From Pseudomonas sp. RSB 5.4 (GTDB lineage: Bacteria; Pseudomonadota; Gammaproteobacteria; Pseudomonadales; Pseudomonadaceae): a stretch of DNA of 64,000 nt. Shown here piece after piece: positions 1 through 64,000 of this stretch (positions within the stretch are counted from its first letter, which is position 1; every line of letters begins with the position of its first letter). The notes beneath the pieces were generated by a model. The model worked only from the letters and a program-made list of their open reading frames with translations. It did not search any database and was not told the origin of the DNA. Position numbers and translations under genes: made by a program. Location: contig NZ_CP146986.1 of the NCBI RefSeq assembly GCF_037126175.1, positions 1-64,000 of the forward strand, written 5' to 3'.

Positions 1-3000
1 ATTGTATCGATTGCTCCGGTGAGGATGAATCTGACACTGTGACAATGGCATTGCCATTCTTCGCTGAACTGACTGTACCCGCATTATCGACCGTGACGTT
101 TAAAGAGTTTGACCTAAAAGTGTAGGGCGGTTTTCCTCCACTGGCCGGGCGGGACGCAGATGTTCCTGGAGGGGTAGTAGTTAGGCGTACCCAGGTGAGT
201 GCTGGTGGAGCAGTTACGTAAATACCGTTTAAATGCAAGTCGGAAGTATCCACAACTAGTCTTCTAACCACCTCCAATGCTCGCGGATCCGACACCTGCC
301 CACCGCCATATTCGGAGGTGGCAGTGAAGTTGTGGAAAGCAACGGTCAGCCTCGTTACCGTGAACTCCCAGTCACCATTTTGTGGATCGATGTCGGCCGT
401 GCCTATTTCGATGTTGCCGTCCTTGATCTGGACTTTCTGACCTTTAGCCCCTCTCCCTTTAAGCTTGACCGTGGTATCGACGGTCGATTGGCCATGGGGA
501 ATGTCTCTACCTTGGGAGTCTAGTGCATGGGTAATGGTCGGTGCGGTATTGGCCGTCACCGTCAACGTCCACGCCGCGGATACCTGACCACTGCCATAAA
601 GCGCGATGGCGGTGAAGCTGTGAGCGGCCACGCTCAAGCCTGTCAGGGTCAGTTCCCACAGGCCGGTCGTCAGGTTAACCGTCGCTTCACCTTTGACGGT
701 GGTGCCGTCCTTGATCTGGACTTTCTGACCTTTGGCCCCGGCCCCTGACAACGTGATCTGGGTATCGACGGTGAATCCGCCTTTGACAATAGTTGCCCCT
801 TTGGAGTCGATGGCCTTGGTGATGGTCGGTGGGTTATTGGCCGTCACCGTCAGCGTCCACGCCGCGGATACCTGACCACTGCCATACAGCGCGATGGCGG
901 TGAAGCTGTGAGCTGCCACGCTCAAGCCTGTCAGGGTCAGTTCCCACAGGCCGGTTGTCAGGTTAACCGTGGCTTCACCTTTGACGGTGGTGCCATCCTT
1001 GATCTGGACTTTCTGACCTTTGGCCCCGGCCCCTGACAACGTGATCTGGGTATCAACGGTGAATCCGCCTTTGGCAATCGTTGCCCCTTTGGAGTCGATG
1101 GCCTTGGTGATGGTCGGTGGGTTATTGGCCGTCACCGTCAACGTCCACGCTGCGGACACCTGACCATTGCCATACAGCGCGATGGCGGTGAAGCTGTGAG
1201 CGGCCACGCTCAAGCCTGTCAGGGTCAGTTCCCACAGGCCGGTCGTCAGGTTAACCGTGGCTTCACCTTTGACGGTGGTGCCATCCTTGATCTGGACTTT
1301 CTGACCTTTGGCCCCGGCCCCTGACAACGTGATCTGGGTATCAACGGTGAATCCGCCTTTGGCAATCTCATTCCCTTTGGAGTCTTCCACTCGGGTAATG
1401 TCGGGGCGCACATCCTCAACCGCTTTGATCGTGTAAGTGCGCACGGGGAAGGGCACCGCCTCGCTTTCATTCGTGCTCTTGTTGAACGTCGTTTTGCACT
1501 CGATGGTCAAGTCACTGCCATCTTTCAGGTTTTTCATTGCTGCTTGAGTGAGTCCGCGATTTTGGTAGCCCCTATCGATCAACGGCTGAGTGACAGGATC
1601 CCCAGGTGCAATATCGTTGATGTACGGAGTGTCGTTGGCATTGGTTCCGGTCAGACGCATCCACATACGCTGACCGGTAGCTATCAACGGCCAGACATCT
1701 ATGCGAGCGACTGCGTTGGCAGTCAGATTAGCCACATTGAATTCCGGGCCTTCGCCATCGTTGTCGGCTTCCATGATCACCGGCGATTTCAAGCTTGAGT
1801 CCGGCAGGGTGCCGACATTCAACAACAGCGGCAACGAGGTCCGGGGCACACCGTTGCGGGTCACGGTGTACGTCACGGTGACGGTTTTGCCAAGGTTGAA
1901 GGCCAGCACGGTGACCGGCAGTGCGATTGTCAGCGTGGTTTCACTGATGGGTCTTGCCGGGGTGGTGTGCGAGCCGCCGGCGGCCGTGCCGGGGGCGCCG
2001 GTCCAGGTCACGCTGAGCAGATCGCTGAGCAGCAAGTCCTGCGAATCGATGTTGACGGTCAGGGCTTCCACGGCCTTGATCGGCTGCAAGGTAGTGCCAT
2101 CGGCCTCGGCCTGCTGAACCTTCGGTCGGGTCAGCTGCACCGCTTCGCCGACAGTGAAATTCAACGTCCGCGAGTAGCTGACACGTTCCGGCGTGGAGCC
2201 CGTCGCCACCCTGAGGATTTCATACATCGCGTCCACAGCGCCGCCGCGATTGGGTTCGATGTGGGTCTGGACGAAGGTCGGGTTCAGGGTGAAATCGATG
2301 GCTCTGCCGGCATTGAGCGAATTGATCGGCACCGAGTCGCTGGTCTTGCCGGTTTTCGAGCCGCGCCAGGTATAGGTGACCTTGTCACCCGCTTTGGTGG
2401 GTTCGGCGGCAGCCGGGGCGGTCAGTTTGCTCGAACCGCCGGGCAGGTCGTTGGGTTCGAGTATTCCGCCGGCCTCACCGAGGACGATGGGCGCGACCAG
2501 TTCCAGCAGCGGTTCACCCACCCGCAACAGGGCATGGTGCAGTGACTCGCGCCGAATGATGCCGCCATCGCTGCCCTCGGCCATCAGCACGTAGAACAAA
2601 TCCAGCGTACCGCCCTCGATGGCTTTGAGGTGTTTGCCCTCGACGATGATCGGGATCGGTTGTTTGTCGTCGATATCGCGCTGGCTAAGGGTGCGCCAGT
2701 CCAGTTCCGGGTCGTAGACGCCGAAATCCTGGCGGGTGCCGACCCAGCGCAGAACGATGACCATGCCCTCCTGCATCATTGGGTCAAAGGGGATGACGGC
2801 GGTGGTGTAAGCCAGATCAGGGTCGAGTGCCCCTTGTTGCGCATCCACGGCAATCGGCGCGAGCAGGCGTCGGGTTTCTCCGACGATACTGACAAAGCGC
2901 CCCTTGGAGGCGCGATCATCAGACCCGCTGCGTTCCACGCGATAACTGAACACGGCCTGAGTTTTGGCCAGCAAACGTATGTCGGCGCTTGGCAGGGCCA

Positions 3001-4023
3001 ATTCGTAGATGTTGCCCACGCTGATGAGTGGCTCGCCGCGGACTTCAACGCTGATCGGTTCGCCGTCCAGCGTGGTGCCCTTGCCCAGGCCGATGATCAC
3101 ATCGCCGATCCGGAAGTCGGGTGCGTCGACCAATACCTGCAAGGTCAGCGGCGCATCCCCCAGTTTGTCCATGTCCACAACGCTATTGAGGGCCTCTTTG
3201 ACAATGGGAGCCGGCAGGCGCTTGTTGCCGGTATCAACGGCAATCCCCACTGCGGCGCACCAGTCTTCGGAGCGGTTGTCGACAAGGTCGTGTACTTCAA
3301 AAGCGACGGCCAGGCTATCGGTATCGCCGGCGCCGATGATGGTGGCCTTGTCGACATGGATGACCAGTGGATGGCCTTGCGGGTCATCGATGTGATCCTG
3401 GGTCACCCGTGGCGAATACACAAACCAGCCACCCCAGGTCAATTTGCAACGGTCACCCACGGCCATGTTGGGGTAGGGCAACAGGCTGCTACTGTCGGGC
3501 CGGGCCTTGATGATGATGTCGAGGCCGGTTTCGGCGGTTGCCTGGTCCACGCCATCGTTGATGATCCGCGGATCGATGTACATGTACAGCTCGGAATGCC
3601 CCGGGGTACTGCCGTTTTCATCCTTGCCGCCGGGCCGCTCGAGTTTGACGAAGATATCGACCGGAGGCAGCGAAAGTTCCGGCGACTGGTTAAGTACCTT
3701 GACCCGATACTGCAGCGTATAGGCCCTGGTCACGAACTGCGTGGGCGGGACATACAGGGTGACACGCTCGCCGACATCCCCTGGCTTGACGATGGTGGTC
3801 TGGTCGACCCGAATACCGTCGAGCAGCAGCTCGATGTGGTCGCCCAAACCCATAAGGTCCCAGGGTGGACAATAGACTTTCAGCCCCTTGTCGGGCGCCA
3901 GCAACTGCGCGGCGGCAATATTGATCCCCCACACCCCCCCTCCAGGGCCGGCTGCGTACGGTCGGGTATTTCCAGTTGCCGCAAAGATTTTGGGGCCGGA
4001 AGGCGAGGGGGCTGAATAAGCAT
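1..4023 (-). CDS. Ig-like repeat protein, 3' end beyond window, frame broken at a G7 tract
   Basis: Large modular protein of unknown function, paralogous to the protein at 17211-21215. From the ATG at 4023 (GGAG about 9 nt upstream) the first residues (MLIQPPRLPAPKSLRQLEI) match that paralogue's start. After about 30 codons, at a run of seven G (plus-strand C 3934-3940), this frame runs into a stop. The homologous sequence (VWGINIAAAQLLAPDKGL, paralogue QWGINRAAALLNFPDDGL) continues in another frame that stays open to position 1. One extra G would restore it. The body has Ig-like modules, each opening with an 'API..EA' type motif and carrying 'GD.V.L.W.G'. Next come four 96-residue tandem repeats (243-1394), then a Big_2-like stretch. 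No signal peptide is visible. A LuxR-type box lies upstream at 4093-4108. The cause of the break (phase variation, decay or sequencing error) cannot be told here. Confidence 0.75.
243..1394 (-). repeat. Four 288-bp tandem repeats coding 96-residue Ig-like units
   Basis: The period is exactly 288 bp. Boundary sequences recur at 531, 819, 1107 and 1395, and the marker TTTGGCCCCGGCCC recurs at 731, 1019 and 1307, with a degenerate copy at 443. The three copies from 531 to 1394 are nearly identical. The copy at 243-530 has diverged. Each unit encodes a module of the type GGFTVDTQITLSGAG...KVQIKDG...GLWELTLTGLS...FTAIALYG. Near-identity at DNA level means copy number could change by recombination or slippage. 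Confidence 0.9.
3934..3940 (-). other. G7 homopolymer where the Ig-repeat gene changes frame
   Basis: Seven consecutive C on the plus strand (G on the coding strand) lie just where the conserved N-terminal frame and the conserved body frame meet. A tract of eight G (or five) would join the two frames into one open reading frame. The tract is followed closely by a second run of five G. Confidence 0.8.
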
Positions 4024-4092
4024 GCTGAAAACTCCGGAGGCGTGGGAAGCAAAGGCTCCGGGTTATTTAGGGGCAGGTGGCGAGCGTTGGCT

Positions 4093-4108
4093 ACTGTCAG
4101 AAATTACA
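4093..4108 (-). promoter_or_regulatory. LuxR-type (CT-N12-AG) box upstream of the 4023 gene
   Basis: In gene sense the site reads CTGTAATTTCTGACAG, flanked as ACCTG...CAGTA and followed by GCCAAC. It lies 70 bp before the ATG at 4023. The same element with the same 3' extension stands before three other Ig-family genes. The rest of the 4024-4492 intergenic region holds a facing copy for the divergent gene (4346-4361) and a single REP-like half palindrome at about 4211-4238. I see nothing else in it. Confidence 0.6.
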
Positions 4109-4345
4109 GGTAGGGAGGTATTTGCGATGAACGGTCGCGGCTCGGGTTTTGCGTGCCTGAAACGACTTCCCCGTAGGCGCTGCCGCAGTCGACTCTGCGG
4201 TGGACCTCAACCTGTGGCGAGGGAGTCTGCTCCCGCTGGACCGCGCGGCGACTTCAACCCCCATTCTGCTTAACCAAAATGCAGCCTCACGCTGAGCTGA
4301 CTGTTCGGGCATTTCCATCGAATTCCCGACAAACGGTAAGCAAAC

Positions 4346-4361
4346 CTAGTATTTCTGACAG
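4346..4361 (+). promoter_or_regulatory. LuxR-type box upstream of the 4493 gene
   Basis: The site reads CTAGTATTTCTGACAG within ACCTAGTATTTCTGACAGTA, on the plus strand. It keeps the CT-N12-AG spacing and the 3' extension AGTAGTCAGC seen in the other copies (AGTAGCCAAC). It lies about 130 bp before the ATG at 4493. The left half-site (CTAG instead of CTGT) is the weakest of the set. Confidence 0.5.
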
Positions 4362-4492
4362 TAGTCAGCTTTTTCCGGCAGGCATTTAATTGGGTGACAA
4401 ACGTTCCACGCCATCGTCAGTCAACGGCCCGTTTATCTTCACGACTGCCCTGCGCGAGAACACTGTCCGCTCAATTGCCGTGGAGCTTCGCA

Positions 4493-6466
4493 ATGGTGCC
4501 CCCAGAAGAGTCGTCGATGGATCCGCAACACGTGCGCGGCGATGACGAAACAAGTCTTGTAGATATTCCAGAACCGATTGTTCCGGATATCCTGAAAGAC
4601 GAAGAGGGTAATGAGAGCCCGGACGGGCTATTACCTCGCGATGTATTGAATCGCGATTTGAAAATCACGATTCCGGCGTGGGATTTCTCGACAGCGCCGG
4701 AATTCGTACAAGACGACGTGCGGGTGGGCTTCAGGCCACGGGGGCTTCCCTTTAATGACGCCACGGCGGGTGTGTTCTCGTTCTATATCCCCATTGATCC
4801 GGGTGACAAGATTGTCTCGGTGCCTCAAAGGGACCTGACATCTGGTGTTTACGACCTGTCGTACAAGCTCGTGATTGGTGGCAACGCAGCGGAATCAGAA
4901 ATAAAAACCATCACCGTCGATAGAGTGCCGCCGGATGACGGCCAGGAACCGGCGATGCTGGAGCTGCTGGATCTTGTGGGCGACATCACCGATGACTATT
5001 TGGACGAGCACGGTCAGGTTCGTTTCAAAGTACGCCTCTATCTGGACGTGAAGGCCCGTGACCGGGCAATTTATTACTGGACGGACACCGGCACGCCACC
5101 GGACTTCGAAACCGAAATCCGCGAGCAGGCGTTCAGTCAGTTTGATATCGATAACGATCAACTCATCATCACCGTCTACGCCGACGAAATTCGCCTGCGC
5201 GGTCATGGGCAGCGATACATCTATTATCGCTTGCGCGACTGGGCCGGAAACCGGGGACCGCGCTCGCGGCCGCTGCCTGTATTCGTCGATCTGACCCCGG
5301 GGGTGCCCGTTCACAAACCTCCGCGCATCCCCCTGTCGGACAGAGGCTTGATCGATCGTCAGCACGCCCGGGAGGGAGCGGTCAACCAAGGAGCGGTGAC
5401 GGTCGAAATCGATGCCTATGACAATCCGTTGAGCGGCGATCAGATACTCCTGGACTGGGATGGCACTGTTCTGCCGCCGCAGGATGTCGACCCGGCTAAC
5501 TTTCCTTGCGTGATCCCTGTGCCGTGGAGTGCGCTCACAGCCAAGGGGCTGGGGCCGGTGAATGCTCGGGTCACTTACCGCGTGCGCACAGGGGGCGTCG
5601 ATAGCAAACCATCAATGGAAACCCTGGTATCGGTGAACCTGACGGTGGCAGGCCAGGATCACGCCGATGCGCCGGCGTTGTTGAACCCCAAGCTTGCCTT
5701 GCTGGAGATCTACGGCGCCAACTCCAAGGTGCTGAACACATTGCTTACCGAAGATTTCGGCGAGGACGCCGACGGCTTCCTGACCTTGTTCGACGCCCCT
5801 GAACGAGGACACACGATCGAAGTTTATTGGGGGAGCATCAGTACGCCCGTGGCGCAATACATCGTCCAGACCGGTGACGTTGCCGGCAAGAGAGTGCCGT
5901 TCAGTATTCCATGGTCGGTCATTGACCAGGACCGGCTGAACCCGGCGTTGCCGGTCCATTACACCACCAGCAATGGCATCAACCAGCAGTTGGCTCCATT
6001 CACGCCCGTCAAGGTGTCGATCATCATTATCGAAGATCTCGAAGAGCCTTCGTTCCCTGACGCTGGCATCAGAGGGACGCTTGACTGCTGTGCGAAACCG
6101 CGTCTCTGGGAGCGGGTGCGCGTGAGGATTGAAGGCAACCCGGCGTTTGACGAGAAGGACATCGTGACGTTGTTCTGGCAGGGATGCGCGGGATCAAATG
6201 GCACCACGCCCATTCCCGGGGCCGCGGAACGGTTCTTGACCATTTTGAGTGCGGATCAGGCAAGAAACGGTTTTGAAGTGCATGTGACCGATTACGAAAG
6301 GTTGATAGCGCCGATGGAAAACCAGGGTTCGGCGTTATGTCATTACACCTTGAAAAAGTTTACGGGTGGGCAGGGTATTTCAAAAAAAGAGTTCGTGATT
6401 ATCAATAGAACCATGCCCAGTGGTGCAGTGTGCTCACCCACTAATGAAACCTGTACGGAACCGTAA
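4493..6466 (+). CDS. Ig-like modular protein, 657 aa, function unknown
   Basis: Paralogue of the neighbouring Ig-module proteins. The ATG at 4493 is chosen because GGAGC lies 8 nt upstream; an upstream GTG at 4394 would add 33 residues with no family resemblance and no ribosome site. The protein starts with a short acidic segment, then several modules of about 100-130 residues with the family's 'GD.I.L.WDG' type strands and proline-rich linkers. The C-terminal 130 residues contain paired cysteines (LDCC..., FWQGC, final VCSPTNETC) and align with the end of the 6624-8579 protein, also cysteine-bearing. No signal peptide, membrane segment or catalytic motif is visible. It is followed by its paralogue 157 bp downstream. 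A structural or binding role at the cell surface is only inferred from the fold. Confidence 0.8.
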   Translation: MVPPEESSMDPQHVRGDDETSLVDIPEPIVPDILKDEEGNESPDGLLPRDVLNRDLKITIPAWDFSTAPEFVQDDVRVGFRPRGLPFNDATAGVFSFYIPIDPGDKIVSVPQRDLTSGVYDLSYKLVIGGNAAESEIKTITVDRVPPDDGQEPAMLELLDLVGDITDDYLDEHGQVRFKVRLYLDVKARDRAIYYWTDTGTPPDFETEIREQAFSQFDIDNDQLIITVYADEIRLRGHGQRYIYYRLRDWAGNRGPRSRPLPVFVDLTPGVPVHKPPRIPLSDRGLIDRQHAREGAVNQGAVTVEIDAYDNPLSGDQILLDWDGTVLPPQDVDPANFPCVIPVPWSALTAKGLGPVNARVTYRVRTGGVDSKPSMETLVSVNLTVAGQDHADAPALLNPKLALLEIYGANSKVLNTLLTEDFGEDADGFLTLFDAPERGHTIEVYWGSISTPVAQYIVQTGDVAGKRVPFSIPWSVIDQDRLNPALPVHYTTSNGINQQLAPFTPVKVSIIIIEDLEEPSFPDAGIRGTLDCCAKPRLWERVRVRIEGNPAFDEKDIVTLFWQGCAGSNGTTPIPGAAERFLTILSADQARNGFEVHVTDYERLIAPMENQGSALCHYTLKKFTGGQGISKKEFVIINRTMPSGAVCSPTNETCTEP

Positions 6467-6623
6467 CGGGTAATTGATTCAGTAAAGTGCATTAGCCGGT
6501 TTTAGTCAGGACAGTCACGAGTGTTTATTCGGGGCTGACAGAGAGTGTTGTGCCCGTGTTTCGGGCGTTAGTTGTTTGACAAAATCCCGGGCAGATAAAG
6601 CCCGTTTCTGAAGGAGCTGAAAA

Positions 6624-8579
6624 ATGGCAAGTTTTAAACCATTGACGCCCGCTGAACAAAGTCGGGCCGATTATCTGAAAGTTCGCCATACTGTTACAAA
6701 AGCTAATGCACCCGTCATCAAAGTGCATCCAGACAACCCATTTCTACCCGATACGCCGGATGATGAAATCAATCAGATTCCGGTGAGCCAGCAGGGAAAG
6801 CCTTTCAAGTGTCTGGTTCCGAGGCCTGCGGAGGCTGGCGAAACGGAGATAACACCGGGCTTCATTGATCTGACGTTTGACGGAACTCTGATAGAAAATA
6901 ATCGATACACTTATGATACGCCGCTGGACTCTACTATTCTTGAAATCGAGATGACGTTTCCTCCCGAATTCACCGCTACGGCGGGGAAACATGAGTTGGG
7001 ATACATAATCAATCAAGGCGGTAATGTCAGCGAGTCTGATCCGTTGGAGTGCAATGTTGATAACGTTCCTCCACGCCTGGTTTTTAAGCTTAAAGTTCCG
7101 GAGGAAGTGGTAAATAACGGACTTACCAAAAAATATCTGGAGGAAAATGATGATGAAGTAGTTATTGGGGTTCCTCATTATCTAGATATGAAGATTGGGG
7201 ATGTAATACAGATGTTCTATGGGGACTCGATACCGTTGGCAGTCCTTGTCGATGAGGTCACCAGGGTTGATACCACCACTGACATCGAGCTTAAACTTAC
7301 CGCTGAACAAGTATTCAAGAAAGGTGAAGGGGAGCACGGGCTTTTTTTCAAAGTCACCGACCGTAAGGGAAACCCAAGTGCTTATTCTGATTCAGTCCCC
7401 ATTATGGTCGTTCTGACAGACCCACCCGAGGGGCTGTTGCCCCTTAGTATTCCGCTGTATGACGATGTCGGTGACCGTCTGGTCGATCTGGCGGATGCGC
7501 AAACGCCTTTGGGCGTGGGAATCCTTGCCGAATACACCCACTACTTTGAGGGAGATCAGTTGGTGGTGACCTACGACGGCATTCCGCAGGAGGCGAAGAC
7601 CATCAGCGAGTTCCCGGTTTACGTCGATATTCCGTTCAAAGACGTGTTCAACAACAACGCTGGTGTAAAAACTGTAGCGGTCAGCTACCAAATCAAACGC
7701 GGCAGCATCTATCACCCGCCAACTGCGATTTCCAAAAATGTTGACGTTGATTTGCGAAAGCCCGGTCTGCCGATTGATCCGGATAATCCAGGCCCGATCA
7801 ATCCAGATCTGGCGTTGGTGACGGTTCAGGGAGATTCCGGGGGGGCTGTCAATACGTTGCGAGAAGCCGACAAAGATGAGGATGTTACTGTCACGGTCAA
7901 TATCTATAACGACGCCAAGGAAGATGACACCGTTCAACTTGTATATGCGGGCAAGCGTGTTTCTGAGGAGGATGGTGGCGTCATTGAGATTCCAGACGTT
8001 ATTCCCCCAATTCTTGAGTGGAAAGTAAAGTGGGACGTTATTGCGGCGGCAGGTAACGGTGATCCCAACCATCCGATGGCTTACGTCATCGGTCATCCCC
8101 TGAACGACAACGTAGATATTTCAGAACCTACGCAAGTGGATGTGGAGATTCAAGAGGACACTGTCCCTGTTCCAGAATTTTTACACCTTGATCCCAACTT
8201 TACTAACTGGATGAACTGCGGATCCTTGCGCCGGGATCCCATCGAGGGGGTGGTGGTCGAGGTGCACGTCCCGGGCGGGGAATCGAAACTGGCGAATCAA
8301 GAGCTGAAATTCAACTATCAGGGTTATACCGACGCCGCCGGTGCAAACCCCAAACCCGGGACAGATAGGGAGGTGAGCTACACACCGACAAATCAGGAAG
8401 CTGCGGCCGGCTTCATTGTGAAGATCCCATACGCGCCCCTCCTCGCGACTCTGAATGCATGGGGTGACGTCCGTTATACGGCTGTCATTAACGGGCGCGA
8501 GACGATCTCCGATCCGCATCTGGTCAGGGTGTATCTGGTCGTTCCGGGTGATGGCGGAACTTGCCCGTTGCCTACCTGA
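6624..8579 (+). CDS. Ig-like modular protein, 651 aa, function unknown
   Basis: Start ATG 6624 has GGAGC 9 nt upstream. The body shows repeated Ig-like modules with 'IGDVIQMFYGD' and 'EGDQLVVTYDG' strands and the linker 'PLSIPLYDDVGDRLVDL', like the preceding gene ('PRIPLSDRGLIDR'). The C-terminus (from about residue 520, 'MNCGSLRR', to the final 'GGTCPLPT') is homologous to the C-terminus of the 4493-6466 protein and keeps one cysteine near each end. The first 270 codons are clearly richer in A and T than the rest, which suggests mosaic origin. No signal sequence is seen. It may be cotranscribed with the upstream paralogue or have its own promoter in the 157-bp gap; no LuxR-type box was found there. 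Confidence 0.8.
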   Translation: MASFKPLTPAEQSRADYLKVRHTVTKANAPVIKVHPDNPFLPDTPDDEINQIPVSQQGKPFKCLVPRPAEAGETEITPGFIDLTFDGTLIENNRYTYDTPLDSTILEIEMTFPPEFTATAGKHELGYIINQGGNVSESDPLECNVDNVPPRLVFKLKVPEEVVNNGLTKKYLEENDDEVVIGVPHYLDMKIGDVIQMFYGDSIPLAVLVDEVTRVDTTTDIELKLTAEQVFKKGEGEHGLFFKVTDRKGNPSAYSDSVPIMVVLTDPPEGLLPLSIPLYDDVGDRLVDLADAQTPLGVGILAEYTHYFEGDQLVVTYDGIPQEAKTISEFPVYVDIPFKDVFNNNAGVKTVAVSYQIKRGSIYHPPTAISKNVDVDLRKPGLPIDPDNPGPINPDLALVTVQGDSGGAVNTLREADKDEDVTVTVNIYNDAKEDDTVQLVYAGKRVSEEDGGVIEIPDVIPPILEWKVKWDVIAAAGNGDPNHPMAYVIGHPLNDNVDISEPTQVDVEIQEDTVPVPEFLHLDPNFTNWMNCGSLRRDPIEGVVVEVHVPGGESKLANQELKFNYQGYTDAAGANPKPGTDREVSYTPTNQEAAAGFIVKIPYAPLLATLNAWGDVRYTAVINGRETISDPHLVRVYLVVPGDGGTCPLPT

Positions 8580-8600
8580 TTCAATGCGTTTCAAAGAAAA

Positions 8601-8626
8601 CACGGGAGGCCGCTACGCCTCCCGTG
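8601..8626 (+). terminator. Hairpin after the 6624-8579 gene
   Basis: A perfect 10-bp stem (CACGGGAGGC / GCCTCCCGTG) with a 6-nt loop begins 21 bp after the stop. It has no long T run, so terminator function is likely but not certain. Confidence 0.55.
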
Positions 8627-8810
8627 TCCTCGCTGAAACGGTTGTTGAAACAGGTGGATCATTCCTCGAGCGGGAAAGGACTTTTCCGTCCGGAGCTAGG
8701 ACTTCTCCTACATTTTTGATTGACCCGGATAGGTATTGTTCGCGCCTCCTACAGTCTTTTGGCGTTTCTTCTGAAAGATGTGAGGTGATGAACATTCAGG
8801 AAGCCACGTC

Positions 8811-11111
8811 ATGAACAAAAACCATGTTTCGCTGCAAAAAAATGCTGCGGCAGGACTCTTTAAAATGCTGGTCGTGCTGCCAGCATTTTTTTTTACCAGT
8901 GGGCATTCTTTTGCCGCCGTTATCGTCGATAACGGCAATACGCTGGATATCGATGCAAGCACACCGCTGAGCGACTATCTGGTACGCAACGCAAGTGTGC
9001 TGAACATCGCGGGGGCCACCACCCAGAGTCTGTCTGTCACGTCCGGATCAACGTTGAATATCAACGGCGCAACGGTCAATGCCGTCGGTGCGCGGGAGGG
9101 TATCCGCATAACCAACAGCACGGGAGATCTCACTCGCGCCATCGTGACCAGCGACTTTATGGGGCTGGCGGTCAATCGGTCTACCGGCTCGACCCTGGGC
9201 TCCACGGTCACTGCAACCGACAGTCAATTCAAGGGTGGGGAAATCGGTGCTCAGATCACCGGCTTGAGCACGCTCACGCTCATCAATAGTCAGGTGACGG
9301 GTACAGGGGCTGACAGTACCGGCCTGAGCATATTGGGGGGAGATGTACGCGCCTCCGCAAACACTGTTATCAGCGGCGACAAGACCGGGGTGGCGATGGG
9401 CAGGGATCCCTCGGGCCTGGGCAACAATTCACTGCGGCTCGACAACTCCAGTGTGGAAGGCCGCACCGGTGATGCGATTCTTGTGGACAGGGGCATCAAT
9501 GCCACCCTTGAGGTGTTGAACCAGTCCTCCCTGACGGGGGGCAACGGCAACGTGCTGACGGTTCAGGGCGCTTCCACCGCGGGCATGTCTGTCAGCGACA
9601 GCACGCTGCAAGGCAACGTCAACGTCATCGGCAACAGTACCGCCAATCTCACTTTCGATCAGGGCAACCTGAAGGGCGACGTGCTGGTCGAAAACGGTTC
9701 GACCGCCAACGTCACTCTGCAGAACAACTCGCAACTGACCGGCCGTCTCGACAATGTCAACGGCGTGACCGTCAACAGCGGTTCGAGCTGGACCCTGACC
9801 GGTAATGACAAGGTCGGAACACTCGCCATGAATGGCGGGACGGTGCGCTTTGTTGCGCAGGGTGTGCCGGATACGTTCTACGAGTTGAACGTCGGCACGC
9901 TGGCCGGCTCGCCGGATGGTTCCAGTACGTTCGAAATGAAGGGTAATTTCGCCACCGGTCAAAACGACTTCCTCAATGTCACGGGCGAAGCCAGCGGGCA
10001 ATTCGGATTGCTGGTGGCCGCTTCCGGTCTGGACGCGACGAACCCGCAACAGTTGACCCTGGTGCGCACCGCCGCCGGCGACGCGCAATTTGCCCTGAGA
10101 GGCGGGCATGTCGATCTGGGTACCTGGTCGTATGACCTCGCTCGGCGAGAAGTGGGGGAGGGCGGTACGGAATGGTTTCTCGACCCGACCACCAAGACCA
10201 TCAGCCCCGGGGCGAAATCGGTACTGGCGCTGTTTAACGCGCCGGTGACGCTGTTGTATGCCGAGGCGGCAACATTGCGCAGCCGCATGGGCGAGTTGCG
10301 TTTCAATGGGGGTGACACCGGCCTGTGGATGCGCACCTACGGCAACAAGTACAACATCAACGCCGCTTCCGGCGTGGGTTATCAGCAGACCCAGCAAGGG
10401 CTTTCTCTGGGGGCGGATACGCACCTGGGTGACAGTCTGTGGGTGGCCGGGATCATGGGTGGCCACAGCCATACCAACCTGGACGTCGCACAGGGAACTT
10501 CGGGTACGGTAGACAGCTACTATCTGGGCCCATACGTGACCTGGATGAACAAGCAGAGCGGTTACTACTTTGATGCGCTGCTCAAGTTCAACCGCTTTCA
10601 GAACGATACGAAAGTCGGCATGAGCGATGGCACGCGGGCCAAGGGCAGTTATGACAACTCCGGCATAAGCGCTTCGGCGGAGTTCGGGCGCCAGATCACC
10701 TTGGGCAACGGCTACTATATGGAGCCGTACGGCAAAGTGTCGACTGCGCTGATTCGTGGGCGCAGCTTTGACCTGGACAATGACATGCAGGCTGACGGTG
10801 ATCGCAGCCGCTCGGTGCTGGGGGAGGCGGGAACCACTGTGGGCCGCAACTTCAACATGGGCAATGGCATGGTCGCCCAGCCTTATGTGCGCGTTGCGGT
10901 GCAGCACGAGTTCATCAATAACAACCGCGTGACGGTCAACGCTGATAATCAGTTCAACAACGACTTGTCTGGCACCCGTGGTGTACTGGGAGCAGGCGTT
11001 GCAGTGGCATTGACCAAGGATCTGCAGGTGTATGCCGGTTACGACTACAGCCATGGCAAGTACATCGAGAAGCCGTATGACTTGAATGTCGGAGCGCGCT
11101 GGACCTGGTAA
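8811..11111 (+). CDS. Autotransporter (type Va), pertactin-like passenger plus beta-barrel, 766 aa
   Basis: The ATG at 8811 has AGGAAG upstream. Residues 1 to about 36 form a long signal peptide (charged start, FKMLVVLPAFFF core, HSFA-A cleavage). Residues 37 to about 350 are repetitive, rich in N, S, T and G ('LTGGNGNVLTVQG', 'STANLTFDQGNLKGDVLVE'), as in beta-helical passengers. About 350-460 resembles the pertactin-type domain ('LAGSPDGSSTFEMKGNFA'). The last 280 residues form the translocator barrel ('GLWMRTYGNKYN', 'GLSLGADTHLGDSLWVAGIMGGHS'), ending in the aromatic residue of 'ARWTW'. It should export its own passenger to the cell surface. It is the only protein among the Ig-family genes with an obvious export route, and a hairpin follows it. 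No protease or lipase motif was seen in the passenger, so an adhesin-like role is most likely. Confidence 0.92.
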   Translation: MNKNHVSLQKNAAAGLFKMLVVLPAFFFTSGHSFAAVIVDNGNTLDIDASTPLSDYLVRNASVLNIAGATTQSLSVTSGSTLNINGATVNAVGAREGIRITNSTGDLTRAIVTSDFMGLAVNRSTGSTLGSTVTATDSQFKGGEIGAQITGLSTLTLINSQVTGTGADSTGLSILGGDVRASANTVISGDKTGVAMGRDPSGLGNNSLRLDNSSVEGRTGDAILVDRGINATLEVLNQSSLTGGNGNVLTVQGASTAGMSVSDSTLQGNVNVIGNSTANLTFDQGNLKGDVLVENGSTANVTLQNNSQLTGRLDNVNGVTVNSGSSWTLTGNDKVGTLAMNGGTVRFVAQGVPDTFYELNVGTLAGSPDGSSTFEMKGNFATGQNDFLNVTGEASGQFGLLVAASGLDATNPQQLTLVRTAAGDAQFALRGGHVDLGTWSYDLARREVGEGGTEWFLDPTTKTISPGAKSVLALFNAPVTLLYAEAATLRSRMGELRFNGGDTGLWMRTYGNKYNINAASGVGYQQTQQGLSLGADTHLGDSLWVAGIMGGHSHTNLDVAQGTSGTVDSYYLGPYVTWMNKQSGYYFDALLKFNRFQNDTKVGMSDGTRAKGSYDNSGISASAEFGRQITLGNGYYMEPYGKVSTALIRGRSFDLDNDMQADGDRSRSVLGEAGTTVGRNFNMGNGMVAQPYVRVAVQHEFINNNRVTVNADNQFNNDLSGTRGVLGAGVAVALTKDLQVYAGYDYSHGKYIEKPYDLNVGARWTW

Positions 11112-11136
11112 GCCGCGTCATGATGTGAATACCTGA

Positions 11137-11164
11137 AAAACGCCTCGCACCTGCCGGGCGTTTT
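11137..11164 (+). terminator. Intrinsic terminator of the autotransporter gene
   Basis: Stem AAAACGCC / GGCGTTTT with a 12-nt loop, followed by T, 25 bp after the stop codon. Confidence 0.75.
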
Positions 11165-11226
11165 TCTGTGCTGGCCTGCAGGGCAACCCGCTGTCCGGGC
11201 CGGCGGGTTGACCTGACGCCTGCGAC

Positions 11227-12720
11227 TCAGGTGAATCGCAACACCTTGATTTCCTGATGCCCGGACTCATGCGTGCCCCGCCAGTGCGGCCCGTCACGGG
11301 AAACGCGGTAGAACAGATTCAGTGCACCGTTCTCTAGCACCCGCAGATGTTTTCCCGGCACGTACAAGGTCACGAGATGATTTTCCACGTCCTGCGGGCT
11401 GACGATGTGCCGAGCCTCATACAAGTAGGGAATGCCATTGGCCTTGGTGCCCAGCCAGGCCATGTCGACGATATCGTCCGTGGTCATGCCCGGGTACTGA
11501 ATGTTCACGGTGGCCGATGTGATATCGGCGCTCACCGTATTGCCCGCGGCTTCGCTCAAGACCGGCGCTGGGATCCGGCCTTCCACGCTGGCGAGTTCGT
11601 GCCTGGAGGGGAGCGCAGAGCCGTCGTCCTTTTTGTAGCGCACATACGATACGTCTGCGGTTCCCATGGCAATCGCCCGAACCTGCGCATTCGGAATCTG
11701 AAACATGAGGATGCTGGGGACGCTTTCCACCCTCTGGGATTGTCGGTTGGGCAACGGGGCACCGGTGGGTGGTGTGCCTACCCAGGTCATGGTGACGGTG
11801 TCACCCACCTGGAAATCGCTGGTGGAGGCGCGAACATGCACGTTGACATCGCGATTGTTCAATTTGTCGAGATCAATGATGCCGTTGACTGACTCCTGGA
11901 TAATCGGCTCATCCAGCTGCCGGATTCCGGACATGACTTTGACTGTAGTCCTCAGCGACCACTTCTCGGAGTGGTTGAATAGCTCGTCATGGATCCCGTA
12001 CTGCACCACCTGCGCGTTGCCGTCGCCACCGGCCACGATATCGTCCTGGTGTGCGGTGATCACGATAGGTGCCTTGCCGGCGGCCTCATCGGCGCTGACG
12101 GTATGCGGTGGCAACAACGCATTGCCCCATTGCACCTGGATAACGTCGCGCACGGCGATGTTCGGGTAGGGAGGAATAACCATCGGCACACCCTTGGCTG
12201 CCCAAACCGCATCCACACCGTTAACGATGACGTCGCGCGGCAGCTGCACGATGTGCAATTTTGAATGTCCGGGCAAATGGGGCTCATCGTCTTTGCCGCC
12301 CGGCAGATCCAGCTTCACCAGTATTCGCAAGGGCGTGGCGGGCTCGTCGGGGCTGGTGCTGCCTGCGCGGGTCAGTATGTAGTAGACCTCGTCGGCCCAG
12401 CCGGGAAGGATGTTCGTCACAGGCAGGAAGAAAAACACCGGTTGGTTGCTGCCGTCTTCGTCATCCTGCAGCACCCGGGTAAAGATCTTGTGGTCCTTGC
12501 CCCAATAGATATCGAGCGTGTCACCTTTGCGCATGGGTTCGGCGTAGGCATCGACGGCGCAGAACAAACCGTCGGGAAACTGGTAGTAGGTTTTGCAGTT
12601 GATACCGCCGTCCCCATCGACGATCGGTTCTATCATGGCCGAAATCCGCAAGGGACGCAGTTTCAGCCCCGGAATTTCAGTCTGCAAGCGTGGAAACAGG
12701 AAGGAGTGAAAGTGCGTCAT
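11227..12720 (-). CDS. Ig-like modular protein, 497 aa, function unknown
   Basis: The shortest complete protein with the same N-terminal architecture as 17211-21215: an N-terminal module ('GGINCKTYYQFPDGLFCAVDAYAEPMRKGDTLDIYWG'-type, quoted in part), a second module with 'LVKLDLPGGKDDE' and 'GHSKLHIVQLP' (paralogue 'YVKLELPAGQDID', 'SHSNLFMYIPP'), then modules beginning 'LDEPIIQESVNG' and 'IPAPVLSEAAGN'. It ends after four or five modules with no extra C-terminal domain. The ATG at 12720 has GAGG about 9 nt upstream. A LuxR-type box lies 82 bp before the start. It lies directly downstream of the halovibrin genes but has its own box, so it is probably a separate transcription unit. No signal peptide is visible. 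Confidence 0.82.
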   Translation of the reverse strand: MTHFHSFLFPRLQTEIPGLKLRPLRISAMIEPIVDGDGGINCKTYYQFPDGLFCAVDAYAEPMRKGDTLDIYWGKDHKIFTRVLQDDEDGSNQPVFFFLPVTNILPGWADEVYYILTRAGSTSPDEPATPLRILVKLDLPGGKDDEPHLPGHSKLHIVQLPRDVIVNGVDAVWAAKGVPMVIPPYPNIAVRDVIQVQWGNALLPPHTVSADEAAGKAPIVITAHQDDIVAGGDGNAQVVQYGIHDELFNHSEKWSLRTTVKVMSGIRQLDEPIIQESVNGIIDLDKLNNRDVNVHVRASTSDFQVGDTVTMTWVGTPPTGAPLPNRQSQRVESVPSILMFQIPNAQVRAIAMGTADVSYVRYKKDDGSALPSRHELASVEGRIPAPVLSEAAGNTVSADITSATVNIQYPGMTTDDIVDMAWLGTKANGIPYLYEARHIVSPQDVENHLVTLYVPGKHLRVLENGALNLFYRVSRDGPHWRGTHESGHQEIKVLRFT

Positions 12721-12801
12721 GACGAAAAACCTCAGCGAAGGACAGGTGGCTCTGCCAGGAGGGCGTTGTTTGATTGGGCCTGATGTGGCGAGTGTTGCCT
12801 A

Positions 12802-12817
12802 CTGTCAGAAATAACAG
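12802..12817 (-). promoter_or_regulatory. LuxR-type box upstream of the 12720 gene
   Basis: In gene sense: CTGTTATTTCTGACAG inside ACCTGTTATTTCTGACAGTA, followed by GGCAAC. The 20-bp core is identical to the copy before the 21215 gene. The surrounding 165-bp gap (12721-12885) holds nothing else recognised. Confidence 0.65.
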
Positions 12818-12885
12818 GTATGCCCGGGTTTTCGATGAGCGGTCATGCGCTACAGATGCAAGCCATGGCTTGATCCCTCAAGTTG

Positions 12886-14487
12886 TCAGAGATCCGGCGT
12901 GATCAACATGCTCGCGGGCCTACCGGGGGCGTTCTGGTCGGCGGGGTTGTATCGGAAGACCTGGTCAGCCGTCGCTTCGAGGTCAACCAGAACAATGGGC
13001 AAGAAGCGTCCGGTGCTCCGGAAATAGTCGCGTTGGGCGAACTGCGCCTGTGCCAGCCCGTTTGCGTTGTAGTGCGCCTTGAGGCTGTAATAGAACGCTT
13101 CCAACGGGATTTTCAGCGGAATGTCCTGCGGCCAGGTCTGGATCATCACCTCGTTCCAGCCATCGCCATTGGGCGCTGTCGGGCGCACATCGATGTTCAG
13201 TTGGAACTGCGCCGGGTCGATGTTGAACGCACAACTGCTGCGTGGTGCGCTGGCATATCGAGTTGCCCAAGCCTGCACAGTGGTGATACCCAGCTCATCA
13301 CACAGGTCGCCGCGTATGCGGCAGGTGTCCTGAGGGCGGCTGGTGCCGCCATCGAAGGGATAGGCACACATCACGTTCAAGGGGTGGGCCGCCGGGGCAA
13401 AGCTTTCACGAATCAGAAAGCCTTGTGAGTAAACCGGCTTGGTCAGTCCCGCATCCCGGCGTAGATAGGTGAAGGAAACACCGCCGTTGCCCACCGACCC
13501 AGGGCTGGGATTCCACATGTGAAAAGCTGCAGAAGCCTGGGATCCACGCAACAGAACGCCATTGCAGAAGTAAGCGGTTTTACCGGCCTGACAGGTCGGT
13601 GATATGTGTTCATACCGCGCATTCAACCGCGAAGCCACCTGATAGCCGATGTACAACTGATCCTGCTGATCGAAGCCGAACACCGCACCGGGTGGCTGGT
13701 GCAGATCCATGCGCAGGACCGGCAACCAGTCCCCGGTGGCATTGAAATAATCACGCTGATCCTTCTGTGCGCCGAGCAATGCGCCGGTTTGCGTGGTGTC
13801 GTAAAACAGCGCTTGTATCGGCATCTGCTTGGGGGCAGTGGCGTCCCAGTTTTTGATCTGCACCAGGTTGGGTTTCACAGCCCAGGTGCCACCGAGGCGC
13901 TGGTGGGCGATGAGGCTGGCCTTGAACAGCACTGGCACCTGGCTGCTGAGCGAGCATTGCTTGTCAGGTTGCAGGTTTTGTTGCTGGAAGTGCGCGATCC
14001 AGCCCTGCGCATCGCTGACGCCTTGGGCGGCGCACGAAGAGGGATCCGCTTCGGCGTGGGCGGCTGCCATTGCACCACAGCCGAAGGCGGGGCGGGTACC
14101 CGTCATGACAAACGCAAACGGATAGGCGCACAACACTTCGAGCGCTTTGCCCTGGCCGATGGCGGTGAAGCTGTCGCTGAACACCACGCCGCTTTTCTGG
14201 GCCAGCGCCTGGGTGCCGAGGTCGGCGCGCAGGTAACTGAAACTTTCCGCGCCGAGCTGGGTAGAGGTTGCGTCGTGCTGCCAGAACTCGCCGGCCTCGG
14301 GGCTGCCGCGCACCAATACGCCACTGCAGAAGTACGCCGGGTGATCGCCCACGCATGCGGCCGTGGTGTTCTGGTAGCGGGTGTTGAGCAGTTTGGCCAC
14401 TTCCGGGCCGGTAGCGGCGACGGCCAGGCTGTTGAGCAGCCAAAGCGCGAGCAGCAGTTGTTTGAGTAACGAAATCGGAGTGTTCAT
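12886..14487 (-). CDS. Halovibrin (HvnA)-like secreted protein, 533 aa
   Basis: Resembles the HvnA/halovibrin family; the Vibrio fischeri founder was reported as a secreted NAD-glycohydrolase, but the activity of Pseudomonas members is not established to my knowledge. A Sec signal peptide covers about residues 1-25 (LLKQLLLALWLLNSLAVA-A). The mature protein has two homologous halves, starting 'LLNTRYQNTTAACVGDHPAY' and 'RLNARYEHISPTCQAGKTAY'. Each carries 'YFC.GVL.RG', a 'F.YLR.D' stretch, 'LCAYPF/MCAYPF' and a 'P.EAFYY' or 'P.QALFYD' strand, with paired cysteines typical of an exported disulfide-bonded protein. The start overlaps the stop of the upstream paralogue by 4 nt (ATGA), so translation is coupled. 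Its N-terminal half is nearly identical in DNA to that of the paralogue. Confidence 0.7.
   Translation of the reverse strand: MNTPISLLKQLLLALWLLNSLAVAATGPEVAKLLNTRYQNTTAACVGDHPAYFCSGVLVRGSPEAGEFWQHDATSTQLGAESFSYLRADLGTQALAQKSGVVFSDSFTAIGQGKALEVLCAYPFAFVMTGTRPAFGCGAMAAAHAEADPSSCAAQGVSDAQGWIAHFQQQNLQPDKQCSLSSQVPVLFKASLIAHQRLGGTWAVKPNLVQIKNWDATAPKQMPIQALFYDTTQTGALLGAQKDQRDYFNATGDWLPVLRMDLHQPPGAVFGFDQQDQLYIGYQVASRLNARYEHISPTCQAGKTAYFCNGVLLRGSQASAAFHMWNPSPGSVGNGGVSFTYLRRDAGLTKPVYSQGFLIRESFAPAAHPLNVMCAYPFDGGTSRPQDTCRIRGDLCDELGITTVQAWATRYASAPRSSCAFNIDPAQFQLNIDVRPTAPNGDGWNEVMIQTWPQDIPLKIPLEAFYYSLKAHYNANGLAQAQFAQRDYFRSTGRFLPIVLVDLEATADQVFRYNPADQNAPGRPASMLITPDL
14077..14416 (-). repeat. Near-identical segment shared by the two HvnA-like genes (copy 1; copy 2 at 15735-16074)
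   Basis: The two stretches, offset by 1658 bp, differ at only a few positions over about 340 bp (seen near 14123, 14129 and 14269), including silent sites. Flanking coding sequence is much more diverged. This points to recent gene conversion or a recent partial duplication. Confidence 0.8.
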
Positions 14488-16133
14488 TTGTAATACCCCA
14501 AGGTCGCCGCGTGTCGTGTGGGGGAATGTGAGGCGTTGAGCGGTTTCTGCAGGAGATTCTGGGAAACACTTTGATCGGCGGGGTCGTAGGTGAATTCATG
14601 ACCTGTTTCTGCCGCGAGATTCAAATGCACAACGGGCAGAAAACGACCGGTCTGCTGAAAGAAGTCCTGCTGAAAAAAAGCCGCATTGGCCTTTCCCGAG
14701 GCCGCGATATAGAAAAATGCCTCAAGGGGAAGTCGATCTCCAAAGTCTTGGGGCCACGAAGCAATGACGACCTCGTTGTGCTGGGTCTGGTCGGTTGCAT
14801 TCAAAAAAGAGCGCGCCACGACGCTCTGCTCAAACTGCTCCGTACTGCTGTTGAAGCTGCAACCGGTACTCTTGTGAGAGAGCGTATAAAACAGTGCTAC
14901 CCATTGCTGGCCGCTGTTGATGCCCTGTTCGTCGCACGGCCTGCTGCGCACCGGGTCGAGACTATGCTCGTTACAACCCGCTGATCTGAAGTCGGTTCCA
15001 CCATCAAAGGGGAACGCGCAGCGCAGCGTGAGAGGGTAAGCAGCAGGGGCCGCCAGTTCCTTCATGATCAAGCCCTGGTTCTTGCCATAGACGAGCCTGG
15101 ATGCATAAACATCGGAACGCAGGTAGGAGAACGCCACTGCGTTTCGCAAGGTGGAGCCCGGGCTGGGATTCCACGCATGAAACGCTGGCGATGCATCGGT
15201 GATACGTATCAACACGCCATTGCAGTTATACGCAGCGGTATCTCCTTGACAAGCGGGGGACGTATCGGCATACCGCGCATTCAATCGCGAAGCCACCTGA
15301 TACCCGATGTACAACTGATCCTGCTGGTTGAAACCGAATACCGCGCCGGAGGGCTGCTGCAGGTTCATGCGCAGGATCGGCAGCCAGTCCCCGGTGGCGG
15401 CGAAGTAGTCACGCTGATCCTTTTGCGCACCCAGCAATGAGCCGGTTTGAAGCACATCATAAAACAGCGCTTGTATCGGCATCTGTTTCGGCGCGGCGGC
15501 GTCCCAGTTTTTGATCTGCAGCAGGTTTGGCCGGGCTGCCCAGGTAGCGTCGAGGCCTTCATGGGCAGTGAGGCTGGCCTTGAACAGGGTCGGTGCATGA
15601 CTGCTGAGCGAACATTGTCTGTCCGGTTGCAGGCCTTGTTGCTGGAAGTGCGCCATCCAGCTCGGAGCATCCGTGACACCTTGCGCGGCGCAGGAGGAAG
15701 GATCCGGCTCGGCGCCTTTGGTTGAGTTCGAGCCACAGCCGAAGGCGGGGCGGGTACCCGTCATGACAAACGCAAACGGATAGGCGCATAACACGTCGAG
15801 CGCTTTGCCCTGGCCGATGGCGGTGAAGCTGTCGCTGAACACCACGCCGCTTTTCTGGGCCAGCGCCTGGGTGCCGAGGTCGGCGCGCAGGTAACTGAAA
15901 CTTTCCGCGCCGAGCTGGGTAGAGGTAGCGTCGTGCTGCCAGAACTCGCCGGCCTCGGGGCTGCCGCGCACCAATACGCCACTGCAGAAGTACGCCGGGT
16001 GATCGCCCACGCATGCGGCCGTGGTGTTCTGGTAGCGGGTGTTGAGCAGTTTGGCCACTTCCGGGCCGGTGGCGGCCACAGCCAGGTTGTTGAACAGCCA
16101 GAGGGCGAGCATCAACACTTTGTTCAATGCCAT
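14484..16133 (-). CDS. Halovibrin (HvnA)-like secreted protein, 549 aa, tandem paralogue
   Basis: Same architecture as the next gene downstream: signal peptide (LMLALWLFNNLAVA-A) and two HvnA-like halves, the second starting 'RLNARYADTSPACQGDTAAY' with 'RPCDEQGINSGQQWVALF' and 'VIASWPQDFGDRLPLEAFFY'. The first half is almost the same protein as in 12886-14487, while the second halves differ much more, so the pair diverged C-terminally or was homogenised N-terminally. It starts 47 bp after the stop of the Ig/Big2 gene and runs into the next gene with a 4-nt overlap. This supports one operon from 21215 to 12886. Extracellular location is inferred from the signal peptide and cysteines. Confidence 0.7.
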   Translation of the reverse strand: MALNKVLMLALWLFNNLAVAATGPEVAKLLNTRYQNTTAACVGDHPAYFCSGVLVRGSPEAGEFWQHDATSTQLGAESFSYLRADLGTQALAQKSGVVFSDSFTAIGQGKALDVLCAYPFAFVMTGTRPAFGCGSNSTKGAEPDPSSCAAQGVTDAPSWMAHFQQQGLQPDRQCSLSSHAPTLFKASLTAHEGLDATWAARPNLLQIKNWDAAAPKQMPIQALFYDVLQTGSLLGAQKDQRDYFAATGDWLPILRMNLQQPSGAVFGFNQQDQLYIGYQVASRLNARYADTSPACQGDTAAYNCNGVLIRITDASPAFHAWNPSPGSTLRNAVAFSYLRSDVYASRLVYGKNQGLIMKELAAPAAYPLTLRCAFPFDGGTDFRSAGCNEHSLDPVRSRPCDEQGINSGQQWVALFYTLSHKSTGCSFNSSTEQFEQSVVARSFLNATDQTQHNEVVIASWPQDFGDRLPLEAFFYIAASGKANAAFFQQDFFQQTGRFLPVVHLNLAAETGHEFTYDPADQSVSQNLLQKPLNASHSPTRHAATLGYYK

Positions 16134-16180
16134 GGTCGTGTCCTTGACGAGGGGGCTGCGTCGTCCAGAAGGAATCCACT

Positions 16181-17128
16181 TCAGTCGCGTTTGATACCGA
16201 CGGCCTGGTGAAAGGTGCCGATGTCATCACCACTGGCATTTTCGTTGTCGTCCGAACCGTTCAGGTCATAAGACCAGGCGGTCCCCGCGCCAAGTTCGTC
16301 CCCGGTCCAGACCGGGTAATCCAGCCAGCCAAGGTATTCGGCCACTTGACCACTATTGGGGTAATACAGTGACCAGAAGCGTTTGATCTGGGCCAGCGAG
16401 ACGGGCAGCACTTTGGCTTGCATGCAGAGAACCTTCATGCCCTCCCAGTCGGCGTTGTGAGTGAGGAAGTGCAGCTCCAGAATTCCCTTGATTGTCAGTT
16501 CGTAACGCTGGGCCTGGTTCAGGGTATCGGTCGCGGTGATCGTGCACGTTCCGTTGCGCACCGCAGTGACCTCGCCTGATGCTGAATGGATGGTTGCAAT
16601 GCTTTCATCACTGCAGCTGTACACGTAGGGAGCCGTGCCCCAATTGGCTTCCCGGGTCATGCGTGTGTACGCAGGCGTTTCCCTGGGCGGCTTGTTGACC
16701 GAGGCCAAGTAGTTTTTGCTGCTCAGATCCAGGGTCGCAGCACTTTCGAAAGGGGCTTTGAGCAGCAAATCCAGTGTCAGCGATTCCTCGCGCAGGGTTC
16801 GAGCCAAGTTTTTGTTTTTCTTGTTCCTGATCGTGTCCGGCGCGCGCTCCACTTCGTAACGAATGGGCAAAATATTGTTGTCGTTGGCGATGAACTCTTT
16901 CGCGAGAACAACAAACTCCACATCTTCGCCCACTGCGCTCTTACCGATGGGAATGTCGTCGGTGTAGTGGTCGCCGACAAAGAGGTAGACCCAGTCACGA
17001 TAGGCCATGTCGTCGTAGGGGGTGATGCGCACCGTGGCGCCTCGGGCCGGAATCGTTTCAGGATCGAGTACGCCATCTGGAGCCTCGTCCACTGAAGGCG
17101 CATTGAGTGTGAGAGCGTTGGCAGGCAT
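16181..17128 (-). CDS. Ig-module plus Big_2-like protein, 315 aa, function unknown
   Basis: Three parts are visible. Residues 1 to about 100 form one family module ('LNAPSVDEAPDGVLDPETIP', 'YRDWVYLFVGDHY'), the 'API.EA..G.LDP' type seen in the larger paralogues. Residues about 135-215 look like a Big_2 Ig-fold ('YSCSDESIATIHSASGEVTA', 'NGTCTITATD'). The last 100 residues ('FLTHNADWEGMKVLCMQAK', 'FWSLYYPNSGQVAEYLGWLD', 'AWSYDLNGSDDNENASGDD') form a domain I do not recognise; the left-edge Ig gene enters a similar Big_2-like segment before leaving the window. ATG 17128 has AGGTGA upstream. It lies 82 bp after the RCC1-type gene and 47 bp before the first HvnA-like gene, most likely in the same operon. 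No signal peptide. Confidence 0.75.
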   Translation of the reverse strand: MPANALTLNAPSVDEAPDGVLDPETIPARGATVRITPYDDMAYRDWVYLFVGDHYTDDIPIGKSAVGEDVEFVVLAKEFIANDNNILPIRYEVERAPDTIRNKKNKNLARTLREESLTLDLLLKAPFESAATLDLSSKNYLASVNKPPRETPAYTRMTREANWGTAPYVYSCSDESIATIHSASGEVTAVRNGTCTITATDTLNQAQRYELTIKGILELHFLTHNADWEGMKVLCMQAKVLPVSLAQIKRFWSLYYPNSGQVAEYLGWLDYPVWTGDELGAGTAWSYDLNGSDDNENASGDDIGTFHQAVGIKRD

Positions 17129-17210
17129 GGTTTCACCTATTGAGCAGCAGTTGTCGGCGCTTGCGTAGAAGCGCCGGGCAACATGAGTTGAAAGGTCGCC
17201 GGAGTCGGGG

Positions 17211-20200
17211 TTATCGGGGCGTGTCGAGCAGTGCCCTGCGACTGGCTTTCAATGCCAGCCCCCGTGTTGCAGGCGTGGCCAGATACGAGAATTTGCCCCG
17301 GAGAAGTTCCTGCACCGCGCTGCTGTCACCGCCGCCGGCCGCAACGCCCCAGGTGACAACACGACCGTCAGACGTCAGCGCGGTGAAACTGGTGGTGTTG
17401 CTGTAAAGCGCAACCACGTTGGTCAATTGATCGACGACAGGCGCGGTATCGCCGCCGACCGTCTGATCGCCCCACGCGACTACCGTGCCGTTCCTGCACA
17501 ACGCAGCGAAAGCCTGGGATGACCCACATACCTGGACAATGTCATCCAGTATGGCGATTTCGCTTGGTACGGCGCCGCCCTCGGCGGGCCTGCCCCATGC
17601 CACCACATGCCCGTTGCTGCGCCGGGCGGCAAAGGCGCGCCAGGTCGAGCTGACTTCGACGATGTCGTCCAGCCCTCCGATCAGGGAGTCGATTGTGCCG
17701 CCGTACTCGGCTGTTCCCCAGGCCACGACATGTCCGGAGGCACGCCGAGCGGCGAACGCCTGGGCATTGGCGCAGCTCAATTCGATGATGTCGTCGAGGA
17801 GGGCGATGGCTTCTGGTACAGCGCCGCCATAACCTGCATGCCCCCAACCGACAATCCGCCCGTTGGCCCGATGCGCAGCGAAGGCTCCATTGCTGCCGAT
17901 CAATGTCTTGATATCGTCGAACCCGGCGATGTCGCCCGGCACGGTTCCACCATTGGCTGCCAACCCCCAGGCCACCACTTCGCCGGTGGTCCGTAATGCG
18001 GCAAACGCCTGACCGGCAGACACAACATGCTCGATATCGTCGTGTTGACCGATGTCGTCCGGCACGGAGCCACCATTGTCAGCGTCGCCCCACGCCACCA
18101 CTTGCCCTGTCAGCTTCACGCCAGCGAAGGCGACGGCGTTACCCACCACTTGTTTGAAACCCAGCGGTGAAACACCGCCCATGCTGCCACCTTCCGTAAC
18201 GGTTCCCCAGACCACCACCGCATTGTTGGCGCGGCGTGCGGCGTAGGCGCTGCGTGTGCAACTCACCTCGACAATGTCGTCCATGGTGATGATAGTGGAG
18301 GGGATTGTTGCTCCATAAGCGCCGTTGCCCCAACCTACGACATCACCCACATTGCGATGCGCGACGTAGGCTGATTGCCCGGTGAGTGTCAGGTCGTTGC
18401 CGTTGCCGAAGATGTTCGCCGGGTTCAGGGTCAATGCGTCGTCCGTGGTGCGCACCTGCAGTGGCAGGTGCGGCCGGGTGTCATACCAGGTACTGGCCGT
18501 CGTCCATTGACTGTCGTCCGGGTATTTCCACTGCGCCTGCAAAGGTTGGCCGGTGGAGGCATTGAACGCACTCAATACATGCGAAGCGCCGGATGACCTG
18601 TAGGTGCTGCGATTGAAGCGAGCGCCCATGACTTTCAGCGCGCCGGAACCAATCACCTTGCGGACATCGTAGACCGTCGGATCAGACGGACCATCAGTAC
18701 CACCCGCCTTGCGGGTAATCGTATAGGTCATGGAAATGCTGTCGTCGACGTTATCGTCAATGAACGTGTGATCCACCTTGATCACCGCCAGTTCTTTATC
18801 TGCCTGATTGGCCAGGACTGTATGGGATTTTCTGAATGTAGTTTTGCCGATCACTACCACATGGATCTCATCATCGGTTCTAAGCGCAGCACTGGCGGCG
18901 ATGACCACTGTTGCGCCGAGAGGAAAAACGTCATTTGGGTTGATCTGGTCCTTTTGCGGGCCGCTGGCTTCCAGGAATGTGGCCACCGGCAATTTCACGC
19001 CAGGCGCCGCTTCCACGCGCAACTCGTAATCGCTGCCAAGGCTTGTGCCGCCTTCGAACAGCTCGACGTAATAACTGAGGGTGACCGTGTGGTTCAGGCT
19101 GTCCAGTACGATCTGCCGAGGAACCGGAAACTCTACCTCCTTGCCCTTGTTGTTACCGCTGATGGGCTTGTCATAGTCCTGATCAACGCTGCCATCAGCG
19201 GTGCGCCAGTTCATGTAGTAGTGATCACCGGCATTCTCCGCACGGTTGGCGGCAATCAACACGGTGGCCTCGACTGGCACGCTGGCCGGGTCGAGCACGT
19301 CATTCACGGCTTCGCGTACTTTTGCCGGCTCCAGAAGTTGTTCCTGTGCCTGGCCCACGGTGAATTTCAAGGGGTTCGAATAGCTGGTCTCGTCCGTGAC
19401 GGAGCGCCAGACGTGGTAGTTGACGGTGATTTTATTGTCGCGGTTCGGTTCGATGTATTGGGCGACGAAGGCGGCGTCCAGGTTGATGACCCAGTCTTGT
19501 TGGGCGGTGACGGCATTGAATGTGCGGGACCTGGTTTCCACACCGGAGATGTCGCCCACCCACTTCCAGTTGGCCTCGTCGTTGGCTACCCATGGCTTCA
19601 CCACAGGCCTGGGGATGGTCAGTTTACTGGTACCGCCGGGCAGTGTGGCCGGGTCGAGGAAGCCGTTCGCCACCCCGAGGACAATGGGAGCGTCCAGCTC
19701 GAATTTCGGTTCACCCACATTGATCAATTTTGTGTGCAGCGACTCCCGTCTGAGGATCTCGTCGCCGTCGGCTATCAGCAGCTCGTACCAACCCTCCAGG
19801 GTTCCGCCGTCAAGGAGCTTGAGGTTGTAGTCAGCGACGGTGATGACGAAACCTTCGGGATTCTCGACTTCATCCTCCTCCGGAATGTGCCACTCCAACT
19901 CAGGCAGGAAGGTGCTGCCGTCCGGGCGTTTACCCAGCAGGAACAGCTCAATGCCCATGCCGTACTCGATGGCCGGATCGAACGGAATGCGGACGTTGAT
20001 GGGTGTCTTCGTGGGATCGATGAAGTCTCCCTCGGCTTCCTCGATGATCGGTGCGGCCAGGCGGTGGGCTGCGCCGGTGACGTGTACAAACTGCCCTTTT
20101 GAGCGTAACGGGTCACTGCTGCCGCTGCGTTCCAGCCGATAGAAGAAACTGACCTGGGTATTGACCAGTTTGCGCACGTCGGCAATGGGCAGCTTGAACT

Positions 20201-21215
20201 CGTAGTTATGCGGGATATTGTCGACGGTCTGGGGCAGGGCGGTGACTTCGACTTTTTCTCCCTCCAGGGTGGTGCCGAGCATGGTCAAGTGAATGATGTC
20301 ATCCATCTCGAAGTCTGGCCGGGTGGCCGTGACATGCACCGTGATGTCGTTATCGCCCTGTTTATCGGCGTCGAGCTTGTTGTTGACGGCCTCCTGAACA
20401 ATCGGTGCGGCCAGCAGGTCGATGCCGGTGGTGACGACGATGCGGGTTTCCTTGCACCAGTCTTCCGATTCATTGCCGACGATGTCGCGCACCTTGAAGG
20501 TGACGGCCAGACCGGAGAGGTCGGTGTCACCAGCTCGTTCAATAGTGGCTTTGGAGACCGTGATTAATATCGGGTTTGCCGCTGGATCGTTGATCTGCGC
20601 CTGGGTCACCGGTGTGGAATACTCAAAAAAGCCACCCCAACTGAGATGAATGACGTCGCCCTCCGCGATGTCCGGGTAAGGCAAGCCGCTGCCGGACTCG
20701 GACCTGATGACAATCGGCACTCCCGCTTCGGCAACGTCTTTGTCCACACCGCCGTTGACGATTTCAGGAGGGATGTACATGAACAGGTTGGAGTGGCTGC
20801 CGGGGTTCGGGTCGATGTCCTGGCCAGCGGGGAGTTCCAGTTTGACGTAGAGGTTGAGAGGGGTGTCCGGACGTTCATCGTTGTGACCGAACTGTTTGAT
20901 TTCGTAGGTGAGTTGGTAAGAACCGGTCCGCAGATGACGGGGAGCCACCCACAAGAGGGTCGGTTGCTTGAGCTCGGCCTCGTCAATGATGGGACGCCCG
21001 TCGACCTCACGGCCATCGAGCAGCAGCTTGACGGTATCTCCGACAGCCTTGTTGGCCCAGACGGGGATCACGACTTGCAGACCGTCATCGGGAAAGTTGA
21101 GCAGCGCCGCCGCCCGGTTGATCCCCCACTGGCCGGAAGGCAGGAGGCGCCCGGGAACCACCGGGTCACGCAGTGCCAAGGGGGCAGGGATTTTCTTCTT
21201 GGGCTTGACGAACAT
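17211..21215 (-). CDS. Large Ig-like modular protein with C-terminal RCC1-like repeats, 1334 aa
   Basis: The ATG at 21215 (MFVKPKKKIPAPLALRD) is preferred over one at 21263: it has GGAG 8 nt upstream and matches the start of the left-edge paralogue. Residues 1 to about 900 are Ig-like modules of roughly 100 residues, opening with motifs such as 'LAAPIVQEAVNNKLD', 'LAAPIIEEAEGDFIDP', 'LDAPIVLGVANGFLDP' and 'LEPAKVREAVNDVLDP', with 'GD.I.L.W.G' strands. From about residue 955 to 1290 lie nine repeats of 41 residues, each with V-V-x-W-G and 'AFAARR.NG', i.e. short RCC1-like propeller blades. Canonical RCC1 repeats are longer (about 51-68). No signal peptide or transmembrane segment is visible, so the export route is unknown. 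It is the first gene of a probable four-gene operon with the Ig/Big2 and HvnA-like genes, behind a LuxR-type box. Confidence 0.85.
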   Translation of the reverse strand: MFVKPKKKIPAPLALRDPVVPGRLLPSGQWGINRAAALLNFPDDGLQVVIPVWANKAVGDTVKLLLDGREVDGRPIIDEAELKQPTLLWVAPRHLRTGSYQLTYEIKQFGHNDERPDTPLNLYVKLELPAGQDIDPNPGSHSNLFMYIPPEIVNGGVDKDVAEAGVPIVIRSESGSGLPYPDIAEGDVIHLSWGGFFEYSTPVTQAQINDPAANPILITVSKATIERAGDTDLSGLAVTFKVRDIVGNESEDWCKETRIVVTTGIDLLAAPIVQEAVNNKLDADKQGDNDITVHVTATRPDFEMDDIIHLTMLGTTLEGEKVEVTALPQTVDNIPHNYEFKLPIADVRKLVNTQVSFFYRLERSGSSDPLRSKGQFVHVTGAAHRLAAPIIEEAEGDFIDPTKTPINVRIPFDPAIEYGMGIELFLLGKRPDGSTFLPELEWHIPEEDEVENPEGFVITVADYNLKLLDGGTLEGWYELLIADGDEILRRESLHTKLINVGEPKFELDAPIVLGVANGFLDPATLPGGTSKLTIPRPVVKPWVANDEANWKWVGDISGVETRSRTFNAVTAQQDWVINLDAAFVAQYIEPNRDNKITVNYHVWRSVTDETSYSNPLKFTVGQAQEQLLEPAKVREAVNDVLDPASVPVEATVLIAANRAENAGDHYYMNWRTADGSVDQDYDKPISGNNKGKEVEFPVPRQIVLDSLNHTVTLSYYVELFEGGTSLGSDYELRVEAAPGVKLPVATFLEASGPQKDQINPNDVFPLGATVVIAASAALRTDDEIHVVVIGKTTFRKSHTVLANQADKELAVIKVDHTFIDDNVDDSISMTYTITRKAGGTDGPSDPTVYDVRKVIGSGALKVMGARFNRSTYRSSGASHVLSAFNASTGQPLQAQWKYPDDSQWTTASTWYDTRPHLPLQVRTTDDALTLNPANIFGNGNDLTLTGQSAYVAHRNVGDVVGWGNGAYGATIPSTIITMDDIVEVSCTRSAYAARRANNAVVVWGTVTEGGSMGGVSPLGFKQVVGNAVAFAGVKLTGQVVAWGDADNGGSVPDDIGQHDDIEHVVSAGQAFAALRTTGEVVAWGLAANGGTVPGDIAGFDDIKTLIGSNGAFAAHRANGRIVGWGHAGYGGAVPEAIALLDDIIELSCANAQAFAARRASGHVVAWGTAEYGGTIDSLIGGLDDIVEVSSTWRAFAARRSNGHVVAWGRPAEGGAVPSEIAILDDIVQVCGSSQAFAALCRNGTVVAWGDQTVGGDTAPVVDQLTNVVALYSNTTSFTALTSDGRVVTWGVAAGGGDSSAVQELLRGKFSYLATPATRGLALKASRRALLDTPR

Positions 21216-21290
21216 GACGAGGCACTCCTTCGGGCTGTCGGGGACAAGAACGATGGAGTCCATTCAGCGCTGAAGCTGCTGTGTTGGCTA

Positions 21291-21306
21291 CTGTCAGAAA
21301 TAACAG
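21291..21306 (-). promoter_or_regulatory. LuxR-type box upstream of the RCC1/HvnA operon
   Basis: In gene sense: CTGTTATTTCTGACAG, with ACCTG before and CAGTAGCCAAC after. It lies 76 bp before the ATG at 21215, close to the 70 and 82 bp spacings at the two other minus-strand paralogues. Confidence 0.65.
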
Positions 21307-21432
21307 GTAGAAGGTTTTTCCCGACGAGCGGTCAGTGGCCGGGCATTTGGATAACATGCTCGAAACCCAGGAAATAGACAGCCTGAGGCGCTGTATCGGG
21401 GATAAATGGAGATGTAGCGGGGGCGGCGGTAT

Positions 21433-21828
21433 TCAGGATTTATCCAAAGTCTTTTGGCGAAGGATGTACACCGTCACCAACACCGCGCTGGTCAACATGA
21501 ACCCCCGCGCCCACGGCAACGGCACCAGGTAGCACGAGAACAGAATGCTCGCCCACATCAGCCCGATCGCGTAGACCTTGCCCTTGAGCGGAATGCCGTT
21601 GCCGTCGAGGTAGTCGCGGATCCATGGCCCGAGCTTCGGGTGCTCGACCAGCCATTGATAGAAACGCGGAGAGCTGCGCGCGAAACAGGCGGCCGCCAGT
21701 AAAAGGAAAGGGGTGGTGGGCAGAACCGGCAGGAAAATCCCGATCACCCCCAATGCCACGCTGAGCCAGCCGACGGCCAGCAGGAAGTAGCGCAACATCA
21801 GGGAGCGGTTGCCTATGGGGTTGTCCAT
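21433..21828 (-). CDS. DUF454 (YbaN family) inner-membrane protein, 131 aa
   Basis: Small membrane protein of unknown function. Family signature near the N-terminus: 'VGWLSVALGVIGIFLPVLPTTPFLLLAAACFARSS' (seen in two hydrophobic segments), then 'WL..HP..GPWI.DY' and 'G.I.L..K..AI' and two more hydrophobic segments toward the C-terminus. This order is typical of YbaN/DUF454. Its stop lies 10 bp after the next upstream gene's end region, so it may be cotranscribed with the YecA-family gene. Confidence 0.88.
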   Translation of the reverse strand: MDNPIGNRSLMLRYFLLAVGWLSVALGVIGIFLPVLPTTPFLLLAAACFARSSPRFYQWLVEHPKLGPWIRDYLDGNGIPLKGKVYAIGLMWASILFSCYLVPLPWARGFMLTSAVLVTVYILRQKTLDKS

Positions 21829-21838
21829 AGGCCGGATC

Positions 21839-22426
21839 TTAGTGGTGACGTGGCTTGAGGATCGCCGGTTTTTCGTCCGGGGCCTGGCACAGCAGGTACA
21901 GCGCGGTCAGGGCTTCCGGGATCTGCACGATCATGTCGTCCATCAGGTTGGCGTCCTTGGCGATGTCTTCGAACTCTGGCTGCTCGTCGAACAAGCCCGA
22001 ACCGACCATGATCGGCAGGAGCATTTCGCTGACTTCTTCTTCAGCGGTTTCGAACCAGGCCGCTTCACGCAGGAATACGCCTTCCATGAAGCCGATGCAC
22101 CAGCCGCGCAGTTCGGAGTCGTCCGGCTCGTCGCCCAGGTCCAGGTCGCACGGCAGTTCGAATTCCTCGTCGGACGCCAGTTGACGGGCGATGTGTGCCT
22201 TGAGACCAATCAGGGTGGCTTCGATTTCTTCGCGCTGGGCTTCGCTGCTGTAATGCGGCTCTTCGGCGAACAGGGCGTCGATCCACTCACGCTCCGGTAC
22301 GTCTTCTGCACAGATCGACAGGGCGGTCAGGTAACCATGGGCGGCCACGTAATCCAGCGCCTCTTCGTGCAGCTCGTCGGCGTCGAGAAAGACTTGCAGG
22401 CGGGTTAGTTGCTCAGCGAAGGACAT
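21839..22426 (-). CDS. YecA/UPF0149 family protein, 195 aa
   Basis: Acidic cytoplasmic protein of the YgfB/YecA (UPF0149) family. The chosen start, ATG 22426 (MSFAEQLTRLQVFLDADELH), gives the usual family length and has AAGG upstream; an upstream in-frame start at 22516 would add residues unlike the family. Typical motifs are 'LHGYLTA'-like 'AHGYLTALSICAE' and 'RGWCIGFMEGV', followed by 'LLPIM'. There is no C-terminal SEC-C zinc motif. It ends 10 bp before the DUF454 gene, suggesting an operon. Confidence 0.82.
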   Translation of the reverse strand: MSFAEQLTRLQVFLDADELHEEALDYVAAHGYLTALSICAEDVPEREWIDALFAEEPHYSSEAQREEIEATLIGLKAHIARQLASDEEFELPCDLDLGDEPDDSELRGWCIGFMEGVFLREAAWFETAEEEVSEMLLPIMVGSGLFDEQPEFEDIAKDANLMDDMIVQIPEALTALYLLCQAPDEKPAILKPRHH

Positions 22427-22540
22427 TACGGGGCTACCTTGGGGGAATAAACAATGCGGGAATTCTAGGCCTTCTTGAGCGCTCAAGCCAGCCGCACGGC
22501 AGATTTGCCCCGTCACGGCCTGGCAGATCCACCGCCTATC

Positions 22541-22629
22541 CCTGTAGGAGCTGCCGAAGGCTGCGATCTTTTGATTTTGTTTTTCAAGATCAACATCAAA
22601 AGATCGCAGCCTTCGGCAGCTCCTACAGG
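22541..22629. repeat. REP-type inverted repeat, 35-bp perfect arms
   Basis: Arms 22541-22575 and 22595-22629 are perfectly complementary, starting CCTGTAGGAGCTGCCGAAGG. It is a different REP type from the GTGGGAGC palindromes elsewhere in the window. The rest of the 22427-22827 gap holds a possible -10 hexamer TATACT at 22694-22699 for recQ. Confidence 0.88.
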
Positions 22630-22827
22630 GGGGGCAGGGAATTGTGTCTGGATGACTCTACTCAGCGGCACCCCTCGCCGGGGAACGCTCGGGTATACTG
22701 CCGCGTTTTGCGCTCCCTGCGCGTATTGCGGCTGTCATTGCAATGCGCTCTTACGTTTTGTTTAAGCAGCCCTGGCTGTCCTGAACCAGCCTGTGCAGGG
22801 ATGTTTCGGTAGATTTTTGGAGTTTTT

Positions 22828-24957
22828 ATGCTCGAACAGGCTCAACGCGTCCTCAAGGACATCTTCGGCTACGACAGTTTCCGTGGCCGTCAGGGTGCAA
22901 TCATTGAGCGCGTGGCCAGCGGCGGTGATGCGCTGGTGCTGATGCCTACCGGTGGCGGCAAATCCTTGTGCTTCCAGGTCCCGGCGCTGCTGCGCGAAGG
23001 CCTGGCGGTGGTGGTCTCGCCGTTGATCGCGTTGATGGACGATCAGGTCGCCACCCTCGAAGAGCTGGGCGTGGCCGCCGCCGCGCTGAACTCCACGCTG
23101 AGCGCCGAACAGCAGCGCGACCTCGCGGCGCGGATCAAGCGTGGTGAAGTGAAGATGCTCTATCTGGCGCCGGAGCGTCTGGTGCAGCCGCGCATGCTGG
23201 CCTTCCTGCAAAGCCTCGAGATCGCCTTGTTCGCCATCGACGAAGCGCACTGCGTGTCGCAATGGGGTCATGACTTCCGTCGCGAATACCTGCAACTGGG
23301 GCAGTTGGCGGAGTTATTCCCCAATGTCCCGCGCATCGCCCTGACGGCCACGGCTGACAAGCGCACCCGCGAAGAAATCGTCGAGCGCCTGCACCTGCAG
23401 AACGCCGAGCGTTTCCTGTCGAGCTTCGACCGCCCGAACATCTTCTACCGCATCGTGCCCAAGGAACAGCCGCGCAAGCAGTTGCTGGCGTTCCTTGCCG
23501 AACGCCGCAGCGATGCCGGCATCGTCTATTGCCTGTCGCGCAAGAAGGTCGAGGAAGTTGCCGCGTTCCTCAGCGAGCAGGGCTTCCCGGCGCTGCCGTA
23601 TCACGCCGGTCTGCCCAATGATCTGCGCGCCTACCACCAGAAACGCTTCCTCAACGAGGAAGGCCTGATCATGGTCGCCACCGTGGCGTTCGGCATGGGC
23701 ATCGACAAGCCCAACGTGCGTTTCGTCGCGCACCTCGATCTGCCGAAATCCCTTGAAGCCTACTATCAGGAAACCGGTCGCGGCGGCCGTGATGGCCTGC
23801 CGGCGGACGCGTGGATGGCCTACGGTCTGCAAGACGTGGTGATGCTCAAGCAGATGCTGCAGAACTCCGAAGGCGATGAGCGCCACAAGCGTCTGGAGCA
23901 GCACAAGCTCGACGCCATGCTCTCGCTCTGCGAAGAAACCCGCTGCCGGCGGCAGACCCTGCTCGCGTACTTCGACGAGGACATGCCCGAGCCGTGCGGC
24001 CACTGCGACAACTGCGTCGACGGCGTGCAGACCTGGGACGCCACCGAGCCGGCGCGCCAGGCGCTGTCGGCGATCTATCGCACCGGTCAGCGCTATGGCG
24101 TCGGCCATCTGGTGGACGTGTTGCTGGGCAAGGACAACGAAAAGGTCCGCAGTTTCGGTCATCAGCACCTGTCGGTGTACGGCGTCGGCAAGGCGCTGAG
24201 CGAGAGCGAATGGCGCTCGTTGTTCCGGCAACTGGTGGCGCGTGGTCTGGCCGATGTCGATCATGAAGGCTACGGTGGCCTGCGCCTGAGCGACACCTGC
24301 CGGCCATTGCTCAAGGGCGAGGTGTCCCTGGAACTGCGCCGCGACCTCAAGCCGCAGGTCACTGCCAAGACCGCCAGCAAGAGTCCGGCTAGTCAGCTGG
24401 TGCGTGGCGAAGAGCGCGAACAGTGGGAAGCCCTGCGTGCGCTGCGACGCAAACTCGCCGAGGAGCATGGCGTGCCGCCGTACGTCATCTTCCCCGACTC
24501 GACCCTGCTGGAAATGCTGCGCAGCCAGCCGACCTCGCTGGCCGACATGGCGCGGGTCAGCGGCGTTGGTGCGCGCAAGCTGGAACGTTACGGCGAGGCC
24601 TTCCTCGAAGTGCTTGGCGGCGAGGCCGAAGCGCCGAAAGTGGTGGCCGACGTGCGCCACGAACTGATCACCCTGGCCCGCGCCGGCATGACCCCGATGC
24701 AGATCGCCGGGCAGTTGCAATGCTCGGAAAAGAACGTCTACACGATGCTCGCCGAGGCCATCGGCAAACAGCAACTGTCGCTGGAGCAGGCGCTCGACTT
24801 GCCTGAAGAACTGATGGGCGAAGTGCAGGACGCGTTCCTCGACGGCGAGGGCGAGTTGCCGTCGGTCGCCGAGATCGCCGAGCTGTTCGCCGGTCGGGTT
24901 CCGGAAGGCGTTCTTTACTGCGTAAGGGCTGCGTTGCAATCCGAGTTCGAAATGTAA
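22828..24957 (+). CDS. recQ: ATP-dependent DNA helicase RecQ, 709 aa
   Basis: 3'-5' superfamily 2 helicase used in recombination and repair of stalled forks. Walker A 'PTGGGKS' lies at about residue 40-46, the DEAH box in '[14 protein letters not shown]' at about 138, and motif VI '[10 protein letters not shown]' at about 315. The zinc-binding cysteines run from 'CEETRCRRQ' to 'CGHCDNC' (about 367-396). A winged-helix domain and an HRDC domain ('[20 protein letters not shown]') follow. The C-terminal part, about 600-709, includes a '[18 protein letters not shown]' helix-turn-helix-like segment. ATG 22828 has GGAG 8 nt upstream. It is transcribed alone. Confidence 0.97.
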
Positions 24958-25042
24958 GAGGGCGTTTACGCCAACCGTCATTCAGTTGTAACGATTCAGT
25001 ACAGGTCGGCTCTTGCCTATAGCCAAATGTCATGCTTAGCTG

Positions 25043-25055
25043 ACTAATAATTAGT
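25043..25055. promoter_or_regulatory. Palindromic operator for the MarR regulator
   Basis: A perfect palindrome ACTAATAATTAGT lies 36 bp before the marR-family start codon. AT-rich palindromes of this length are typical MarR-family sites, so autoregulation is likely. Confidence 0.6.
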
Positions 25056-25090
25056 TTTTCTCTATTTGTCAGTCTACTCATGAGTGTTTT

Positions 25091-25525
25091 ATGCCGTTAA
25101 CCGATCAACACCGCTTTGGCATGCAACTGGCCCAGATGTCCCGTGGCTGGCGTGCCGAACTGGATCGCCGGCTGGCCGGTCTGGGCTTGTCCCAGGCACG
25201 CTGGCTGGTGCTGCTGCATCTGGCGCGTTTCGAGGACGCGCCGACTCAACGCGAGCTGGCGCAAAGCGTCGGTGTCGAAGGGCCGACCCTCGCGCGCTTG
25301 CTCGACAGCCTGGAAAGCCAGGGCCTGGTGCAACGCCAGTCCGTGATGGAAGACCGCCGGGCGAAAAAAATCGTTCTCTGCGCCCCGGCGCTGCCGCTGA
25401 TCGAACAAATCGAAACCATTGCCACGCAGCTGCGCCACGAATTGTTCGAAGGCGTCGACGAGGCGGATCTGAAGGTGTGCATGCGGGTTCACGGGCACAT
25501 TCTGGGCAACCTGGAAAAATCTTGA
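25091..25525 (+). CDS. MarR/SlyA-family transcriptional regulator, 144 aa
   Basis: Winged-helix regulator. The DNA-binding core is 'GLSQARWLVLLHLARFED', 'TQRELAQSVGVEGPTLARLL', 'LESQGLVQRQSVMEDRRAKK' (wing with the family's D-R-R), flanked by helices that would form the dimer interface. It resembles SlyA in length and in the position of the wing. A perfect AT-rich palindrome sits just upstream of the start. The effector and targets are unknown; the adjacent genes (recQ, FimV-like) give no hint. Confidence 0.92.
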   Translation: MPLTDQHRFGMQLAQMSRGWRAELDRRLAGLGLSQARWLVLLHLARFEDAPTQRELAQSVGVEGPTLARLLDSLESQGLVQRQSVMEDRRAKKIVLCAPALPLIEQIETIATQLRHELFEGVDEADLKVCMRVHGHILGNLEKS

Positions 25526-25652
25526 GGCATAACCGCGCACGGGTTTTTTGAGGGATCGCGCTGAGCAGACTATAAGAACTACTGGGCAATATCGTGTTCG
25601 TACCGGATGTGCGAACGCATAGAAACCGGTTTTGCTTATTTAAGGGATGCTC

Positions 25653-27419
25653 ATGCTCGCAAGTCGGCACGTAGTACTGCGCGGTGGCGCCAGATGGCTG
25701 CTGGTCGCTGGTGTAATCAGCTATTCGACCTGGTCGATGGCGCTGGGGTTGGGGGACATCACTGTCCACTCGGCCCTCAATCAGCCGCTCAAGGCCGACA
25801 TCGCCCTGGTGGATGCCGCTGGCCTCAGTGCCAGCGACCTCTCGGCCAGTCTGGCCACGGCGGATGAATTCGGTCGGGCCGGGGTCGAGCGGGTGTTCTT
25901 CCTCAATGACCTCAAGTTCACCCCGATCCTGCATGGCAATCGCCCGATGATCCGGGTGACCTCGCGCAAACCGGTCAATGAACCCTTTCTGAATTTTCTG
26001 GTGCAGCTCAATCAGCCCAATGGTCGTTTGTTGCGCGAGTACACGGTACTGATCGATCCGCCCGGATCGCCGGGTATCGTGCCGGCAACCGACGAGCCCG
26101 ATCCACGTCCGCAATCTTCTGAATTTCCCACCGTCGAACCTGCCACGGCGGCGCCTCAGGCTGCTCAGGGCAAGCGCGACGCCGCCCCTTCAGCGCCACC
26201 CCCTCCGGCGGCGCCAGCCAACGATGCCGTGGCCGAGCAATTGGCGGCCAGCGTGTTGCTCAATCAGCAACTGCAAAAGACCGTCGAGGAACTCAACGCA
26301 AAACTGCAGGCGCAGGATGTCCAGTTGGCCGACGGCAAAAAGCAGATCAATGATCTGCAAACGCGTTTGAGTGAACTGCAACAGCCACCGGCACCGGCTG
26401 TCACGCCGCCAACACCTGCGCCGGTCACCACCGCGCCTGAAGCTGCCGACGATGGCCTCAACTGGCCGTTGCTCGGTGGCTTGCTGGTGCTGCTGGGGCT
26501 GTTGGGGGGAGGGCTTTTCTTCCGTCGTCGGCGCAAACCGGCACAGGACGCGACACCGTTGGCGGCGCTGCCGGCCAGCCAGCCCATCGATCCTGAAGAC
26601 CCGCCAACCGCGCAATCGGCGAGCATCAACATAGCCACCGAACACCGTGAGGAGCCGGTGGCGGGCGATGTGCTGGAAGCGGTGGGGATCTATCTGGCCT
26701 ATGGGCGTCTGAGCGAGGCGGTCGGGCTGTTGCGCAATGCCATGGACAAGGAACCGGAGCGCACCGAGCTGGGAGTGCAATTGCTCGAAGTGTTGGGGCG
26801 GCAGGGGGACAGCGCGGCTTATGCACAGCAGGAAAGTCGCCTGCGTGATGCCGGGGTGGATCCTCAGCAACTGGCCGCGATCCGTGAGCGGCATCCGAAA
26901 TTGCACAGCGCTGCTCCGATAGCGCCGGTGTTGCCGATTGTCGCGGCTGCCGCAATGGTTGCTCCTGCGCCAGAGGATGATTTCGAATTGAATCTGGGTG
27001 AATTGTCGATGGCGTCCAGTTGGGATCTTGAGGACAGTCATTCGGCACCTGAGCCGCCGGCAGATCTGTCTGCATCGAATTCCGGTCTCGAGGTGCTGCC
27101 AGCGGACTTCGAGTTGCCGAAAACAGTGGCCAGCGAAGAGACGGAGCTGGAGTGGATTCCCGAACCGGACGCACAGCCGCTGGACGACGACTTTCTCAAC
27201 GAGTTCGCTGATCCGGAGCAGTCGCTGACCCTGGAGCCGCTGAATCTTCAGACCGACGAGCCTGAACCCGCAGCCGGGTCGGGGAAACTCGAACAGGCGC
27301 AGACCTGTATTGATGACGGCGATATCGACAGCGCCATTACCTTGCTCAATGAGTTGCTCAAGGAAGGGGATGAGCCCCTCAAGCAAACCGCCAGAACCTT
27401 GTTGGCGGGGATTCGCTGA
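25653..27419 (+). CDS. FimV/HubP-like protein, 588 aa
   Basis: Inner-membrane protein related to the pilus-assembly and polar-organising factor FimV. It has a signal-like hydrophobic start (WLLVAGVISYSTWSMA), then the FimV N-terminal domain ('LGLGDITVHSALNQPLKADI', 'FLNFLVQLNQPNGRLLREYT'). A proline/alanine-rich linker, a coiled coil (about 190-245) and one membrane helix (PLLGGLLVLLGLLGGGLFF) followed by RRRRK come next. Then come a TPR-like segment ('VLEAVGIYLAYGRLSEAVGLL') and the C-terminal FimV motif ('AQTCIDDGDIDSAITLLNEL'). No LysM peptidoglycan-binding domain is seen, unlike standard FimV, so it may be a second paralogue. ATG 25653 follows AAGGGA. Confidence 0.85.
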   Translation: MLASRHVVLRGGARWLLVAGVISYSTWSMALGLGDITVHSALNQPLKADIALVDAAGLSASDLSASLATADEFGRAGVERVFFLNDLKFTPILHGNRPMIRVTSRKPVNEPFLNFLVQLNQPNGRLLREYTVLIDPPGSPGIVPATDEPDPRPQSSEFPTVEPATAAPQAAQGKRDAAPSAPPPPAAPANDAVAEQLAASVLLNQQLQKTVEELNAKLQAQDVQLADGKKQINDLQTRLSELQQPPAPAVTPPTPAPVTTAPEAADDGLNWPLLGGLLVLLGLLGGGLFFRRRRKPAQDATPLAALPASQPIDPEDPPTAQSASINIATEHREEPVAGDVLEAVGIYLAYGRLSEAVGLLRNAMDKEPERTELGVQLLEVLGRQGDSAAYAQQESRLRDAGVDPQQLAAIRERHPKLHSAAPIAPVLPIVAAAAMVAPAPEDDFELNLGELSMASSWDLEDSHSAPEPPADLSASNSGLEVLPADFELPKTVASEETELEWIPEPDAQPLDDDFLNEFADPEQSLTLEPLNLQTDEPEPAAGSGKLEQAQTCIDDGDIDSAITLLNELLKEGDEPLKQTARTLLAGIR

Positions 27420-27451
27420 TCTGCGTGTCATTGGCTGATGCACTGGCCGCT

Positions 27452-27532
27452 CTGACGCCTTCGCGAGCAAGCCCGCTCCCACAATGGAACGCATTCCAAC
27501 TGTGGGAGCGGGCTTGCTCGCGAAGGCGTCAG
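27452..27532. repeat. REP-type inverted repeat
   Basis: Perfect 32-bp arms 27452-27483 and 27501-27532 containing GGAGCGGGCTTGCTCGCGAA, between the FimV-like gene and plpD, which converge here. It may also act as a bidirectional terminator. Confidence 0.88.
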
Positions 27533-27560
27533 GGCAGGCAATATCAATCCACCTGAGCAC

Positions 27561-29762
27561 TCAAAACGTCTGCCCCAGATTCAGATAAACCGCCTGCTCA
27601 TTCGCATCATTCAAGCCATACGTGAAATTCAGCGGCCCCAACGGCGTATCGAAGCCGATAAACACGCTGGCGGCATTGATGTAGCCACTGTCGAATTCAT
27701 TGTCGTTGTTCCACGCCCGGCCACGTTCCAGCGAAGCTCCGGCATACAGCGGGAAATCCAGTGGCAGGTAAGCGCGCGGCGTCAGTCGGCGGTAATACAC
27801 CGCACGCATCAGGCTGACGTTTTGCCCGGAAATCGAATCCTCGCGAAAGCCCGACAACTGCCGCGCACCGCCGAGCAGGAAGCTCGAAGTCACCACGTTG
27901 GCGTCGTCCAGCGTTCGGCCATAGCGCCCGCCGAGAATCAGCGTATCCGGGCCATGGCTCATGGCTTTGTCCAGCTTGAACTCCCATTGCCGGTAGCGCG
28001 TGTCCGAGCCCAGACCCGGTTCGAATTGCATCAGGGTCAGGCTGACGTCCTTGCCCTCGTGGGGGAAGTAGACGTTGTCCAGTGAGTCGAACGAGTACTT
28101 CAGCGAGTAGAAACCTTCGGTGAAGTTTTCGCTTGGCAGGTCCTGATCGCCGATTCGCACGTCGGCCTTGCCCCAGGCCTCGCCGACGCCGAAACGGATT
28201 TCGCCGTTGTTGCCGATCTGCCGGCCGAAGTTGAGGCCGAAACCATAGCGCTCCACGCGGTATTGGGCGATCGGATCGTTGTCGAGTACCGAGTCGACGT
28301 TTTGTGCTTCGAACGCAGCATACGGTGCGACGAAGTAGCGCGAGCCGACATCCAGCGGCTGGTAGAACTCGGTATACAGTTCCTGTTTGTCGCCGATCTG
28401 CGCCCGGGTCAGCCATTCCGCGCCGAGGCGATTGATGCCGTTGATGCGGTAACTGGCGCCGAGGTTGAAGGCGCTGTCGCCGCGCATGTCGTCCGACAGG
28501 TTCAGGCCGACTCGCAGGTAGTCGGTGCCGCTGCGTTTGCCACGGGCGCTGATCACCAGGGTGTGATCCTGGCCCTTGTGCACCACGCGATACTGCACCT
28601 GTTCGAAGTAATCGAGGCCGTACAGCGTGCCCATGTCCGAGTGCAGTCGGCCGAGGTCCAGCGGCTCGCCGATCGGCTGGCGGATGTAATAGCGGATCAC
28701 CTCATCGCCGACTTTCGAATCATTTTCTACCCTGATCGCGGTGATGATGGGCCTGCGCTGCCCCGGAGCGCGGGCGGCATTCAGTTCGGCGTCCTGGGAT
28801 TCGTGAGGTTTGAGCTGAGCGAGGCGGGCGTCGAGAATCCGCGTGGCGCGGTAACCGGCGTCGATCATCTCCTGGGCCTTGCCGAAATCGGTCACGCCGA
28901 ACGCTGCCAGCGCCGGCTGGATCAGCACGTCGGTGGGCTTGAGGGCGGCCAGTTGCTCTTCGGAGTTGCGCCGGGTCATCAGGGTGATCGACTGGTTCAG
29001 CACGTCGACCACGGTGGTCAGTTGTTTGCGGTTGCGCAGCGGGGTGCCGATGTCGACCACGATTGCCACGTCGACACCCATCTCCCGCGCGACGTCGAGC
29101 GGGATGTTGTCAGTCATGCCACCGTCCACCAGCAGCCGCCCGTCCAGTTCCACCGGGGCGAACACTGCCGGAATCGACATGCTGGCGCGGATCACCTGCG
29201 GCAAGTGACCTTTGCGGAACACCACTTTTTCGCCACTGGCGATGTCGGTGGCCACGGCGCGGAACGGAATCGGCAGCTTGTCGAAATCGCGGGTGTCACT
29301 GGTATGCGCCAACAGGCTTTCCAGCAGCAGCGCCAGGTTCTGGCCCTGAATCACCCCCAACGGCAGGCCGAGGCTGCCGTCATCGCGAAAGCTCAGTTTC
29401 TGCTTCACCAGAAAATCACGGTCATCCTGCTTGCGGCGAAACGGTACGTCTTCTCGTGGCGGGGCGTCGGACAGTGCCTGCTGCCAGTCGATGTTCAGCG
29501 CGAGTTTTTCCAGTTCATCGATTTTGTAGCCCGAGGCGTACAGGCCGCCGACCACTGCGCCCATGCTGGTGCCGGCGATCGCGTCGATCTTGATGCCTTG
29601 TTCCTCGAGGGCCTTGAGCACGCCGATGTGCGCCAGGCCACGGGCGGCGCCACCGGACAGCACCAGGCCGACTTTGGGGCGGGGCGCTTCGGCGGCATGA
29701 ACGCTGACATCAATAAAGAACGGCAGAAAGCCAAACAACAGGCAGAACAGCAAACGGCGCAT
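27561..29762 (-). CDS. plpD: Patatin-like phospholipase autotransporter PlpD (type Vd), 733 aa
   Basis: Type Vd secreted lipase fused to its own outer-membrane barrel. A signal peptide (residues 1-23, ending VHA) is followed by the patatin domain (about 29-330). This has the oxyanion loop 'SGGAARG', the nucleophile motif G-T-S-M-G and the catalytic Asp in 'DGGMTDN'. A POTRA domain follows (about 335-420, 'IITAIRVENDSKVGDEVI'), then a 16-strand Omp85-type barrel ('RLGAEWLTRAQIGDK', 'NVYFPHEGKDVSL') ending in the aromatic F of 'YLNLGQTF'. Length and order match P. aeruginosa PlpD. It is divergent from the SelT/W-like gene. Confidence 0.93.
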   Translation of the reverse strand: MRRLLFCLLFGFLPFFIDVSVHAAEAPRPKVGLVLSGGAARGLAHIGVLKALEEQGIKIDAIAGTSMGAVVGGLYASGYKIDELEKLALNIDWQQALSDAPPREDVPFRRKQDDRDFLVKQKLSFRDDGSLGLPLGVIQGQNLALLLESLLAHTSDTRDFDKLPIPFRAVATDIASGEKVVFRKGHLPQVIRASMSIPAVFAPVELDGRLLVDGGMTDNIPLDVAREMGVDVAIVVDIGTPLRNRKQLTTVVDVLNQSITLMTRRNSEEQLAALKPTDVLIQPALAAFGVTDFGKAQEMIDAGYRATRILDARLAQLKPHESQDAELNAARAPGQRRPIITAIRVENDSKVGDEVIRYYIRQPIGEPLDLGRLHSDMGTLYGLDYFEQVQYRVVHKGQDHTLVISARGKRSGTDYLRVGLNLSDDMRGDSAFNLGASYRINGINRLGAEWLTRAQIGDKQELYTEFYQPLDVGSRYFVAPYAAFEAQNVDSVLDNDPIAQYRVERYGFGLNFGRQIGNNGEIRFGVGEAWGKADVRIGDQDLPSENFTEGFYSLKYSFDSLDNVYFPHEGKDVSLTLMQFEPGLGSDTRYRQWEFKLDKAMSHGPDTLILGGRYGRTLDDANVVTSSFLLGGARQLSGFREDSISGQNVSLMRAVYYRRLTPRAYLPLDFPLYAGASLERGRAWNNDNEFDSGYINAASVFIGFDTPLGPLNFTYGLNDANEQAVYLNLGQTF

Positions 29763-29833
29763 GGTGAGTCTCGGGGCAAGCGATAAAGCCGGCTATTATA
29801 GCGGCGCCCTCTGTCTCAGGAGTTTCAGCGAAC

Positions 29834-30121
29834 ATGCGCGTCGCCAAAGCGGAAATCGTCATCACTTATTGCACCCAATGCCAGTGGCTGCTGCGCGCCG
29901 CGTGGCTGGCGCAGGAGTTGCTCAGCACCTTCGGCGACGACCTCGGCAAGGTCTCGCTGGTGCCGGGCACTGGCGGGGTGTTTCACATCAGCTGCGACGA
30001 AGTGCAGATCTGGGAGCGCAAGGCCGATGGCGGTTTTCCCGAGGCCAAGGTGCTCAAGCAGCGAGTCCGCGATCAGATCGACCCCGAGCGCGACCTCGGC
30101 CACAACGACCGCACTCAGTGA
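29834..30121 (+). CDS. SelT/SelW/SelH-family thioredoxin-fold protein, 95 aa
   Basis: Rdx-family protein with the redox motif C-T-Q-C at residues 13-16 in 'VITYCTQCQWLLRAAWLAQE'. In this bacterial form Cys replaces selenocysteine. The C-terminal half carries the family's 'GTGGVFHI...IWERK..GGFPE.K.LKQRVRD' pattern. The cellular substrate is unknown. Its 3' end overlaps the convergent DMT-transporter gene by 7 bp. Confidence 0.9.
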   Translation: MRVAKAEIVITYCTQCQWLLRAAWLAQELLSTFGDDLGKVSLVPGTGGVFHISCDEVQIWERKADGGFPEAKVLKQRVRDQIDPERDLGHNDRTQ

Positions 30122-31008
30122 GACGCGGCTTCGGCAGCGACGGTTTTCTTTTCGGCGCTGCCTGACATCCGCGCCGAGACCACAATGGCGACGATGATCA
30201 GCGCGCCGCCGATCAGCATGCGCACGGTCGGGTTTTCATCGAACAGCAACCAGGCGATGGTGATGCCGTAAACCGGCTCCATGGCGAATACCACCGCGGC
30301 GGTGCGCGCCTTGATCACCGCGAGGCTGGCGACGAACAGGCTGTGGGCGACGCCGGTGCAGAACACCCCGAGCAGGCCGATCCACAGCCAGTCCAGGGCA
30401 CGCACTTCGCTTAGCTGCGGGGCGGCGACCGGCAGCAGACACAGCGCGACCACCACGTTCTGGCACAGCGCGGCCTGCACCGCCGGGATGCGTCCGGAGC
30501 TGGCGCGGTTGGTCAGCGACAGCAGGGCGAACAGCAAGCCCGACAGCACCGCCCAGAGCAGCCCGGTGGTGGCGCCGCTGGCAAGGTCGAACGCCGGGGT
30601 CACCAGCACCAGACCGACACTGACCAGCACCACCAGCACGATTTCATTGGCGCGGATGCGTTCGCGGAAAATCAGCCCTTCGAGAATCACGGTGAACGCC
30701 GGGAAGCTGGCAAAACCCAAGGTCGCGATGGCGACGCCGGCGACCTTCACCGCGATGAAAAAACTCACCCAGTGCCCGGCCAGCAACACGCCGCTGAGCA
30801 CCAGGCGCCGCCAGTCGACCGCCTGCAGTTTCTGCCAGCCGTTCTGGCTGGCGAAACGGGCGAAAAAGGCCAGGGCGAGCACGGCAAATGCAGCACGCCC
30901 GAAGACGATCACCGCCGGCGAGGCAGCCGCGAGTTTGCCGAACACGCCGGTCAGGCCGAACATCAGAGCGCCAATATGCAGAGCGCCGAGGGCGGTACGC
31001 GGAGTCAT
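30115..31008 (-). CDS. EamA/DMT-family exporter, 297 aa
   Basis: Inner-membrane transporter of the drug/metabolite superfamily with ten hydrophobic helices in two EamA repeats ('GLTGVFGKLAAASPAVIVFG' opening the first, 'GLLWAVLSGLLFALLSLTNR' the second). ATG 31008 is chosen because AAGGA precedes it; a longer start at 31047 lacks a ribosome site. The AraC-type gene immediately upstream on the same strand (74-bp gap) is the likely regulator. The substrate cannot be predicted; amino acids or small metabolites are typical. Confidence 0.88.
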   Translation of the reverse strand: MTPRTALGALHIGALMFGLTGVFGKLAAASPAVIVFGRAAFAVLALAFFARFASQNGWQKLQAVDWRRLVLSGVLLAGHWVSFFIAVKVAGVAIATLGFASFPAFTVILEGLIFRERIRANEIVLVVLVSVGLVLVTPAFDLASGATTGLLWAVLSGLLFALLSLTNRASSGRIPAVQAALCQNVVVALCLLPVAAPQLSEVRALDWLWIGLLGVFCTGVAHSLFVASLAVIKARTAAVVFAMEPVYGITIAWLLFDENPTVRMLIGGALIIVAIVVSARMSGSAEKKTVAAEAASH

Positions 31009-31082
31009 TGCAATCCTTAATCCGAACACAGTTTCAATGTTGCCCATTGAAACGTGTTGCGGCGCAGAAGTCTGTCGGCGAA

Positions 31083-31847
31083 CTAGCGTTTTTTGTCGCA
31101 GGAGTCGCGGCGCAACTGCCCCGGTGAGGCGCCGAACTCGCGCAGCACCGCCGCCGCGAAGGCGCTCTGCGAACTGTAGCCGACCCGGCTGGCGATCTCG
31201 CCGATCGGCAGCGCCGTCTCGCGCAGCAGGCAGATCGCCTTGTGCAACCGCCGGCTGCGAATGTAGTCCATCGGCGTCTGCCCGCATTCGGCCATGAACC
31301 GCGCGTGCAACCGGGCGCTGGACAACCCGGCGATCTGCGCCAGATCGGCCACTTGCAGCGGGTAGGCGGCGTATTGCTCGATGTGCGCATCCAGCGCCGC
31401 GTAGGGCAGGCGACGCGCCGAGAGTTCGGCGGGTCTGGCCTGATTCAGGCTGGCGAGCAGCAACACCGCGCCTTGCTGGGCGATCAGCGGATCCGTGACC
31501 GGGCTGTTCGCCAGCCAGTTGACCAATTGGCTTTGCCCCGCATCCAGTGACAACCGCGCAGGCTGGTCGAGCAAGCGCTGACTAGCGTCGGCATGCTCGC
31601 CCAGCGAATCGTTCAGCCATTGCCCGTCGGGCACGTCCAGCACCAGACAACGACTGCCATCGGGGCTGCCGCAGGCGTGATGCGCGCCGCCGGGGATGAC
31701 CACGAAACTCTGTTGGCGCACCTGGCTGCCCTGACCCTCAACTTCGAAATCCAGCGCGCCGGACAAACCGAACACCAGTTGGGCGTGTTCGTGGCTGTGG
31801 ACGATCAGGTCGCGGGTGTACTGGCGCAGGGTGAGGATCGGGCGCAT
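31083..31847 (-). CDS. AraC-family transcriptional regulator, 254 aa
   Basis: N-terminal cupin-type sensing domain ('HSHEHAQLVFGLSGALDFEV', 'VIPGGAHHACGS') and a C-terminal AraC DNA-binding domain with two helix-turn-helix motifs ('LQVADLAQIAGLSSARLHAR' and 'IGEIASRVGYSSQSAFAAAV'), ending in the usual 'FGASPGQLRR'. The start at 31847 (MRPILTLRQYTRDLIVHSHE) fits the family; an upstream in-frame GTG-region start would add an unrelated 14 residues. It probably controls the adjacent DMT exporter. Confidence 0.9.
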   Translation of the reverse strand: MRPILTLRQYTRDLIVHSHEHAQLVFGLSGALDFEVEGQGSQVRQQSFVVIPGGAHHACGSPDGSRCLVLDVPDGQWLNDSLGEHADASQRLLDQPARLSLDAGQSQLVNWLANSPVTDPLIAQQGAVLLLASLNQARPAELSARRLPYAALDAHIEQYAAYPLQVADLAQIAGLSSARLHARFMAECGQTPMDYIRSRRLHKAICLLRETALPIGEIASRVGYSSQSAFAAAVLREFGASPGQLRRDSCDKKR

Positions 31848-31983
31848 GGCAGAGGTCTCCGAAGTGAGCGCCAGTCTACACCGGGGCAAGGGGCTTGCGC
31901 GCTGTCACACGACTGACGCCTGCCTGTAATGGTCGATTCACCCGGCGGGCGCAAGCTGGCGAAAATATCGCAGAGGGTTGCCC

Positions 31984-32799
31984 ATGACCAGCGCCGAGCT
32001 CGCCAAACCCAGCCGCAAACAACGGGTGCGTACCCTGTGGATTTCCGACGTGCACCTGGGCACGCGGGATTGCCAGGCCGAGCACCTGTCGCAATTTCTC
32101 AAGGGCTACCACGCCGACAAGATCTACCTGGTCGGTGACATCATCGACGGCTGGAAACTGCGTGGCGGCATGTACTGGCCGCAGGCGCACACCAACGTGA
32201 TCCGCCGTCTGCTGACCATGAGCAAGCGCGGCACCGAGGTGATCTACGTCACCGGCAACCACGACGAATTCCTGCGGCGTTATTCGAAGCTGATCCTCGG
32301 CAACATCCAGTTGGTCGACGAGGCGGTGCATGTCACGGCGGATGGCCGGCATCTGCTGGTGATCCATGGCGATCAGTTCGACGTGATCACCCGTTATCAC
32401 CGCTGGCTGGCCTTTCTCGGCGACTCGGCCTACGAATTCACCCTGACCCTCAACCGCTGGCTCAACCACTGGCGTGCCCGTTATGGCTACGGATACTGGT
32501 CGTTGTCGGCGTACCTCAAGCACAAGGTGAAGACCGCGGTGAGTTTCATCAGCGACTTCGAAGAAGCCATCGCCCACGAATGCGTGAAACGGGAATTGCA
32601 CGGCGTAGTGTGCGGGCACATTCACCATGCCGAGATCCGCAAGGTGGGGGAGGTGGATTACCTCAATTGCGGCGATTGGGTGGAATCGTGCACAGCGTTG
32701 ATCGAGCACTGGGACGGCTCGATCGAGCTGTATCGACTGGCGGATGCGCAAGCGCGCGAGGCGCAGCTCAAGGCGGTTAAGGTTGCCGAGATCGCCTAG
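31984..32799 (+). CDS. LpxH-like UDP-2,3-diacylglucosamine diphosphatase-family phosphoesterase, 271 aa
   Basis: Metallophosphoesterase with all the metal-ligand motifs in order: 'DVHLG', 'GDIIDGW', 'GNHDE', 'HGDQFD' and 'GHIHHAE'. The region between motifs contains a cap-like segment ('WLNHWRARYGYGYWSLSAYLK'). In databases such proteins are often named UDP-2,3-diacylglucosamine diphosphatase, but they are distinct from canonical LpxH, so the lipid A substrate is only an inference. ATG 31984 with GAGGG upstream is preferred to an in-frame TTG two codons earlier. It is transcribed alone and followed by a REP. Confidence 0.85.
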   Translation: MTSAELAKPSRKQRVRTLWISDVHLGTRDCQAEHLSQFLKGYHADKIYLVGDIIDGWKLRGGMYWPQAHTNVIRRLLTMSKRGTEVIYVTGNHDEFLRRYSKLILGNIQLVDEAVHVTADGRHLLVIHGDQFDVITRYHRWLAFLGDSAYEFTLTLNRWLNHWRARYGYGYWSLSAYLKHKVKTAVSFISDFEEAIAHECVKRELHGVVCGHIHHAEIRKVGEVDYLNCGDWVESCTALIEHWDGSIELYRLADAQAREAQLKAVKVAEIA

Positions 32800-32814
32800 A
32801 CCCCAGATATCTCC

Positions 32815-32903
32815 TGTGGGAGGGGGCTTGCTCCCGAATGCGGTGTATCAGTAAGTACATGTTTATCTGACACACCGCCTTCGGGAGCAAGCCCCCTCCC
32901 ACA
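32815..32903. repeat. REP-type inverted repeat
   Basis: Arms TGTGGGAGGGGGCTTGCTCC.. (from 32815) and its complement (to 32903) flank an imperfect centre with GGTGTATCAG / CTGACACACC. It lies between two convergent genes. Confidence 0.88.
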
Positions 32904-32919
32904 TTGATCTGTGGTGTTC

Positions 32920-33510
32920 TCAGGCCGGGGAGTGTTCTTCCATCGCCGCCTTGTAGATCGAGTGCTTCGGCTGCGCAAACAGCCGCTCCATCATCGGTTC
33001 GAAGAAGCTCAGCGGCAGGGTTTCATACGCCGGATCGAATGCCGCCGCATCGTACCTGGCGCAGAATTCCGCCGTCGCCTGATACTGCGGATGCGCGGCG
33101 AATTGCTCGCGCAGATGCCGATCCATGCCCAGGTGATGGAAGAAGTAATAACCCTGAAAGATGCCGTGCTTCTCGACCATCCACAGATTCTCGGCACTGA
33201 CGAACGGTTTGAGAATCGCCGCGGCGATGTCCGGGTGGTTGTAGGAACCGAGGGTGTCGCCGATGTCATGCAGCAGCGCACAGACCACGTATTCCTCGTC
33301 GCGGCCATCGCGATAGGCGCGGGTCGCGGTTTGCAGGGAATGGGTCAGGCGATCCACCGGGAAGCCACCGAAGTCACCTTCCAGCAACTTCAGGTGTGCG
33401 ACGATCCGCGACGGCAATTGCCGGGCGTAGGCACTGAAGTCGGCGGCGATGATCGCCCAGTCTTCCTGGGTGCCGTCCTGCATGTGGGTGAAGCGGGCAT
33501 TGGCGTTCAT
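32920..33510 (-). CDS. HD-domain phosphohydrolase-like protein, 196 aa
   Basis: Metal-dependent HD-superfamily protein: 'RLTHSLQTATRAYRDGRDEE' supplies the first His, 'VVCALLHDIGDTLGSYNHPD' the H-D doublet, and 'HHLGMDRHLRE' later histidines. Such proteins are found beside DUF962 genes in pseudomonads and are often labelled inosine/phosphonate-type HD proteins, but the substrate is not known. ATG 33510 has GGAGG upstream. It follows the DUF962 gene by 26 bp and is probably cotranscribed. Confidence 0.85.
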   Translation of the reverse strand: MNANARFTHMQDGTQEDWAIIAADFSAYARQLPSRIVAHLKLLEGDFGGFPVDRLTHSLQTATRAYRDGRDEEYVVCALLHDIGDTLGSYNHPDIAAAILKPFVSAENLWMVEKHGIFQGYYFFHHLGMDRHLREQFAAHPQYQATAEFCARYDAAAFDPAYETLPLSFFEPMMERLFAQPKHSIYKAAMEEHSPA

Positions 33511-33536
33511 CGGCAAGCCTCCGGGTGTGTCGGGAT

Positions 33537-33848
33537 TCAGAACGCCACGCGACCAAGGATCATGTCGCGGTACATGACGAAGTCGCCCAGCAGGCTGTAC
33601 AACGGATGCTGGAAAGTCGCCGGGCGGTTCTTTTCAAAGAAGAAGTGGCCGACCCAGGCAAAGCTGTAACCGGCCAGCGGCAGGGCCAGCAACAGCAACC
33701 AGGCACCTTTGGCGATGGTCATGGCCAGGATGAAAATCACCAGCGTGGTGCCGATGAAGTGCAAGCGGCGGCAGGTGCTGTTGGCGTGTTCGCTGAGGTA
33801 ATACGGATAGAACTCGGCGAAAGTGTTGAATTGCTTGATGTTTTCCAC
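33537..33848 (-). CDS. DUF962/Mpo1-like membrane protein, 103 aa
   Basis: Small membrane protein with the DUF962 signature: 'FNTFAEFYPYYLSEHANSTC' then 'RRLHFIGTTLVIF', 'GYSFAWVGHFFFEKNRPATF' and 'GDFVMYRDM'. Yeast Mpo1 of this family is a dioxygenase in fatty-acid alpha-oxidation; the conserved His residues (SEH, LHF, GHF) are present here. The GTG at 33848 starts the protein at the usual family N-terminus (MENIKQF). An in-frame ATG at 33929 would add 27 unusual residues and is less likely. Confidence 0.85.
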   Translation of the reverse strand: MENIKQFNTFAEFYPYYLSEHANSTCRRLHFIGTTLVIFILAMTIAKGAWLLLLALPLAGYSFAWVGHFFFEKNRPATFQHPLYSLLGDFVMYRDMILGRVAF

Positions 33849-34012
33849 GACTGCGATCTCTGTGGTTATTGTTCTGATGGCAACTTGTTCGGCGGGTAGC
33901 TTATTTGAGTCTAGAGTGAACAGTGGCATCAGCCAGTGACAATGGGCGCCACTTTAGTATCCTTCGCAAATCGGGTCGTAACATGCGATCCATCATGTAA
34001 AAGAATAACGCC

Positions 34013-35068
34013 ATGAGCGAACGAACGACTTCTGCAAGCTGGGCGATGGGGATTGTCAAAGCATTGGAGATGGACGGCCTGGATTGCCGGGTTCTGTTCA
34101 AGCAACTGGGGCTCGATTACGCCGCCTTGGACGATCCTGATGCGCGCTTCCCGCAAGATTCCATGACCCGGCTCTGGCAACGGGCGGTCGAGCTGTCGGG
34201 CAATCCGGCGATCGGCCTGAACATGGGCAAGGTGGTGCGACCGGCGTCGTTCCATGTCGCCGGTTATGCGCTGATGTCGAGCAACACCCTGGCCGAAGGC
34301 TTTCAGCGTCTGGTGCGTTATCAGCGGATCATCGCCGAAAGCGCCGACCTGAGTTTTCGCCTGCTCGAAGAAGGCTATGCGCTGATTCTGACGGTGCATG
34401 GCGATCACCTGCCACCGACCCGGCAGAGCGCCGAAGCCTCGCTGGCCTGTGCGCTGGGCCTGTGCGGCTGGTTGACCGGGCGCACCCTGCACCCGGTCAA
34501 AATGCTGTTCCAGGGCGACGAGCCCGCGGACCTGCAACCCTACAAACAAGCCTTCCATGCCCCGCTGATATTCAACGCGCCTTACGATGCGTTGATTTTC
34601 GAACGGGCCGACATGGAAGCGCCGCTGCCCACCGCCAATGAAGCCATGGCGCTGTTGCATGACCGGTTTGCCGGAGAATACCTGGCGCGATTCTCTGAAA
34701 GTCGCGTGACCCACAAGGCGCGACAAGTGTTGTGCCGCTTGTTGCCCCAGGGTGAACCCAAGCGCGATACCGTGGCGCAGACCCTGCATCTGTCGCAGCG
34801 CACCTTGCAGCGGCGCTTGCAGGAGGAGGGCACGAGTTTTCAGCAATTGCTCGATGACACCCGTCGCGAACTGGCCGAACAATATTTGGCACAGCCAGGC
34901 ATGACCCTGCTGGAGATTGCTTATCTGCTGGGGTTTGCCGACCCGAGCAACTTCTTCCGCGCGTTCCGTCGCTGGTTCGATACCACGCCCGGCGATTACC
35001 GGGCGCGGCTGTTGCAGGCGCCGATCAGTGACGCCAAAAGGCCGGAATACACAGCACAAATACCGTAA
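34013..35068 (+). CDS. AraC-family regulator with arabinose-binding-like N-terminal domain, 351 aa
   Basis: OruR/ArgR-like class of AraC regulators. The N-terminal domain (about 1-210) contains 'SWAMGIVKALEMDGLDCRVL', 'RLWQRAVELSGNPAIGLNMG' and 'FHVAGYALMSSNTLAEGFQR'. The C-terminal AraC domain (about 240-340) has 'DTVAQTLHLSQRTLQRRLQE' and 'LLEIAYLLGFADPSNFFRAF', ending 'RRWFDTTPGDYR'. Its last 44 bp overlap the 3' end of the convergent trkH. The target genes are unknown. Confidence 0.92.
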   Translation: MSERTTSASWAMGIVKALEMDGLDCRVLFKQLGLDYAALDDPDARFPQDSMTRLWQRAVELSGNPAIGLNMGKVVRPASFHVAGYALMSSNTLAEGFQRLVRYQRIIAESADLSFRLLEEGYALILTVHGDHLPPTRQSAEASLACALGLCGWLTGRTLHPVKMLFQGDEPADLQPYKQAFHAPLIFNAPYDALIFERADMEAPLPTANEAMALLHDRFAGEYLARFSESRVTHKARQVLCRLLPQGEPKRDTVAQTLHLSQRTLQRRLQEEGTSFQQLLDDTRRELAEQYLAQPGMTLLEIAYLLGFADPSNFFRAFRRWFDTTPGDYRARLLQAPISDAKRPEYTAQIP

Positions 35069-36479
35069 TGATCTCCAGTCGGCCGAGCAGCATGCCGAAC
35101 GACAGGATCCACTTGGCCGCATCCGGCAGCGTCGAGAAATTGCCCGCCGGGCCAATGGTCTCGCCCAGCCCCGGGCCGACGCCGGATACGGTACTGGCGG
35201 CACCGGTCAGTGCGGTCATCCAGTCGACGCCGAGCAGCGACAGCAGCAGGGCGATCACGCAGATGGTGATGGCGAAGAAGAACGAAAAGGTCAGGATCGA
35301 GCGCACGATCTCTTCGTCGAGCCGATGCCCGTTGTATTTCTGCTTGATCACCGCGCGCGGGTGGATCAACTGGTTAAGGTTGGCCTTGAGCAGGATGTAG
35401 GCGACCTGGAAGCGAAAGATCTTGATCCCGCCCGCCGTCGAGCCGGAGCAGCCGCCGACAAAGCCCAGATAGAAAAACAGCATCAGCGAGAAATTGCCCC
35501 ACAGGCTGTAGTCGCCGAGGGCGAAGCCGGTGGTGGTGACGACCGAGGTCACGTTCAGTGCCACATGCCGCAGCGCGTCCAGCCAATGCAGGTCGGTGGT
35601 CCACCAGTACCAGGTGCCGAGCACCAGCCAGGTCACCAGCAACATCCCGAGCAAACCCTGCACCTGCTGATCCTTGATCAACGCCTTGCGATTGCCACGC
35701 ATGGTCGCGACGTACAGGGTGAACGGCAGACTGCCGAGGATCATGATCACCACGGCGACCCAGTGCACCGCCGGTTGTGTCCACTTCGCCAGTGACTGGT
35801 CGGAGGTCGAGAAGCCGCCGGTGGAAATCGCCGACATCGCATGATTGATCGCATCGAACGGGCTCATCCCGGCCCACCAGAACGCCAGGCTGCCGAGGAT
35901 GGTGATGCCGACGTACGCTGCCACAATCAGGCGCGCCACCATGTGCGAGCGCGGCATGACCTTTTCCGAACGGTCGGACGATTCGGTCTGGAACAGGCGC
36001 ATGCCACCGATACGCAGCAACGGCAGAATCGCCACTGCCATACCGATGAAGCCGATACCGCCGAGCCAGTGCAGCAGCGAGCGCCACATCAGAATTCCCG
36101 GAGACATGGTGTCCAGACCGCTGAGCACGGTCGAGCCGGTGGCGGTGATGCCGGACATGCTTTCAAAGAATGAGTCGGTGTAGCTGATGTGCTGGGTCAG
36201 CAAAAACGGCAGCGCGGCGAAAATGCACACCACCAGCCAGCTGCTGACGGTCAGCAGGTACATGTCGCGCGGGCGCAGATGAATGTGTTCGGGGCGACCG
36301 GGGATCACCAGTGCGAGGCCGGCGACGAAGGTGATCATGCTCGCCCAGAGGAACGACGGCAGATCGCCGGTGCGCTCGAAAATCACCAGGGTGGCCATGG
36401 GCACGACCATGGCGATGGCCAGGGTGATCAGGAAGATGCCGATGATGAAACCAATGATCCGTAAGGTCGGCAACGCCAT
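35025..36479 (-). CDS. trkH: Trk potassium uptake protein TrkH, 484 aa
   Basis: Integral membrane potassium channel subunit that works with the NAD-binding protein TrkA. Four selectivity-filter-like P-loops are visible around 'SGITATGSTVLSGLD', 'AISTGGFSTSDQ', 'TSVVTTTGFALGD' and 'AASTVSGVGPGLGE', with 'GGCSGSTAGGIKIFR' between the last two. Its length and roughly ten hydrophobic helices match the family. Convergent with an AraC-type gene, overlapping by 44 bp. Confidence 0.96.
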   Translation of the reverse strand: MALPTLRIIGFIIGIFLITLAIAMVVPMATLVIFERTGDLPSFLWASMITFVAGLALVIPGRPEHIHLRPRDMYLLTVSSWLVVCIFAALPFLLTQHISYTDSFFESMSGITATGSTVLSGLDTMSPGILMWRSLLHWLGGIGFIGMAVAILPLLRIGGMRLFQTESSDRSEKVMPRSHMVARLIVAAYVGITILGSLAFWWAGMSPFDAINHAMSAISTGGFSTSDQSLAKWTQPAVHWVAVVIMILGSLPFTLYVATMRGNRKALIKDQQVQGLLGMLLVTWLVLGTWYWWTTDLHWLDALRHVALNVTSVVTTTGFALGDYSLWGNFSLMLFFYLGFVGGCSGSTAGGIKIFRFQVAYILLKANLNQLIHPRAVIKQKYNGHRLDEEIVRSILTFSFFFAITICVIALLLSLLGVDWMTALTGAASTVSGVGPGLGETIGPAGNFSTLPDAAKWILSFGMLLGRLEIITVFVLCIPAFWRH

Positions 36480-36600
36480 GAAGTCCGCTCGGGCTGATGT
36501 AGGAAGGGCGCCATTCTACCCGTGGGGCAGGGCATGTAAACCGGCACCCTGTTGCCGGATACCGCTAGAATAGCCGCACATTTTTCTCTGGAGGTGGCCG

Positions 36601-37167
36601 ATGCAGGCTCTCGACGCTTTGCTCAACCGTGTTTCCGTTCCACGCCTGGTCGAACCGGCCCCTACCGCCGAGCAGCGCGAAGCCCTGTTTGGCGCAGCCC
36701 TGCGCGCGCCGGATCACGGCCACCTGCAGCCGTATCGTTTCCTCACCGTCGAAGGCGCGGCGCGCGAGCAAATGGGCGAGTTGCTGGCCGAAGCAGCGCA
36801 GATGCAGGAAGGCGAAGTCACTGAAGCGATGATCGACAAGGCGCGCAACGGCCCGCTGCGTGCGCCGCTGGTGGTCGTGGTCATCGCGAAACTGCAGGAA
36901 CACGTCAAGTATCCGATGTCCGAGCAGTTGCTGGCGGCGGGTTGTGCGGCGCACGGGATTTTGCTGGCGGCGTATGCGCAGGGAATTGGTGCGGTGTGGC
37001 GTACCGGTGATCTGGCCTATTCGGCGCACGTGGCCAAAGGCTTGGGCCTGGCTGAAGGCGAGCAGGTGATTGCCTTCCTGTACCTCGGCACGCCGCAGAA
37101 AGAACCGCGTGTGGCGGAGAAGGTTGATCTGGCTGAGTTTGTCAGCGCCTGGCCGGGCAAGGCCTGA
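36601..37167 (+). CDS. Nitroreductase-family protein (YdjA-like), 188 aa
   Basis: FMN-dependent oxidoreductase of the small YdjA type: 'LLNRVSVPRLVEPAPTAEQR' at the start, 'APDHGHLQPYRFLTVEG' as the FMN-binding loop, and 'QGIGAVWRTGDLAYSAHVAK' then 'VIAFLYLGTP'. Its length of about 185 residues is standard. GGAGG lies 8 nt before the ATG. The physiological electron acceptor is not known. Confidence 0.92.
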   Translation: MQALDALLNRVSVPRLVEPAPTAEQREALFGAALRAPDHGHLQPYRFLTVEGAAREQMGELLAEAAQMQEGEVTEAMIDKARNGPLRAPLVVVVIAKLQEHVKYPMSEQLLAAGCAAHGILLAAYAQGIGAVWRTGDLAYSAHVAKGLGLAEGEQVIAFLYLGTPQKEPRVAEKVDLAEFVSAWPGKA

Positions 37168-37181
37168 GCCTTTGATGTCCA

Positions 37182-37270
37182 TGTGGGAGGGGGCTTGCTC
37201 CCGAAAGCGGCGTATCAGACAAAACTATGTTGCCTGACACACTGCCTTCGGGAGCAAGCCCCCTCCCACA
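37182..37270. repeat. REP-type inverted repeat
   Basis: Arms TGTGGGAGGGGGCTTGCTCC.. and its complement, the same subtype as at 32815-32903. It separates the convergent nitroreductase and sensor-kinase genes. Confidence 0.88.
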
Positions 37271-37277
37271 TTTGTTT

Positions 37278-38618
37278 TTACGGCTGCACGACGGCGCCCG
37301 GCGCCAACGGCAATTCCAGACTGGCGACAAACCCGCCGTCTGGATGATTGGCCAGCGTCAGGCTCCCGCCATGCCGCTCCGCCGCGCGCTTGGCAATCGC
37401 CAGGCCCAGGCCATGCCCGGCCGCGGTCTGCCCCGGCGCCCGGTAAAAGGGTTCTCCCAACTGGCTCAGATGCTCGGCCTGCACACCCGGCCCGTGGTCG
37501 CGCACACTCACCACAATTCGTTCGCCCTGACGCGTGGCTTGCATTTGGATTGCCTGACCCACCGGGTTGAAGCGTTGGGCGTTGCGCAGCAAGTTGTCGA
37601 CGGCGCGCTCGATCATGGTCGGCCAGCCTTTGAGGTTCAGCTGCGGCTCGGCCTCCAGGCGCACCGTCTGCTCTGGCGAGCCAAGCTGCGCATCCTTTTG
37701 CAGAGTGCCCAGCAGTGCATTCAGATCCACTTCTTCAGCACTGGCATTGTCGGCATCGACCCGTGCCAGCACCAGAATTTCACTGATCAGCGCTTCCAGG
37801 CGATCACATTCGCGGGTCAGGCGTGGCCATAGTTTTTCCCGTTCTTCCGGGTTGGCCCGCTCTGCCAGTGCCAGCGCAATGCGCAGCCGCGCTAAAGGTG
37901 AGCGCAATTCGTGGGATACGTCGCGCAGCAACTGGCGCTGACTGCTGATCAGGCTTTGCAGGCGCGCGCCCATGCGGTTGAAGTCGGTGGCCAGTACGCC
38001 AAATTCATCGCGACGGTTGGCCAGTTTTGCCAGACTGTTCTGCTGATAGGTGGTCTGCCCCAGATCATGCACGGCACCGCGCAAGCGGCTGAGCGGGCGG
38101 GTGATCGAGAAGGTCACCAGCAAGCTGAACAGGGTCAGCACCACCAGCGCGATGCCCAGTGCACTGAGTGGCCAGAGCAGGCTTTCGCGGTGCCAGGCGT
38201 CGAGTTCCGGGTGCGGGATGCGGAAGATGAACAGGTAGGTGTCGCCGGTTTTGTCGCTGGTGAACTCGTCGGTGAGACGGCGCCATGGCAGGCGTCGGTC
38301 GTCGTTGTTCTGCCGGGCCTCAAATGCCGCGGCGCGACGCGGGAAGGTGCCGCGTACTACCGGGTCGCCGCTTTCGTTCAGTACCTGGACGTCGATGTGA
38401 TATTGGCGTTTGCGTTGTTCGAGGATGTCCTGCGCGGCGTCTTCGCCCTGTGCTTCGTAGGTTTGCGTCCATTCGGCGGCCAAGGTGTTGAGACCCGGAT
38501 GGCGGCTGAGTATCCACGCGTCCTGATTGAGCATGTGCCCGAGCAGAATCGAAAGCCCCGCCACCAGAGCGATGGCCAGCCAGAAACTCGCGAGAATACG
38601 CCAGAACAATGAACGCAC
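37278..38618 (-). CDS. CpxA-like sensor histidine kinase, 446 aa
   Basis: Inner-membrane sensor: helix 1 (about 7-28), a periplasmic domain (about 30-160), helix 2 (about 152-172, 'LGIALVVLTLFSLLVTFSIT'), then HAMP. The dimerisation/phosphoacceptor helix has the H-box 'DVSHELRSPLARL'. The ATPase domain has the N-box 'NLLRNAQRFN', G1 'DHGPGV' and G2 'GHGLGLAIAKR'. It is in the same orientation as, and downstream of, the OmpR-type regulator and a Spy/CpxP-like gene, an arrangement like cpxRPA. A hairpin and a REP lie between it and the Spy-like gene, so its level may be set separately. Confidence 0.9.
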   Translation of the reverse strand: MRSLFWRILASFWLAIALVAGLSILLGHMLNQDAWILSRHPGLNTLAAEWTQTYEAQGEDAAQDILEQRKRQYHIDVQVLNESGDPVVRGTFPRRAAAFEARQNNDDRRLPWRRLTDEFTSDKTGDTYLFIFRIPHPELDAWHRESLLWPLSALGIALVVLTLFSLLVTFSITRPLSRLRGAVHDLGQTTYQQNSLAKLANRRDEFGVLATDFNRMGARLQSLISSQRQLLRDVSHELRSPLARLRIALALAERANPEEREKLWPRLTRECDRLEALISEILVLARVDADNASAEEVDLNALLGTLQKDAQLGSPEQTVRLEAEPQLNLKGWPTMIERAVDNLLRNAQRFNPVGQAIQMQATRQGERIVVSVRDHGPGVQAEHLSQLGEPFYRAPGQTAAGHGLGLAIAKRAAERHGGSLTLANHPDGGFVASLELPLAPGAVVQP

Positions 38619-38650
38619 AGAAAATCCTCAATCAAACAAAAACTCAACAA

Positions 38651-38739
38651 TGTGGGAGCGGGCTTGCTCGCGAATGCGGTGCGTCAGTCAACATTGCCTT
38701 GTCTGATACACCGCATTCGCGAGCAAGCCCGCTCCCACA
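38651..38739. repeat. REP-type inverted repeat
   Basis: Arms TGTGGGAGCGGGCTTGCTCG.. (from 38651) and its complement (to 38739), within the Cpx-like gene set between the Spy-like and kinase genes. Confidence 0.88.
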
Positions 38740-38758
38740 TTTGGATTGAGTCGCAACA

Positions 38759-38785
38759 GACCCGACGGCGGTTAGCCGTCGGGTC
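38759..38785 (-). terminator. Hairpin after the Spy/CpxP-like gene
   Basis: A perfect 11-bp stem GACCCGACGGC / GCCGTCGGGTC with a 5-nt loop, 12 bp after the stop at 38798. The T run is weak, so partial read-through into the kinase gene is plausible. Confidence 0.6.
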
Positions 38786-38797
38786 CGGGTTATCGCA

Positions 38798-39247
38798 TTA
38801 TTGCGCCTTTTGCGGCTGTTGCGCTTTCCACGCTTTGAACTCGGCCCATTCGGCGCGGCGTTCAGCCTGTTTTTTCTGGATTTCGTCGAATTTCTTCTGT
38901 TGATCCGGTTTCAGCAGGTTGCGTACGTCGTCCTGGGCTTTCTTGTGGTTGGCCGCCATCTCGTCCTTCATGGCCTTCTGGTCAGCCGGCGAGAGTTTTT
39001 CCAGGTACTTCTCGACGACCTGGCGACGCTCGTGCATCTGCTCGCCCATGATCTTGCGGATCTGTTCGCGCTGTTCGCGGGACAGGTCGAGTTGGCTGTA
39101 CGGGCCTTTGCCGTGCATGCCGTGCATCTGACCGCCGTGGCGTGCACCGTCCATCGGGCCACCCATCGGGCCGCCATCCTGTGGCACAGCCATGGCGACG
39201 GTTGGCAGAGCGGCAGCGAACATCAGAGCGATAAGAGTCTTGCGCAT
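38798..39247 (-). CDS. Spy/CpxP-family periplasmic protein, 149 aa
   Basis: Small periplasmic chaperone-like protein. The start at 39247 gives a clear signal peptide (MRKTLIALMFAAALPTVAMA). The mature part begins with a Gly/Met/His-rich segment and then has LTxxQ-like repeats 'LDLSREQREQIRKIMGEQMH' and 'LLKPDQQKKFDEI' in charged helices, the pattern of Spy/CpxP. It lies between an OmpR-type regulator and a CpxA-like kinase on the same strand. An inhibitory role on the kinase, as CpxP has on CpxA, is an inference from order. Confidence 0.85.
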   Translation of the reverse strand: MRKTLIALMFAAALPTVAMAVPQDGGPMGGPMDGARHGGQMHGMHGKGPYSQLDLSREQREQIRKIMGEQMHERRQVVEKYLEKLSPADQKAMKDEMAANHKKAQDDVRNLLKPDQQKKFDEIQKKQAERRAEWAEFKAWKAQQPQKAQ

Positions 39248-39410
39248 GGTGTATCTCCTTGTCTCGTTCCCGGTACGTTCCGGATGAGTACAGATTACGG
39301 AGATCAAGGTCAGCGGCGGTCAGCGCTGCGTAAAGCTTGGGTAAAGACGCTTCGGTCCTGACCTGACAAATATCACTGGCAAGCTCCCTCGCCACAGAGC
39401 AGCAAACGGT

Positions 39411-40088
39411 TTAAAGGCTGTAGTAGTAGCCGCGGCTGCGCAGGGCGACGATGCGTGGGCGGCCGTCGGGGTGCGGGCCGATCTTCTTGCGCAGGTTGCT
39501 GACGTGCATGTCGAGGCTACGGTCGTACAGGGTCAGCTTACGGCCCAAGGCCAGTTGCGCCAGTTCCTGCTTGTCCAGTGGCTCGCCGGGCTGCTTGAGC
39601 AGGGCTTCGAGCAAGCGGCTTTCGGAAACGGTGAGGGTCAGCTCTTTCTCGTCGATGCTGACCACGCCGCGCACCGGGCTGAAGCTCAGGTCGCCAAGCT
39701 CGAGTTGGGTCGACACGGCGGCCGGGTGACTGCGGCGCAGCACGGCGCGCAGACGCGCGGTGAGCTCACGCGGATCGCAGGGTTTGGCCAGATAATCATC
39801 CGCGCCCAACTCCAGACCGAGAATGCGATCCAGCGGTTCGCCCCGGGCCGAAAGCATCAGCACCGGCAGATCGGCGTGTTCGCTGCGCAGTTGCTTGAGC
39901 AGCTCCAGGCCGCTGCCGTCGGGCAGCATCACGTCCAGCACCACGGCTGCGGGCGCCATCTCGGCCAGCGCCTTGCGCGCACTCTGGCCGTCGTGGCAGG
40001 CACGCACCTGGAAGCCTTCCTGGCTCAGCCAGCTACTCAAGAGTTCGCACAACTCCTGGTCATCATCAATCAGTAACAGCTCGCTCAT
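39411..40088 (-). CDS. CpxR-like OmpR-family response regulator, 225 aa
   Basis: Receiver domain (about 1-115) with the acidic pair 'DDD' near the start, the phosphoacceptor Asp in 'AVVLDVMLPDGSG' and the Lys in 'YLAKPCDPREL'. The winged-helix trans_reg_C domain (about 130-225) ends 'VALRSRGYYYSL'. It is first of the regulator, Spy-like, kinase series and follows the small coiled-coil protein gene by 7 bp. The cognate signal is probably envelope stress, by analogy with Cpx. Confidence 0.92.
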   Translation of the reverse strand: MSELLLIDDDQELCELLSSWLSQEGFQVRACHDGQSARKALAEMAPAAVVLDVMLPDGSGLELLKQLRSEHADLPVLMLSARGEPLDRILGLELGADDYLAKPCDPRELTARLRAVLRRSHPAAVSTQLELGDLSFSPVRGVVSIDEKELTLTVSESRLLEALLKQPGEPLDKQELAQLALGRKLTLYDRSLDMHVSNLRKKIGPHPDGRPRIVALRSRGYYYSL

Positions 40089-40095
40089 GACTCAC

Positions 40096-40506
40096 TCAAT
40101 TTAGCCATTGCCGACGTTTTCGGCTTGCTCCACTGGCAAAGATACCGCAGAGCAGCGCCAATAGCGCTACTCCGGCGCCTGTGACGAACCATTGCTGCTG
40201 TTCGGTCAACAGACGCGGCAACGGACTGGCCTGGGCTTCCTTGAGTTGCAGCTTCAGGCGCTGATTCTCCTGGCGCAACCGGGCAAGCTGAGCGCTTTCG
40301 CGTGCGTTGTCGGCATTTTGCAGTTGTTTGTTCAGTTCTTCTCGCTGTTGCTCACTGGCCTTGAGGCGCTGCTGCAACTCGGTGATCTGGCTGCCGGCAC
40401 TCAATGACAGCGGCGTGGAATTGCCGCTTTCAGTGGTTTCCTCACCATGGGCGGGCGCCATGATCGACAACGTGACCCACATCAGACACAACGGACCCTT
40501 GCGCAT
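40096..40506 (-). CDS. Secretory coiled-coil protein with C-terminal membrane anchor, 136 aa
   Basis: Unrecognised as a named family. The start at 40506 gives a signal peptide-like N-terminus (LCLMWVTLSIMAPAHG-EE). A long coiled coil (about 40-95, 'ITELQQRLKASEQQREELNK') leads to a membrane helix 'WFVTGAGVALLALLCGIFAS' and a basic tail 'RKRRQWLN'. The coiled coil plus C-terminal helix resembles the end of YgiM-type proteins without their SH3 domain. It lies 7 bp before the response-regulator start, so it is probably the first gene of that operon. Confidence 0.75.
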   Translation of the reverse strand: MRKGPLCLMWVTLSIMAPAHGEETTESGNSTPLSLSAGSQITELQQRLKASEQQREELNKQLQNADNARESAQLARLRQENQRLKLQLKEAQASPLPRLLTEQQQWFVTGAGVALLALLCGIFASGASRKRRQWLN

Positions 40507-40639
40507 CGCGATTCCTGCTTGCAAATGGATATTGGGCAGGTTGTCGGCAGGCAAACGAGAATAATGAGCGATTGAGAGCGGTGAGAGGCGGGAAGGTTCA
40601 GTGCCAGAGGCAATGCAGAGTTAAGGCACCTGTTGAAAC

Positions 40640-40741
40640 TGTGGCGAGGGAGCTTGCTCCCGCTGGACTGCGCAGCAGTCCCATTGCCTTTGAAAAGCGG
40701 GGCCGCTGCGCGACCCAGCGGGAGCAAGCTCCCTCGCCACA
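40640..40741. repeat. REP-type inverted repeat (GCGAGGGAGCTTGCTCCCGC subtype)
   Basis: Outer arms TGTGGCGAGGGAGCTTGCTC.. and its complement enclose a second smaller palindrome (GACTGCGCAGCAGTC). It is a different subtype from the GTGGGAGC copies. Confidence 0.85.
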
Positions 40742-40752
40742 AGGTTGCCTCT

Positions 40753-41052
40753 TTATGGGAGGACTTGCTTGAACGGTTTGACGATCACATTGGCGTACAC
40801 ACCGGCGGCGATGTACGGGTCGGCGTCGGCCCAGGCTTGAGCGGCGCTCAGGGAGTCGAACTCGGCGACGATCAGGCTGCCGGTGAAACCCGCAGCGCCC
40901 GGATCATTGCTGTCGACTGCCGGGTGCGGGCCGGCCAGCACGATGCGGCCTTCGCCCTTGAGCACTTGCAGGCGTTCGAGGTGGGCCGGGCGTGCGGCGA
41001 GGCGCGCTTCGAGCGAGTTGGCGACGTCGGTGGCAATGATTGCGTAGAGCAT
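40753..41052 (-). CDS. yciI: YciI-family protein, 99 aa
   Basis: Ferredoxin-like dimeric alpha+beta protein of unclear activity. Family features are the start '[20 protein letters not shown]', the His of '[20 protein letters not shown]' and the Asp/acidic '[20 protein letters not shown]', ending '[11 protein letters not shown]'. The start codon lies 1 bp after the yciB stop, so the two are cotranscribed, as in many gammaproteobacteria. Confidence 0.95.
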
Positions 41053-41053
41053 G

Positions 41054-41650
41054 TCAGTCCTCGGTTTTTGGCGTTGTGGTATCGGCGTCGTGCAGGTGGC
41101 GGGACAGGTAGATGCCCTGACCGACCAGGAACAGCAAGGTCATGCCCAGGCTGCCGAACACCTTGAAGTCGACCCAGATGCTCTGGAAGGTGAAGGCCAC
41201 GAACAGGTTGGCAGCCCCGCAGAACAGGAAGAAAGCGATCCAGGCGATGTTCAGACGGGTCCAGACCGGATCCGGCAGGGTCAGCGCGTGGCCCATGATG
41301 CGTTTGATCAGCAGGCGGTCACCGATGAAGTGGCTGCCGATAAAGGCCAGGGCGAACAGCCAGTTGACCACCGGAGCTTTCCATTTGAGGAAGGTCTCGC
41401 TGTGGAAAGCCAGGGTCAGACTGCCGAAAACCAGACAGGCGATCAGCGTCAGCCACTGGCTCTTTTCCAGCTTGCGCTGTTTGATGAAAAGCGCGCCGTA
41501 GACCACCAGGGAGCTGATGATCAGCATCGCGGTGGCGCTGTAAATGCCGCCTACAGTCACTTCATGGCCGGCAACGTCGACCACCCGCGGATCAAGTTTG
41601 TAAACGATGAAAAACAGCAGAAGCGGGATGAAATCGATGAATTGTTTCAC
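41054..41650 (-). CDS. yciB: Inner-membrane septation protein A homologue YciB/IspZ, 198 aa
   Basis: Five- to six-helix membrane protein implicated in cell-envelope synthesis. It starts with the family signature '[17 protein letters not shown]' at GTG 41650, then '[20 protein letters not shown]', '[20 protein letters not shown]', '[20 protein letters not shown]' and '[16 protein letters not shown]'. Ribosome binding upstream of the GTG is weak, but an earlier in-frame start adds non-conserved residues. Confidence 0.93.
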
Positions 41651-41737
41651 AGTGAGAGCCAGAAGCTGGATGTGGCGGCATAATAACAAACATATGGGCG
41701 CGCGATAGCGCCAGCTGATTTGAGGTTACAACTCCCC

Positions 41738-42601
41738 GTGAATGTTGATTTGCACTGCCACAGCACGGCCTCCGATGGCGCCCTGGCGCCTGCGGTTCTG
41801 GTCGCGCGTGCGTTCGAAAACGGCGTGCGAGTCCTGGCATTGACCGACCACGACACCCTCGAAGGCCTCGCCGAAGCGCGCAGCGCCGCCGAAGGCCTGG
41901 GCATGCAACTGGTCAATGGCGTCGAACTGTCCTGCACCTGGGGCGGCGCGACCATCCACGTGCTGGGCTACGGTTTCGACGTCAACGCCGCGCCACTGGT
42001 CGAGGCCATCGCCCGATTGCACGATGGCCGCTGGCTGCGGTCGGAAGAGATAAGCCGCAAGCTTGGCCTCAAAGGTATGCCCGGTGCCCTCGAAGGCGCC
42101 CGGCAGATTCAGCAGGAACTGGGCGATAGCGGCAATGCGCCAGCCCGCCCGCATTTCGCTGACTGGATGGTGCGTGAAGGTTTTGTAAAGGATCGTGCCG
42201 AGGCATTCCGCAAATGGCTCGGCGCCGGCAAGCTGGGTGACGTCAAACAGCACTGGCCGACCCTGGAAGACACCGTCGGCACCCTGCGCGCCGCGGGGGC
42301 GTGGGTCAGTCTGGCGCATCCGTGGCACTACGATTTCACCCGCAGCAAGCGCCGAAAGCTGATTGCCGACTATATTCAAGCGGGCGGGCATGCAATCGAA
42401 GTGGTCAATGGCCATCAGCCCGCGGAACAGGTCGGCAGCCTGGCAATCCTTGCCCGTGAGTTCGGTCTGCTGGTCAGCGCCGGCAGTGATTTCCATGGCC
42501 CTGGTGGCTGGTCCGAGATTGGCCAGTACCGGCCGGTTCCCGAGGACCTTCCACCCCTGTGGTGTCGGTTCAAACATGACACAGATATTGCCGCCGTCTG
42601 A
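41738..42601 (+). CDS. yciV: PHP-domain phosphoesterase (YciV/RNase AM-like), 287 aa
   Basis: Metal-dependent PHP phosphatase; E. coli YciV (Rnm) trims the 5' end of rRNA and acts on 3',5'-bisphosphates. Metal-binding motifs are 'DLHCHSTASDG' at the N-terminus, 'LTDHDTLEGL', 'GVELSC', 'LAHPWHYDF' and 'GSDFHGPG'. The start is taken at GTG 41738 so the protein begins (M)NVDLHCHS as in the family; a TTG 18 bp upstream is also open. It is followed after 13 bp by yciO. Confidence 0.9.
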   Translation: MNVDLHCHSTASDGALAPAVLVARAFENGVRVLALTDHDTLEGLAEARSAAEGLGMQLVNGVELSCTWGGATIHVLGYGFDVNAAPLVEAIARLHDGRWLRSEEISRKLGLKGMPGALEGARQIQQELGDSGNAPARPHFADWMVREGFVKDRAEAFRKWLGAGKLGDVKQHWPTLEDTVGTLRAAGAWVSLAHPWHYDFTRSKRRKLIADYIQAGGHAIEVVNGHQPAEQVGSLAILAREFGLLVSAGSDFHGPGGWSEIGQYRPVPEDLPPLWCRFKHDTDIAAV

Positions 42602-42614
42602 ACAGGTAGAGAAT

Positions 42615-43244
42615 GTGAGTCAATTTTTCCAGATCCATCCGGAAAACCCGCAAGCGCGCCTGATCAAACAGGCAGTCGAGATCATCCGCAAGGGCGGGGT
42701 GGTGATTTATCCCACGGACTCTTCCTACGCCATCGGTTGCCAGATCGGCGACAAGACGGCCATCGAGCGTGTGCGACGTCTGCGTCAGCTCGACGAGAAG
42801 CACAACTTCGCGCTGATCTGTAGCGACCTGTCGCAACTGGGTAACTACGCCAAGATCGACACCGGCACCTTCCGCATTCTCAAGGCACATCTGCCGGGGC
42901 CTTACACCTTTATTCTCAACGCCACCCGCGAAGTGCCACGGCTGCTGCTGCACCCGAAAAAACGCACCATCGGTCTGCGGGTGCCGAGTCATCCGATTGC
43001 TCTGGCATTGCTGGCGGAACTCGGCGAGCCGCTGATGAGCGTGACCCTGATCATGCCCGGCGATGAAGATCCGCTGAGCGATCCGTACGAAATGCGCCAA
43101 TTGCTTGAACATCAGGTCGACCTGATCATCGACGGCGGTTTCGGCGGGATCAAGGCGTCCACCGTGATTGACCTGACCGGCGACGACCCGGAGGTGATCC
43201 GCGTCGGTTGCGGCGACCCCGCGCCGTTCATGGTCGAGGCCTGA
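42615..43244 (+). CDS. yciO: YciO/Sua5/YrdC-family protein, 209 aa
   Basis: Member of the threonylcarbamoyl-AMP synthase superfamily, of the YciO branch. It closely resembles E. coli YciO from the first residues ('SQFFQIHPENPQARLIKQAV') through 'GGVVIYPTDSSYAIGC', 'HLPGPYTFILNATREVPR', 'KKRTIGLRVPSHPIALALL' and the C-terminal 'STVIDLTGDDPEVIRVG'. GTG 42615 has AGGTAGAG upstream. Its tRNA-modifying activity relative to true TsaC is uncertain. The stop abuts the ATG of scpA directly. Confidence 0.93.
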   Translation: MSQFFQIHPENPQARLIKQAVEIIRKGGVVIYPTDSSYAIGCQIGDKTAIERVRRLRQLDEKHNFALICSDLSQLGNYAKIDTGTFRILKAHLPGPYTFILNATREVPRLLLHPKKRTIGLRVPSHPIALALLAELGEPLMSVTLIMPGDEDPLSDPYEMRQLLEHQVDLIIDGGFGGIKASTVIDLTGDDPEVIRVGCGDPAPFMVEA

Positions 43245-44066
43245 ATGTCCGCAGTGGAAACCGTTGTCGATCCCCAGGCCGGCGCCCAGCAGGAACTGCC
43301 GTTTGCCATGGTCTATGGCCAGGCGGTCATGGAAATGCCGCTGGACTTGTACATCCCGCCGGATGCGCTGGAAGTCTTTCTCGAAGCCTTCGAAGGCCCG
43401 CTCGACCTGCTGCTGTACCTGATCCGCAAACAGAACATCAACATCCTCGACATTCCGGTGGCGGAAATCACTCGCCAGTACATGGGTTATGTCGAGCTGA
43501 TGCAGTCGGTGCGCCTGGAGCTGGCCGCCGAATACCTGGTAATGGCCGCGATGCTGGCCGAGATCAAGTCGCGGATGCTCCTGCCGCGCGCCGAAACCGT
43601 CGAAGAAGAAGAGGACGACCCGCGCGCCGAGCTGATCCGGCGCTTGCAGGAATACGAGCGCTTCAAGGCTGCCGCCGAAGGTATCGACGGCCTGAGCCGG
43701 GTCGGTCGCGACGTGGTGGTGCCCAAGCTTGACGCCCCGGAAGCCCGGGCACGCAAGCTGTTGCCGGATGTCGCGCTGCAAGAGATCTTGATGTCGATGG
43801 CCGAGGTGCTGCGCCGGGGCGACATGTTCGAGAGCCACCAGGTCAGCCGCGAGGCGCTGTCGACCCGCGAGCGCATGAGCGATGTGCTGGAACGGCTCAA
43901 GGGCGGTGGTTTTGTGCCGTTCGTCGAACTGTTCACTGCCGAGGAAGGTCGCCTCGGTGTGGTGGTGACCTTTATGGCGATCCTTGAACTGGTCAAGGAA
44001 TCCTTGGTCGAGCTGGTGCAGAATGAGCCGTTCGCCGCGATCCACGTGCGAGCCCGAGCCGAATAA
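43245..44066 (+). CDS. scpA: Segregation and condensation protein A, 273 aa
   Basis: Kleisin subunit that bridges SMC heads with ScpB. The N-terminal helix motif 'LEAFEGPLDLLLYLIRKQNI' is diagnostic, followed by 'VAEITRQYMGYVELMQSVRL' and 'EYLVMAAMLAEIKSRMLLPR', with a C-terminal winged-helix 'FVPFVELFTAEEGRLGVVVT'. It begins on the base after the yciO stop. The first 30 residues before 'MPLDLYIPPDALEV' are variable, so an internal start is possible. Next to scpB, 11 bp away. Confidence 0.94.
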   Translation: MSAVETVVDPQAGAQQELPFAMVYGQAVMEMPLDLYIPPDALEVFLEAFEGPLDLLLYLIRKQNINILDIPVAEITRQYMGYVELMQSVRLELAAEYLVMAAMLAEIKSRMLLPRAETVEEEEDDPRAELIRRLQEYERFKAAAEGIDGLSRVGRDVVVPKLDAPEARARKLLPDVALQEILMSMAEVLRRGDMFESHQVSREALSTRERMSDVLERLKGGGFVPFVELFTAEEGRLGVVVTFMAILELVKESLVELVQNEPFAAIHVRARAE

Positions 44067-44077
44067 CGAGTCGAAAC

Positions 44078-45049
44078 ATGAACCTGACTGAACCCCGCGA
44101 GCTGGCGCCCCTGCTTGAAGCCTTTCTGTTGGCCTCGGGAAAGCCGCAATCGCTTGAACGCCTTTTCGAACTGTTCGATGAAGGCGAGCGCCCTGAACCG
44201 CCGGTCTTCAAGAAAGCCCTGAGCCTGCTGGCCAAGTCCTGCGAAGGCCGCGCGTTCGAGCTCAAGGAAGTCGCCTCCGGCTACCGCTTGCAGATCCGCG
44301 AGAAGTTTTCACCGTGGGTCGGCCGTCTGTGGGAAGAGCGCCCGCAGCGCTACTCCCGTGCGCTGCTGGAAACCATGGCGCTGATCGCCTATCGTCAGCC
44401 GATCACTCGCGGCGAGATCGAAGACGTGCGGGGCGTGGCGGTCAACAGCAACATCGTCAAGACGCTGATCGAGCGCGAGTGGATCCGCATCGTCGGGTAC
44501 CGTGACGTGCCGGGCAAACCGGCGATGTTCGCCACCACCAAGGCGTTTCTCGATCACTTCAACCTGAAAAACCTCGAAGACCTGCCGCCGCTCGCCGAAC
44601 TGCGCGAGATGGAAACCGATCCGGTGCTCGAGTTCGACGACGCACCGGTGCCGCAGAGCCTGCAGGAACTGGCCGATGCCAGCGCCGAGCCGGAAGAACA
44701 GAAGGAAGAAACCAGTTTCCACACGCTGTTGCTGGAACTGGACAGCATGGAGGAGGGGATCAAAACCGACTTCGACGATCTGTTGCGGGATGCCGCGGAT
44801 GGCGAAGCGCAGCCGCCTGAGCCTGAAACCGAGACCGCCGAGCCGGCGATTGAAGTTGAACTTGAGACCGAGCCTGAAGCCGAACCGGAAGAGGACATTC
44901 TTGGCGTTGCCGAAGCCCGGGAAAAGCTCCTGGCCGCCGTCGCCGCCCTCGAACAACCGGCGCCAGAGCCTGAACTGAGCGAAGAAGAAGCCGAGGCCCG
45001 CGCGCTGGCGGAAGCCATCGAGGCCGAACGCCGCGAGTTCGAGGACTGA
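44078..45049 (+). CDS. scpB: Segregation and condensation protein B with long acidic tail, 323 aa
   Basis: Partner of ScpA in the SMC-ScpAB condensin. Two winged-helix domains are seen in residues 1 to about 180: 'PLLEAFLLASGKPQSLERLF', 'SPWVGRLWEERPQRYSRALL', 'ETMALIAYRQPITRGEIEDV' and 'RDVPGKPAMFATTKAFLDHF'. The remaining 140 residues are very rich in Glu, Pro and Ala (low complexity), making the protein much longer than the usual 180-200 residues. Pseudomonas ScpB proteins often have such tails. Confidence 0.94.
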   Translation: MNLTEPRELAPLLEAFLLASGKPQSLERLFELFDEGERPEPPVFKKALSLLAKSCEGRAFELKEVASGYRLQIREKFSPWVGRLWEERPQRYSRALLETMALIAYRQPITRGEIEDVRGVAVNSNIVKTLIEREWIRIVGYRDVPGKPAMFATTKAFLDHFNLKNLEDLPPLAELREMETDPVLEFDDAPVPQSLQELADASAEPEEQKEETSFHTLLLELDSMEEGIKTDFDDLLRDAADGEAQPPEPETETAEPAIEVELETEPEAEPEEDILGVAEAREKLLAAVAALEQPAPEPELSEEEAEARALAEAIEAERREFED

Positions 45050-45075
45050 CCCGGTTTTCAGGATCACTGGTCAAC

Positions 45076-45170
45076 CCCTGTGGGAGCGGGCTTGCTCGCG
45101 AATGCGGTGTGTCAGACATTCATGTATTGCCTGACACACTGCATTCGCGAGCAAGCCCGCTCCCACAGGG
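45076..45170. repeat. REP-type inverted repeat
   Basis: Arms CCCTGTGGGAGCGGGCTTGC.. and complement, with GGTGTGTCAG / CTGACACACT in the centre, between scpB and the DUF1289 gene. Confidence 0.88.
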
Positions 45171-45194
45171 TCAAGTGTCGTTCTGGAGTATTCG

Positions 45195-45386
45195 ATGAGT
45201 TCCACCAAAGACCCCTGCATCAGTCTCTGCAAATTCACCGACGACATCTGCCTCGGCTGTGGCCGCAGCAAGCGCGAAATCCGCGCCTGGAAGAAACTCG
45301 ACAAGGACGACAAGCGCACGGTGCTGGCCGAAGCCGCGCTGCGCCTGATCAAACTTGGTGGCGCCGGTCGGCGGAAAAAGAAATAA
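45195..45386 (+). CDS. DUF1289 small protein, 63 aa
   Basis: Short cysteine-containing protein with the DUF1289 pattern: P-C-I-S-L-C near the start, then 'CLGCGRSKREIRAWKKL' giving the second pair of cysteines, which probably bind a metal. The C-terminus is basic (GAGRRKKK). GGAG is 9 nt before the ATG. Function unknown. Confidence 0.9.
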   Translation: MSSTKDPCISLCKFTDDICLGCGRSKREIRAWKKLDKDDKRTVLAEAALRLIKLGGAGRRKKK

Positions 45387-45528
45387 GTAGCAAACCATCA
45401 GCTAGTCTCTGATGCGCGATGGCGCACATCCGCGTATGATTCGCGACCCTTCGGCGATCCCTTCGCCCGAAAACCAGATTTCAATGCTTCAGGCGCCGCC
45501 TGAACAGACCACACCGGGAGGTGCCCAG

Positions 45529-46749
45529 ATGAGTGACATCAATCAGAAAGACGACCAGGAAATCGGCCCAGCAGGCGAAAAGTTGCAGAAAGTCCTCGCC
45601 CGTATCGGCGTCGGCTCGCGCCGTGACGTCGAAGCCTGGATCAGCCAGGGCCGGATCAAGGTCAATGGCAAAGACGCCACCCTCGGCCTGCGTGTCGATA
45701 TGCACGACGCGATCACCATCGATGGCAAGGTGATCAAGCGCGAAGAGGCTGCCGAGTCGGTACGCCGCGTGATCATGTACAACAAGCCCGATGGCGAAAT
45801 CTGCACCCGTGACGACCCGGAAGGCCGTCCGACCGTGTTCGACAAGCTGCCGCGTCCGAAAGAAGGTCGCTGGATCAACATCGGTCGTCTCGACATCAAC
45901 ACCACCGGTCTGCTGATGTTCACCACCGATGGTGAGCTGGCCAACCGTCTGATGCACCCGTCCTACGAGATGGACCGTGAGTACGCCGTGCGCGTACGCG
46001 GTGAAGTCGACGACGAAATGATCGAGCGCCTGAAGGCGGGCGTGGTGCTGGAAGACGGTCCGGCGCGTTTCACCGATATTCAACAGGCACCGGGCGGCGA
46101 AGGCTTCAACCACTGGTATCACTGCGTGGTGATGGAAGGTCGTAACCGTGAGGTTCGTCGTCTGTGGGAATCCCAGGGCCTGGTGGTCAGCCGTTTGAAG
46201 CGCGTGCGTTTCGGTCCGGTGTTCCTCAACTCCGACCTGCCGATGGGCCGCTGGCGCGAAATGAGCCAGTACGAAGTCGACGTGCTCAGCGCCGAAGTCG
46301 GTTTGACCCCGGTGGCGATGCCGCAACTCAACGCCAAGAGCAAGGACAAGCTGGAGCGTATGCAGCGCAAATCGTCGCGGCCGATGGCCAAGACCGAGCG
46401 CGTGCGTACCCTGCGTCCAGCCGCTGGCGCGCCGACCGGTCCCCGTCCTAGCCGTGAGCCGCAGATCGAAGGTGAGCGTCCGGGGCGCAAGCCAGTGGCC
46501 CGTGATGGCGAGCGCGCACCGCGTCCGGCCAACGGTCGCACTGAGCGTGGCGAAGGTCGTGCGCCGGCCGGTCGCGGTACGCCGGTGGCGGATCGTCCTG
46601 CCGACACCACCAACAAGCGTCCGGCCAAGCCTGCGCCGAAGCGTCCGGGGATCAAGCTGGTCGACGGCGACAAGCCGTCGGGCAAGCGTCGTGGTGCTCC
46701 GGCCGGTTCCGGTCAGCGTCCGGGTTTCGGTCGCAAGAAGCCGGAATAA
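45529..46749 (+). CDS. rluB: 23S rRNA pseudouridine-2605 synthase RluB, 406 aa
   Basis: Modifies U2605 of 23S rRNA. An S4 RNA-binding domain is at about 17-75 ('EKLQKVLARIGVGSRRDVEA'). The RsuA-type synthase domain has the catalytic Asp in 'IGRLDINTTGLLMFTTDGEL' (about residue 122), then 'EGRNREVRRLWESQGLVVSR'. After about residue 260 comes a long basic, Arg/Pro-rich disordered tail, as in other Pseudomonas RluB. ATG 45529 follows GGGAGGTG; upstream in-frame starts lack this. A strong terminator follows. Confidence 0.95.
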   Translation: MSDINQKDDQEIGPAGEKLQKVLARIGVGSRRDVEAWISQGRIKVNGKDATLGLRVDMHDAITIDGKVIKREEAAESVRRVIMYNKPDGEICTRDDPEGRPTVFDKLPRPKEGRWINIGRLDINTTGLLMFTTDGELANRLMHPSYEMDREYAVRVRGEVDDEMIERLKAGVVLEDGPARFTDIQQAPGGEGFNHWYHCVVMEGRNREVRRLWESQGLVVSRLKRVRFGPVFLNSDLPMGRWREMSQYEVDVLSAEVGLTPVAMPQLNAKSKDKLERMQRKSSRPMAKTERVRTLRPAAGAPTGPRPSREPQIEGERPGRKPVARDGERAPRPANGRTERGEGRAPAGRGTPVADRPADTTNKRPAKPAPKRPGIKLVDGDKPSGKRRGAPAGSGQRPGFGRKKPE

Positions 46750-46790
46750 AGCAGTTGTGAGCTTTGAGCGGCAAGCTTCGAGCTAAAGCA

Positions 46791-46818
46791 AAAACGCCAA
46801 CCGCAGGGTTGGCGTTTT
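46791..46818 (+). terminator. Intrinsic terminator of rluB
   Basis: Stem AAAACGCCAACC / GGTTGGCGTTTT followed by a T run to 46822. Confidence 0.9.
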
Positions 46819-46852
46819 TTTTCGTCTGGCGAAAGGTATGTAGCGTCTGAGC

Positions 46853-46942
46853 TGGCCTCTTCGCGGGCAAGCCCGCTCCCACAGTGGATCTGCGTCGTAC
46901 ACAAATCCTATTGTGGGAGCGGGCTTGCTCGCGAAGAGGCCA
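46853..46942. repeat. REP-type inverted repeat
   Basis: 31-bp arms (TGGCCTCTTCGCGGGCAAGC.. and complement, one mismatch) at 46853-46883 and 46912-46942, between convergent rluB and the M29-like gene. Confidence 0.88.
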
Positions 46943-46966
46943 GTGGCTCAATAGAGAAAAATCAGG

Positions 46967-47932
46967 CTAGAACACAAACCGCCCATCAAACACCGGCTTG
47001 TCATCCAGCGCCAACACCCCGCCAGAGAAGATCAGGTCCAGGTGATGACTGCCCTTGGCCCCACCGCCCAGTCCCAGATGCAACCCACAATGCCGCTCTT
47101 CGAACCCGGCATTGCGCGCATACAGATCTTTCACCCCTTCATTGGTACCAATCCCCAATTCCTCGATGCGTCGGTTTGACGGGTTGGCGTCCAGGTACTT
47201 GTTGAAGTCGTGTTCCAGCCCCGGCACATCGGTGGCGATACGGCTGATGGTCGAGTTCTCGATCCACAGTTCCAGCGGCGACTCCAGCACGCCGTACTTG
47301 CGCGCAAACGGGATGGTGCTGAGGAACGTACCCTTGAATTTCACATGACCATTGATGGCTTCGCTGTGGGTGGCGATTTCGCCGGGGGCCAGGTCGAAGT
47401 TGCCGACGCCGTTGATGTCGGTCCACTTCTTGATGCTGCTCAGCGGCGTTTCGAACCGCGAGCCATGCTCATCGGTGAAGCTCAGCGTGGTGGCCTGGGA
47501 CATGCGCTGGATCAAGTGGCTGTTGAGCCCGGCGATGCGCTGCGGGGTGACGCTGAAGGTGTCGTAGAAATAGTCGCCGTAATCCTTGAACAGCAGCGAC
47601 TTCTTCCAGTTTTCCGCCATCACGCCTTGCAGGGCGCGCACGAACTCCGGGCCGTCGGGGCGCGGGTTGGGCAGGGTGGAAGAGTCGTAGAAGAAAATGT
47701 ACAGATCGCTGTCGGCGATAGCTGCAGTCAGCGTGGCGGTGGATTCCAGATCCAGGCGGCGCGCGCTGAAGTTGAATTTCGGGTGGTCGCCGGCCTGTTC
47801 GGCGATGGCGCCGGTCAGGGCTTCGTAATCGGCGGTGTGGCCGAGCAGTACCTTCGCCGAGTCGAGACCGGCAAGGGCAGGGTGATGTTCGAGGTAGTAA
47901 AGGAAATGCGAGATCGCGCGGGGCTTATCCAT
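46967..47932 (-). CDS. M29 (aminopeptidase T)-like protein, 321 aa
   Basis: Resembles the M29 leucyl-aminopeptidase family: 'GNFDLAPGEIATHSEAINGH' matches the conserved 'LPAGE' region. 'EELGIGTNEGVKD' and 'ERHCGLHLGLGGGAKGSHHL' followed by 'DLIFSG' supply the expected E, H and H/D metal ligands. It is shorter than typical M29 enzymes (about 370-410), so substrate and activity are uncertain. The start at 47932 has GGGAGGAC upstream. The gene follows a 45-codon peptide gene with an intrinsic terminator in between. The pairing suggests the peptide may be its substrate or partner, which is an inference. Confidence 0.75.
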   Translation of the reverse strand: MDKPRAISHFLYYLEHHPALAGLDSAKVLLGHTADYEALTGAIAEQAGDHPKFNFSARRLDLESTATLTAAIADSDLYIFFYDSSTLPNPRPDGPEFVRALQGVMAENWKKSLLFKDYGDYFYDTFSVTPQRIAGLNSHLIQRMSQATTLSFTDEHGSRFETPLSSIKKWTDINGVGNFDLAPGEIATHSEAINGHVKFKGTFLSTIPFARKYGVLESPLELWIENSTISRIATDVPGLEHDFNKYLDANPSNRRIEELGIGTNEGVKDLYARNAGFEERHCGLHLGLGGGAKGSHHLDLIFSGGVLALDDKPVFDGRFVF

Positions 47933-47954
47933 GAGTCCTCCCTGACTGACCGTG

Positions 47955-47993
47955 AAAAAAGCGGCAGGCACGACCGGCCGGATCGTGCCTGCC
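47955..47993 (-). terminator. Intrinsic terminator between peptide gene and M29-like gene
   Basis: On the minus strand, GGCAGGCACGA pairs with TCGTGCCTGCC (11 bp, perfect) and is followed by GC and six T. It starts 10 bp after the peptide stop and ends 14 bp before the ribosome site of the M29-like gene. It would give much more peptide than enzyme mRNA. Confidence 0.88.
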
Positions 47994-48002
47994 CGGGATG
48001 TC

Positions 48003-48140
48003 TTACAGAGGCCACATCGCCGTGCCGAACGGAACCACCGCGTCGGCTTGCATCATTTCCACGGCCGCCTCATGGGTCGGTGCTTCAAACCATTCGTCCA
48101 GTTGCAGTTCGGTATCCAAGTCTTTTTCCAGTGCTTGCAT
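48003..48140 (-). CDS. Small peptide, 45 aa, candidate modified-peptide precursor
   Basis: Starts at ATG 48140 with a strong AGGAG 7 nt upstream. The sequence begins MQALEKDLDTELQLDEWFEA, is acidic and helical in its first 30 residues (leader-like), and ends in a hydrophobic segment, ADAVVPFGTAMWPL. It has no signal peptide and no cysteine. A terminator separates it from the M29-like enzyme gene, as in many operons where a precursor peptide is made in excess over its processing enzyme. I recognise no named family. It could instead be a small structural or regulatory protein. Confidence 0.7.
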   Translation of the reverse strand: MQALEKDLDTELQLDEWFEAPTHEAAVEMMQADAVVPFGTAMWPL

Positions 48141-48394
48141 GGTCGATCTCCTAGATGACTTTCACGGTTGTGACTGGCCGGTCGAGTTGGCCGGCAAGAC
48201 GTGAAGAACCTAGTTCAGGGTGTTTTGTAATGCAAAAAATTATTTATTTAAAATTTAAATAAACTTTTTATTCTGTTTTTAAACGACGGTTTTCTTATTT
48301 GAAAACAAAAAACTAAACGGCAACTTTCATTAGCAAGCTTGCTACCGTCAATTTGCAGACGTCCTACAGAATTTTCCGAAATGGAAAATCTGCG

Positions 48395-48450
48395 TTACGC
48401 ATCGTAAAGAAAAGTTTACGAAAACTCCGGTAAACCCCAGTGGATTTACC
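48395..48450. promoter_or_regulatory. Cluster of PhhR/TyrR-like palindromes
   Basis: Three overlapping palindromes: TTACG-cat-CGTAA (48395-48407), the perfect CGTAAAGAAAAGTTTACG (48403-48420), and GGTAAA-N10-TTTACC (48429-48450). The middle one matches the TyrR/PhhR layout TGTAAA-N6-TTTACA apart from the outer bases, and resembles the site before phhA (57162-57179). It sits between the peptide gene (start 48140, minus) and aroP (start 49034, plus), so it could serve either. The AT-rich stretch 48232-48330 lies between it and the peptide gene. Confidence 0.55.
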
Positions 48451-48595
48451 CCCTTGCCGACGCTGTAAGGAAAACCTGCCGAAGCCCGGCCACAAAGGCA
48501 TCACGCAAGGCTCTGGCGCGCTTGTTTCAGCATCGTTTGCAGGGTGAGATGCGCCTCATGCCTGTCGTGCAGGTGCATAACAAGAAGGAGGCGCA

Positions 48596-48742
48596 ATGAA
48601 CGCCGTGATTGATCTTCACTTCTCTCCGTGGGGCGGTTTTTCGCTCGTCCCCGTCGATGGCCTGCAAAGGCCTGACTCAATTTTTGCAGCCGCCCGAGTC
48701 TCTCGAGGCGGACCCACGCAATCCCGGCAAGCGCCACGCTGA
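48596..48742 (+). CDS. Possible small protein, 48 aa
   Basis: An open frame starting MNAVIDLHFSPWGGFSLVPV with a near-perfect ribosome site (GAAGGAGGCGCA before ATG). There is no recognised family, no membrane segment, and a basic C-terminus. The ribosome site is the main support, so it may be spurious. Confidence 0.35.
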   Translation: MNAVIDLHFSPWGGFSLVPVDGLQRPDSIFAAARVSRGGPTQSRQAPR

Positions 48743-48753
48743 TCCAGCGGGGT

Positions 48754-48782
48754 CTGGCAGCAGGGGGTTAGCGGTGTACAAT
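48754..48782 (+). promoter_or_regulatory. Putative sigma-70 promoter for aroP
   Basis: CTGGCA (48754-48759), a 17-bp spacer and TACAAT (48777-48782). It would give an untranslated leader of about 245 nt before aroP. Confidence 0.45.
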
Positions 48783-48910
48783 GCGCCGCGTTTTAACTGT
48801 GACCCTCTGCGTAATCGCGCAAACCTCAAGGCCATCCGCCTTGTTCACTCCGCCGCGCCACAAGCGTGTCGGGTTCGATTTCGTCACAGATAAAAACAAA
48901 CAGGTGACGC

Positions 48911-48973
48911 ATGACCGTTGTAAATAAGCTGAACTCCTGGTGCCTGCGCTGGGGTTTGATCGGGGCTGCCTGA
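48911..48973 (+). CDS. Putative aroP leader peptide, 20 aa, two Trp codons
   Basis: MTVVNKLNSWCLRWGLIGAA, with AGGTGA 5 nt before the ATG. Trp codons are at 48938-48940 and 48950-48952. The bases just after the second Trp codon (GGTTTGAT, 48953-48960) are complementary to ATCAAACC at 49009-49016, shortly before the aroP start, and GCTGC/GCAGC can pair inside this loop. This layout suggests translation-dependent control of an aromatic amino-acid permease. No T-rich terminator is seen, so control of translation start is more likely than classical attenuation. Confidence 0.5.
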   Translation: MTVVNKLNSWCLRWGLIGAA

Positions 48974-49033
48974 AATCGCAACCTTGCAGCAACGTCTACT
49001 GAACATCATCAAACCTTGCGTGAGACCTTTTTC

Positions 49034-50452
49034 ATGAGTGGACAACCCTCGCAATCAGGCGAGCTGAAACGCGGCCTGAAAAATCGCCACATTCAACTGA
49101 TCGCCCTCGGTGGCGCGATCGGTACCGGATTGTTCCTCGGCTCGGCCGGGGTCCTGAAATCCGCCGGCCCGTCGATGATCCTCGGCTACGCCATCTGCGG
49201 CTTCATCGCCTTCATGATCATGCGCCAGCTCGGCGAGATGATCGTCGAAGAGCCGGTGGCCGGTTCCTTCAGTCATTTTGCGCACAAGTACTGGGGCGGC
49301 TTCGCCGGTTTCCTGTCGGGCTGGAACTGCTGGATTCTGTACATTCTGGTGGGCATGTCGGAGCTGACGGCGGTCGGCAAGTACATCCACTACTGGGCGC
49401 CGGACATCCCGACCTGGGTCACCGCCGCTGCATTCTTCGTGCTGATCAATGCGATCAACCTGGCCAACGTCAAGGTCTTCGGTGAAGCCGAATTCTGGTT
49501 CGCGATCATCAAGGTCGTGGCGATCGTCGGCATGATCGCGCTGGGCAGCTACCTGCTGGTCAGTGGCCATGGCGGCCCGCAGGCCTCGGTCAGCAACCTG
49601 TGGTCGCACGGCGGGTTCTTCCCCAACGGCGTCAGCGGTCTGGTGATGGCGATGGCGATCATCATGTTCTCCTTCGGCGGTCTGGAAATGCTCGGTTTCA
49701 CCGCCGCTGAAGCGGACAAGCCGAAAACCGTGATCCCGAAAGCGATCAATCAGGTGATCTACCGCATCCTGATTTTCTACATCGGTGCACTGGTGATCCT
49801 GCTGTCGCTGACTCCATGGGACAGCCTGCTGGCGACCCTCAATGCGTCTGGCGACTCCTACAGCGGCAGCCCGTTCGTGCAGGTGTTCTCGATGCTCGGC
49901 AGCAATACCGCCGCGCACATCCTCAACTTCGTGGTGCTGACCGCGGCACTGTCGGTGTACAACAGCGGCACCTACTGCAACAGCCGCATGCTGCTGGGCA
50001 TGGCCGAGCAGGGCGATGCGCCGAAAGGCCTGGCGAAGATCGACAAGCGCGGCGTGCCGGTGCGTTCGATCCTGGCTTCGGCGGCGGTCACTCTGGTGGC
50101 GGTGTTGCTCAACTACCTGATCCCGCAACAGGCGCTGGAACTGCTGATGTCGCTGGTGGTTGCAACCCTGGTGATCAACTGGGCGATGATCAGTTTCTCG
50201 CACTTCAAGTTCCGCCAGCACATGAACAAGACGCAGCAGACGCCACTGTTCAAGGCGCTGTGGTATCCGTACGGCAACTACGTTTGCCTGGCGTTCGTGG
50301 TGTTCATCCTCGGTGTGATGCTGCTGATCCCGGGCATCCAGATCTCGGTGTACGCGATTCCGGTGTGGGTCGTGTTCATGTGGGTCTGCTACGTGATCAA
50401 GAACAAGCGTGGAGCGCAGCAGGCGCTGCACGCGGCCAGCGCTTCGAAGTAA
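49034..50452 (+). CDS. aroP: Aromatic amino-acid permease AroP-like, 472 aa
   Basis: Proton-coupled APC-family importer for Phe, Tyr and Trp. Twelve hydrophobic helices are visible, opening with the family signature 'RHIQLIALGGAIGTGLFLGS' and 'AGPSMILGYAICGFIAFMIM', then 'GSFSHFAHKYWGGFAGFLSG' and 'AEADKPKTVIPKAINQVIYR'. The start at 49034 (MSGQPSQSGELKRGLKNRHI) is preferred to a TTG at 49016. The phh genes and PhhR in the same window support an aromatic substrate. It has a long leader with a Trp-rich upstream peptide and ends at a strong terminator. Confidence 0.88.
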   Translation: MSGQPSQSGELKRGLKNRHIQLIALGGAIGTGLFLGSAGVLKSAGPSMILGYAICGFIAFMIMRQLGEMIVEEPVAGSFSHFAHKYWGGFAGFLSGWNCWILYILVGMSELTAVGKYIHYWAPDIPTWVTAAAFFVLINAINLANVKVFGEAEFWFAIIKVVAIVGMIALGSYLLVSGHGGPQASVSNLWSHGGFFPNGVSGLVMAMAIIMFSFGGLEMLGFTAAEADKPKTVIPKAINQVIYRILIFYIGALVILLSLTPWDSLLATLNASGDSYSGSPFVQVFSMLGSNTAAHILNFVVLTAALSVYNSGTYCNSRMLLGMAEQGDAPKGLAKIDKRGVPVRSILASAAVTLVAVLLNYLIPQQALELLMSLVVATLVINWAMISFSHFKFRQHMNKTQQTPLFKALWYPYGNYVCLAFVVFILGVMLLIPGIQISVYAIPVWVVFMWVCYVIKNKRGAQQALHAASASK

Positions 50453-50468
50453 GCGCTGACGCAAAAAA

Positions 50469-50500
50469 CGACAAACCCGGCCAATGTGCCGGGTTTGTCG
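50469..50500 (+). terminator. Intrinsic terminator of aroP
   Basis: A perfect 12-bp stem CGACAAACCCGG / CCGGGTTTGTCG with an 8-nt loop, followed by TTT. Confidence 0.9.
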
Positions 50501-50521
50501 TTTCTGGGGTTTACACAATCC

Positions 50522-50613
50522 CTTGTAGGAGTGAGCCTGCTCGCGATAGCGGTGTATCAGTCGACGCATATTTATCTGACTTACCGCTATCGCGAGCAGG
50601 CTCCCTCCTACAG
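50522..50613. repeat. REP-type inverted repeat (TGTAGGAGTGAGCCTGCTCG subtype)
   Basis: Arms of about 31 bp with one mismatch, centred on GGTGTATCAG...CTGACTTACC, between aroP and arfB. Confidence 0.85.
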
Positions 50614-50675
50614 GGGGATCGGAGGTTCGGACAGTTTCGCGGTATCCTGCACCCTCTGAATACGGACGCTTTTCC

Positions 50676-51089
50676 ATGCTGGTGATTTCCAACAACGTGC
50701 ATCTGCCGGATGCCGAGATCGAACTGACGGCCATCCGCGCGCAAGGCGCCGGTGGGCAGAACGTCAACAAGGTCTCCAGTGCCGTGCACCTGCGTTTCGA
50801 CATTCCGGCCTCGTCCTTGCCCGAGTTCTACAAGGAGCGGCTGTTGGCGCTGCGTGACAGTCGCATCACCAGTGATGGCGTGCTGATCATCAAGGCTCAG
50901 CAATACCGCACGCAGGAAGCCAACCGTGCCGATGCGCTGGAGCGTCTGACCGAGCTGATCCTCAGCGCCACCAAGGTCGAAAAGAAGCGCCGCCCGACCA
51001 AGCCGACCCTTGGCTCGAAGAAGCGCCGGCTCGAATCCAAGACCAAGCGTGGCAGCATCAAGGCCGGCCGTGGCAAGGTGGATTTTTGA
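50676..51089 (+). CDS. arfB: Peptidyl-tRNA hydrolase / ribosome-rescue factor ArfB, 137 aa
   Basis: Rescues stalled ribosomes by hydrolysing peptidyl-tRNA in the A site. The catalytic G-G-Q is at residues 26-28 in '[20 protein letters not shown]'. The C-terminal tail is strongly basic ([20 protein letters not shown]), as needed to insert in the mRNA channel. The length of 137-140 is normal (E. coli YaeJ). Transcribed alone. Confidence 0.97.
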
Positions 51090-51212
51090 AGGTTGGCGTC
51101 TTGGAATTATTCCATTTCCTCAGGAGCGGGCATTGTATCCACTACGCACTTCTCAACTAAAATCAATTCCCGGATATTGAACGGCTCTCTTATAACTAAT
51201 CGGTCTACCAGA

Positions 51213-51228
51213 CTGTCACATCTGACAG
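51213..51228 (+). promoter_or_regulatory. LuxR-type box upstream of the beta-propeller gene
   Basis: CTGTCACATCTGACAG: six-base arms are perfect and the CT-N12-AG spacing is kept. Its complement reads ACCTGTCAGATGTGACAGTC, aligning over 20 bp with the sites before the Ig-family genes. It lies 61 bp before the ATG at 51290. Confidence 0.6.
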
Positions 51229-51289
51229 GTGTGCCGCATTGCTGTTACACGTTTACTGAGCTCTCTTTCTATTGATTGAGCAAAAGCAA

Positions 51290-52576
51290 ATGAATAACTT
51301 AAATAATGTGCGTGGCGCTCCTGATACTGATTTTGGTGTGCGCGGCGAGGTCGTTTTATATGGAGAGCGAGGTCAGAGGCTTCAAGCTCGAGTCGTCACT
51401 CTTCTCTCAAGTCCGAACAGGATTCTCTGCGGCGCAACTGACGAGGAGCGGCAAGAAACTTACCTGTGCATGCTTGATGAGGAAGGACGTATCGACAAAA
51501 GTTTCGGAAATGCGGGTAGTGTTGTTTTTAAACTCTCGGAGTTTTTTCCTGGGTGGGATTCGCCGCAGCCATATAGCGTGAAGTTTGATAGTGGCAAGTA
51601 TGTGTTGGGATTCTTCGCTCGTAAAAACGGCTTTAATCGTGCTACCGGCCTGGCTCGATTCGATTTGAATGGGAAACTTGATGAAGGGTTTGGCAGCAAA
51701 GGAGTGATGTTGTGGAGTCCAGATCTGAAAGATGTTGTTCCTTCAAGTTCTGATGTTCCAAAGGTGAAGCAGCCTCTGACGGATAAGGGCCGCGACTACC
51801 ACGGAACTTTGGAATTACTGGACGATGGCGGCGTTTTGCTTCTGACCACGCTTGATGACAGAGGACTTTTCTATAGAGCGTTTCTGGTCAAGTTAAAAAA
51901 TAACGGTAGTTTGGACGAAACGTTCGGTGATGGCGGGTACCGATTGGTTTTCCGAGGTCCATCTGTTTTAGTCATAGGACAGGATATGTTTCGCCAAGGT
52001 AATGGTTATGTTGTCGCCGCGTCAGACGGTCTACGTGATAAACGTTGGTTTGTTGGCCGGTATGATGCTCGTGGTAATCTTGACTCCAGTTTTGGGGCCG
52101 GAGGTTATTATGATGGAGTACCTTCGGTTAAAAGTGTGATTCTGAAACATGACGATAAGTTTTATATTGTAGGTACTTCGGATAATGGAGTTCCGCAGTA
52201 TCTGTATCTCCAGCTTCAACGTCGCGGGCTGAATGGCGAGGAAGATCCACTTTTTGGCAAGCAAGGATGGGGCGAATATATCAATGATGATTTCAGCGAT
52301 ATCTATATGACGAAAGCAGCCCTCTATAATTTGAAGTCAACCGTTGTGGTAGCAGGCTATGCTTATTTGCGTGGAGGGTCGGATAGCCAGGCATTTATTG
52401 CCAGTCTTGAACAAGACATGGGGTGGGATGAGGGGTTTGGTGATGTTGGAAAGGTTTTATTTCCAAAAGACCAGATTATTCACGATCTCGCGGTCCAGGA
52501 GGATCGAAAAATTGTATTTGTTTCCAGTAGAAATAGAGGGAGCGGCAGCTTCGCCATCTTCCGTCGGCATGGTTAG
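51290..52576 (+). CDS. Delta-60-repeat beta-propeller protein, 428 aa
   Basis: At least six repeats carry the delta-60 motif (D-x-x-F-G-x-x-G followed by a strand): 'DKSFGNAGSVVF', 'DEGFGSKGVMLW', 'DETFGDGGYRLVF', 'DSSFGAGGYYDG', 'DPLFGKQGWGEY', 'DEGFGDVGKVLF'. They are spaced 50-80 residues apart and interleaved with 'ARFDLNGKL'-like and 'LEDGGVLLLTT'-like strands, so a beta-propeller fold is expected. No signal peptide. Base composition is clearly more AT-rich than the flanks (also in 51090-51289), suggesting acquisition by transfer. The ATG at 51290 is preferred over a TTG at 51272. It has its own LuxR-type box, shared with the Ig-family locus 30 kb away. Function unknown. Confidence 0.85.
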   Translation: MNNLNNVRGAPDTDFGVRGEVVLYGERGQRLQARVVTLLSSPNRILCGATDEERQETYLCMLDEEGRIDKSFGNAGSVVFKLSEFFPGWDSPQPYSVKFDSGKYVLGFFARKNGFNRATGLARFDLNGKLDEGFGSKGVMLWSPDLKDVVPSSSDVPKVKQPLTDKGRDYHGTLELLDDGGVLLLTTLDDRGLFYRAFLVKLKNNGSLDETFGDGGYRLVFRGPSVLVIGQDMFRQGNGYVVAASDGLRDKRWFVGRYDARGNLDSSFGAGGYYDGVPSVKSVILKHDDKFYIVGTSDNGVPQYLYLQLQRRGLNGEEDPLFGKQGWGEYINDDFSDIYMTKAALYNLKSTVVVAGYAYLRGGSDSQAFIASLEQDMGWDEGFGDVGKVLFPKDQIIHDLAVQEDRKIVFVSSRNRGSGSFAIFRRHG

Positions 52577-52639
52577 CGTATAAAAGCTGCAGTTGTTTAT
52601 TGGCCATTCGGAATCAGCTGAATGGCCAATATTGGGCGA

Positions 52640-53839
52640 TTAATGAAAGTGGTGTTTTGCTGTGATGCGGTACAAATACACACTCAGGATCAAGCCGCTC
52701 AGTGAGGCGATAGCGGCAAACAGAAAGATCGAAGCAAAACCGAAACCCGCCGCAATCGCCCCGGCCAATGGTCCGGTGATCCCCAGCGACAAATCGATGA
52801 ACAACGAATACGCGCCGACCGCCGCACCACGGCTGGACGCTGGCACCAGATTTACCGCTTCCACGCCCAGCGCCGGGAACACCAGCGAGAAACCGAAGCC
52901 GCTCAACGCCGCCCCGGCCAGCGCCCAATGTGCATCCGGCGCCAGCCACAGCAGCAACAGGCCGAGGGTTTCCACCGACAGGCAGGCAATCGCTACGCGG
53001 AAGCCGCCGAGACGGTTGATCAGGTTGCCGAACAACAGTCGCGCGCCGATGAAGCTGGCGCCGAACAGGCTCAGGCACAACACCGCGTTGTCCCAGTGCC
53101 GGGTGGCGTAATACAGGGTGATGAAGGTGGCGATGGTGCCGAATCCGATCGAGCCCAGCGCCAGACCGCAGCCGTGCGGGAACACGCGACCGAGCACATG
53201 CATGAACGGCAGACGCTCACCGGCGACAATCGGCGCAGCGGTTTTCGGCCACGCCAGCAGCAGGCCCAGTGCCGCCAGCAGGATGATGCTGACGCCCATG
53301 CTCCACAGCCCCAACTGGCCGACCAGCCACACGCCGAACGGCGCACCCACCGCCAGCGCGCCGTAACTGGCGATGCCATTCCACGAGATCACTTTGGCGG
53401 TGTTCGCCGCACCGACGCGACCGATGCCCCAGCCGATCGAACCGGAGCCGACCAGACTTTCCGCGCTGCCTAACACCAGTCGGCCGATCAACAGGCTGAT
53501 CAGACTGAGCATCGGCAGGTTCGGTGTCCACGCCGAAATCAGCATGAACACACCGCTCAAGCCGCAGCCAGCGAGGCCATACATCACCGCACGTTTGCTG
53601 CCCTGGTTGTCGATGATCTTGCCGGCGTACGGACGGCTGAGCAGGGTGGCGAGGTATTGCACGCTGATCACCAGCCCCGCGATCACCGCGCCGAAGCCCA
53701 GGTCGCTGTGGACATAGCCCGGCAACACCGCGAGCGGAATGCCGATGTTCAGGTAGCCGATGAAGGTGAAGAGGACGATGGAAACGACTTGCAGCGTGAC
53801 CGCCAGGGGACGCTGGGGTTCTGACATAGAGGACGACAT
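52640..53839 (-). CDS. MFS transporter, YhhS-like, 399 aa
   Basis: Twelve-helix major-facilitator protein of the YhhS/arabinose-efflux type: '[20 protein letters not shown]' at helix 1, '[20 protein letters not shown]' for the loop 2-3 motif, '[20 protein letters not shown]' around helix 4, and '[20 protein letters not shown]' in the second half. The substrate is unknown; drug or metabolite export is typical. The start is MSSSMSEPQ or MSEPQ, four codons apart. Confidence 0.92.
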
Positions 53840-53943
53840 GAGTAACGATCCACGGCAAAGCAGGATTAGATAGGCTGCTTATGATACCGGCGCGAACGAG
53901 TCAGGGGCGGGGAAAAGTAAAACTATTTGCCGGGCGGGTGGCT

Positions 53944-54126
53944 TCAGGGTTTGGCCGGGGCGACCAGTTGTGTAGTGACCAGTGCGGCGAGGGCGTTTTC
54001 TTCGCTGCCGAAACGGGCGAGCAGGGCGGCCTGTTTTTCCGGGGAGAGGCGGTTCCAGATCTCGATCATTTTCTCGGTGGCGCCGATCAGGACGGCAGCT
54101 TGGCTTTCAGAGAATTCGTCGGTCAT
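53944..54126 (-). CDS. Small hypothetical protein, 60 aa
   Basis: MTDEFSESQAAVLIGATEKM is followed by a helical segment (IWNRLSPEKQAALLARFGSE) and a short tail. No signal peptide or membrane segment. It lies in its own interval, with a hairpin 20 bp before its start. GAG is 8 nt upstream of the ATG. Unrecognised. Confidence 0.6.
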   Translation of the reverse strand: MTDEFSESQAAVLIGATEKMIEIWNRLSPEKQAALLARFGSEENALAALVTTQLVAPAKP

Positions 54127-54146
54127 GGCGGGCTCGGTTTCAGGCA

Positions 54147-54178
54147 GTGTGGAAAGCGCATCTTAGCGCTTTCCACAC
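54147..54178 (-). terminator. Strong hairpin between two small genes
   Basis: A perfect 13-bp stem GTGTGGAAAGCGC / GCGCTTTCCACAC with a 6-nt loop, 18 bp after the stop of the 43-residue gene. The T run is weak. Confidence 0.65.
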
Positions 54179-54195
54179 GGTCTGTACGGCGGGTT

Positions 54196-54327
54196 TTACT
54201 CTTCGCTGTCGGCCTGGCGGCTCTCAACGGCTTCTTTCGGCTCGGGCTGTTGGGCGCCGGCTTGTTGCGTGGTCGTCTGCTCAGGTACGTGCAGGCTTGG
54301 GAAGGGGAGATTAGGAATCTCGTGCAT
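54196..54327 (-). CDS. Small hydrophilic protein, 43 aa
   Basis: MHEIPNLPFPSLHVPEQTTT is followed by a Gln/Glu-rich tail ending ADSEE. GAGGAG lies 9 nt before the ATG at 54327 and a strong hairpin follows the stop. It is probably disordered, and I recognise no family. The ribosome site plus terminator support it as a real gene. Confidence 0.55.
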   Translation of the reverse strand: MHEIPNLPFPSLHVPEQTTTQQAGAQQPEPKEAVESRQADSEE

Positions 54328-54470
54328 GGTTGCGCTCCTCGCTAAGTCTGTTGATAGATCTGGTAGATCCGCGCTTCTTGAAAGCCTGCGCAGGATACAG
54401 CAGGAAAAATGACAATCAGACTTTTAATTCAAAATAATGCGACAGATGGCCGCAGGGCGCGCAAAAACAA

Positions 54471-54562
54471 CTGTGGGAGCGAGCTTGCTCGCGAAATCGG
54501 TGTATCAGTCAACATATCTGTCGAATGACACTCCGTATTCGCGAGCAAGCTCGCTCCCACAG
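54471..54562. repeat. REP-type inverted repeat
   Basis: Arms CTGTGGGAGCGAGCTTGCTC.. (from 54471) and complement (to 54562), directly downstream of the phh operon. Confidence 0.88.
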
Positions 54563-54580
54563 GGGTTTGTGTAGCTGGAT

Positions 54581-55774
54581 CTACTTGCTGACGTCGGCGA
54601 TGGCTTGTGCCAGCAGCGCCAGGCGCGTGGCATCGATTCCGGCGACGTTGGCCCGGCCCGAGCTGACCATGTACACGCTGTGATGCTCACGCAGTTGTTT
54701 CACCTGCTCCGGCGACAGGCCGGTGTAGGAGAACATTCCGCGCTGGACGCCAATGTGCGCAAAGCGCTCTCGCAGGCCGTGCGGTTCCAGTGCTTCGACC
54801 AGGCCGCTGCGCAATTGGGCGATGCGCAAGCGCATGGCTTCCACTTCATCGGCCCAGCGGCTTTTCAGCTCCGGGTCGGCGAGGATGGTCGCGACCACTG
54901 CCGCACCGTGATCCGGTGGGGTCGACCACAGGTTGCGGGCGATGTTGGCCAGTTGGCTGCGGATGTCGATCAGCTTGTCGGCGGTTTTTGCACAGACAAT
55001 CAATGCACCGGTACGGTCGCGGTACAGGCCGAAGTTCTTCGAGCAGGAACTGGTGATCAGCAGCTCGGGAACCTCGGCGGCGAACAACCGGGTCGACCAC
55101 GCGTCCTGCTCCAGACCATCGCCAAAACCCTGGTAGGCAAAGTCGATCAGCGGCAGCAGGTCACGGCGGCGCACCACGTCGAGCACGCGCTGCCAGTCGT
55201 CATGATTCAGGTCGAAACCGGTCGGGTTGTGGCAGCACGCATGCAGCAGCACCACGTCGCCGTGCGGCACTTCGTTGAGCACGGCGAGCATCGCATCGAC
55301 GTCGAGGCGGTTGTCGCTGCCCACGTACGGGTAGTGACTGACCTTGACCCCGGCCGCAGCGAAAATGGTTTCGTGGATCGGCCAGGTCGGGTTGCTCAGC
55401 CATACGCCCTTGCCCGGCAGGCACTGGGCGATGAAGTCGGCCGCCAGACGCAGCGCGCCGGTGCCGCCCGGGGTCTGAGTGGCGCCGGCGCGCTGTTCGG
55501 CGATCAGCTTCGAGTCGGCGCCAAGCACCAGCTCATTGATGACCTTGCCGAACAGCGGATTGCCGTGACCACCGATGTAGGTCTTGGTGTCCTGGCTTTC
55601 GACCAGTCGCGCCTCGGCGATTTTCACCGCCTCGGGGATCGGCGTCAGGCCCTGGGCATCCTTGTAGACGCCAACGCCCAAGTCGAACTTGCGCGGGTTA
55701 GTGTCCTGCGCATAGGCATCCATCAAACCGAGGATCGGGTCGCCGGGTACCCGGCCGATGGCGTCGAAGTGCAT
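54581..55774 (-). CDS. phhC: Aromatic amino-acid aminotransferase PhhC (TyrB-like), 397 aa
   Basis: PLP enzyme of aspartate/aromatic aminotransferase class I that converts Tyr and Phe to the keto acids. 'FDLGVGVYKDAQGLTPIPEA' opens the domain. 'HACCHNPTGFDLNHDDW' carries the PLP Asn, 'DFAYQGFGDGLEQD' the Asp/Tyr pair, and 'SCSKNFGLYRDRTGAL' the Schiff-base Lys and phosphate Arg. A C-terminal 'SSGRANVAG' has the substrate carboxylate Arg. It overlaps the phhB stop by one base (TAATG) and is last in phhABC. Confidence 0.93.
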   Translation of the reverse strand: MHFDAIGRVPGDPILGLMDAYAQDTNPRKFDLGVGVYKDAQGLTPIPEAVKIAEARLVESQDTKTYIGGHGNPLFGKVINELVLGADSKLIAEQRAGATQTPGGTGALRLAADFIAQCLPGKGVWLSNPTWPIHETIFAAAGVKVSHYPYVGSDNRLDVDAMLAVLNEVPHGDVVLLHACCHNPTGFDLNHDDWQRVLDVVRRRDLLPLIDFAYQGFGDGLEQDAWSTRLFAAEVPELLITSSCSKNFGLYRDRTGALIVCAKTADKLIDIRSQLANIARNLWSTPPDHGAAVVATILADPELKSRWADEVEAMRLRIAQLRSGLVEALEPHGLRERFAHIGVQRGMFSYTGLSPEQVKQLREHHSVYMVSSGRANVAGIDATRLALLAQAIADVSK

Positions 55775-56130
55775 TACTTGCGTCCTTCTGCGGTCTTGGC
55801 CACTTCGTCAGTGCGCGCGGCCATGATGAAGTCGTTGCGGTGCAGCCCCTTGATCGAGTGGCTCCACCAGGTCACGGTGACTTTGCCCCACTCGGTCAGC
55901 AGGCCCGGGTGGTGACCTTCGGCTTCGGAGATTTCGCCGACGGCGTTGGTGAACGCCAGCGCATGCTTGAAGTTCTTGAACAGGAAGACCTTCTCCAGCT
56001 GCATGATGCTGTCGCGAACTTCGATGTTCCAGTCCGGGATCTGCTTGATCAGGATCGGCAGTTCTTCGTCGCTGACTTGTGGCGCATCGGCACGGCACGC
56101 TTCGCAGTGGGCTTGGTTCAAAGTGGACAT
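55774..56130 (-). CDS. phhB: Pterin-4a-carbinolamine dehydratase PhhB, 118 aa
   Basis: Recycles the 4a-hydroxy-tetrahydropterin made by PhhA. Motifs: '[20 protein letters not shown]' at the start, '[20 protein letters not shown]' then the active-site '[18 protein letters not shown]', with three His (HH and the H of '[14 protein letters not shown]'). AGGA lies 8 nt before the ATG. Middle gene of phhA-phhB-phhC. Confidence 0.96.
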
Positions 56131-56248
56131 GGTGTGATTCCTGAAATCGAGTGTGTTTTTTTTATAGAAGCTATCGGCCCGTCAATGCCGTCACGCTAAA
56201 CCAAAGTGACGGCGACTGACAGACTCAATTGTCAGCAAAAGACGCGGA

Positions 56249-57040
56249 TCACGCGGCTTTCGGTTTTGGCGGAAACTTCGGAGCATGCAACCCCTGCTGC
56301 ATGGCTTGCTTGACCATGGCCATGATGTCTTCATGGGCGACGTCGAACAGGCGCTTGAGGTTCGGCAAGACAAAGTACAGCGGCTGCAAAATATCGATGC
56401 GATACGGCGTGCGCATCGCTTCCAGCGGATCGAAGGCTTGATGTTCGGGTTCGTCCGACAGCGAGTAAACGGTTTCTTTTGGCGAGGACAGGATGCCGCC
56501 GCCGTAGATGCGTTTGCCTTGCGGGGTGTCGACCAGGCCGAACTCGATGGTCATCCAGTACAGACGCGCCAGATATACGCGCTCTTCCTTGGTGGCCTGC
56601 AGGCCGAGCTTGCCGTAGGTGTGGGTGAATTCGGCGAACCATGGGTTGGTCAGCAGCGGGCAGTGGCCGAAGATCTCGTGAAAAATGTCCGGCTCTTGCA
56701 GGTAGTCCAGTTCTTCGCGGGTACGAATGAACGTGGCCACCGGAAACTGTTTGCTGGCGAGCAATTCGAAGAACGTCTGGAAGGGGATCAGTGCCGGGAC
56801 GCGGGCAACCTGCCAACCGGTGGTCTCACCGAGCACCTTGTTGATCTCGCCCAGCTGCGGAATGCGGTCGTGGGGCAGACCGAGTTTTTCGATACCGTCC
56901 AGGTACTCCTGGCAGGCCCGACCCTCGATCACTTTCAGCTGGCGAGTGATCAGCGTGTTCCACACCGCGTGTTCTTCGGCGGGGTAGTCGATAAAACCTT
57001 GCGCATCGGGCTCGCGGGCCACGTACTGCGTCTGCTTCAT
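56249..57040 (-). CDS. phhA: Phenylalanine 4-monooxygenase PhhA, 263 aa
   Basis: Pterin- and iron-dependent enzyme that hydroxylates Phe to Tyr. The iron ligands are the two His of 'FHEIFGHCPLLTNPWFAEF' and the Glu of 'LYWMTIEFGLVDT'. 'LIPFQTFFELLASKQFPVAT' and 'SLSDEPEHQAFDPLEAM' are further conserved blocks. Length matches the bacterial single-domain form of about 262. GGAG is 9 nt before the ATG. It is first of phhABC, with a PhhR-type box 122 bp upstream. Confidence 0.97.
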   Translation of the reverse strand: MKQTQYVAREPDAQGFIDYPAEEHAVWNTLITRQLKVIEGRACQEYLDGIEKLGLPHDRIPQLGEINKVLGETTGWQVARVPALIPFQTFFELLASKQFPVATFIRTREELDYLQEPDIFHEIFGHCPLLTNPWFAEFTHTYGKLGLQATKEERVYLARLYWMTIEFGLVDTPQGKRIYGGGILSSPKETVYSLSDEPEHQAFDPLEAMRTPYRIDILQPLYFVLPNLKRLFDVAHEDIMAMVKQAMQQGLHAPKFPPKPKAA

Positions 57041-57161
57041 ACTGCTCTCCTGCTAGGGGAATTCGTTCTTGTTATGTCCAGCGATGGGCTCAGGATTACC
57101 CGAGTGCGGGGTTGGATGCAGCAGGCTGAGCGCGTTCTTTGTAGGAAGAATCGCTGCATTT

Positions 57162-57179
57162 CGTAAATAAATCGTTACG
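57162..57179 (-). promoter_or_regulatory. PhhR box upstream of phhA
   Basis: CGTAAATAAATCGTTACG matches the TyrR/PhhR layout TGTAAA-N6-TTTACA (outer base C/G, one inner change). It lies between phhA and phhR, about 122 bp before phhA. Confidence 0.7.
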
Positions 57180-57304
57180 CTTTGGCCGGTATCTCGCATT
57201 TGCGGTGATTTGCAGGTTTGAAAAGGGCTGTGGCTGTCACATAATCTTGACAACTATCTGCGCGCCTCGACAGAAAAGTCAGGCCAAACCGCAGCGCAAA
57301 TCTC

Positions 57305-57394
57305 TTGTGGGAGCGGGCTTGCTCGCGAAAGCGGTGTGTCAGCTGAATGAATGGCGACTGACACACCGTCTTCGCGAGCAAGCCCGCTCCCACA
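57305..57394. repeat. REP-type inverted repeat
   Basis: Arms TGTGGGAGCGGGCTTGCTCG.. and complement, with GGTGTGTCAG / CTGACACACC at the centre, between the PhhR box and the phhR start. Confidence 0.88.
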
Positions 57395-57435
57395 GGGATT
57401 GTGTTCAACCCCTCATCCTTGTCGGGCCTCTTTAT

Positions 57436-58998
57436 ATGCGTATCAAAGTTCACTGCCAGAACCGCATCGGCATCCTGCGCGACATCCTCAACCTGCTGGT
57501 GGAGTACGGGATCAACGTTGCACGCGGCGAGGTCGGCGGCGAGCACGGCAACGCGATCTATCTGCACTGCCCGAACCTGATCAACATCCAGTTCCAGGCG
57601 CTGCGGCCGAAGTTCGAGGCGATTGCCGGGGTGTTTGGGGTCAAGCGCGTCGGGCTGATGCCCAGCGAGCGTCGGCACATGGAGTTGAACGCGTTGCTCG
57701 GCGCGCTGGAATTCCCGGTGCTATCGATCGACATGGGCGGCTCGATCGTCGCCGCCAACCGCGCGGCGGCGCAGTTGCTCGGGGTGCGAGTGGACGAGGT
57801 GCCGGGGATTCCGCTGTCGCGCTATGCCGAGGATTTCGATTTGCCGGAACTGGTGCGCGCCAACAAGTCGCGAATCAACGGCATGCGGGTCAAGGTCAAG
57901 GGCGACATCTTCCTCGCCGACATCGCGCCGCTGCAATCGGAGCATGACGACAGTGAAGCCATGGCCGGTGCGGTGCTGACCTTGCACCGCGCCGACCGCG
58001 TTGGTGAGCGTATCTATAACGTGCGCAAGCAGGAACTGCGCGGCTTCGACAGTATCTTCCAGAGCTCGAAAGTGATGGCCGCTGTCGTGCGTGAGGCGCG
58101 GCGCATGGCGCCGCTGGATGCGCCGCTATTGATAGAAGGCGAAACCGGCACCGGTAAAGAGTTGCTGGCCCGCGCCTGTCACCTCGCCAGCCCGCGCGGA
58201 CAGTCGCCGCTGATGGCGCTCAATTGCGCCGGGCTGCCGGAGTCGATGGCCGAGACCGAGCTGTTCGGCTATGGCCCCGGCGCGTTCGAAGGTGCGCGCG
58301 CCGAAGGCAAGCTCGGCCTGTTGGAGCTGACGGCGGGCGGTACGCTGTTCCTCGATGGCGTCGGGGAGATGAGCCCGCGCTTGCAGGTGAAGCTGCTGCG
58401 CTTTCTGCAGGACGGCTGCTTCCGCCGGGTCGGCAGTGATGAAGAGGTGTATCTGGACGTGCGAGTGATCTGCGCGACCCAGGTCGACTTGTCCGAATTG
58501 TGCGCGCGCGGCGAGTTTCGTCAGGATCTGTATCACCGCTTGAACGTGCTTTCGCTGCACATCCCGCCGCTGCGCGAATGCCTCGACGGTCTGACCCCGT
58601 TGGTCGAGCACTTCCTCGATCAGGCCAGTCGGCAGATCGGCTGTTCGCTGCCGAAACTGGCGCCGGCGGCGATGGATCGGCTCAGTCATTACCACTGGCC
58701 GGGCAACGTGCGGCAGCTGGAAAACGTGCTGTTTCAGGCGGTTTCGCTGTGCGAGGGTGGCACGGTCAAGGTCGAACACATTCGCCTGCCGGATTACGGC
58801 GTGCGTCAGCCGCTTGGCGATTTCTCGCTGGAGGGTGGGCTGGACGAGATCGTCGGACGCTTCGAGAAAGCGGTGCTGGAACGCCTGTATTCCGAACACC
58901 CGAGCAGTCGGCAACTGGGCAAGCGGTTGGGGGTTTCGCATACAACCATTGCTAATAAGCTGCGCGAGTATGAGGTCGGTAAAGACCCCGAGAGTTGA
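57436..58998 (+). CDS. phhR: Aromatic amino-acid regulator PhhR (TyrR family), 520 aa
   Basis: Activator of phenylalanine/tyrosine catabolism. It has an ACT domain (about 1-70, 'MRIKVHCQNRIGILRDILNL'), a PAS domain (about 78-190) and an AAA+ domain (about 205-430) with Walker A 'GETGTGKE' and Walker B 'GGTLFLDGVGEM'. The C-terminal helix-turn-helix is 'SSRQLGKRLGVSHTTIANKL'. The sigma-54-contact loop reads G-A-F-E-G-A instead of G-A-F-T-G-A, as in TyrR-like proteins that act with sigma-70. ATG 57436 gives the standard length; the open frame upstream runs through a REP. Divergent from phhABC. Confidence 0.95.
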   Translation: MRIKVHCQNRIGILRDILNLLVEYGINVARGEVGGEHGNAIYLHCPNLINIQFQALRPKFEAIAGVFGVKRVGLMPSERRHMELNALLGALEFPVLSIDMGGSIVAANRAAAQLLGVRVDEVPGIPLSRYAEDFDLPELVRANKSRINGMRVKVKGDIFLADIAPLQSEHDDSEAMAGAVLTLHRADRVGERIYNVRKQELRGFDSIFQSSKVMAAVVREARRMAPLDAPLLIEGETGTGKELLARACHLASPRGQSPLMALNCAGLPESMAETELFGYGPGAFEGARAEGKLGLLELTAGGTLFLDGVGEMSPRLQVKLLRFLQDGCFRRVGSDEEVYLDVRVICATQVDLSELCARGEFRQDLYHRLNVLSLHIPPLRECLDGLTPLVEHFLDQASRQIGCSLPKLAPAAMDRLSHYHWPGNVRQLENVLFQAVSLCEGGTVKVEHIRLPDYGVRQPLGDFSLEGGLDEIVGRFEKAVLERLYSEHPSSRQLGKRLGVSHTTIANKLREYEVGKDPES

Positions 58999-59024
58999 CA
59001 GCAACACTGTGGTGAGAAGAGCTT

Positions 59025-59147
59025 TTGTGGTGAGGGGATTTATCCCCGATCGGCTGCGCAGCAGTCGCAAAACCTGTAAACGAGGTCGTCCTGAAAGAAA
59101 AGCGGGGCGGCTTCGCCACCCATCGGGGATAAATCCCCTCGCCACAG
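59025..59147. repeat. REP-type inverted repeat (GGGGATTTATCCCC subtype)
   Basis: Arms TTGTGGTGAGGGGATTTATC.. (59025-59050) and complement (59122-59147, one mismatch) enclose about 70 bp that itself holds a small CGGCTGCGCAGCAG palindrome. The remaining part of the 59000-59360 gap carries the sigma-54 promoter. Confidence 0.82.
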
Positions 59148-59287
59148 GTTTTATTTCCATCTGCAACAATCGGGATTGCCGCCTAGCGGCATAACACCGC
59201 CGGTTTTTCGACTTCGATACATTTCCAATTTCCCCGCAAACCCCCTCAAGTCCTTTGTTTACCGGGCCGCAAGCCGCCAGAAAAAAG

Positions 59288-59305
59288 TTGGTCTGCAAAT
59301 TGCTT
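59288..59305 (+). promoter_or_regulatory. Sigma-54 promoter for flgFGHIJ
   Basis: TTGGTCTGCAAATTGCTT has the diagnostic GG (59290-59291), N10, GC (59302-59303) and TTGCTT at -12. It is 56 bp before the flgF start. RpoN/FleQ control is established for this operon in P. aeruginosa. Confidence 0.75.
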
Positions 59306-59360
59306 ATGGCTCAGCAGTACAGCGGTGGGCGGCAAACGTCCGGCATGCAGAGGAAAGAGT

Positions 59361-60101
59361 GTGGACAAGTACCTTTATGTGGCAATGACCGGCGCCAGTC
59401 AGAACGCACTGGCGCAAAAGGCGCATGCCAACAACCTGGCGAACATCTCCACCAATGGTTTTCAGCGCGACCTGGAGCAGGCGCGTTCGATGCCGGTGTT
59501 CGGTGACAGCTTTCCGGCGCGTGCGTTTGCCATGAGCGAACGGCCCGCCACTGATTTCACCGCCGGTTCGCTGGTGCAGACCGGGCGTGACCTCGACGTC
59601 GCCGTGACCGGCAACGGTTTCATTGCCGTGCAGAACCCCAACGGCGGCGAAAGCTACGTGCGCACCGGCAGCCTCAACATCGACGCCCTCGGCGTATTGC
59701 GCGCCGGCAACGGCATGCCGGTATTGGGCAACGGCGGTCCGATCGCCGTGCCGCCGGAGCAGCAGGTCGAAGTCGGTGAAGACGGCACCATCAGTATTCG
59801 TGCGATGGGCGAAGGCCCGCGCGTCATGGCGGAAGTCGACCGGATCAAACTGGTCAACCCGGACATCAAGAACCTCAACAAGGGCCTCGATGGCTCGATC
59901 TACACCAAGGACGGCCAGCCTGCGCCGGCCGATGCCAACGTCAAACTGGTGTCGGGTTTCCTTGAGTCGAGCAACGTCAATGCCGTGGAAGAAATGACCT
60001 CGGTGCTGGCCCTGGCCAAGCAGTTCGAGTTGCACGTCAAGATGATGAACACCGCCAAAGACGACGACCAGGCCATGGCTCGGGTCTTGCAGATCAGCTA
60101 A
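59361..60101 (+). CDS. flgF: Flagellar proximal-rod protein FlgF, 246 aa
   Basis: Part of the proximal rod of the flagellar basal body. GTG 59361 starts (M)DKYLYVAMTGASQNALAQKA with AGAGGAAAGA before it. The N-terminal rod motif 'HANNLANISTNGFQRDLEQA' and the C-terminal 'ESSNVNAVEEMTSVLALAKQ' are the standard FlgF/FlgG family blocks. First gene behind the sigma-54 promoter. Confidence 0.96.
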   Translation: MDKYLYVAMTGASQNALAQKAHANNLANISTNGFQRDLEQARSMPVFGDSFPARAFAMSERPATDFTAGSLVQTGRDLDVAVTGNGFIAVQNPNGGESYVRTGSLNIDALGVLRAGNGMPVLGNGGPIAVPPEQQVEVGEDGTISIRAMGEGPRVMAEVDRIKLVNPDIKNLNKGLDGSIYTKDGQPAPADANVKLVSGFLESSNVNAVEEMTSVLALAKQFELHVKMMNTAKDDDQAMARVLQIS

Positions 60102-60146
60102 TTATCAGAACGTCGCGCCGTAAAACAGGCGCACGAGGAGAATCGA

Positions 60147-60932
60147 ATGCTTCCGGCTCTATGGGTTGCCAAAACCGGTCTGTCCGCCCAGGACACCAAC
60201 CTGACCACCATTTCCAACAACCTGGCGAACGTCTCGACCACGGGTTTCAAACGTGACCGTGCCGAATTCCAGGACCTGCTGTATCAGATCAAGCGTCAGC
60301 CAGGCGCTCAGTCGACCCAGGACAGCGAACTGCCGTCGGGTCTGCAACTGGGTACCGGTGTGCGCATCGTCGGCACGCAGAAAAACTTCACCGCCGGCAG
60401 CCTGCAAACCACCGAGCAGCCGCTGGACATGGCCATCGACGGTCGCGGTTTCTTCCAGATCCTGCAGCCGGACGGCACCACGTCCTACACCCGTGACGGT
60501 ACTTTCCACCTCGACTCCAATGGCCAGATCGTCAACGCCAGCGGTTTCGCCCTGGAGCCGGCCATCGTCATCCCGAACAACGCGCAGAGCTTCACCGTCG
60601 GCACCGACGGCACCGTGTCGATCACAGTGCCAGGCAACCCGGCCGCTCAGGTGATCGGCAACCTGCAAACCGCCGACTTCATCAACCCGGCCGGTCTGCA
60701 AGCGGTGGGCAACAACCTGTTCCTCGAAACCGCTGCTTCCGGCGCGCCGCAAATCGGCACCCCGGGCCTGAACGGTTTCGGTACCACGCTGCAGAACACC
60801 CTGGAAGGTTCCAACGTCAGCACCGTTGAAGAGATGGTCAACATGATCACCACTCAGCGCGCTTACGAGATGAACTCCAAGGTGATCTCCACCGCCGACC
60901 AGATGCTCTCGTTCGTAACGCAGAATCTGTAA
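60147..60932 (+). CDS. flgG: Flagellar distal-rod protein FlgG, 261 aa
   Basis: Builds the distal rod. 'LWVAKTGLSAQDTNLTTISN' then 'NLANVSTTGFKRDRAEFQDL' at the N-terminus and 'EGSNVSTVEEMVNMITTQRA' at the C-terminus; 261 residues is the typical length. GAGGAG precedes the ATG. 45 bp after flgF. Confidence 0.98.
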   Translation: MLPALWVAKTGLSAQDTNLTTISNNLANVSTTGFKRDRAEFQDLLYQIKRQPGAQSTQDSELPSGLQLGTGVRIVGTQKNFTAGSLQTTEQPLDMAIDGRGFFQILQPDGTTSYTRDGTFHLDSNGQIVNASGFALEPAIVIPNNAQSFTVGTDGTVSITVPGNPAAQVIGNLQTADFINPAGLQAVGNNLFLETAASGAPQIGTPGLNGFGTTLQNTLEGSNVSTVEEMVNMITTQRAYEMNSKVISTADQMLSFVTQNL

Positions 60933-60984
60933 TCAGTCTATGAGGCGGCCATGAGGCCGCCTGCAACACCGTGAGGTAAGGGTC

Positions 60985-61680
60985 ATGAAACGCTTCGTAT
61001 CTGTTCTGGCATTGGGTGGGGTCGTCTCGCTCGCGGGCTGCGTCGCTCCGCCGCCAAAGCCCAATGACCCTTACTACGCCCCGGTATTGCCGCGTACGCC
61101 GTTGCCGGCTGCAGCCAACAACGGCTCGATCTATCAGGCCGGCTTCGAGCAGAACCTGTACAGCGACCGCAAGGCGTTCCGGGTCGGTGACATCATCACC
61201 ATCACCCTGAACGAGAAGACTCAGGCCAGCAAGAACGCCAACTCCCAAGTGGCCAAGAACAGCAAGACCGGCATCGGCCTGACCTCGCTGTTCGGCGGCA
61301 GTGGCACCACCAACAACCCGTTGGGTGGCAATGACCTGAGTCTGGACGTTGGCTACAGCGGCGACCGTGCAACCAAGGGTGACAGCAAGGCGGCGCAGGG
61401 CAACACCCTGACCGGTTCGATCACCGTGACCGTGGCCGACGTGCTGCCCAACGGCATCATCGCCGTGCGCGGCGAGAAGTGGATGACCCTCAACACCGGC
61501 GACGAGCTGGTGCGGATCGCCGGTCTTGTGCGTGCCGATGACATCGCCACCGACAACACCGTGTCGTCGACCCGTGTCGCCGATGCGCGCATCACCTACT
61601 CGGGCACCGGTTCGTTTGCCGATGCGAGTCAGCCAGGCTGGTTCGACCGTTTCTTCCTCAGCCCGCTGTTCCCTTTCTAG
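60985..61680 (+). CDS. flgH: Flagellar L-ring lipoprotein FlgH, 231 aa
   Basis: Outer-membrane L-ring subunit. A lipobox L-A-G-C is at the end of the signal peptide (about residue 21). '[20 protein letters not shown]' and '[20 protein letters not shown]' are conserved, and '[20 protein letters not shown]' precedes the C-terminal 'FFLSPLFPF'. The stop directly abuts the GTG of flgI. Confidence 0.98.
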
Positions 61681-62796
61681 GTGGCGACTTTGAACTTCAA
61701 ACACCTGATGCTGGCTGCGGCATTGATGTCCGCAGCCTTTGGTGCCCACGCCGAGCGGCTGAAAGATATCGCCAGCATTTCCGGCGTGCGCTCCAACCAA
61801 TTGATCGGTTACGGCCTGGTGGTCGGGCTTAACGGCACCGGCGACCAGACGACGCAAACCCCGTTCACCCTGCAGACCTTCAACAACATGCTCTCGCAGT
61901 TCGGCATCAAGGTGCCGCCGGGATCGGGCAACGTGCAGTTGAAAAACGTCGCGGCGGTGTCGGTGAGTGCCGATCTGCCGGCGTTCGCCAAACCGGGGCA
62001 GCAGGTCGATATCACCGTGTCTTCCATCGGTAACTCCAAGAGCCTGCGCGGCGGCACCCTGTTGCTGACCCCGCTCAAGGGTATCGACGGCAACGTCTAC
62101 GCCATCGCTCAGGGCAACCTGGTGGTCGGCGGTTTCGATGCTGAAGGTCGCGACGGTTCGAAGATCACCGTCAACGTTCCGTCGGCCGGTCGCATCCCGG
62201 GCGGTGCGTCGGTGGAGCGTTCGGTGCCGAGCGGGTTCAACCAGGGCAACAGCCTGACGCTGAACCTCAACCGTTCCGACTTCACCACCGCCAAGCGCAT
62301 CGTCGACAAGATCAACGACATGCTCGGCCCTGGCGTGGCACAAGCCATCGACGGCGGTTCGATTCGTGTGACGGCGCCGCTCGATCCGAGCCAGCGCGTC
62401 GACTACCTGTCGATCCTCGAAAACCTCGAAGTCGACCCGGGTCAGGCGGTGGCGAAAGTCATCATCAACTCGCGTACCGGCACCATCGTCATCGGCCAGA
62501 ACGTGAAAGTCTCGCCGGCCGCCGTGACCCACGGCAGCCTGACCGTGACCATCACCGAAGACCCGATCGTCAGCCAGCCGGGCCCATTGTCCAATGGGCA
62601 GACGGCCGTTGTGCCGCGCTCGCGGGTCAACGCCCAGCAAGAAGCCAAACCGATGTTCAAATTCGGCCCGGGTACCACCCTCGACGAAATCGTGCGTGCG
62701 GTAAACCAGGTTGGCGCGGCACCGGGTGACCTGATGGCAATCCTTGAAGCACTGAAGCAGGCCGGCGCGTTGCAAGCCGACCTGATCGTGATCTGA
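61681..62796 (+). CDS. flgI: Flagellar P-ring protein FlgI, 371 aa
   Basis: Periplasmic P-ring subunit. Sec signal peptide ([17 protein letters not shown]) then '[20 protein letters not shown]', '[20 protein letters not shown]', '[20 protein letters not shown]' and the C-terminal '[20 protein letters not shown]'. GTG 61681 follows the flgH stop with no gap; a TTG 9 bp further on is an alternative. Confidence 0.97.
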
Positions 62797-62807
62797 GGAC
62801 GGCGACC

Positions 62808-64000
62808 ATGGATATGCGCAAAGGCAGTCTGGCGGGCACTGGCGATTCGGGTTCGTACTCCGACCTCAATCGTCTGAACCAGCTCAAGGTCGGCGACAAG
62901 AACAGCGATGCGAACATGCGCAAAGTGGCGCAGGAATTCGAATCGCTGTTCCTCGGCGAAATGCTCAAGTCGATGCGTTCGGCCACCGAGGCATTGGGTA
63001 AAGACAACCCGATGAACACCCCGGCGGCCAAGCAATATCAGGAAATGTACGACCAGCAACTGGCGGTGTCGCTGTCTCGCGAGGGCGGCGGTATCGGTCT
63101 GGCCGACGTGCTGATGAAGCAGATGTCGAAGAACAAGCCAATGGCGCCGGGTGAGGCTGCGGCCGCGTCCGCTGCCAAGCAGGAAGCGGCGAAAGCCGCT
63201 GCGGTGCAGACGCCGATTGCTGCCGGCACTACCGGCACCGGCCCGCTGTCACGGCTCAATGGCGAGCGCCCGTTGTGGGCCTCGCGTTCGTTGCATGCGC
63301 CGAACACTCAATTGGCCCACGCCAACGACATGGAAATGATCAACAAGCGTCGTCTGGCTCTGCCGCCGAAACTGGCTGATCGTTTGCTTGCCGGTCTGGT
63401 GCCTTCCGCTACGCCGACTGCCGCCAATGCGTTGCCGCAACGCACCACGACCACGGCCGCCACCGGCGCCGGCCCGCTGTACAACGGCGACTGGCTGAGC
63501 CGTGCCGAAGACGCCAAGGCGTCCGGCGGGCAGATGCAGATTTACGGTCGGGCAATGGCGCAGATTCCGCTGGCACCGGCCAAGCGCGCCTTCAGCTCCG
63601 CCGACGAATTCGTCAACACCATGCTGCCGATGGCCAAAGAAGCCGCCGCGCGTATTGGCGTCGATCCGCGCTACCTGGTGGCGCAAGCCGCACTGGAAAC
63701 CGGTTGGGGCAAATCGGTCATGCGCGCCCAGGATGGCAGCAGCAGTCACAACCTGTTCGGCATCAAGGCCAGCAGCAACTGGACCGGCGATTCGGCCCGG
63801 GCAATCACCAGCGAGTTCCGCAACGGGCAGATGGTCAAGGAGACGGCGCAGTTCCGTTCCTATGCCTCGTACAAGGACAGTTTCCACGATCTGGTGACTT
63901 TGCTGCAGACCAACAATCGCTATCAAGATGTGGTGAAGTCGGCCGATAACCCAGAACAGTTTGTACGCGAGTTGCAAAAGGCCGGTTACGCGACCGACCC
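62808..64000 (+). CDS. flgJ: Flagellar rod-cap / muramidase FlgJ, 3' end beyond window
   Basis: Rod-capping protein with a peptidoglycan-hydrolase domain. The N-terminal rod domain has 'QEFESLFLGEMLKSMRSATE' and 'YDQQLAVSLSREGGGIGLAD'. An Ala-rich linker follows, then the glucosaminidase domain ('LPMAKEAAARIGVDPRYLVA', catalytic Glu in 'AALETGWGKS' at about residue 296, 'DGSSSHNLFGIKASSNW'). 397 residues are visible with no stop. ATG 62808 has TGAGGA upstream, 11 bp after flgI. Confidence 0.96.
   Translation, partial: MDMRKGSLAGTGDSGSYSDLNRLNQLKVGDKNSDANMRKVAQEFESLFLGEMLKSMRSATEALGKDNPMNTPAAKQYQEMYDQQLAVSLSREGGGIGLADVLMKQMSKNKPMAPGEAAAASAAKQEAAKAAAVQTPIAAGTTGTGPLSRLNGERPLWASRSLHAPNTQLAHANDMEMINKRRLALPPKLADRLLAGLVPSATPTAANALPQRTTTTAATGAGPLYNGDWLSRAEDAKASGGQMQIYGRAMAQIPLAPAKRAFSSADEFVNTMLPMAKEAAARIGVDPRYLVAQAALETGWGKSVMRAQDGSSSHNLFGIKASSNWTGDSARAITSEFRNGQMVKETAQFRSYASYKDSFHDLVTLLQTNNRYQDVVKSADNPEQFVRELQKAGYATD

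Follow-up and report, generated by a model that had tools for sequence, protein, structure and literature searches.

Palindromic sites and neighbouring genes in the window

The window, a 64-kb stretch (64,000 nucleotides) of contig NZ_CP146986.1 of Pseudomonas sp. RSB 5.4, carries five palindromic sites, four of which lie upstream of genes for large Ig-like repeat proteins and one upstream of a beta-propeller gene. The sites, the -10-like hexamers next to them and the putative target genes are as follows.

4064..4069, minus strand: -10-like hexamer TAAATA, 24 nt past the core of the 4094 box
4094..4109, minus strand: lux-type box ACCTGTAATTTCTGACAGTAG, 34.0 bits, upstream of the first of the Ig-like genes (minus-strand ATG at 4023)
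4346..4361, plus strand: degenerate lux-type box ACCTAGTATTTCTGACAGTAG, 21.4 bits, preceding the Ig-like gene that ends at 6466
4385..4390, plus strand: -10-like hexamer TTTAAT, 23 nt past the core of the 4346 box
4493..6466, plus strand: putative target gene for an Ig-like repeat protein with two candidate start codons (ATG at 4493 or 4517)
11227..12720, minus strand: putative target gene, 497-aa repeat protein, probably with tandem Ig-like domains
12802..12817, minus strand: lux-type box ACCTGTTATTTCTGACAGTAG, 34.0 bits, upstream of the Ig-like gene 11227-12720
17211..21215, minus strand: putative target gene for a repeat protein of 1334 aa that has an RCC1 propeller
21291..21306, minus strand: lux-type box, core identical to the 12802 copy, 34.0 bits, upstream of the Ig-like/RCC1 gene 17211-21215
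51213..51228, plus strand: lux-type box CTGTCACATCTGACAG, 24.8 bits (21.4 on the minus strand), preceding the delta-60 propeller gene
51252..51257, plus strand: -10-like hexamer TTTACT, 23 nt past the core of the 51213 box
51290..52576, plus strand: putative target gene, delta-60 repeat beta-propeller protein (TIGR02608, 5.9e-25)

All five sites had been proposed by an earlier sequence-only reading, and all are present, the first of them one base away from the position given there (4094-4109 instead of 4093-4108). They match CTGTTATTTCTGACAG with at most three mismatches in a scan of the window, while shuffled windows contain 0.20 such sites on average and none reaches five. A weight matrix trained solely on sites outside the window ranks the same five as its top places (34.0, 34.0, 34.0, 24.8 and 21.4 bits, the next place scoring 3.7), and its maximum on 20 first-order random windows is 16.9 bits; the five palindromes are thus real and far above chance. 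The copies at 12802 and 21291 are identical across 22 bp, slightly more than the 20 bp first noticed, and the flank AGTAGnCAnC follows all four Ig sites, as had been described. The 4346 copy is degenerate, with CTAG in place of CTGT.

Las, rhl and lux boxes have the form CT-N12-AG, the las core being CTGCCA-N4-TGGCAG. The window sites share with them a dyad of about 20 bp with CT-N12-AG ends, which agrees with the las/rhl-type form originally recognized; the core here is CTGTCA-N4-TGACAG, and differs in this from that of the las box.

The identity of the downstream genes is established to different degrees. The delta-60 repeat match bears out the beta-propeller gene, whereas the description of the other four as Ig-family genes finds weak support: none of the four proteins has an Ig match in Pfam, and a structure predicted with low confidence (pLDDT 53.7) has many strings of Ig/FnIII-like domains among its best structural matches, which supports a general Ig/FnIII likeness and nothing finer. 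A protein neighbouring these genes has a Big_2 match, and Big domains are found in some box-linked relatives and absent from others. The largest Ig gene gave no match when compared with plasmids by Mega-BLAST.

Promoter layout

The distance from box to likely ATG is 70 bp at the 4094 site (ATG at 4023), 81 bp at 12802, 75 bp at 21291 (21215) and 61 bp at 51213 (51290), within the 61-82 bp previously reported for four of the five sites; at 4346 the first likely ATG (4493) is 131 bp away, and an alternative GTG at 4394 is too near the predicted transcription start. Across 49 of 58 sites, those of unambiguous direction (46 of 55 in the analysis that gave the bit scores and -10 hexamers of the window), a -10-like hexamer lies at offsets of 23, 24 and 25 nt in 16, 12 and 3 promoters, versus 2, 1 and 0 on the other side of the box. 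No good -10 hexamer was found at the 12802 and 21291 sites. With transcription starts as predicted, the placement of the box matches that of a class II activator-dependent promoter, in which the activator site overlaps the -35 region. The box would replace the -35 element, some 43-44 bp upstream of the predicted start, and a LuxR protein bound to it as a dimer would recruit RNA polymerase to the -10 hexamer 23-25 nt downstream.

The box across the genome

The consensus, both genome-wide and across the genus, is ACCTGTCA-N4-TGACAGGT. A search of the whole genome with CTGTNNNNNNTGACAG, a pattern matched by every window site except the one at 4346, returned 32 matches at 24 places compared with six for the reversed pattern, which contradicts a random spread of the motif. 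We surveyed 26 places, comprising 22 of these 24 and four looser ones: an ORF start lies within 260 bp in 20, three are inside ORFs, and three have no called start. One of the 20 ORF-linked places (2589349) starts 24 nt within an ORF and is probably a chance match. In this genome and across the genus, the genes preceded by a box encode Ig-like giants, delta-60 and RCC1 propellers, an SpvB/TcdB-type protein, small proteins without assigned function and a BvgAS-like response-regulator operon; RHS-repeat, SET-like, GspE and EF-hand genes are also among them. A 1118-aa protein at another locus (L045), at one point taken as Tc-like, proved by domain scan to be a Big-domain protein.

The flanks common to the four Ig sites, together with the paralogy of several Ig genes, raise the question of whether the palindrome was merely inherited with duplicated genes, or spread as a repeat. 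This is very improbable, as boxes before unrelated genes with unrelated flanks already contradict it: among 67 flank-distinct site-gene pairs, kept from 81 after removal of near-copies, the box, a few adjacent letters and a weak -10 are conserved and little else is.

An orphan LuxR beside fpr

The sequence-only reading had placed the regulator outside the window, and a candidate was indeed located elsewhere on the same contig. The sole Autoind_bind match in the genome is an orphan LuxR of 240 aa (G000:C1:3699173-3699892), which has both domains expected of an AHL-type LuxR solo (PF03472, 2.7e-25; PF00196, 1.4e-16). The best NCBIfam match of the adjoining gene is ferredoxin-NADP(+) reductase (fpr; 2.3e-67, below the model's own cut-off), and by this flank the predicted protein fits subgroup A of the LuxR solos (PpoR type). 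A LuxI search gave no match in this genome and was equally silent in all 14 control genomes. A box within 400 bp of the luxR start was seen at none of the 43 loci checked.

By sequence, the best solved relative is QscR (PDB 3szt). Alignment with QscR shows that NYPxEW, Y, IDP, W and HGxRHGWS are kept, among which are residues that we take to contact the AHL in the pocket. Since these are retained, a foreign AHL would be the first guess for the ligand.

Subgroup A solos of fluorescent pseudomonads (PpoR/Ppu16R type) resemble the fpr-linked LuxR in the fpr neighbour, in the two domains and in that no linked luxI is seen; among the LuxR solos of the P. fluorescens group they are reported to be the most widespread (PMC8546723). 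For Ppu16R, that study could demonstrate neither a target nor binding of an AHL (PMC8546723); we here propose a box and regulon for the members with an xxRTV recognition helix. P. putida PpoR and P. plecoglossicida PplR are AHL-binding orphan LuxR proteins of the same kind, with a microarray list for a PpoR overexpressor and 84 changed genes in a PplR mutant; neither main text uses the term 'lux box' or 'binding site' (PMC2703642, PMC11543582). QscR of P. aeruginosa, also an orphan, acts on an inverted repeat like the sites of AHL receptors, with two direct sites named in the portion of the report available to us; its gene is divergent from PA1897, whereas the LuxR gene here adjoins fpr (PMC4211393). 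Searches of open PMC papers, screened by title and the opening of the abstract, gave no box or box-linked target for subgroup A. The proposed box and regulon would make the role of this widespread group directly testable.

Co-distribution of box and candidate regulator in Pseudomonas

We sorted 149 Pseudomonas genomes by the recognition-helix class of the fpr-linked LuxR and counted motif matches; the threshold of 13 matches for a box-rich genome was chosen after the counts had been seen.

xxRTV helix: 80 genomes, median 32 matches, 77 of 80 with at least 13
Other helix: 30 genomes, median 4.5 matches, 5 of 30 with at least 13
No fpr-linked luxR seen: 13 genomes, median 3 matches, 0 of 13 with at least 13
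Not inspected: 26 genomes, median 4 matches, 1 with at least 13

The xxRTV class differs from the other-helix and gene-absent classes combined (Mann-Whitney, p about 9e-17, relatedness ignored). Box abundance thus tracks one orphan LuxR and its helix type with few exceptions, in support of the LuxR-solo reading. G084, G083 and G114 are box-rich although their helix has an S (65, 32 and 26 matches), and xxRTV genomes below the threshold are G086, G116 and G066 (10, 11 and 11). Where the helix is of the putida type (SQSTV), counts run from 0 to 13 matches. Three assignments are to be read with care: in G025 (other helix, 5 matches) the LuxR lies away from fpr, G051 (xxRTV, 28 matches) is 9% contaminated, and in G147 (gene absent, 2 matches) just 604 bp of the relevant flank are visible.

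The genomes are related, and few independent events stand behind the co-distribution. A tree built from 83 fpr genes requires seven changes of the R label (bootstrap 6-8), of which well-supported branches alone force three. Losses of luxR nested in box-rich parts (G071, G073 and G061; G092; and G132 beside the weaker G116 and G106) coincide with 0-4 matches. Subgroup A genes are flanked on their other side by a 23S rRNA methyltransferase gene, and in G061, which lacks the LuxR, fpr is adjoined by a gene that matches RlmG. All nine genomes inspected from one clade, probably P. syringae-like, have an HTH-only LuxR at this locus, the ligand-binding half being missing, and 11-27 motif matches remain. 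The sequence-only reading had named a quorum-sensing or a LuxR-solo regulon; the pattern favours the second, and quorum sensing would be the more speculative of the two, with a LuxI search as silent here as in its control genomes and no ligand-binding half in this clade.

From this pattern, the fpr-linked orphan LuxR most likely binds the five palindromes as operators of one regulon. The comparative evidence is also compatible with some other DNA-binding protein co-inherited with it, a reading that the form of the box (lux/las type), the layout, the link to helix type and the HTH-only survivors render improbable, as all of these point to the fpr-linked LuxR with no extra assumption. The LexA box (CTGT-N8-ACAG), which has a similar shape, was rejected because the N8 here is not made up of AT repeats, no SOS genes are among the targets seen and the occurrence of the sites tracks the LuxR gene; the Pho box was rejected because its consensus has a different spacing.

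The BvgAS-like operon: binder or target

The operon preceded by a box encodes a receiver-GerE response regulator (L038:5121-5747; G000:C1:496810-497433), then a periplasmic-sensor hybrid kinase with Hpt (domain scan), an arrangement that we liken to the BvgA/BvgS-RocA/RocS two-component systems. Its BvgA/RocA-like regulator has a LuxR-type HTH and could itself bind the box, the copy before its own operon then serving autoregulation. This was the explanation initially favoured, and the box is indeed constant here: its core starts 116-130 bp upstream of 28 of 29 relatives from one scan (the 29th, a boxless MAG fragment with 40% identity, is counted as a miss), and a match in at least 10 of 12 letters precedes 45 of 45 response-regulator genes, chosen from motif-bearing genomes (13-75 matches). 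Against this, the response-regulator homologues examined in the box-rich G044, G070 and G141 (69-74 matches) have no box, and the box-bearing G018 and G022 show just a homologue of a paralogue clade, again without one; these searches scored 20 candidates per genome at a cut-off of 1e-40, which divergent copies could escape. In addition, the box precedes three separate clades of the regulator, or else was lost twice, on a tree in which L098, L099 and L125 were scored as boxless though they carry one- or two-letter variants. Given the boxless homologues, the multi-clade box and the co-distribution with LuxR, we now consider this regulator an unlikely binder, though a slightly better candidate than an unnamed co-inherited protein; the BvgAS-like system looks more like a conserved target of the box than like its binder. 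In favour of the fpr-linked LuxR, a residue of its recognition helix (E or another) co-varies with the box half-site at the 45 promoters, though this may be a single ancestral change.

With the fpr-linked LuxR as binder, the regulon would comprise the Ig-like giants, the propellers, the SpvB/TcdB-type gene, the small genes without assigned function and the BvgA/BvgS-like phosphorelay operon, which as a target would extend the response. It would link an eavesdropping-type receptor to genes seemingly aimed at insects or competitors. Broader still is a scenario that we regard as about evenly balanced between true and false: one LuxR at the fpr locus would activate, throughout the genus, scattered genes for Ig-like giants, propellers and proteins of the Rhs and Tc types as well as the BvgAS-like phosphorelay, helix and box would co-evolve, and the P. 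syringae-like clade would have deleted the ligand-sensing half while keeping the DNA-binding half and the regulon, which would yield a sensor-less regulator. Intact, lost and sensor-less LuxR genes would then form a natural series for the study of receptor-operator evolution.

PsaR1 of P. syringae pv. actinidiae is described, in the text available to us, as a LuxR solo adjoining an enolase-phosphatase gene (PMC3909224, PMC10134790), and a LuxR lies likewise beside an enolase-phosphatase gene at one locus scanned (L195; TIGR01691). This PsaR1-type gene, considered for a time as the regulator of the P. syringae-like clade, was dropped in view of the HTH-only gene at the fpr locus, from which it is separate, and is present in only 12 of the 149 genomes.

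Distribution of the box and promoter layout

The five palindromes that the sequence-only reading had placed before four Ig-like genes (now at 4094, 4346, 12802 and 21291) and a beta-propeller gene (51213), which is of the delta-60 type, were all found, compared with a shuffled mean of 0.20, the first one lying one base further to the right than had been claimed; the spacing to the starts, the flanks and the sequence identity of the sites were borne out on re-examination. The motif is also non-random across the genome of Pseudomonas sp. RSB 5.4, a single contig of 6.24 Mb, which carries the pattern at 24 places (32 strand-hits, versus 6 for the reversed-pattern control). A weight matrix trained only on sites outside the window recovered the same five window sites and no sixth. 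The fully palindromic form, CTGTCANNNNTGACAG, occurs per strand 35 times in G044, 33 in G070, 22 in G037, 10 in G022, and 7 in both G085 and G126, six of the compared Pseudomonas genomes, versus 0-1 hits per strand for the reversed control.

The information in 67 flank-distinct site-gene pairs lies in the box, with the consensus A-M-CTGTCATTTCTGACAG-TAG followed by a weaker CA, and in a weak AT-rich element approximately 40 bases after the box start. Among 49 promoters, all of unambiguous orientation, -10-like hexamers are found at offsets 23, 24 and 25 in 16, 12 and 3 cases, versus 2, 1 and 0 on the opposite side. If this hexamer is taken as -12 to -7, the box centre falls at -43.5 to -44.5, which would be the position of a class II activator.

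Genes downstream of the boxes

An ORF starts within 260 bp of 20 of the 26 places examined in the strain's own genome, while three places are inside ORFs and three have no called start, two of which (4097304 and 5578184) do have ORFs in a separate ORF listing. Site 2589349, starting 24 nt inside an ORF, is probably a chance occurrence, and some of the other weak sites may be so too. Outside the window, the genes downstream are:

Sites near 793621, 1026783 and 2002232: more Ig-like giants
Site 1769848: second delta-60 protein (DUF5122)
Sites 3186229 and 3195064: Big-domain protein and SpvB/TcdB-type gene
Site 3563701: SET-like protein
Site 496690: receiver-GerE response regulator, then a hybrid kinase that contains two solute-binding stretches plus an Hpt domain
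Several sites: small ORFs of no known kind

A small SET-domain-like protein at L047:5120-5635 (match at the Pfam cut-off) has a box upstream. The other six genomes, in which downstream genes were read at part of the loci, show the same kinds of genes, together with RHS-repeat and SpvB genes (L150, L159, L162), a GspE ATPase and an EF-hand protein. In G044, two perfect boxes (L171:2793-2874) are located 61 and 127 bp upstream of the GspE-type secretion ATPase gene, hinting at an export system as part of the regulon there.

The fpr-linked LuxR and box abundance

The sole Autoind_bind match in the strain's own genome is an apparently orphan LuxR (3699173-3699892) that adjoins a ferredoxin-NADP reductase (fpr) type gene and has QscR as its nearest solved relative. 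A search for LuxI gave no hit in this genome, nor in any of the 14 control genomes. Taken together, the sequence comparisons make a lux-type box regulon of this orphan LuxR the best explanation, and quite probably the right one.

Motif counts were compared with the state of this gene in 149 Pseudomonas genomes, in each of which a few hits are expected by chance (medians of 1-3 for the reversed pattern). Genomes with an xxRTV recognition helix (n=80) have a median of 32 hits (range 10-75), and those with another helix (n=30) a median of 4.5 (range 0-65); at least 13 hits, a cut-off picked post hoc with the data already seen, are present in 77 and 5 of them, respectively. Where no LuxR was seen at the fpr locus (n=13) the median is 3 and the maximum 7, and in the genomes uninspected there (n=26) 4 and 14. 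On an fpr gene tree covering 83 of the 149 genomes, R in the helix requires seven changes (bootstrap 6-8), three of them forced by strongly supported branches alone, counts that are indicative since the tree is of a single short gene linked to the trait. LuxR losses within box-rich parts of this tree (the G071/G073/G061 group and G092) leave 0-3 hits; a further loss, in G132, which lies next to the weaker G116 and G106, leaves 4. Exceptions are G084, G083 and G114, box-rich with S in the helix, and G086, G116 and G066, with R and only 10-11 hits. No box was found near luxR itself in 43 loci. Putida-type genomes possess the LuxR gene without box enrichment, so that either its specificity changed there or the regulon was lost.

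Twelve genomes with 6-27 hits at first seemed exceptions to the LuxR-box link. All nine inspected (L311-L319) carry at the fpr locus, where many other pseudomonads have a full-length LuxR solo, an HTH-only gene that again has R at this position of the helix and encodes 77-87 aa in eight genomes and 143 aa in the ninth; the two proteins scanned match GerE and not Autoind_bind. That both the DNA-binding half and the boxes have outlasted the sensor strongly suggests that the fpr-locus HTH targets the box. A second LuxR solo is present in 12 of the 149 genomes, none with a detected full-length fpr LuxR, and adjoins an enolase-phosphatase gene where inspected (TIGR01691 at L195); the nine of these 12 whose fpr locus was inspected carry the HTH-only form. 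As PsaR1 likewise adjoins such a gene (PMC10134790, available part), we infer that the clade with the HTH-only form is P. syringae-like.

The response regulator as a candidate binder

The BvgA/RocA-like response regulator (L038:5121-5747) has a LuxR-type HTH of its own and is a second candidate for the box-binding protein: one scan placed a box upstream of its operon in 28 of 29 loci, and a box, variants included, precedes it in all 45 loci examined in motif-bearing genomes. However, the response regulators preceded by a box fall into three separate clades, or into one in which it was lost twice, and G044, G070 and G141, all very rich in boxes, have homologues that lack one (20 candidates scored per genome).

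The operon, with a perfect box, belongs to a row at L038:3058-8974 (494747-500663 in the genome) comprising an EAL-like regulator and a short receiver-like ORF, both assigned by eye, the response regulator and a BvgS-like hybrid kinase. At the response-regulator promoters of other genomes (L087-L145), one half-site of the box varies in step with recognition-helix residues of the fpr-linked LuxR. Across 45 genomes, the second half-site is TGTCAG in 11 of 12 cases in which helix position 2 is not E, and in 1 of 33 in which it is E; in both SxSTVQ genomes the first half-site is also CTATCA. Much of this co-variation may reflect one ancestral change.

Relation to known LuxR solos

Regulons that an orphan LuxR controls through lux-type boxes are already known as a kind. 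According to the available parts of the papers, solos adjoining a ferredoxin-NADP reductase gene form subgroup A, the most widely distributed type of LuxR solo in the P. fluorescens group, for whose Ppu16R neither targets nor AHL binding were found (PMC8546723); gene lists exist for PpoR (PMC2703642) and PplR (PMC11543582), the terms "lux box" and "binding site" being absent from the available text of both; an inverted repeat is described for QscR (PMC4211393) and a palindrome upstream of an operon for SmoR, another solo (PMC4432800); and one AHL-type solo, PcsR1, is reported in P. chlororaphis 30-84 (PMC7683790). The literature searched contained no paper with the letters of the box, none in which a Pseudomonas LuxR solo is tied to genes like those downstream of the boxes, and no prior account of the regulon; searches aimed at other points met none of the sensor-less form or of the helix/box link.

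Other features of the Ig cluster

8811-11111, plus strand: barrel-type autotransporter (TIGR01414), with no box upstream
12886-14487 and 14484-16133, minus strand: adjacent near-alike proteins with signal-peptide-like starts, among the Ig genes, with no box of their own; an NCBIfam scan of the former gave no match
3926-3940: G-rich run (G7, TGT, G5) soon after the ATG (4023, minus strand) of the first Ig-like gene

At this run the frame shifts, the ATG frame differing from the long open frame, and it may be a phase-variable tract, mark a gene that is broken, or stem from an error in sequencing.
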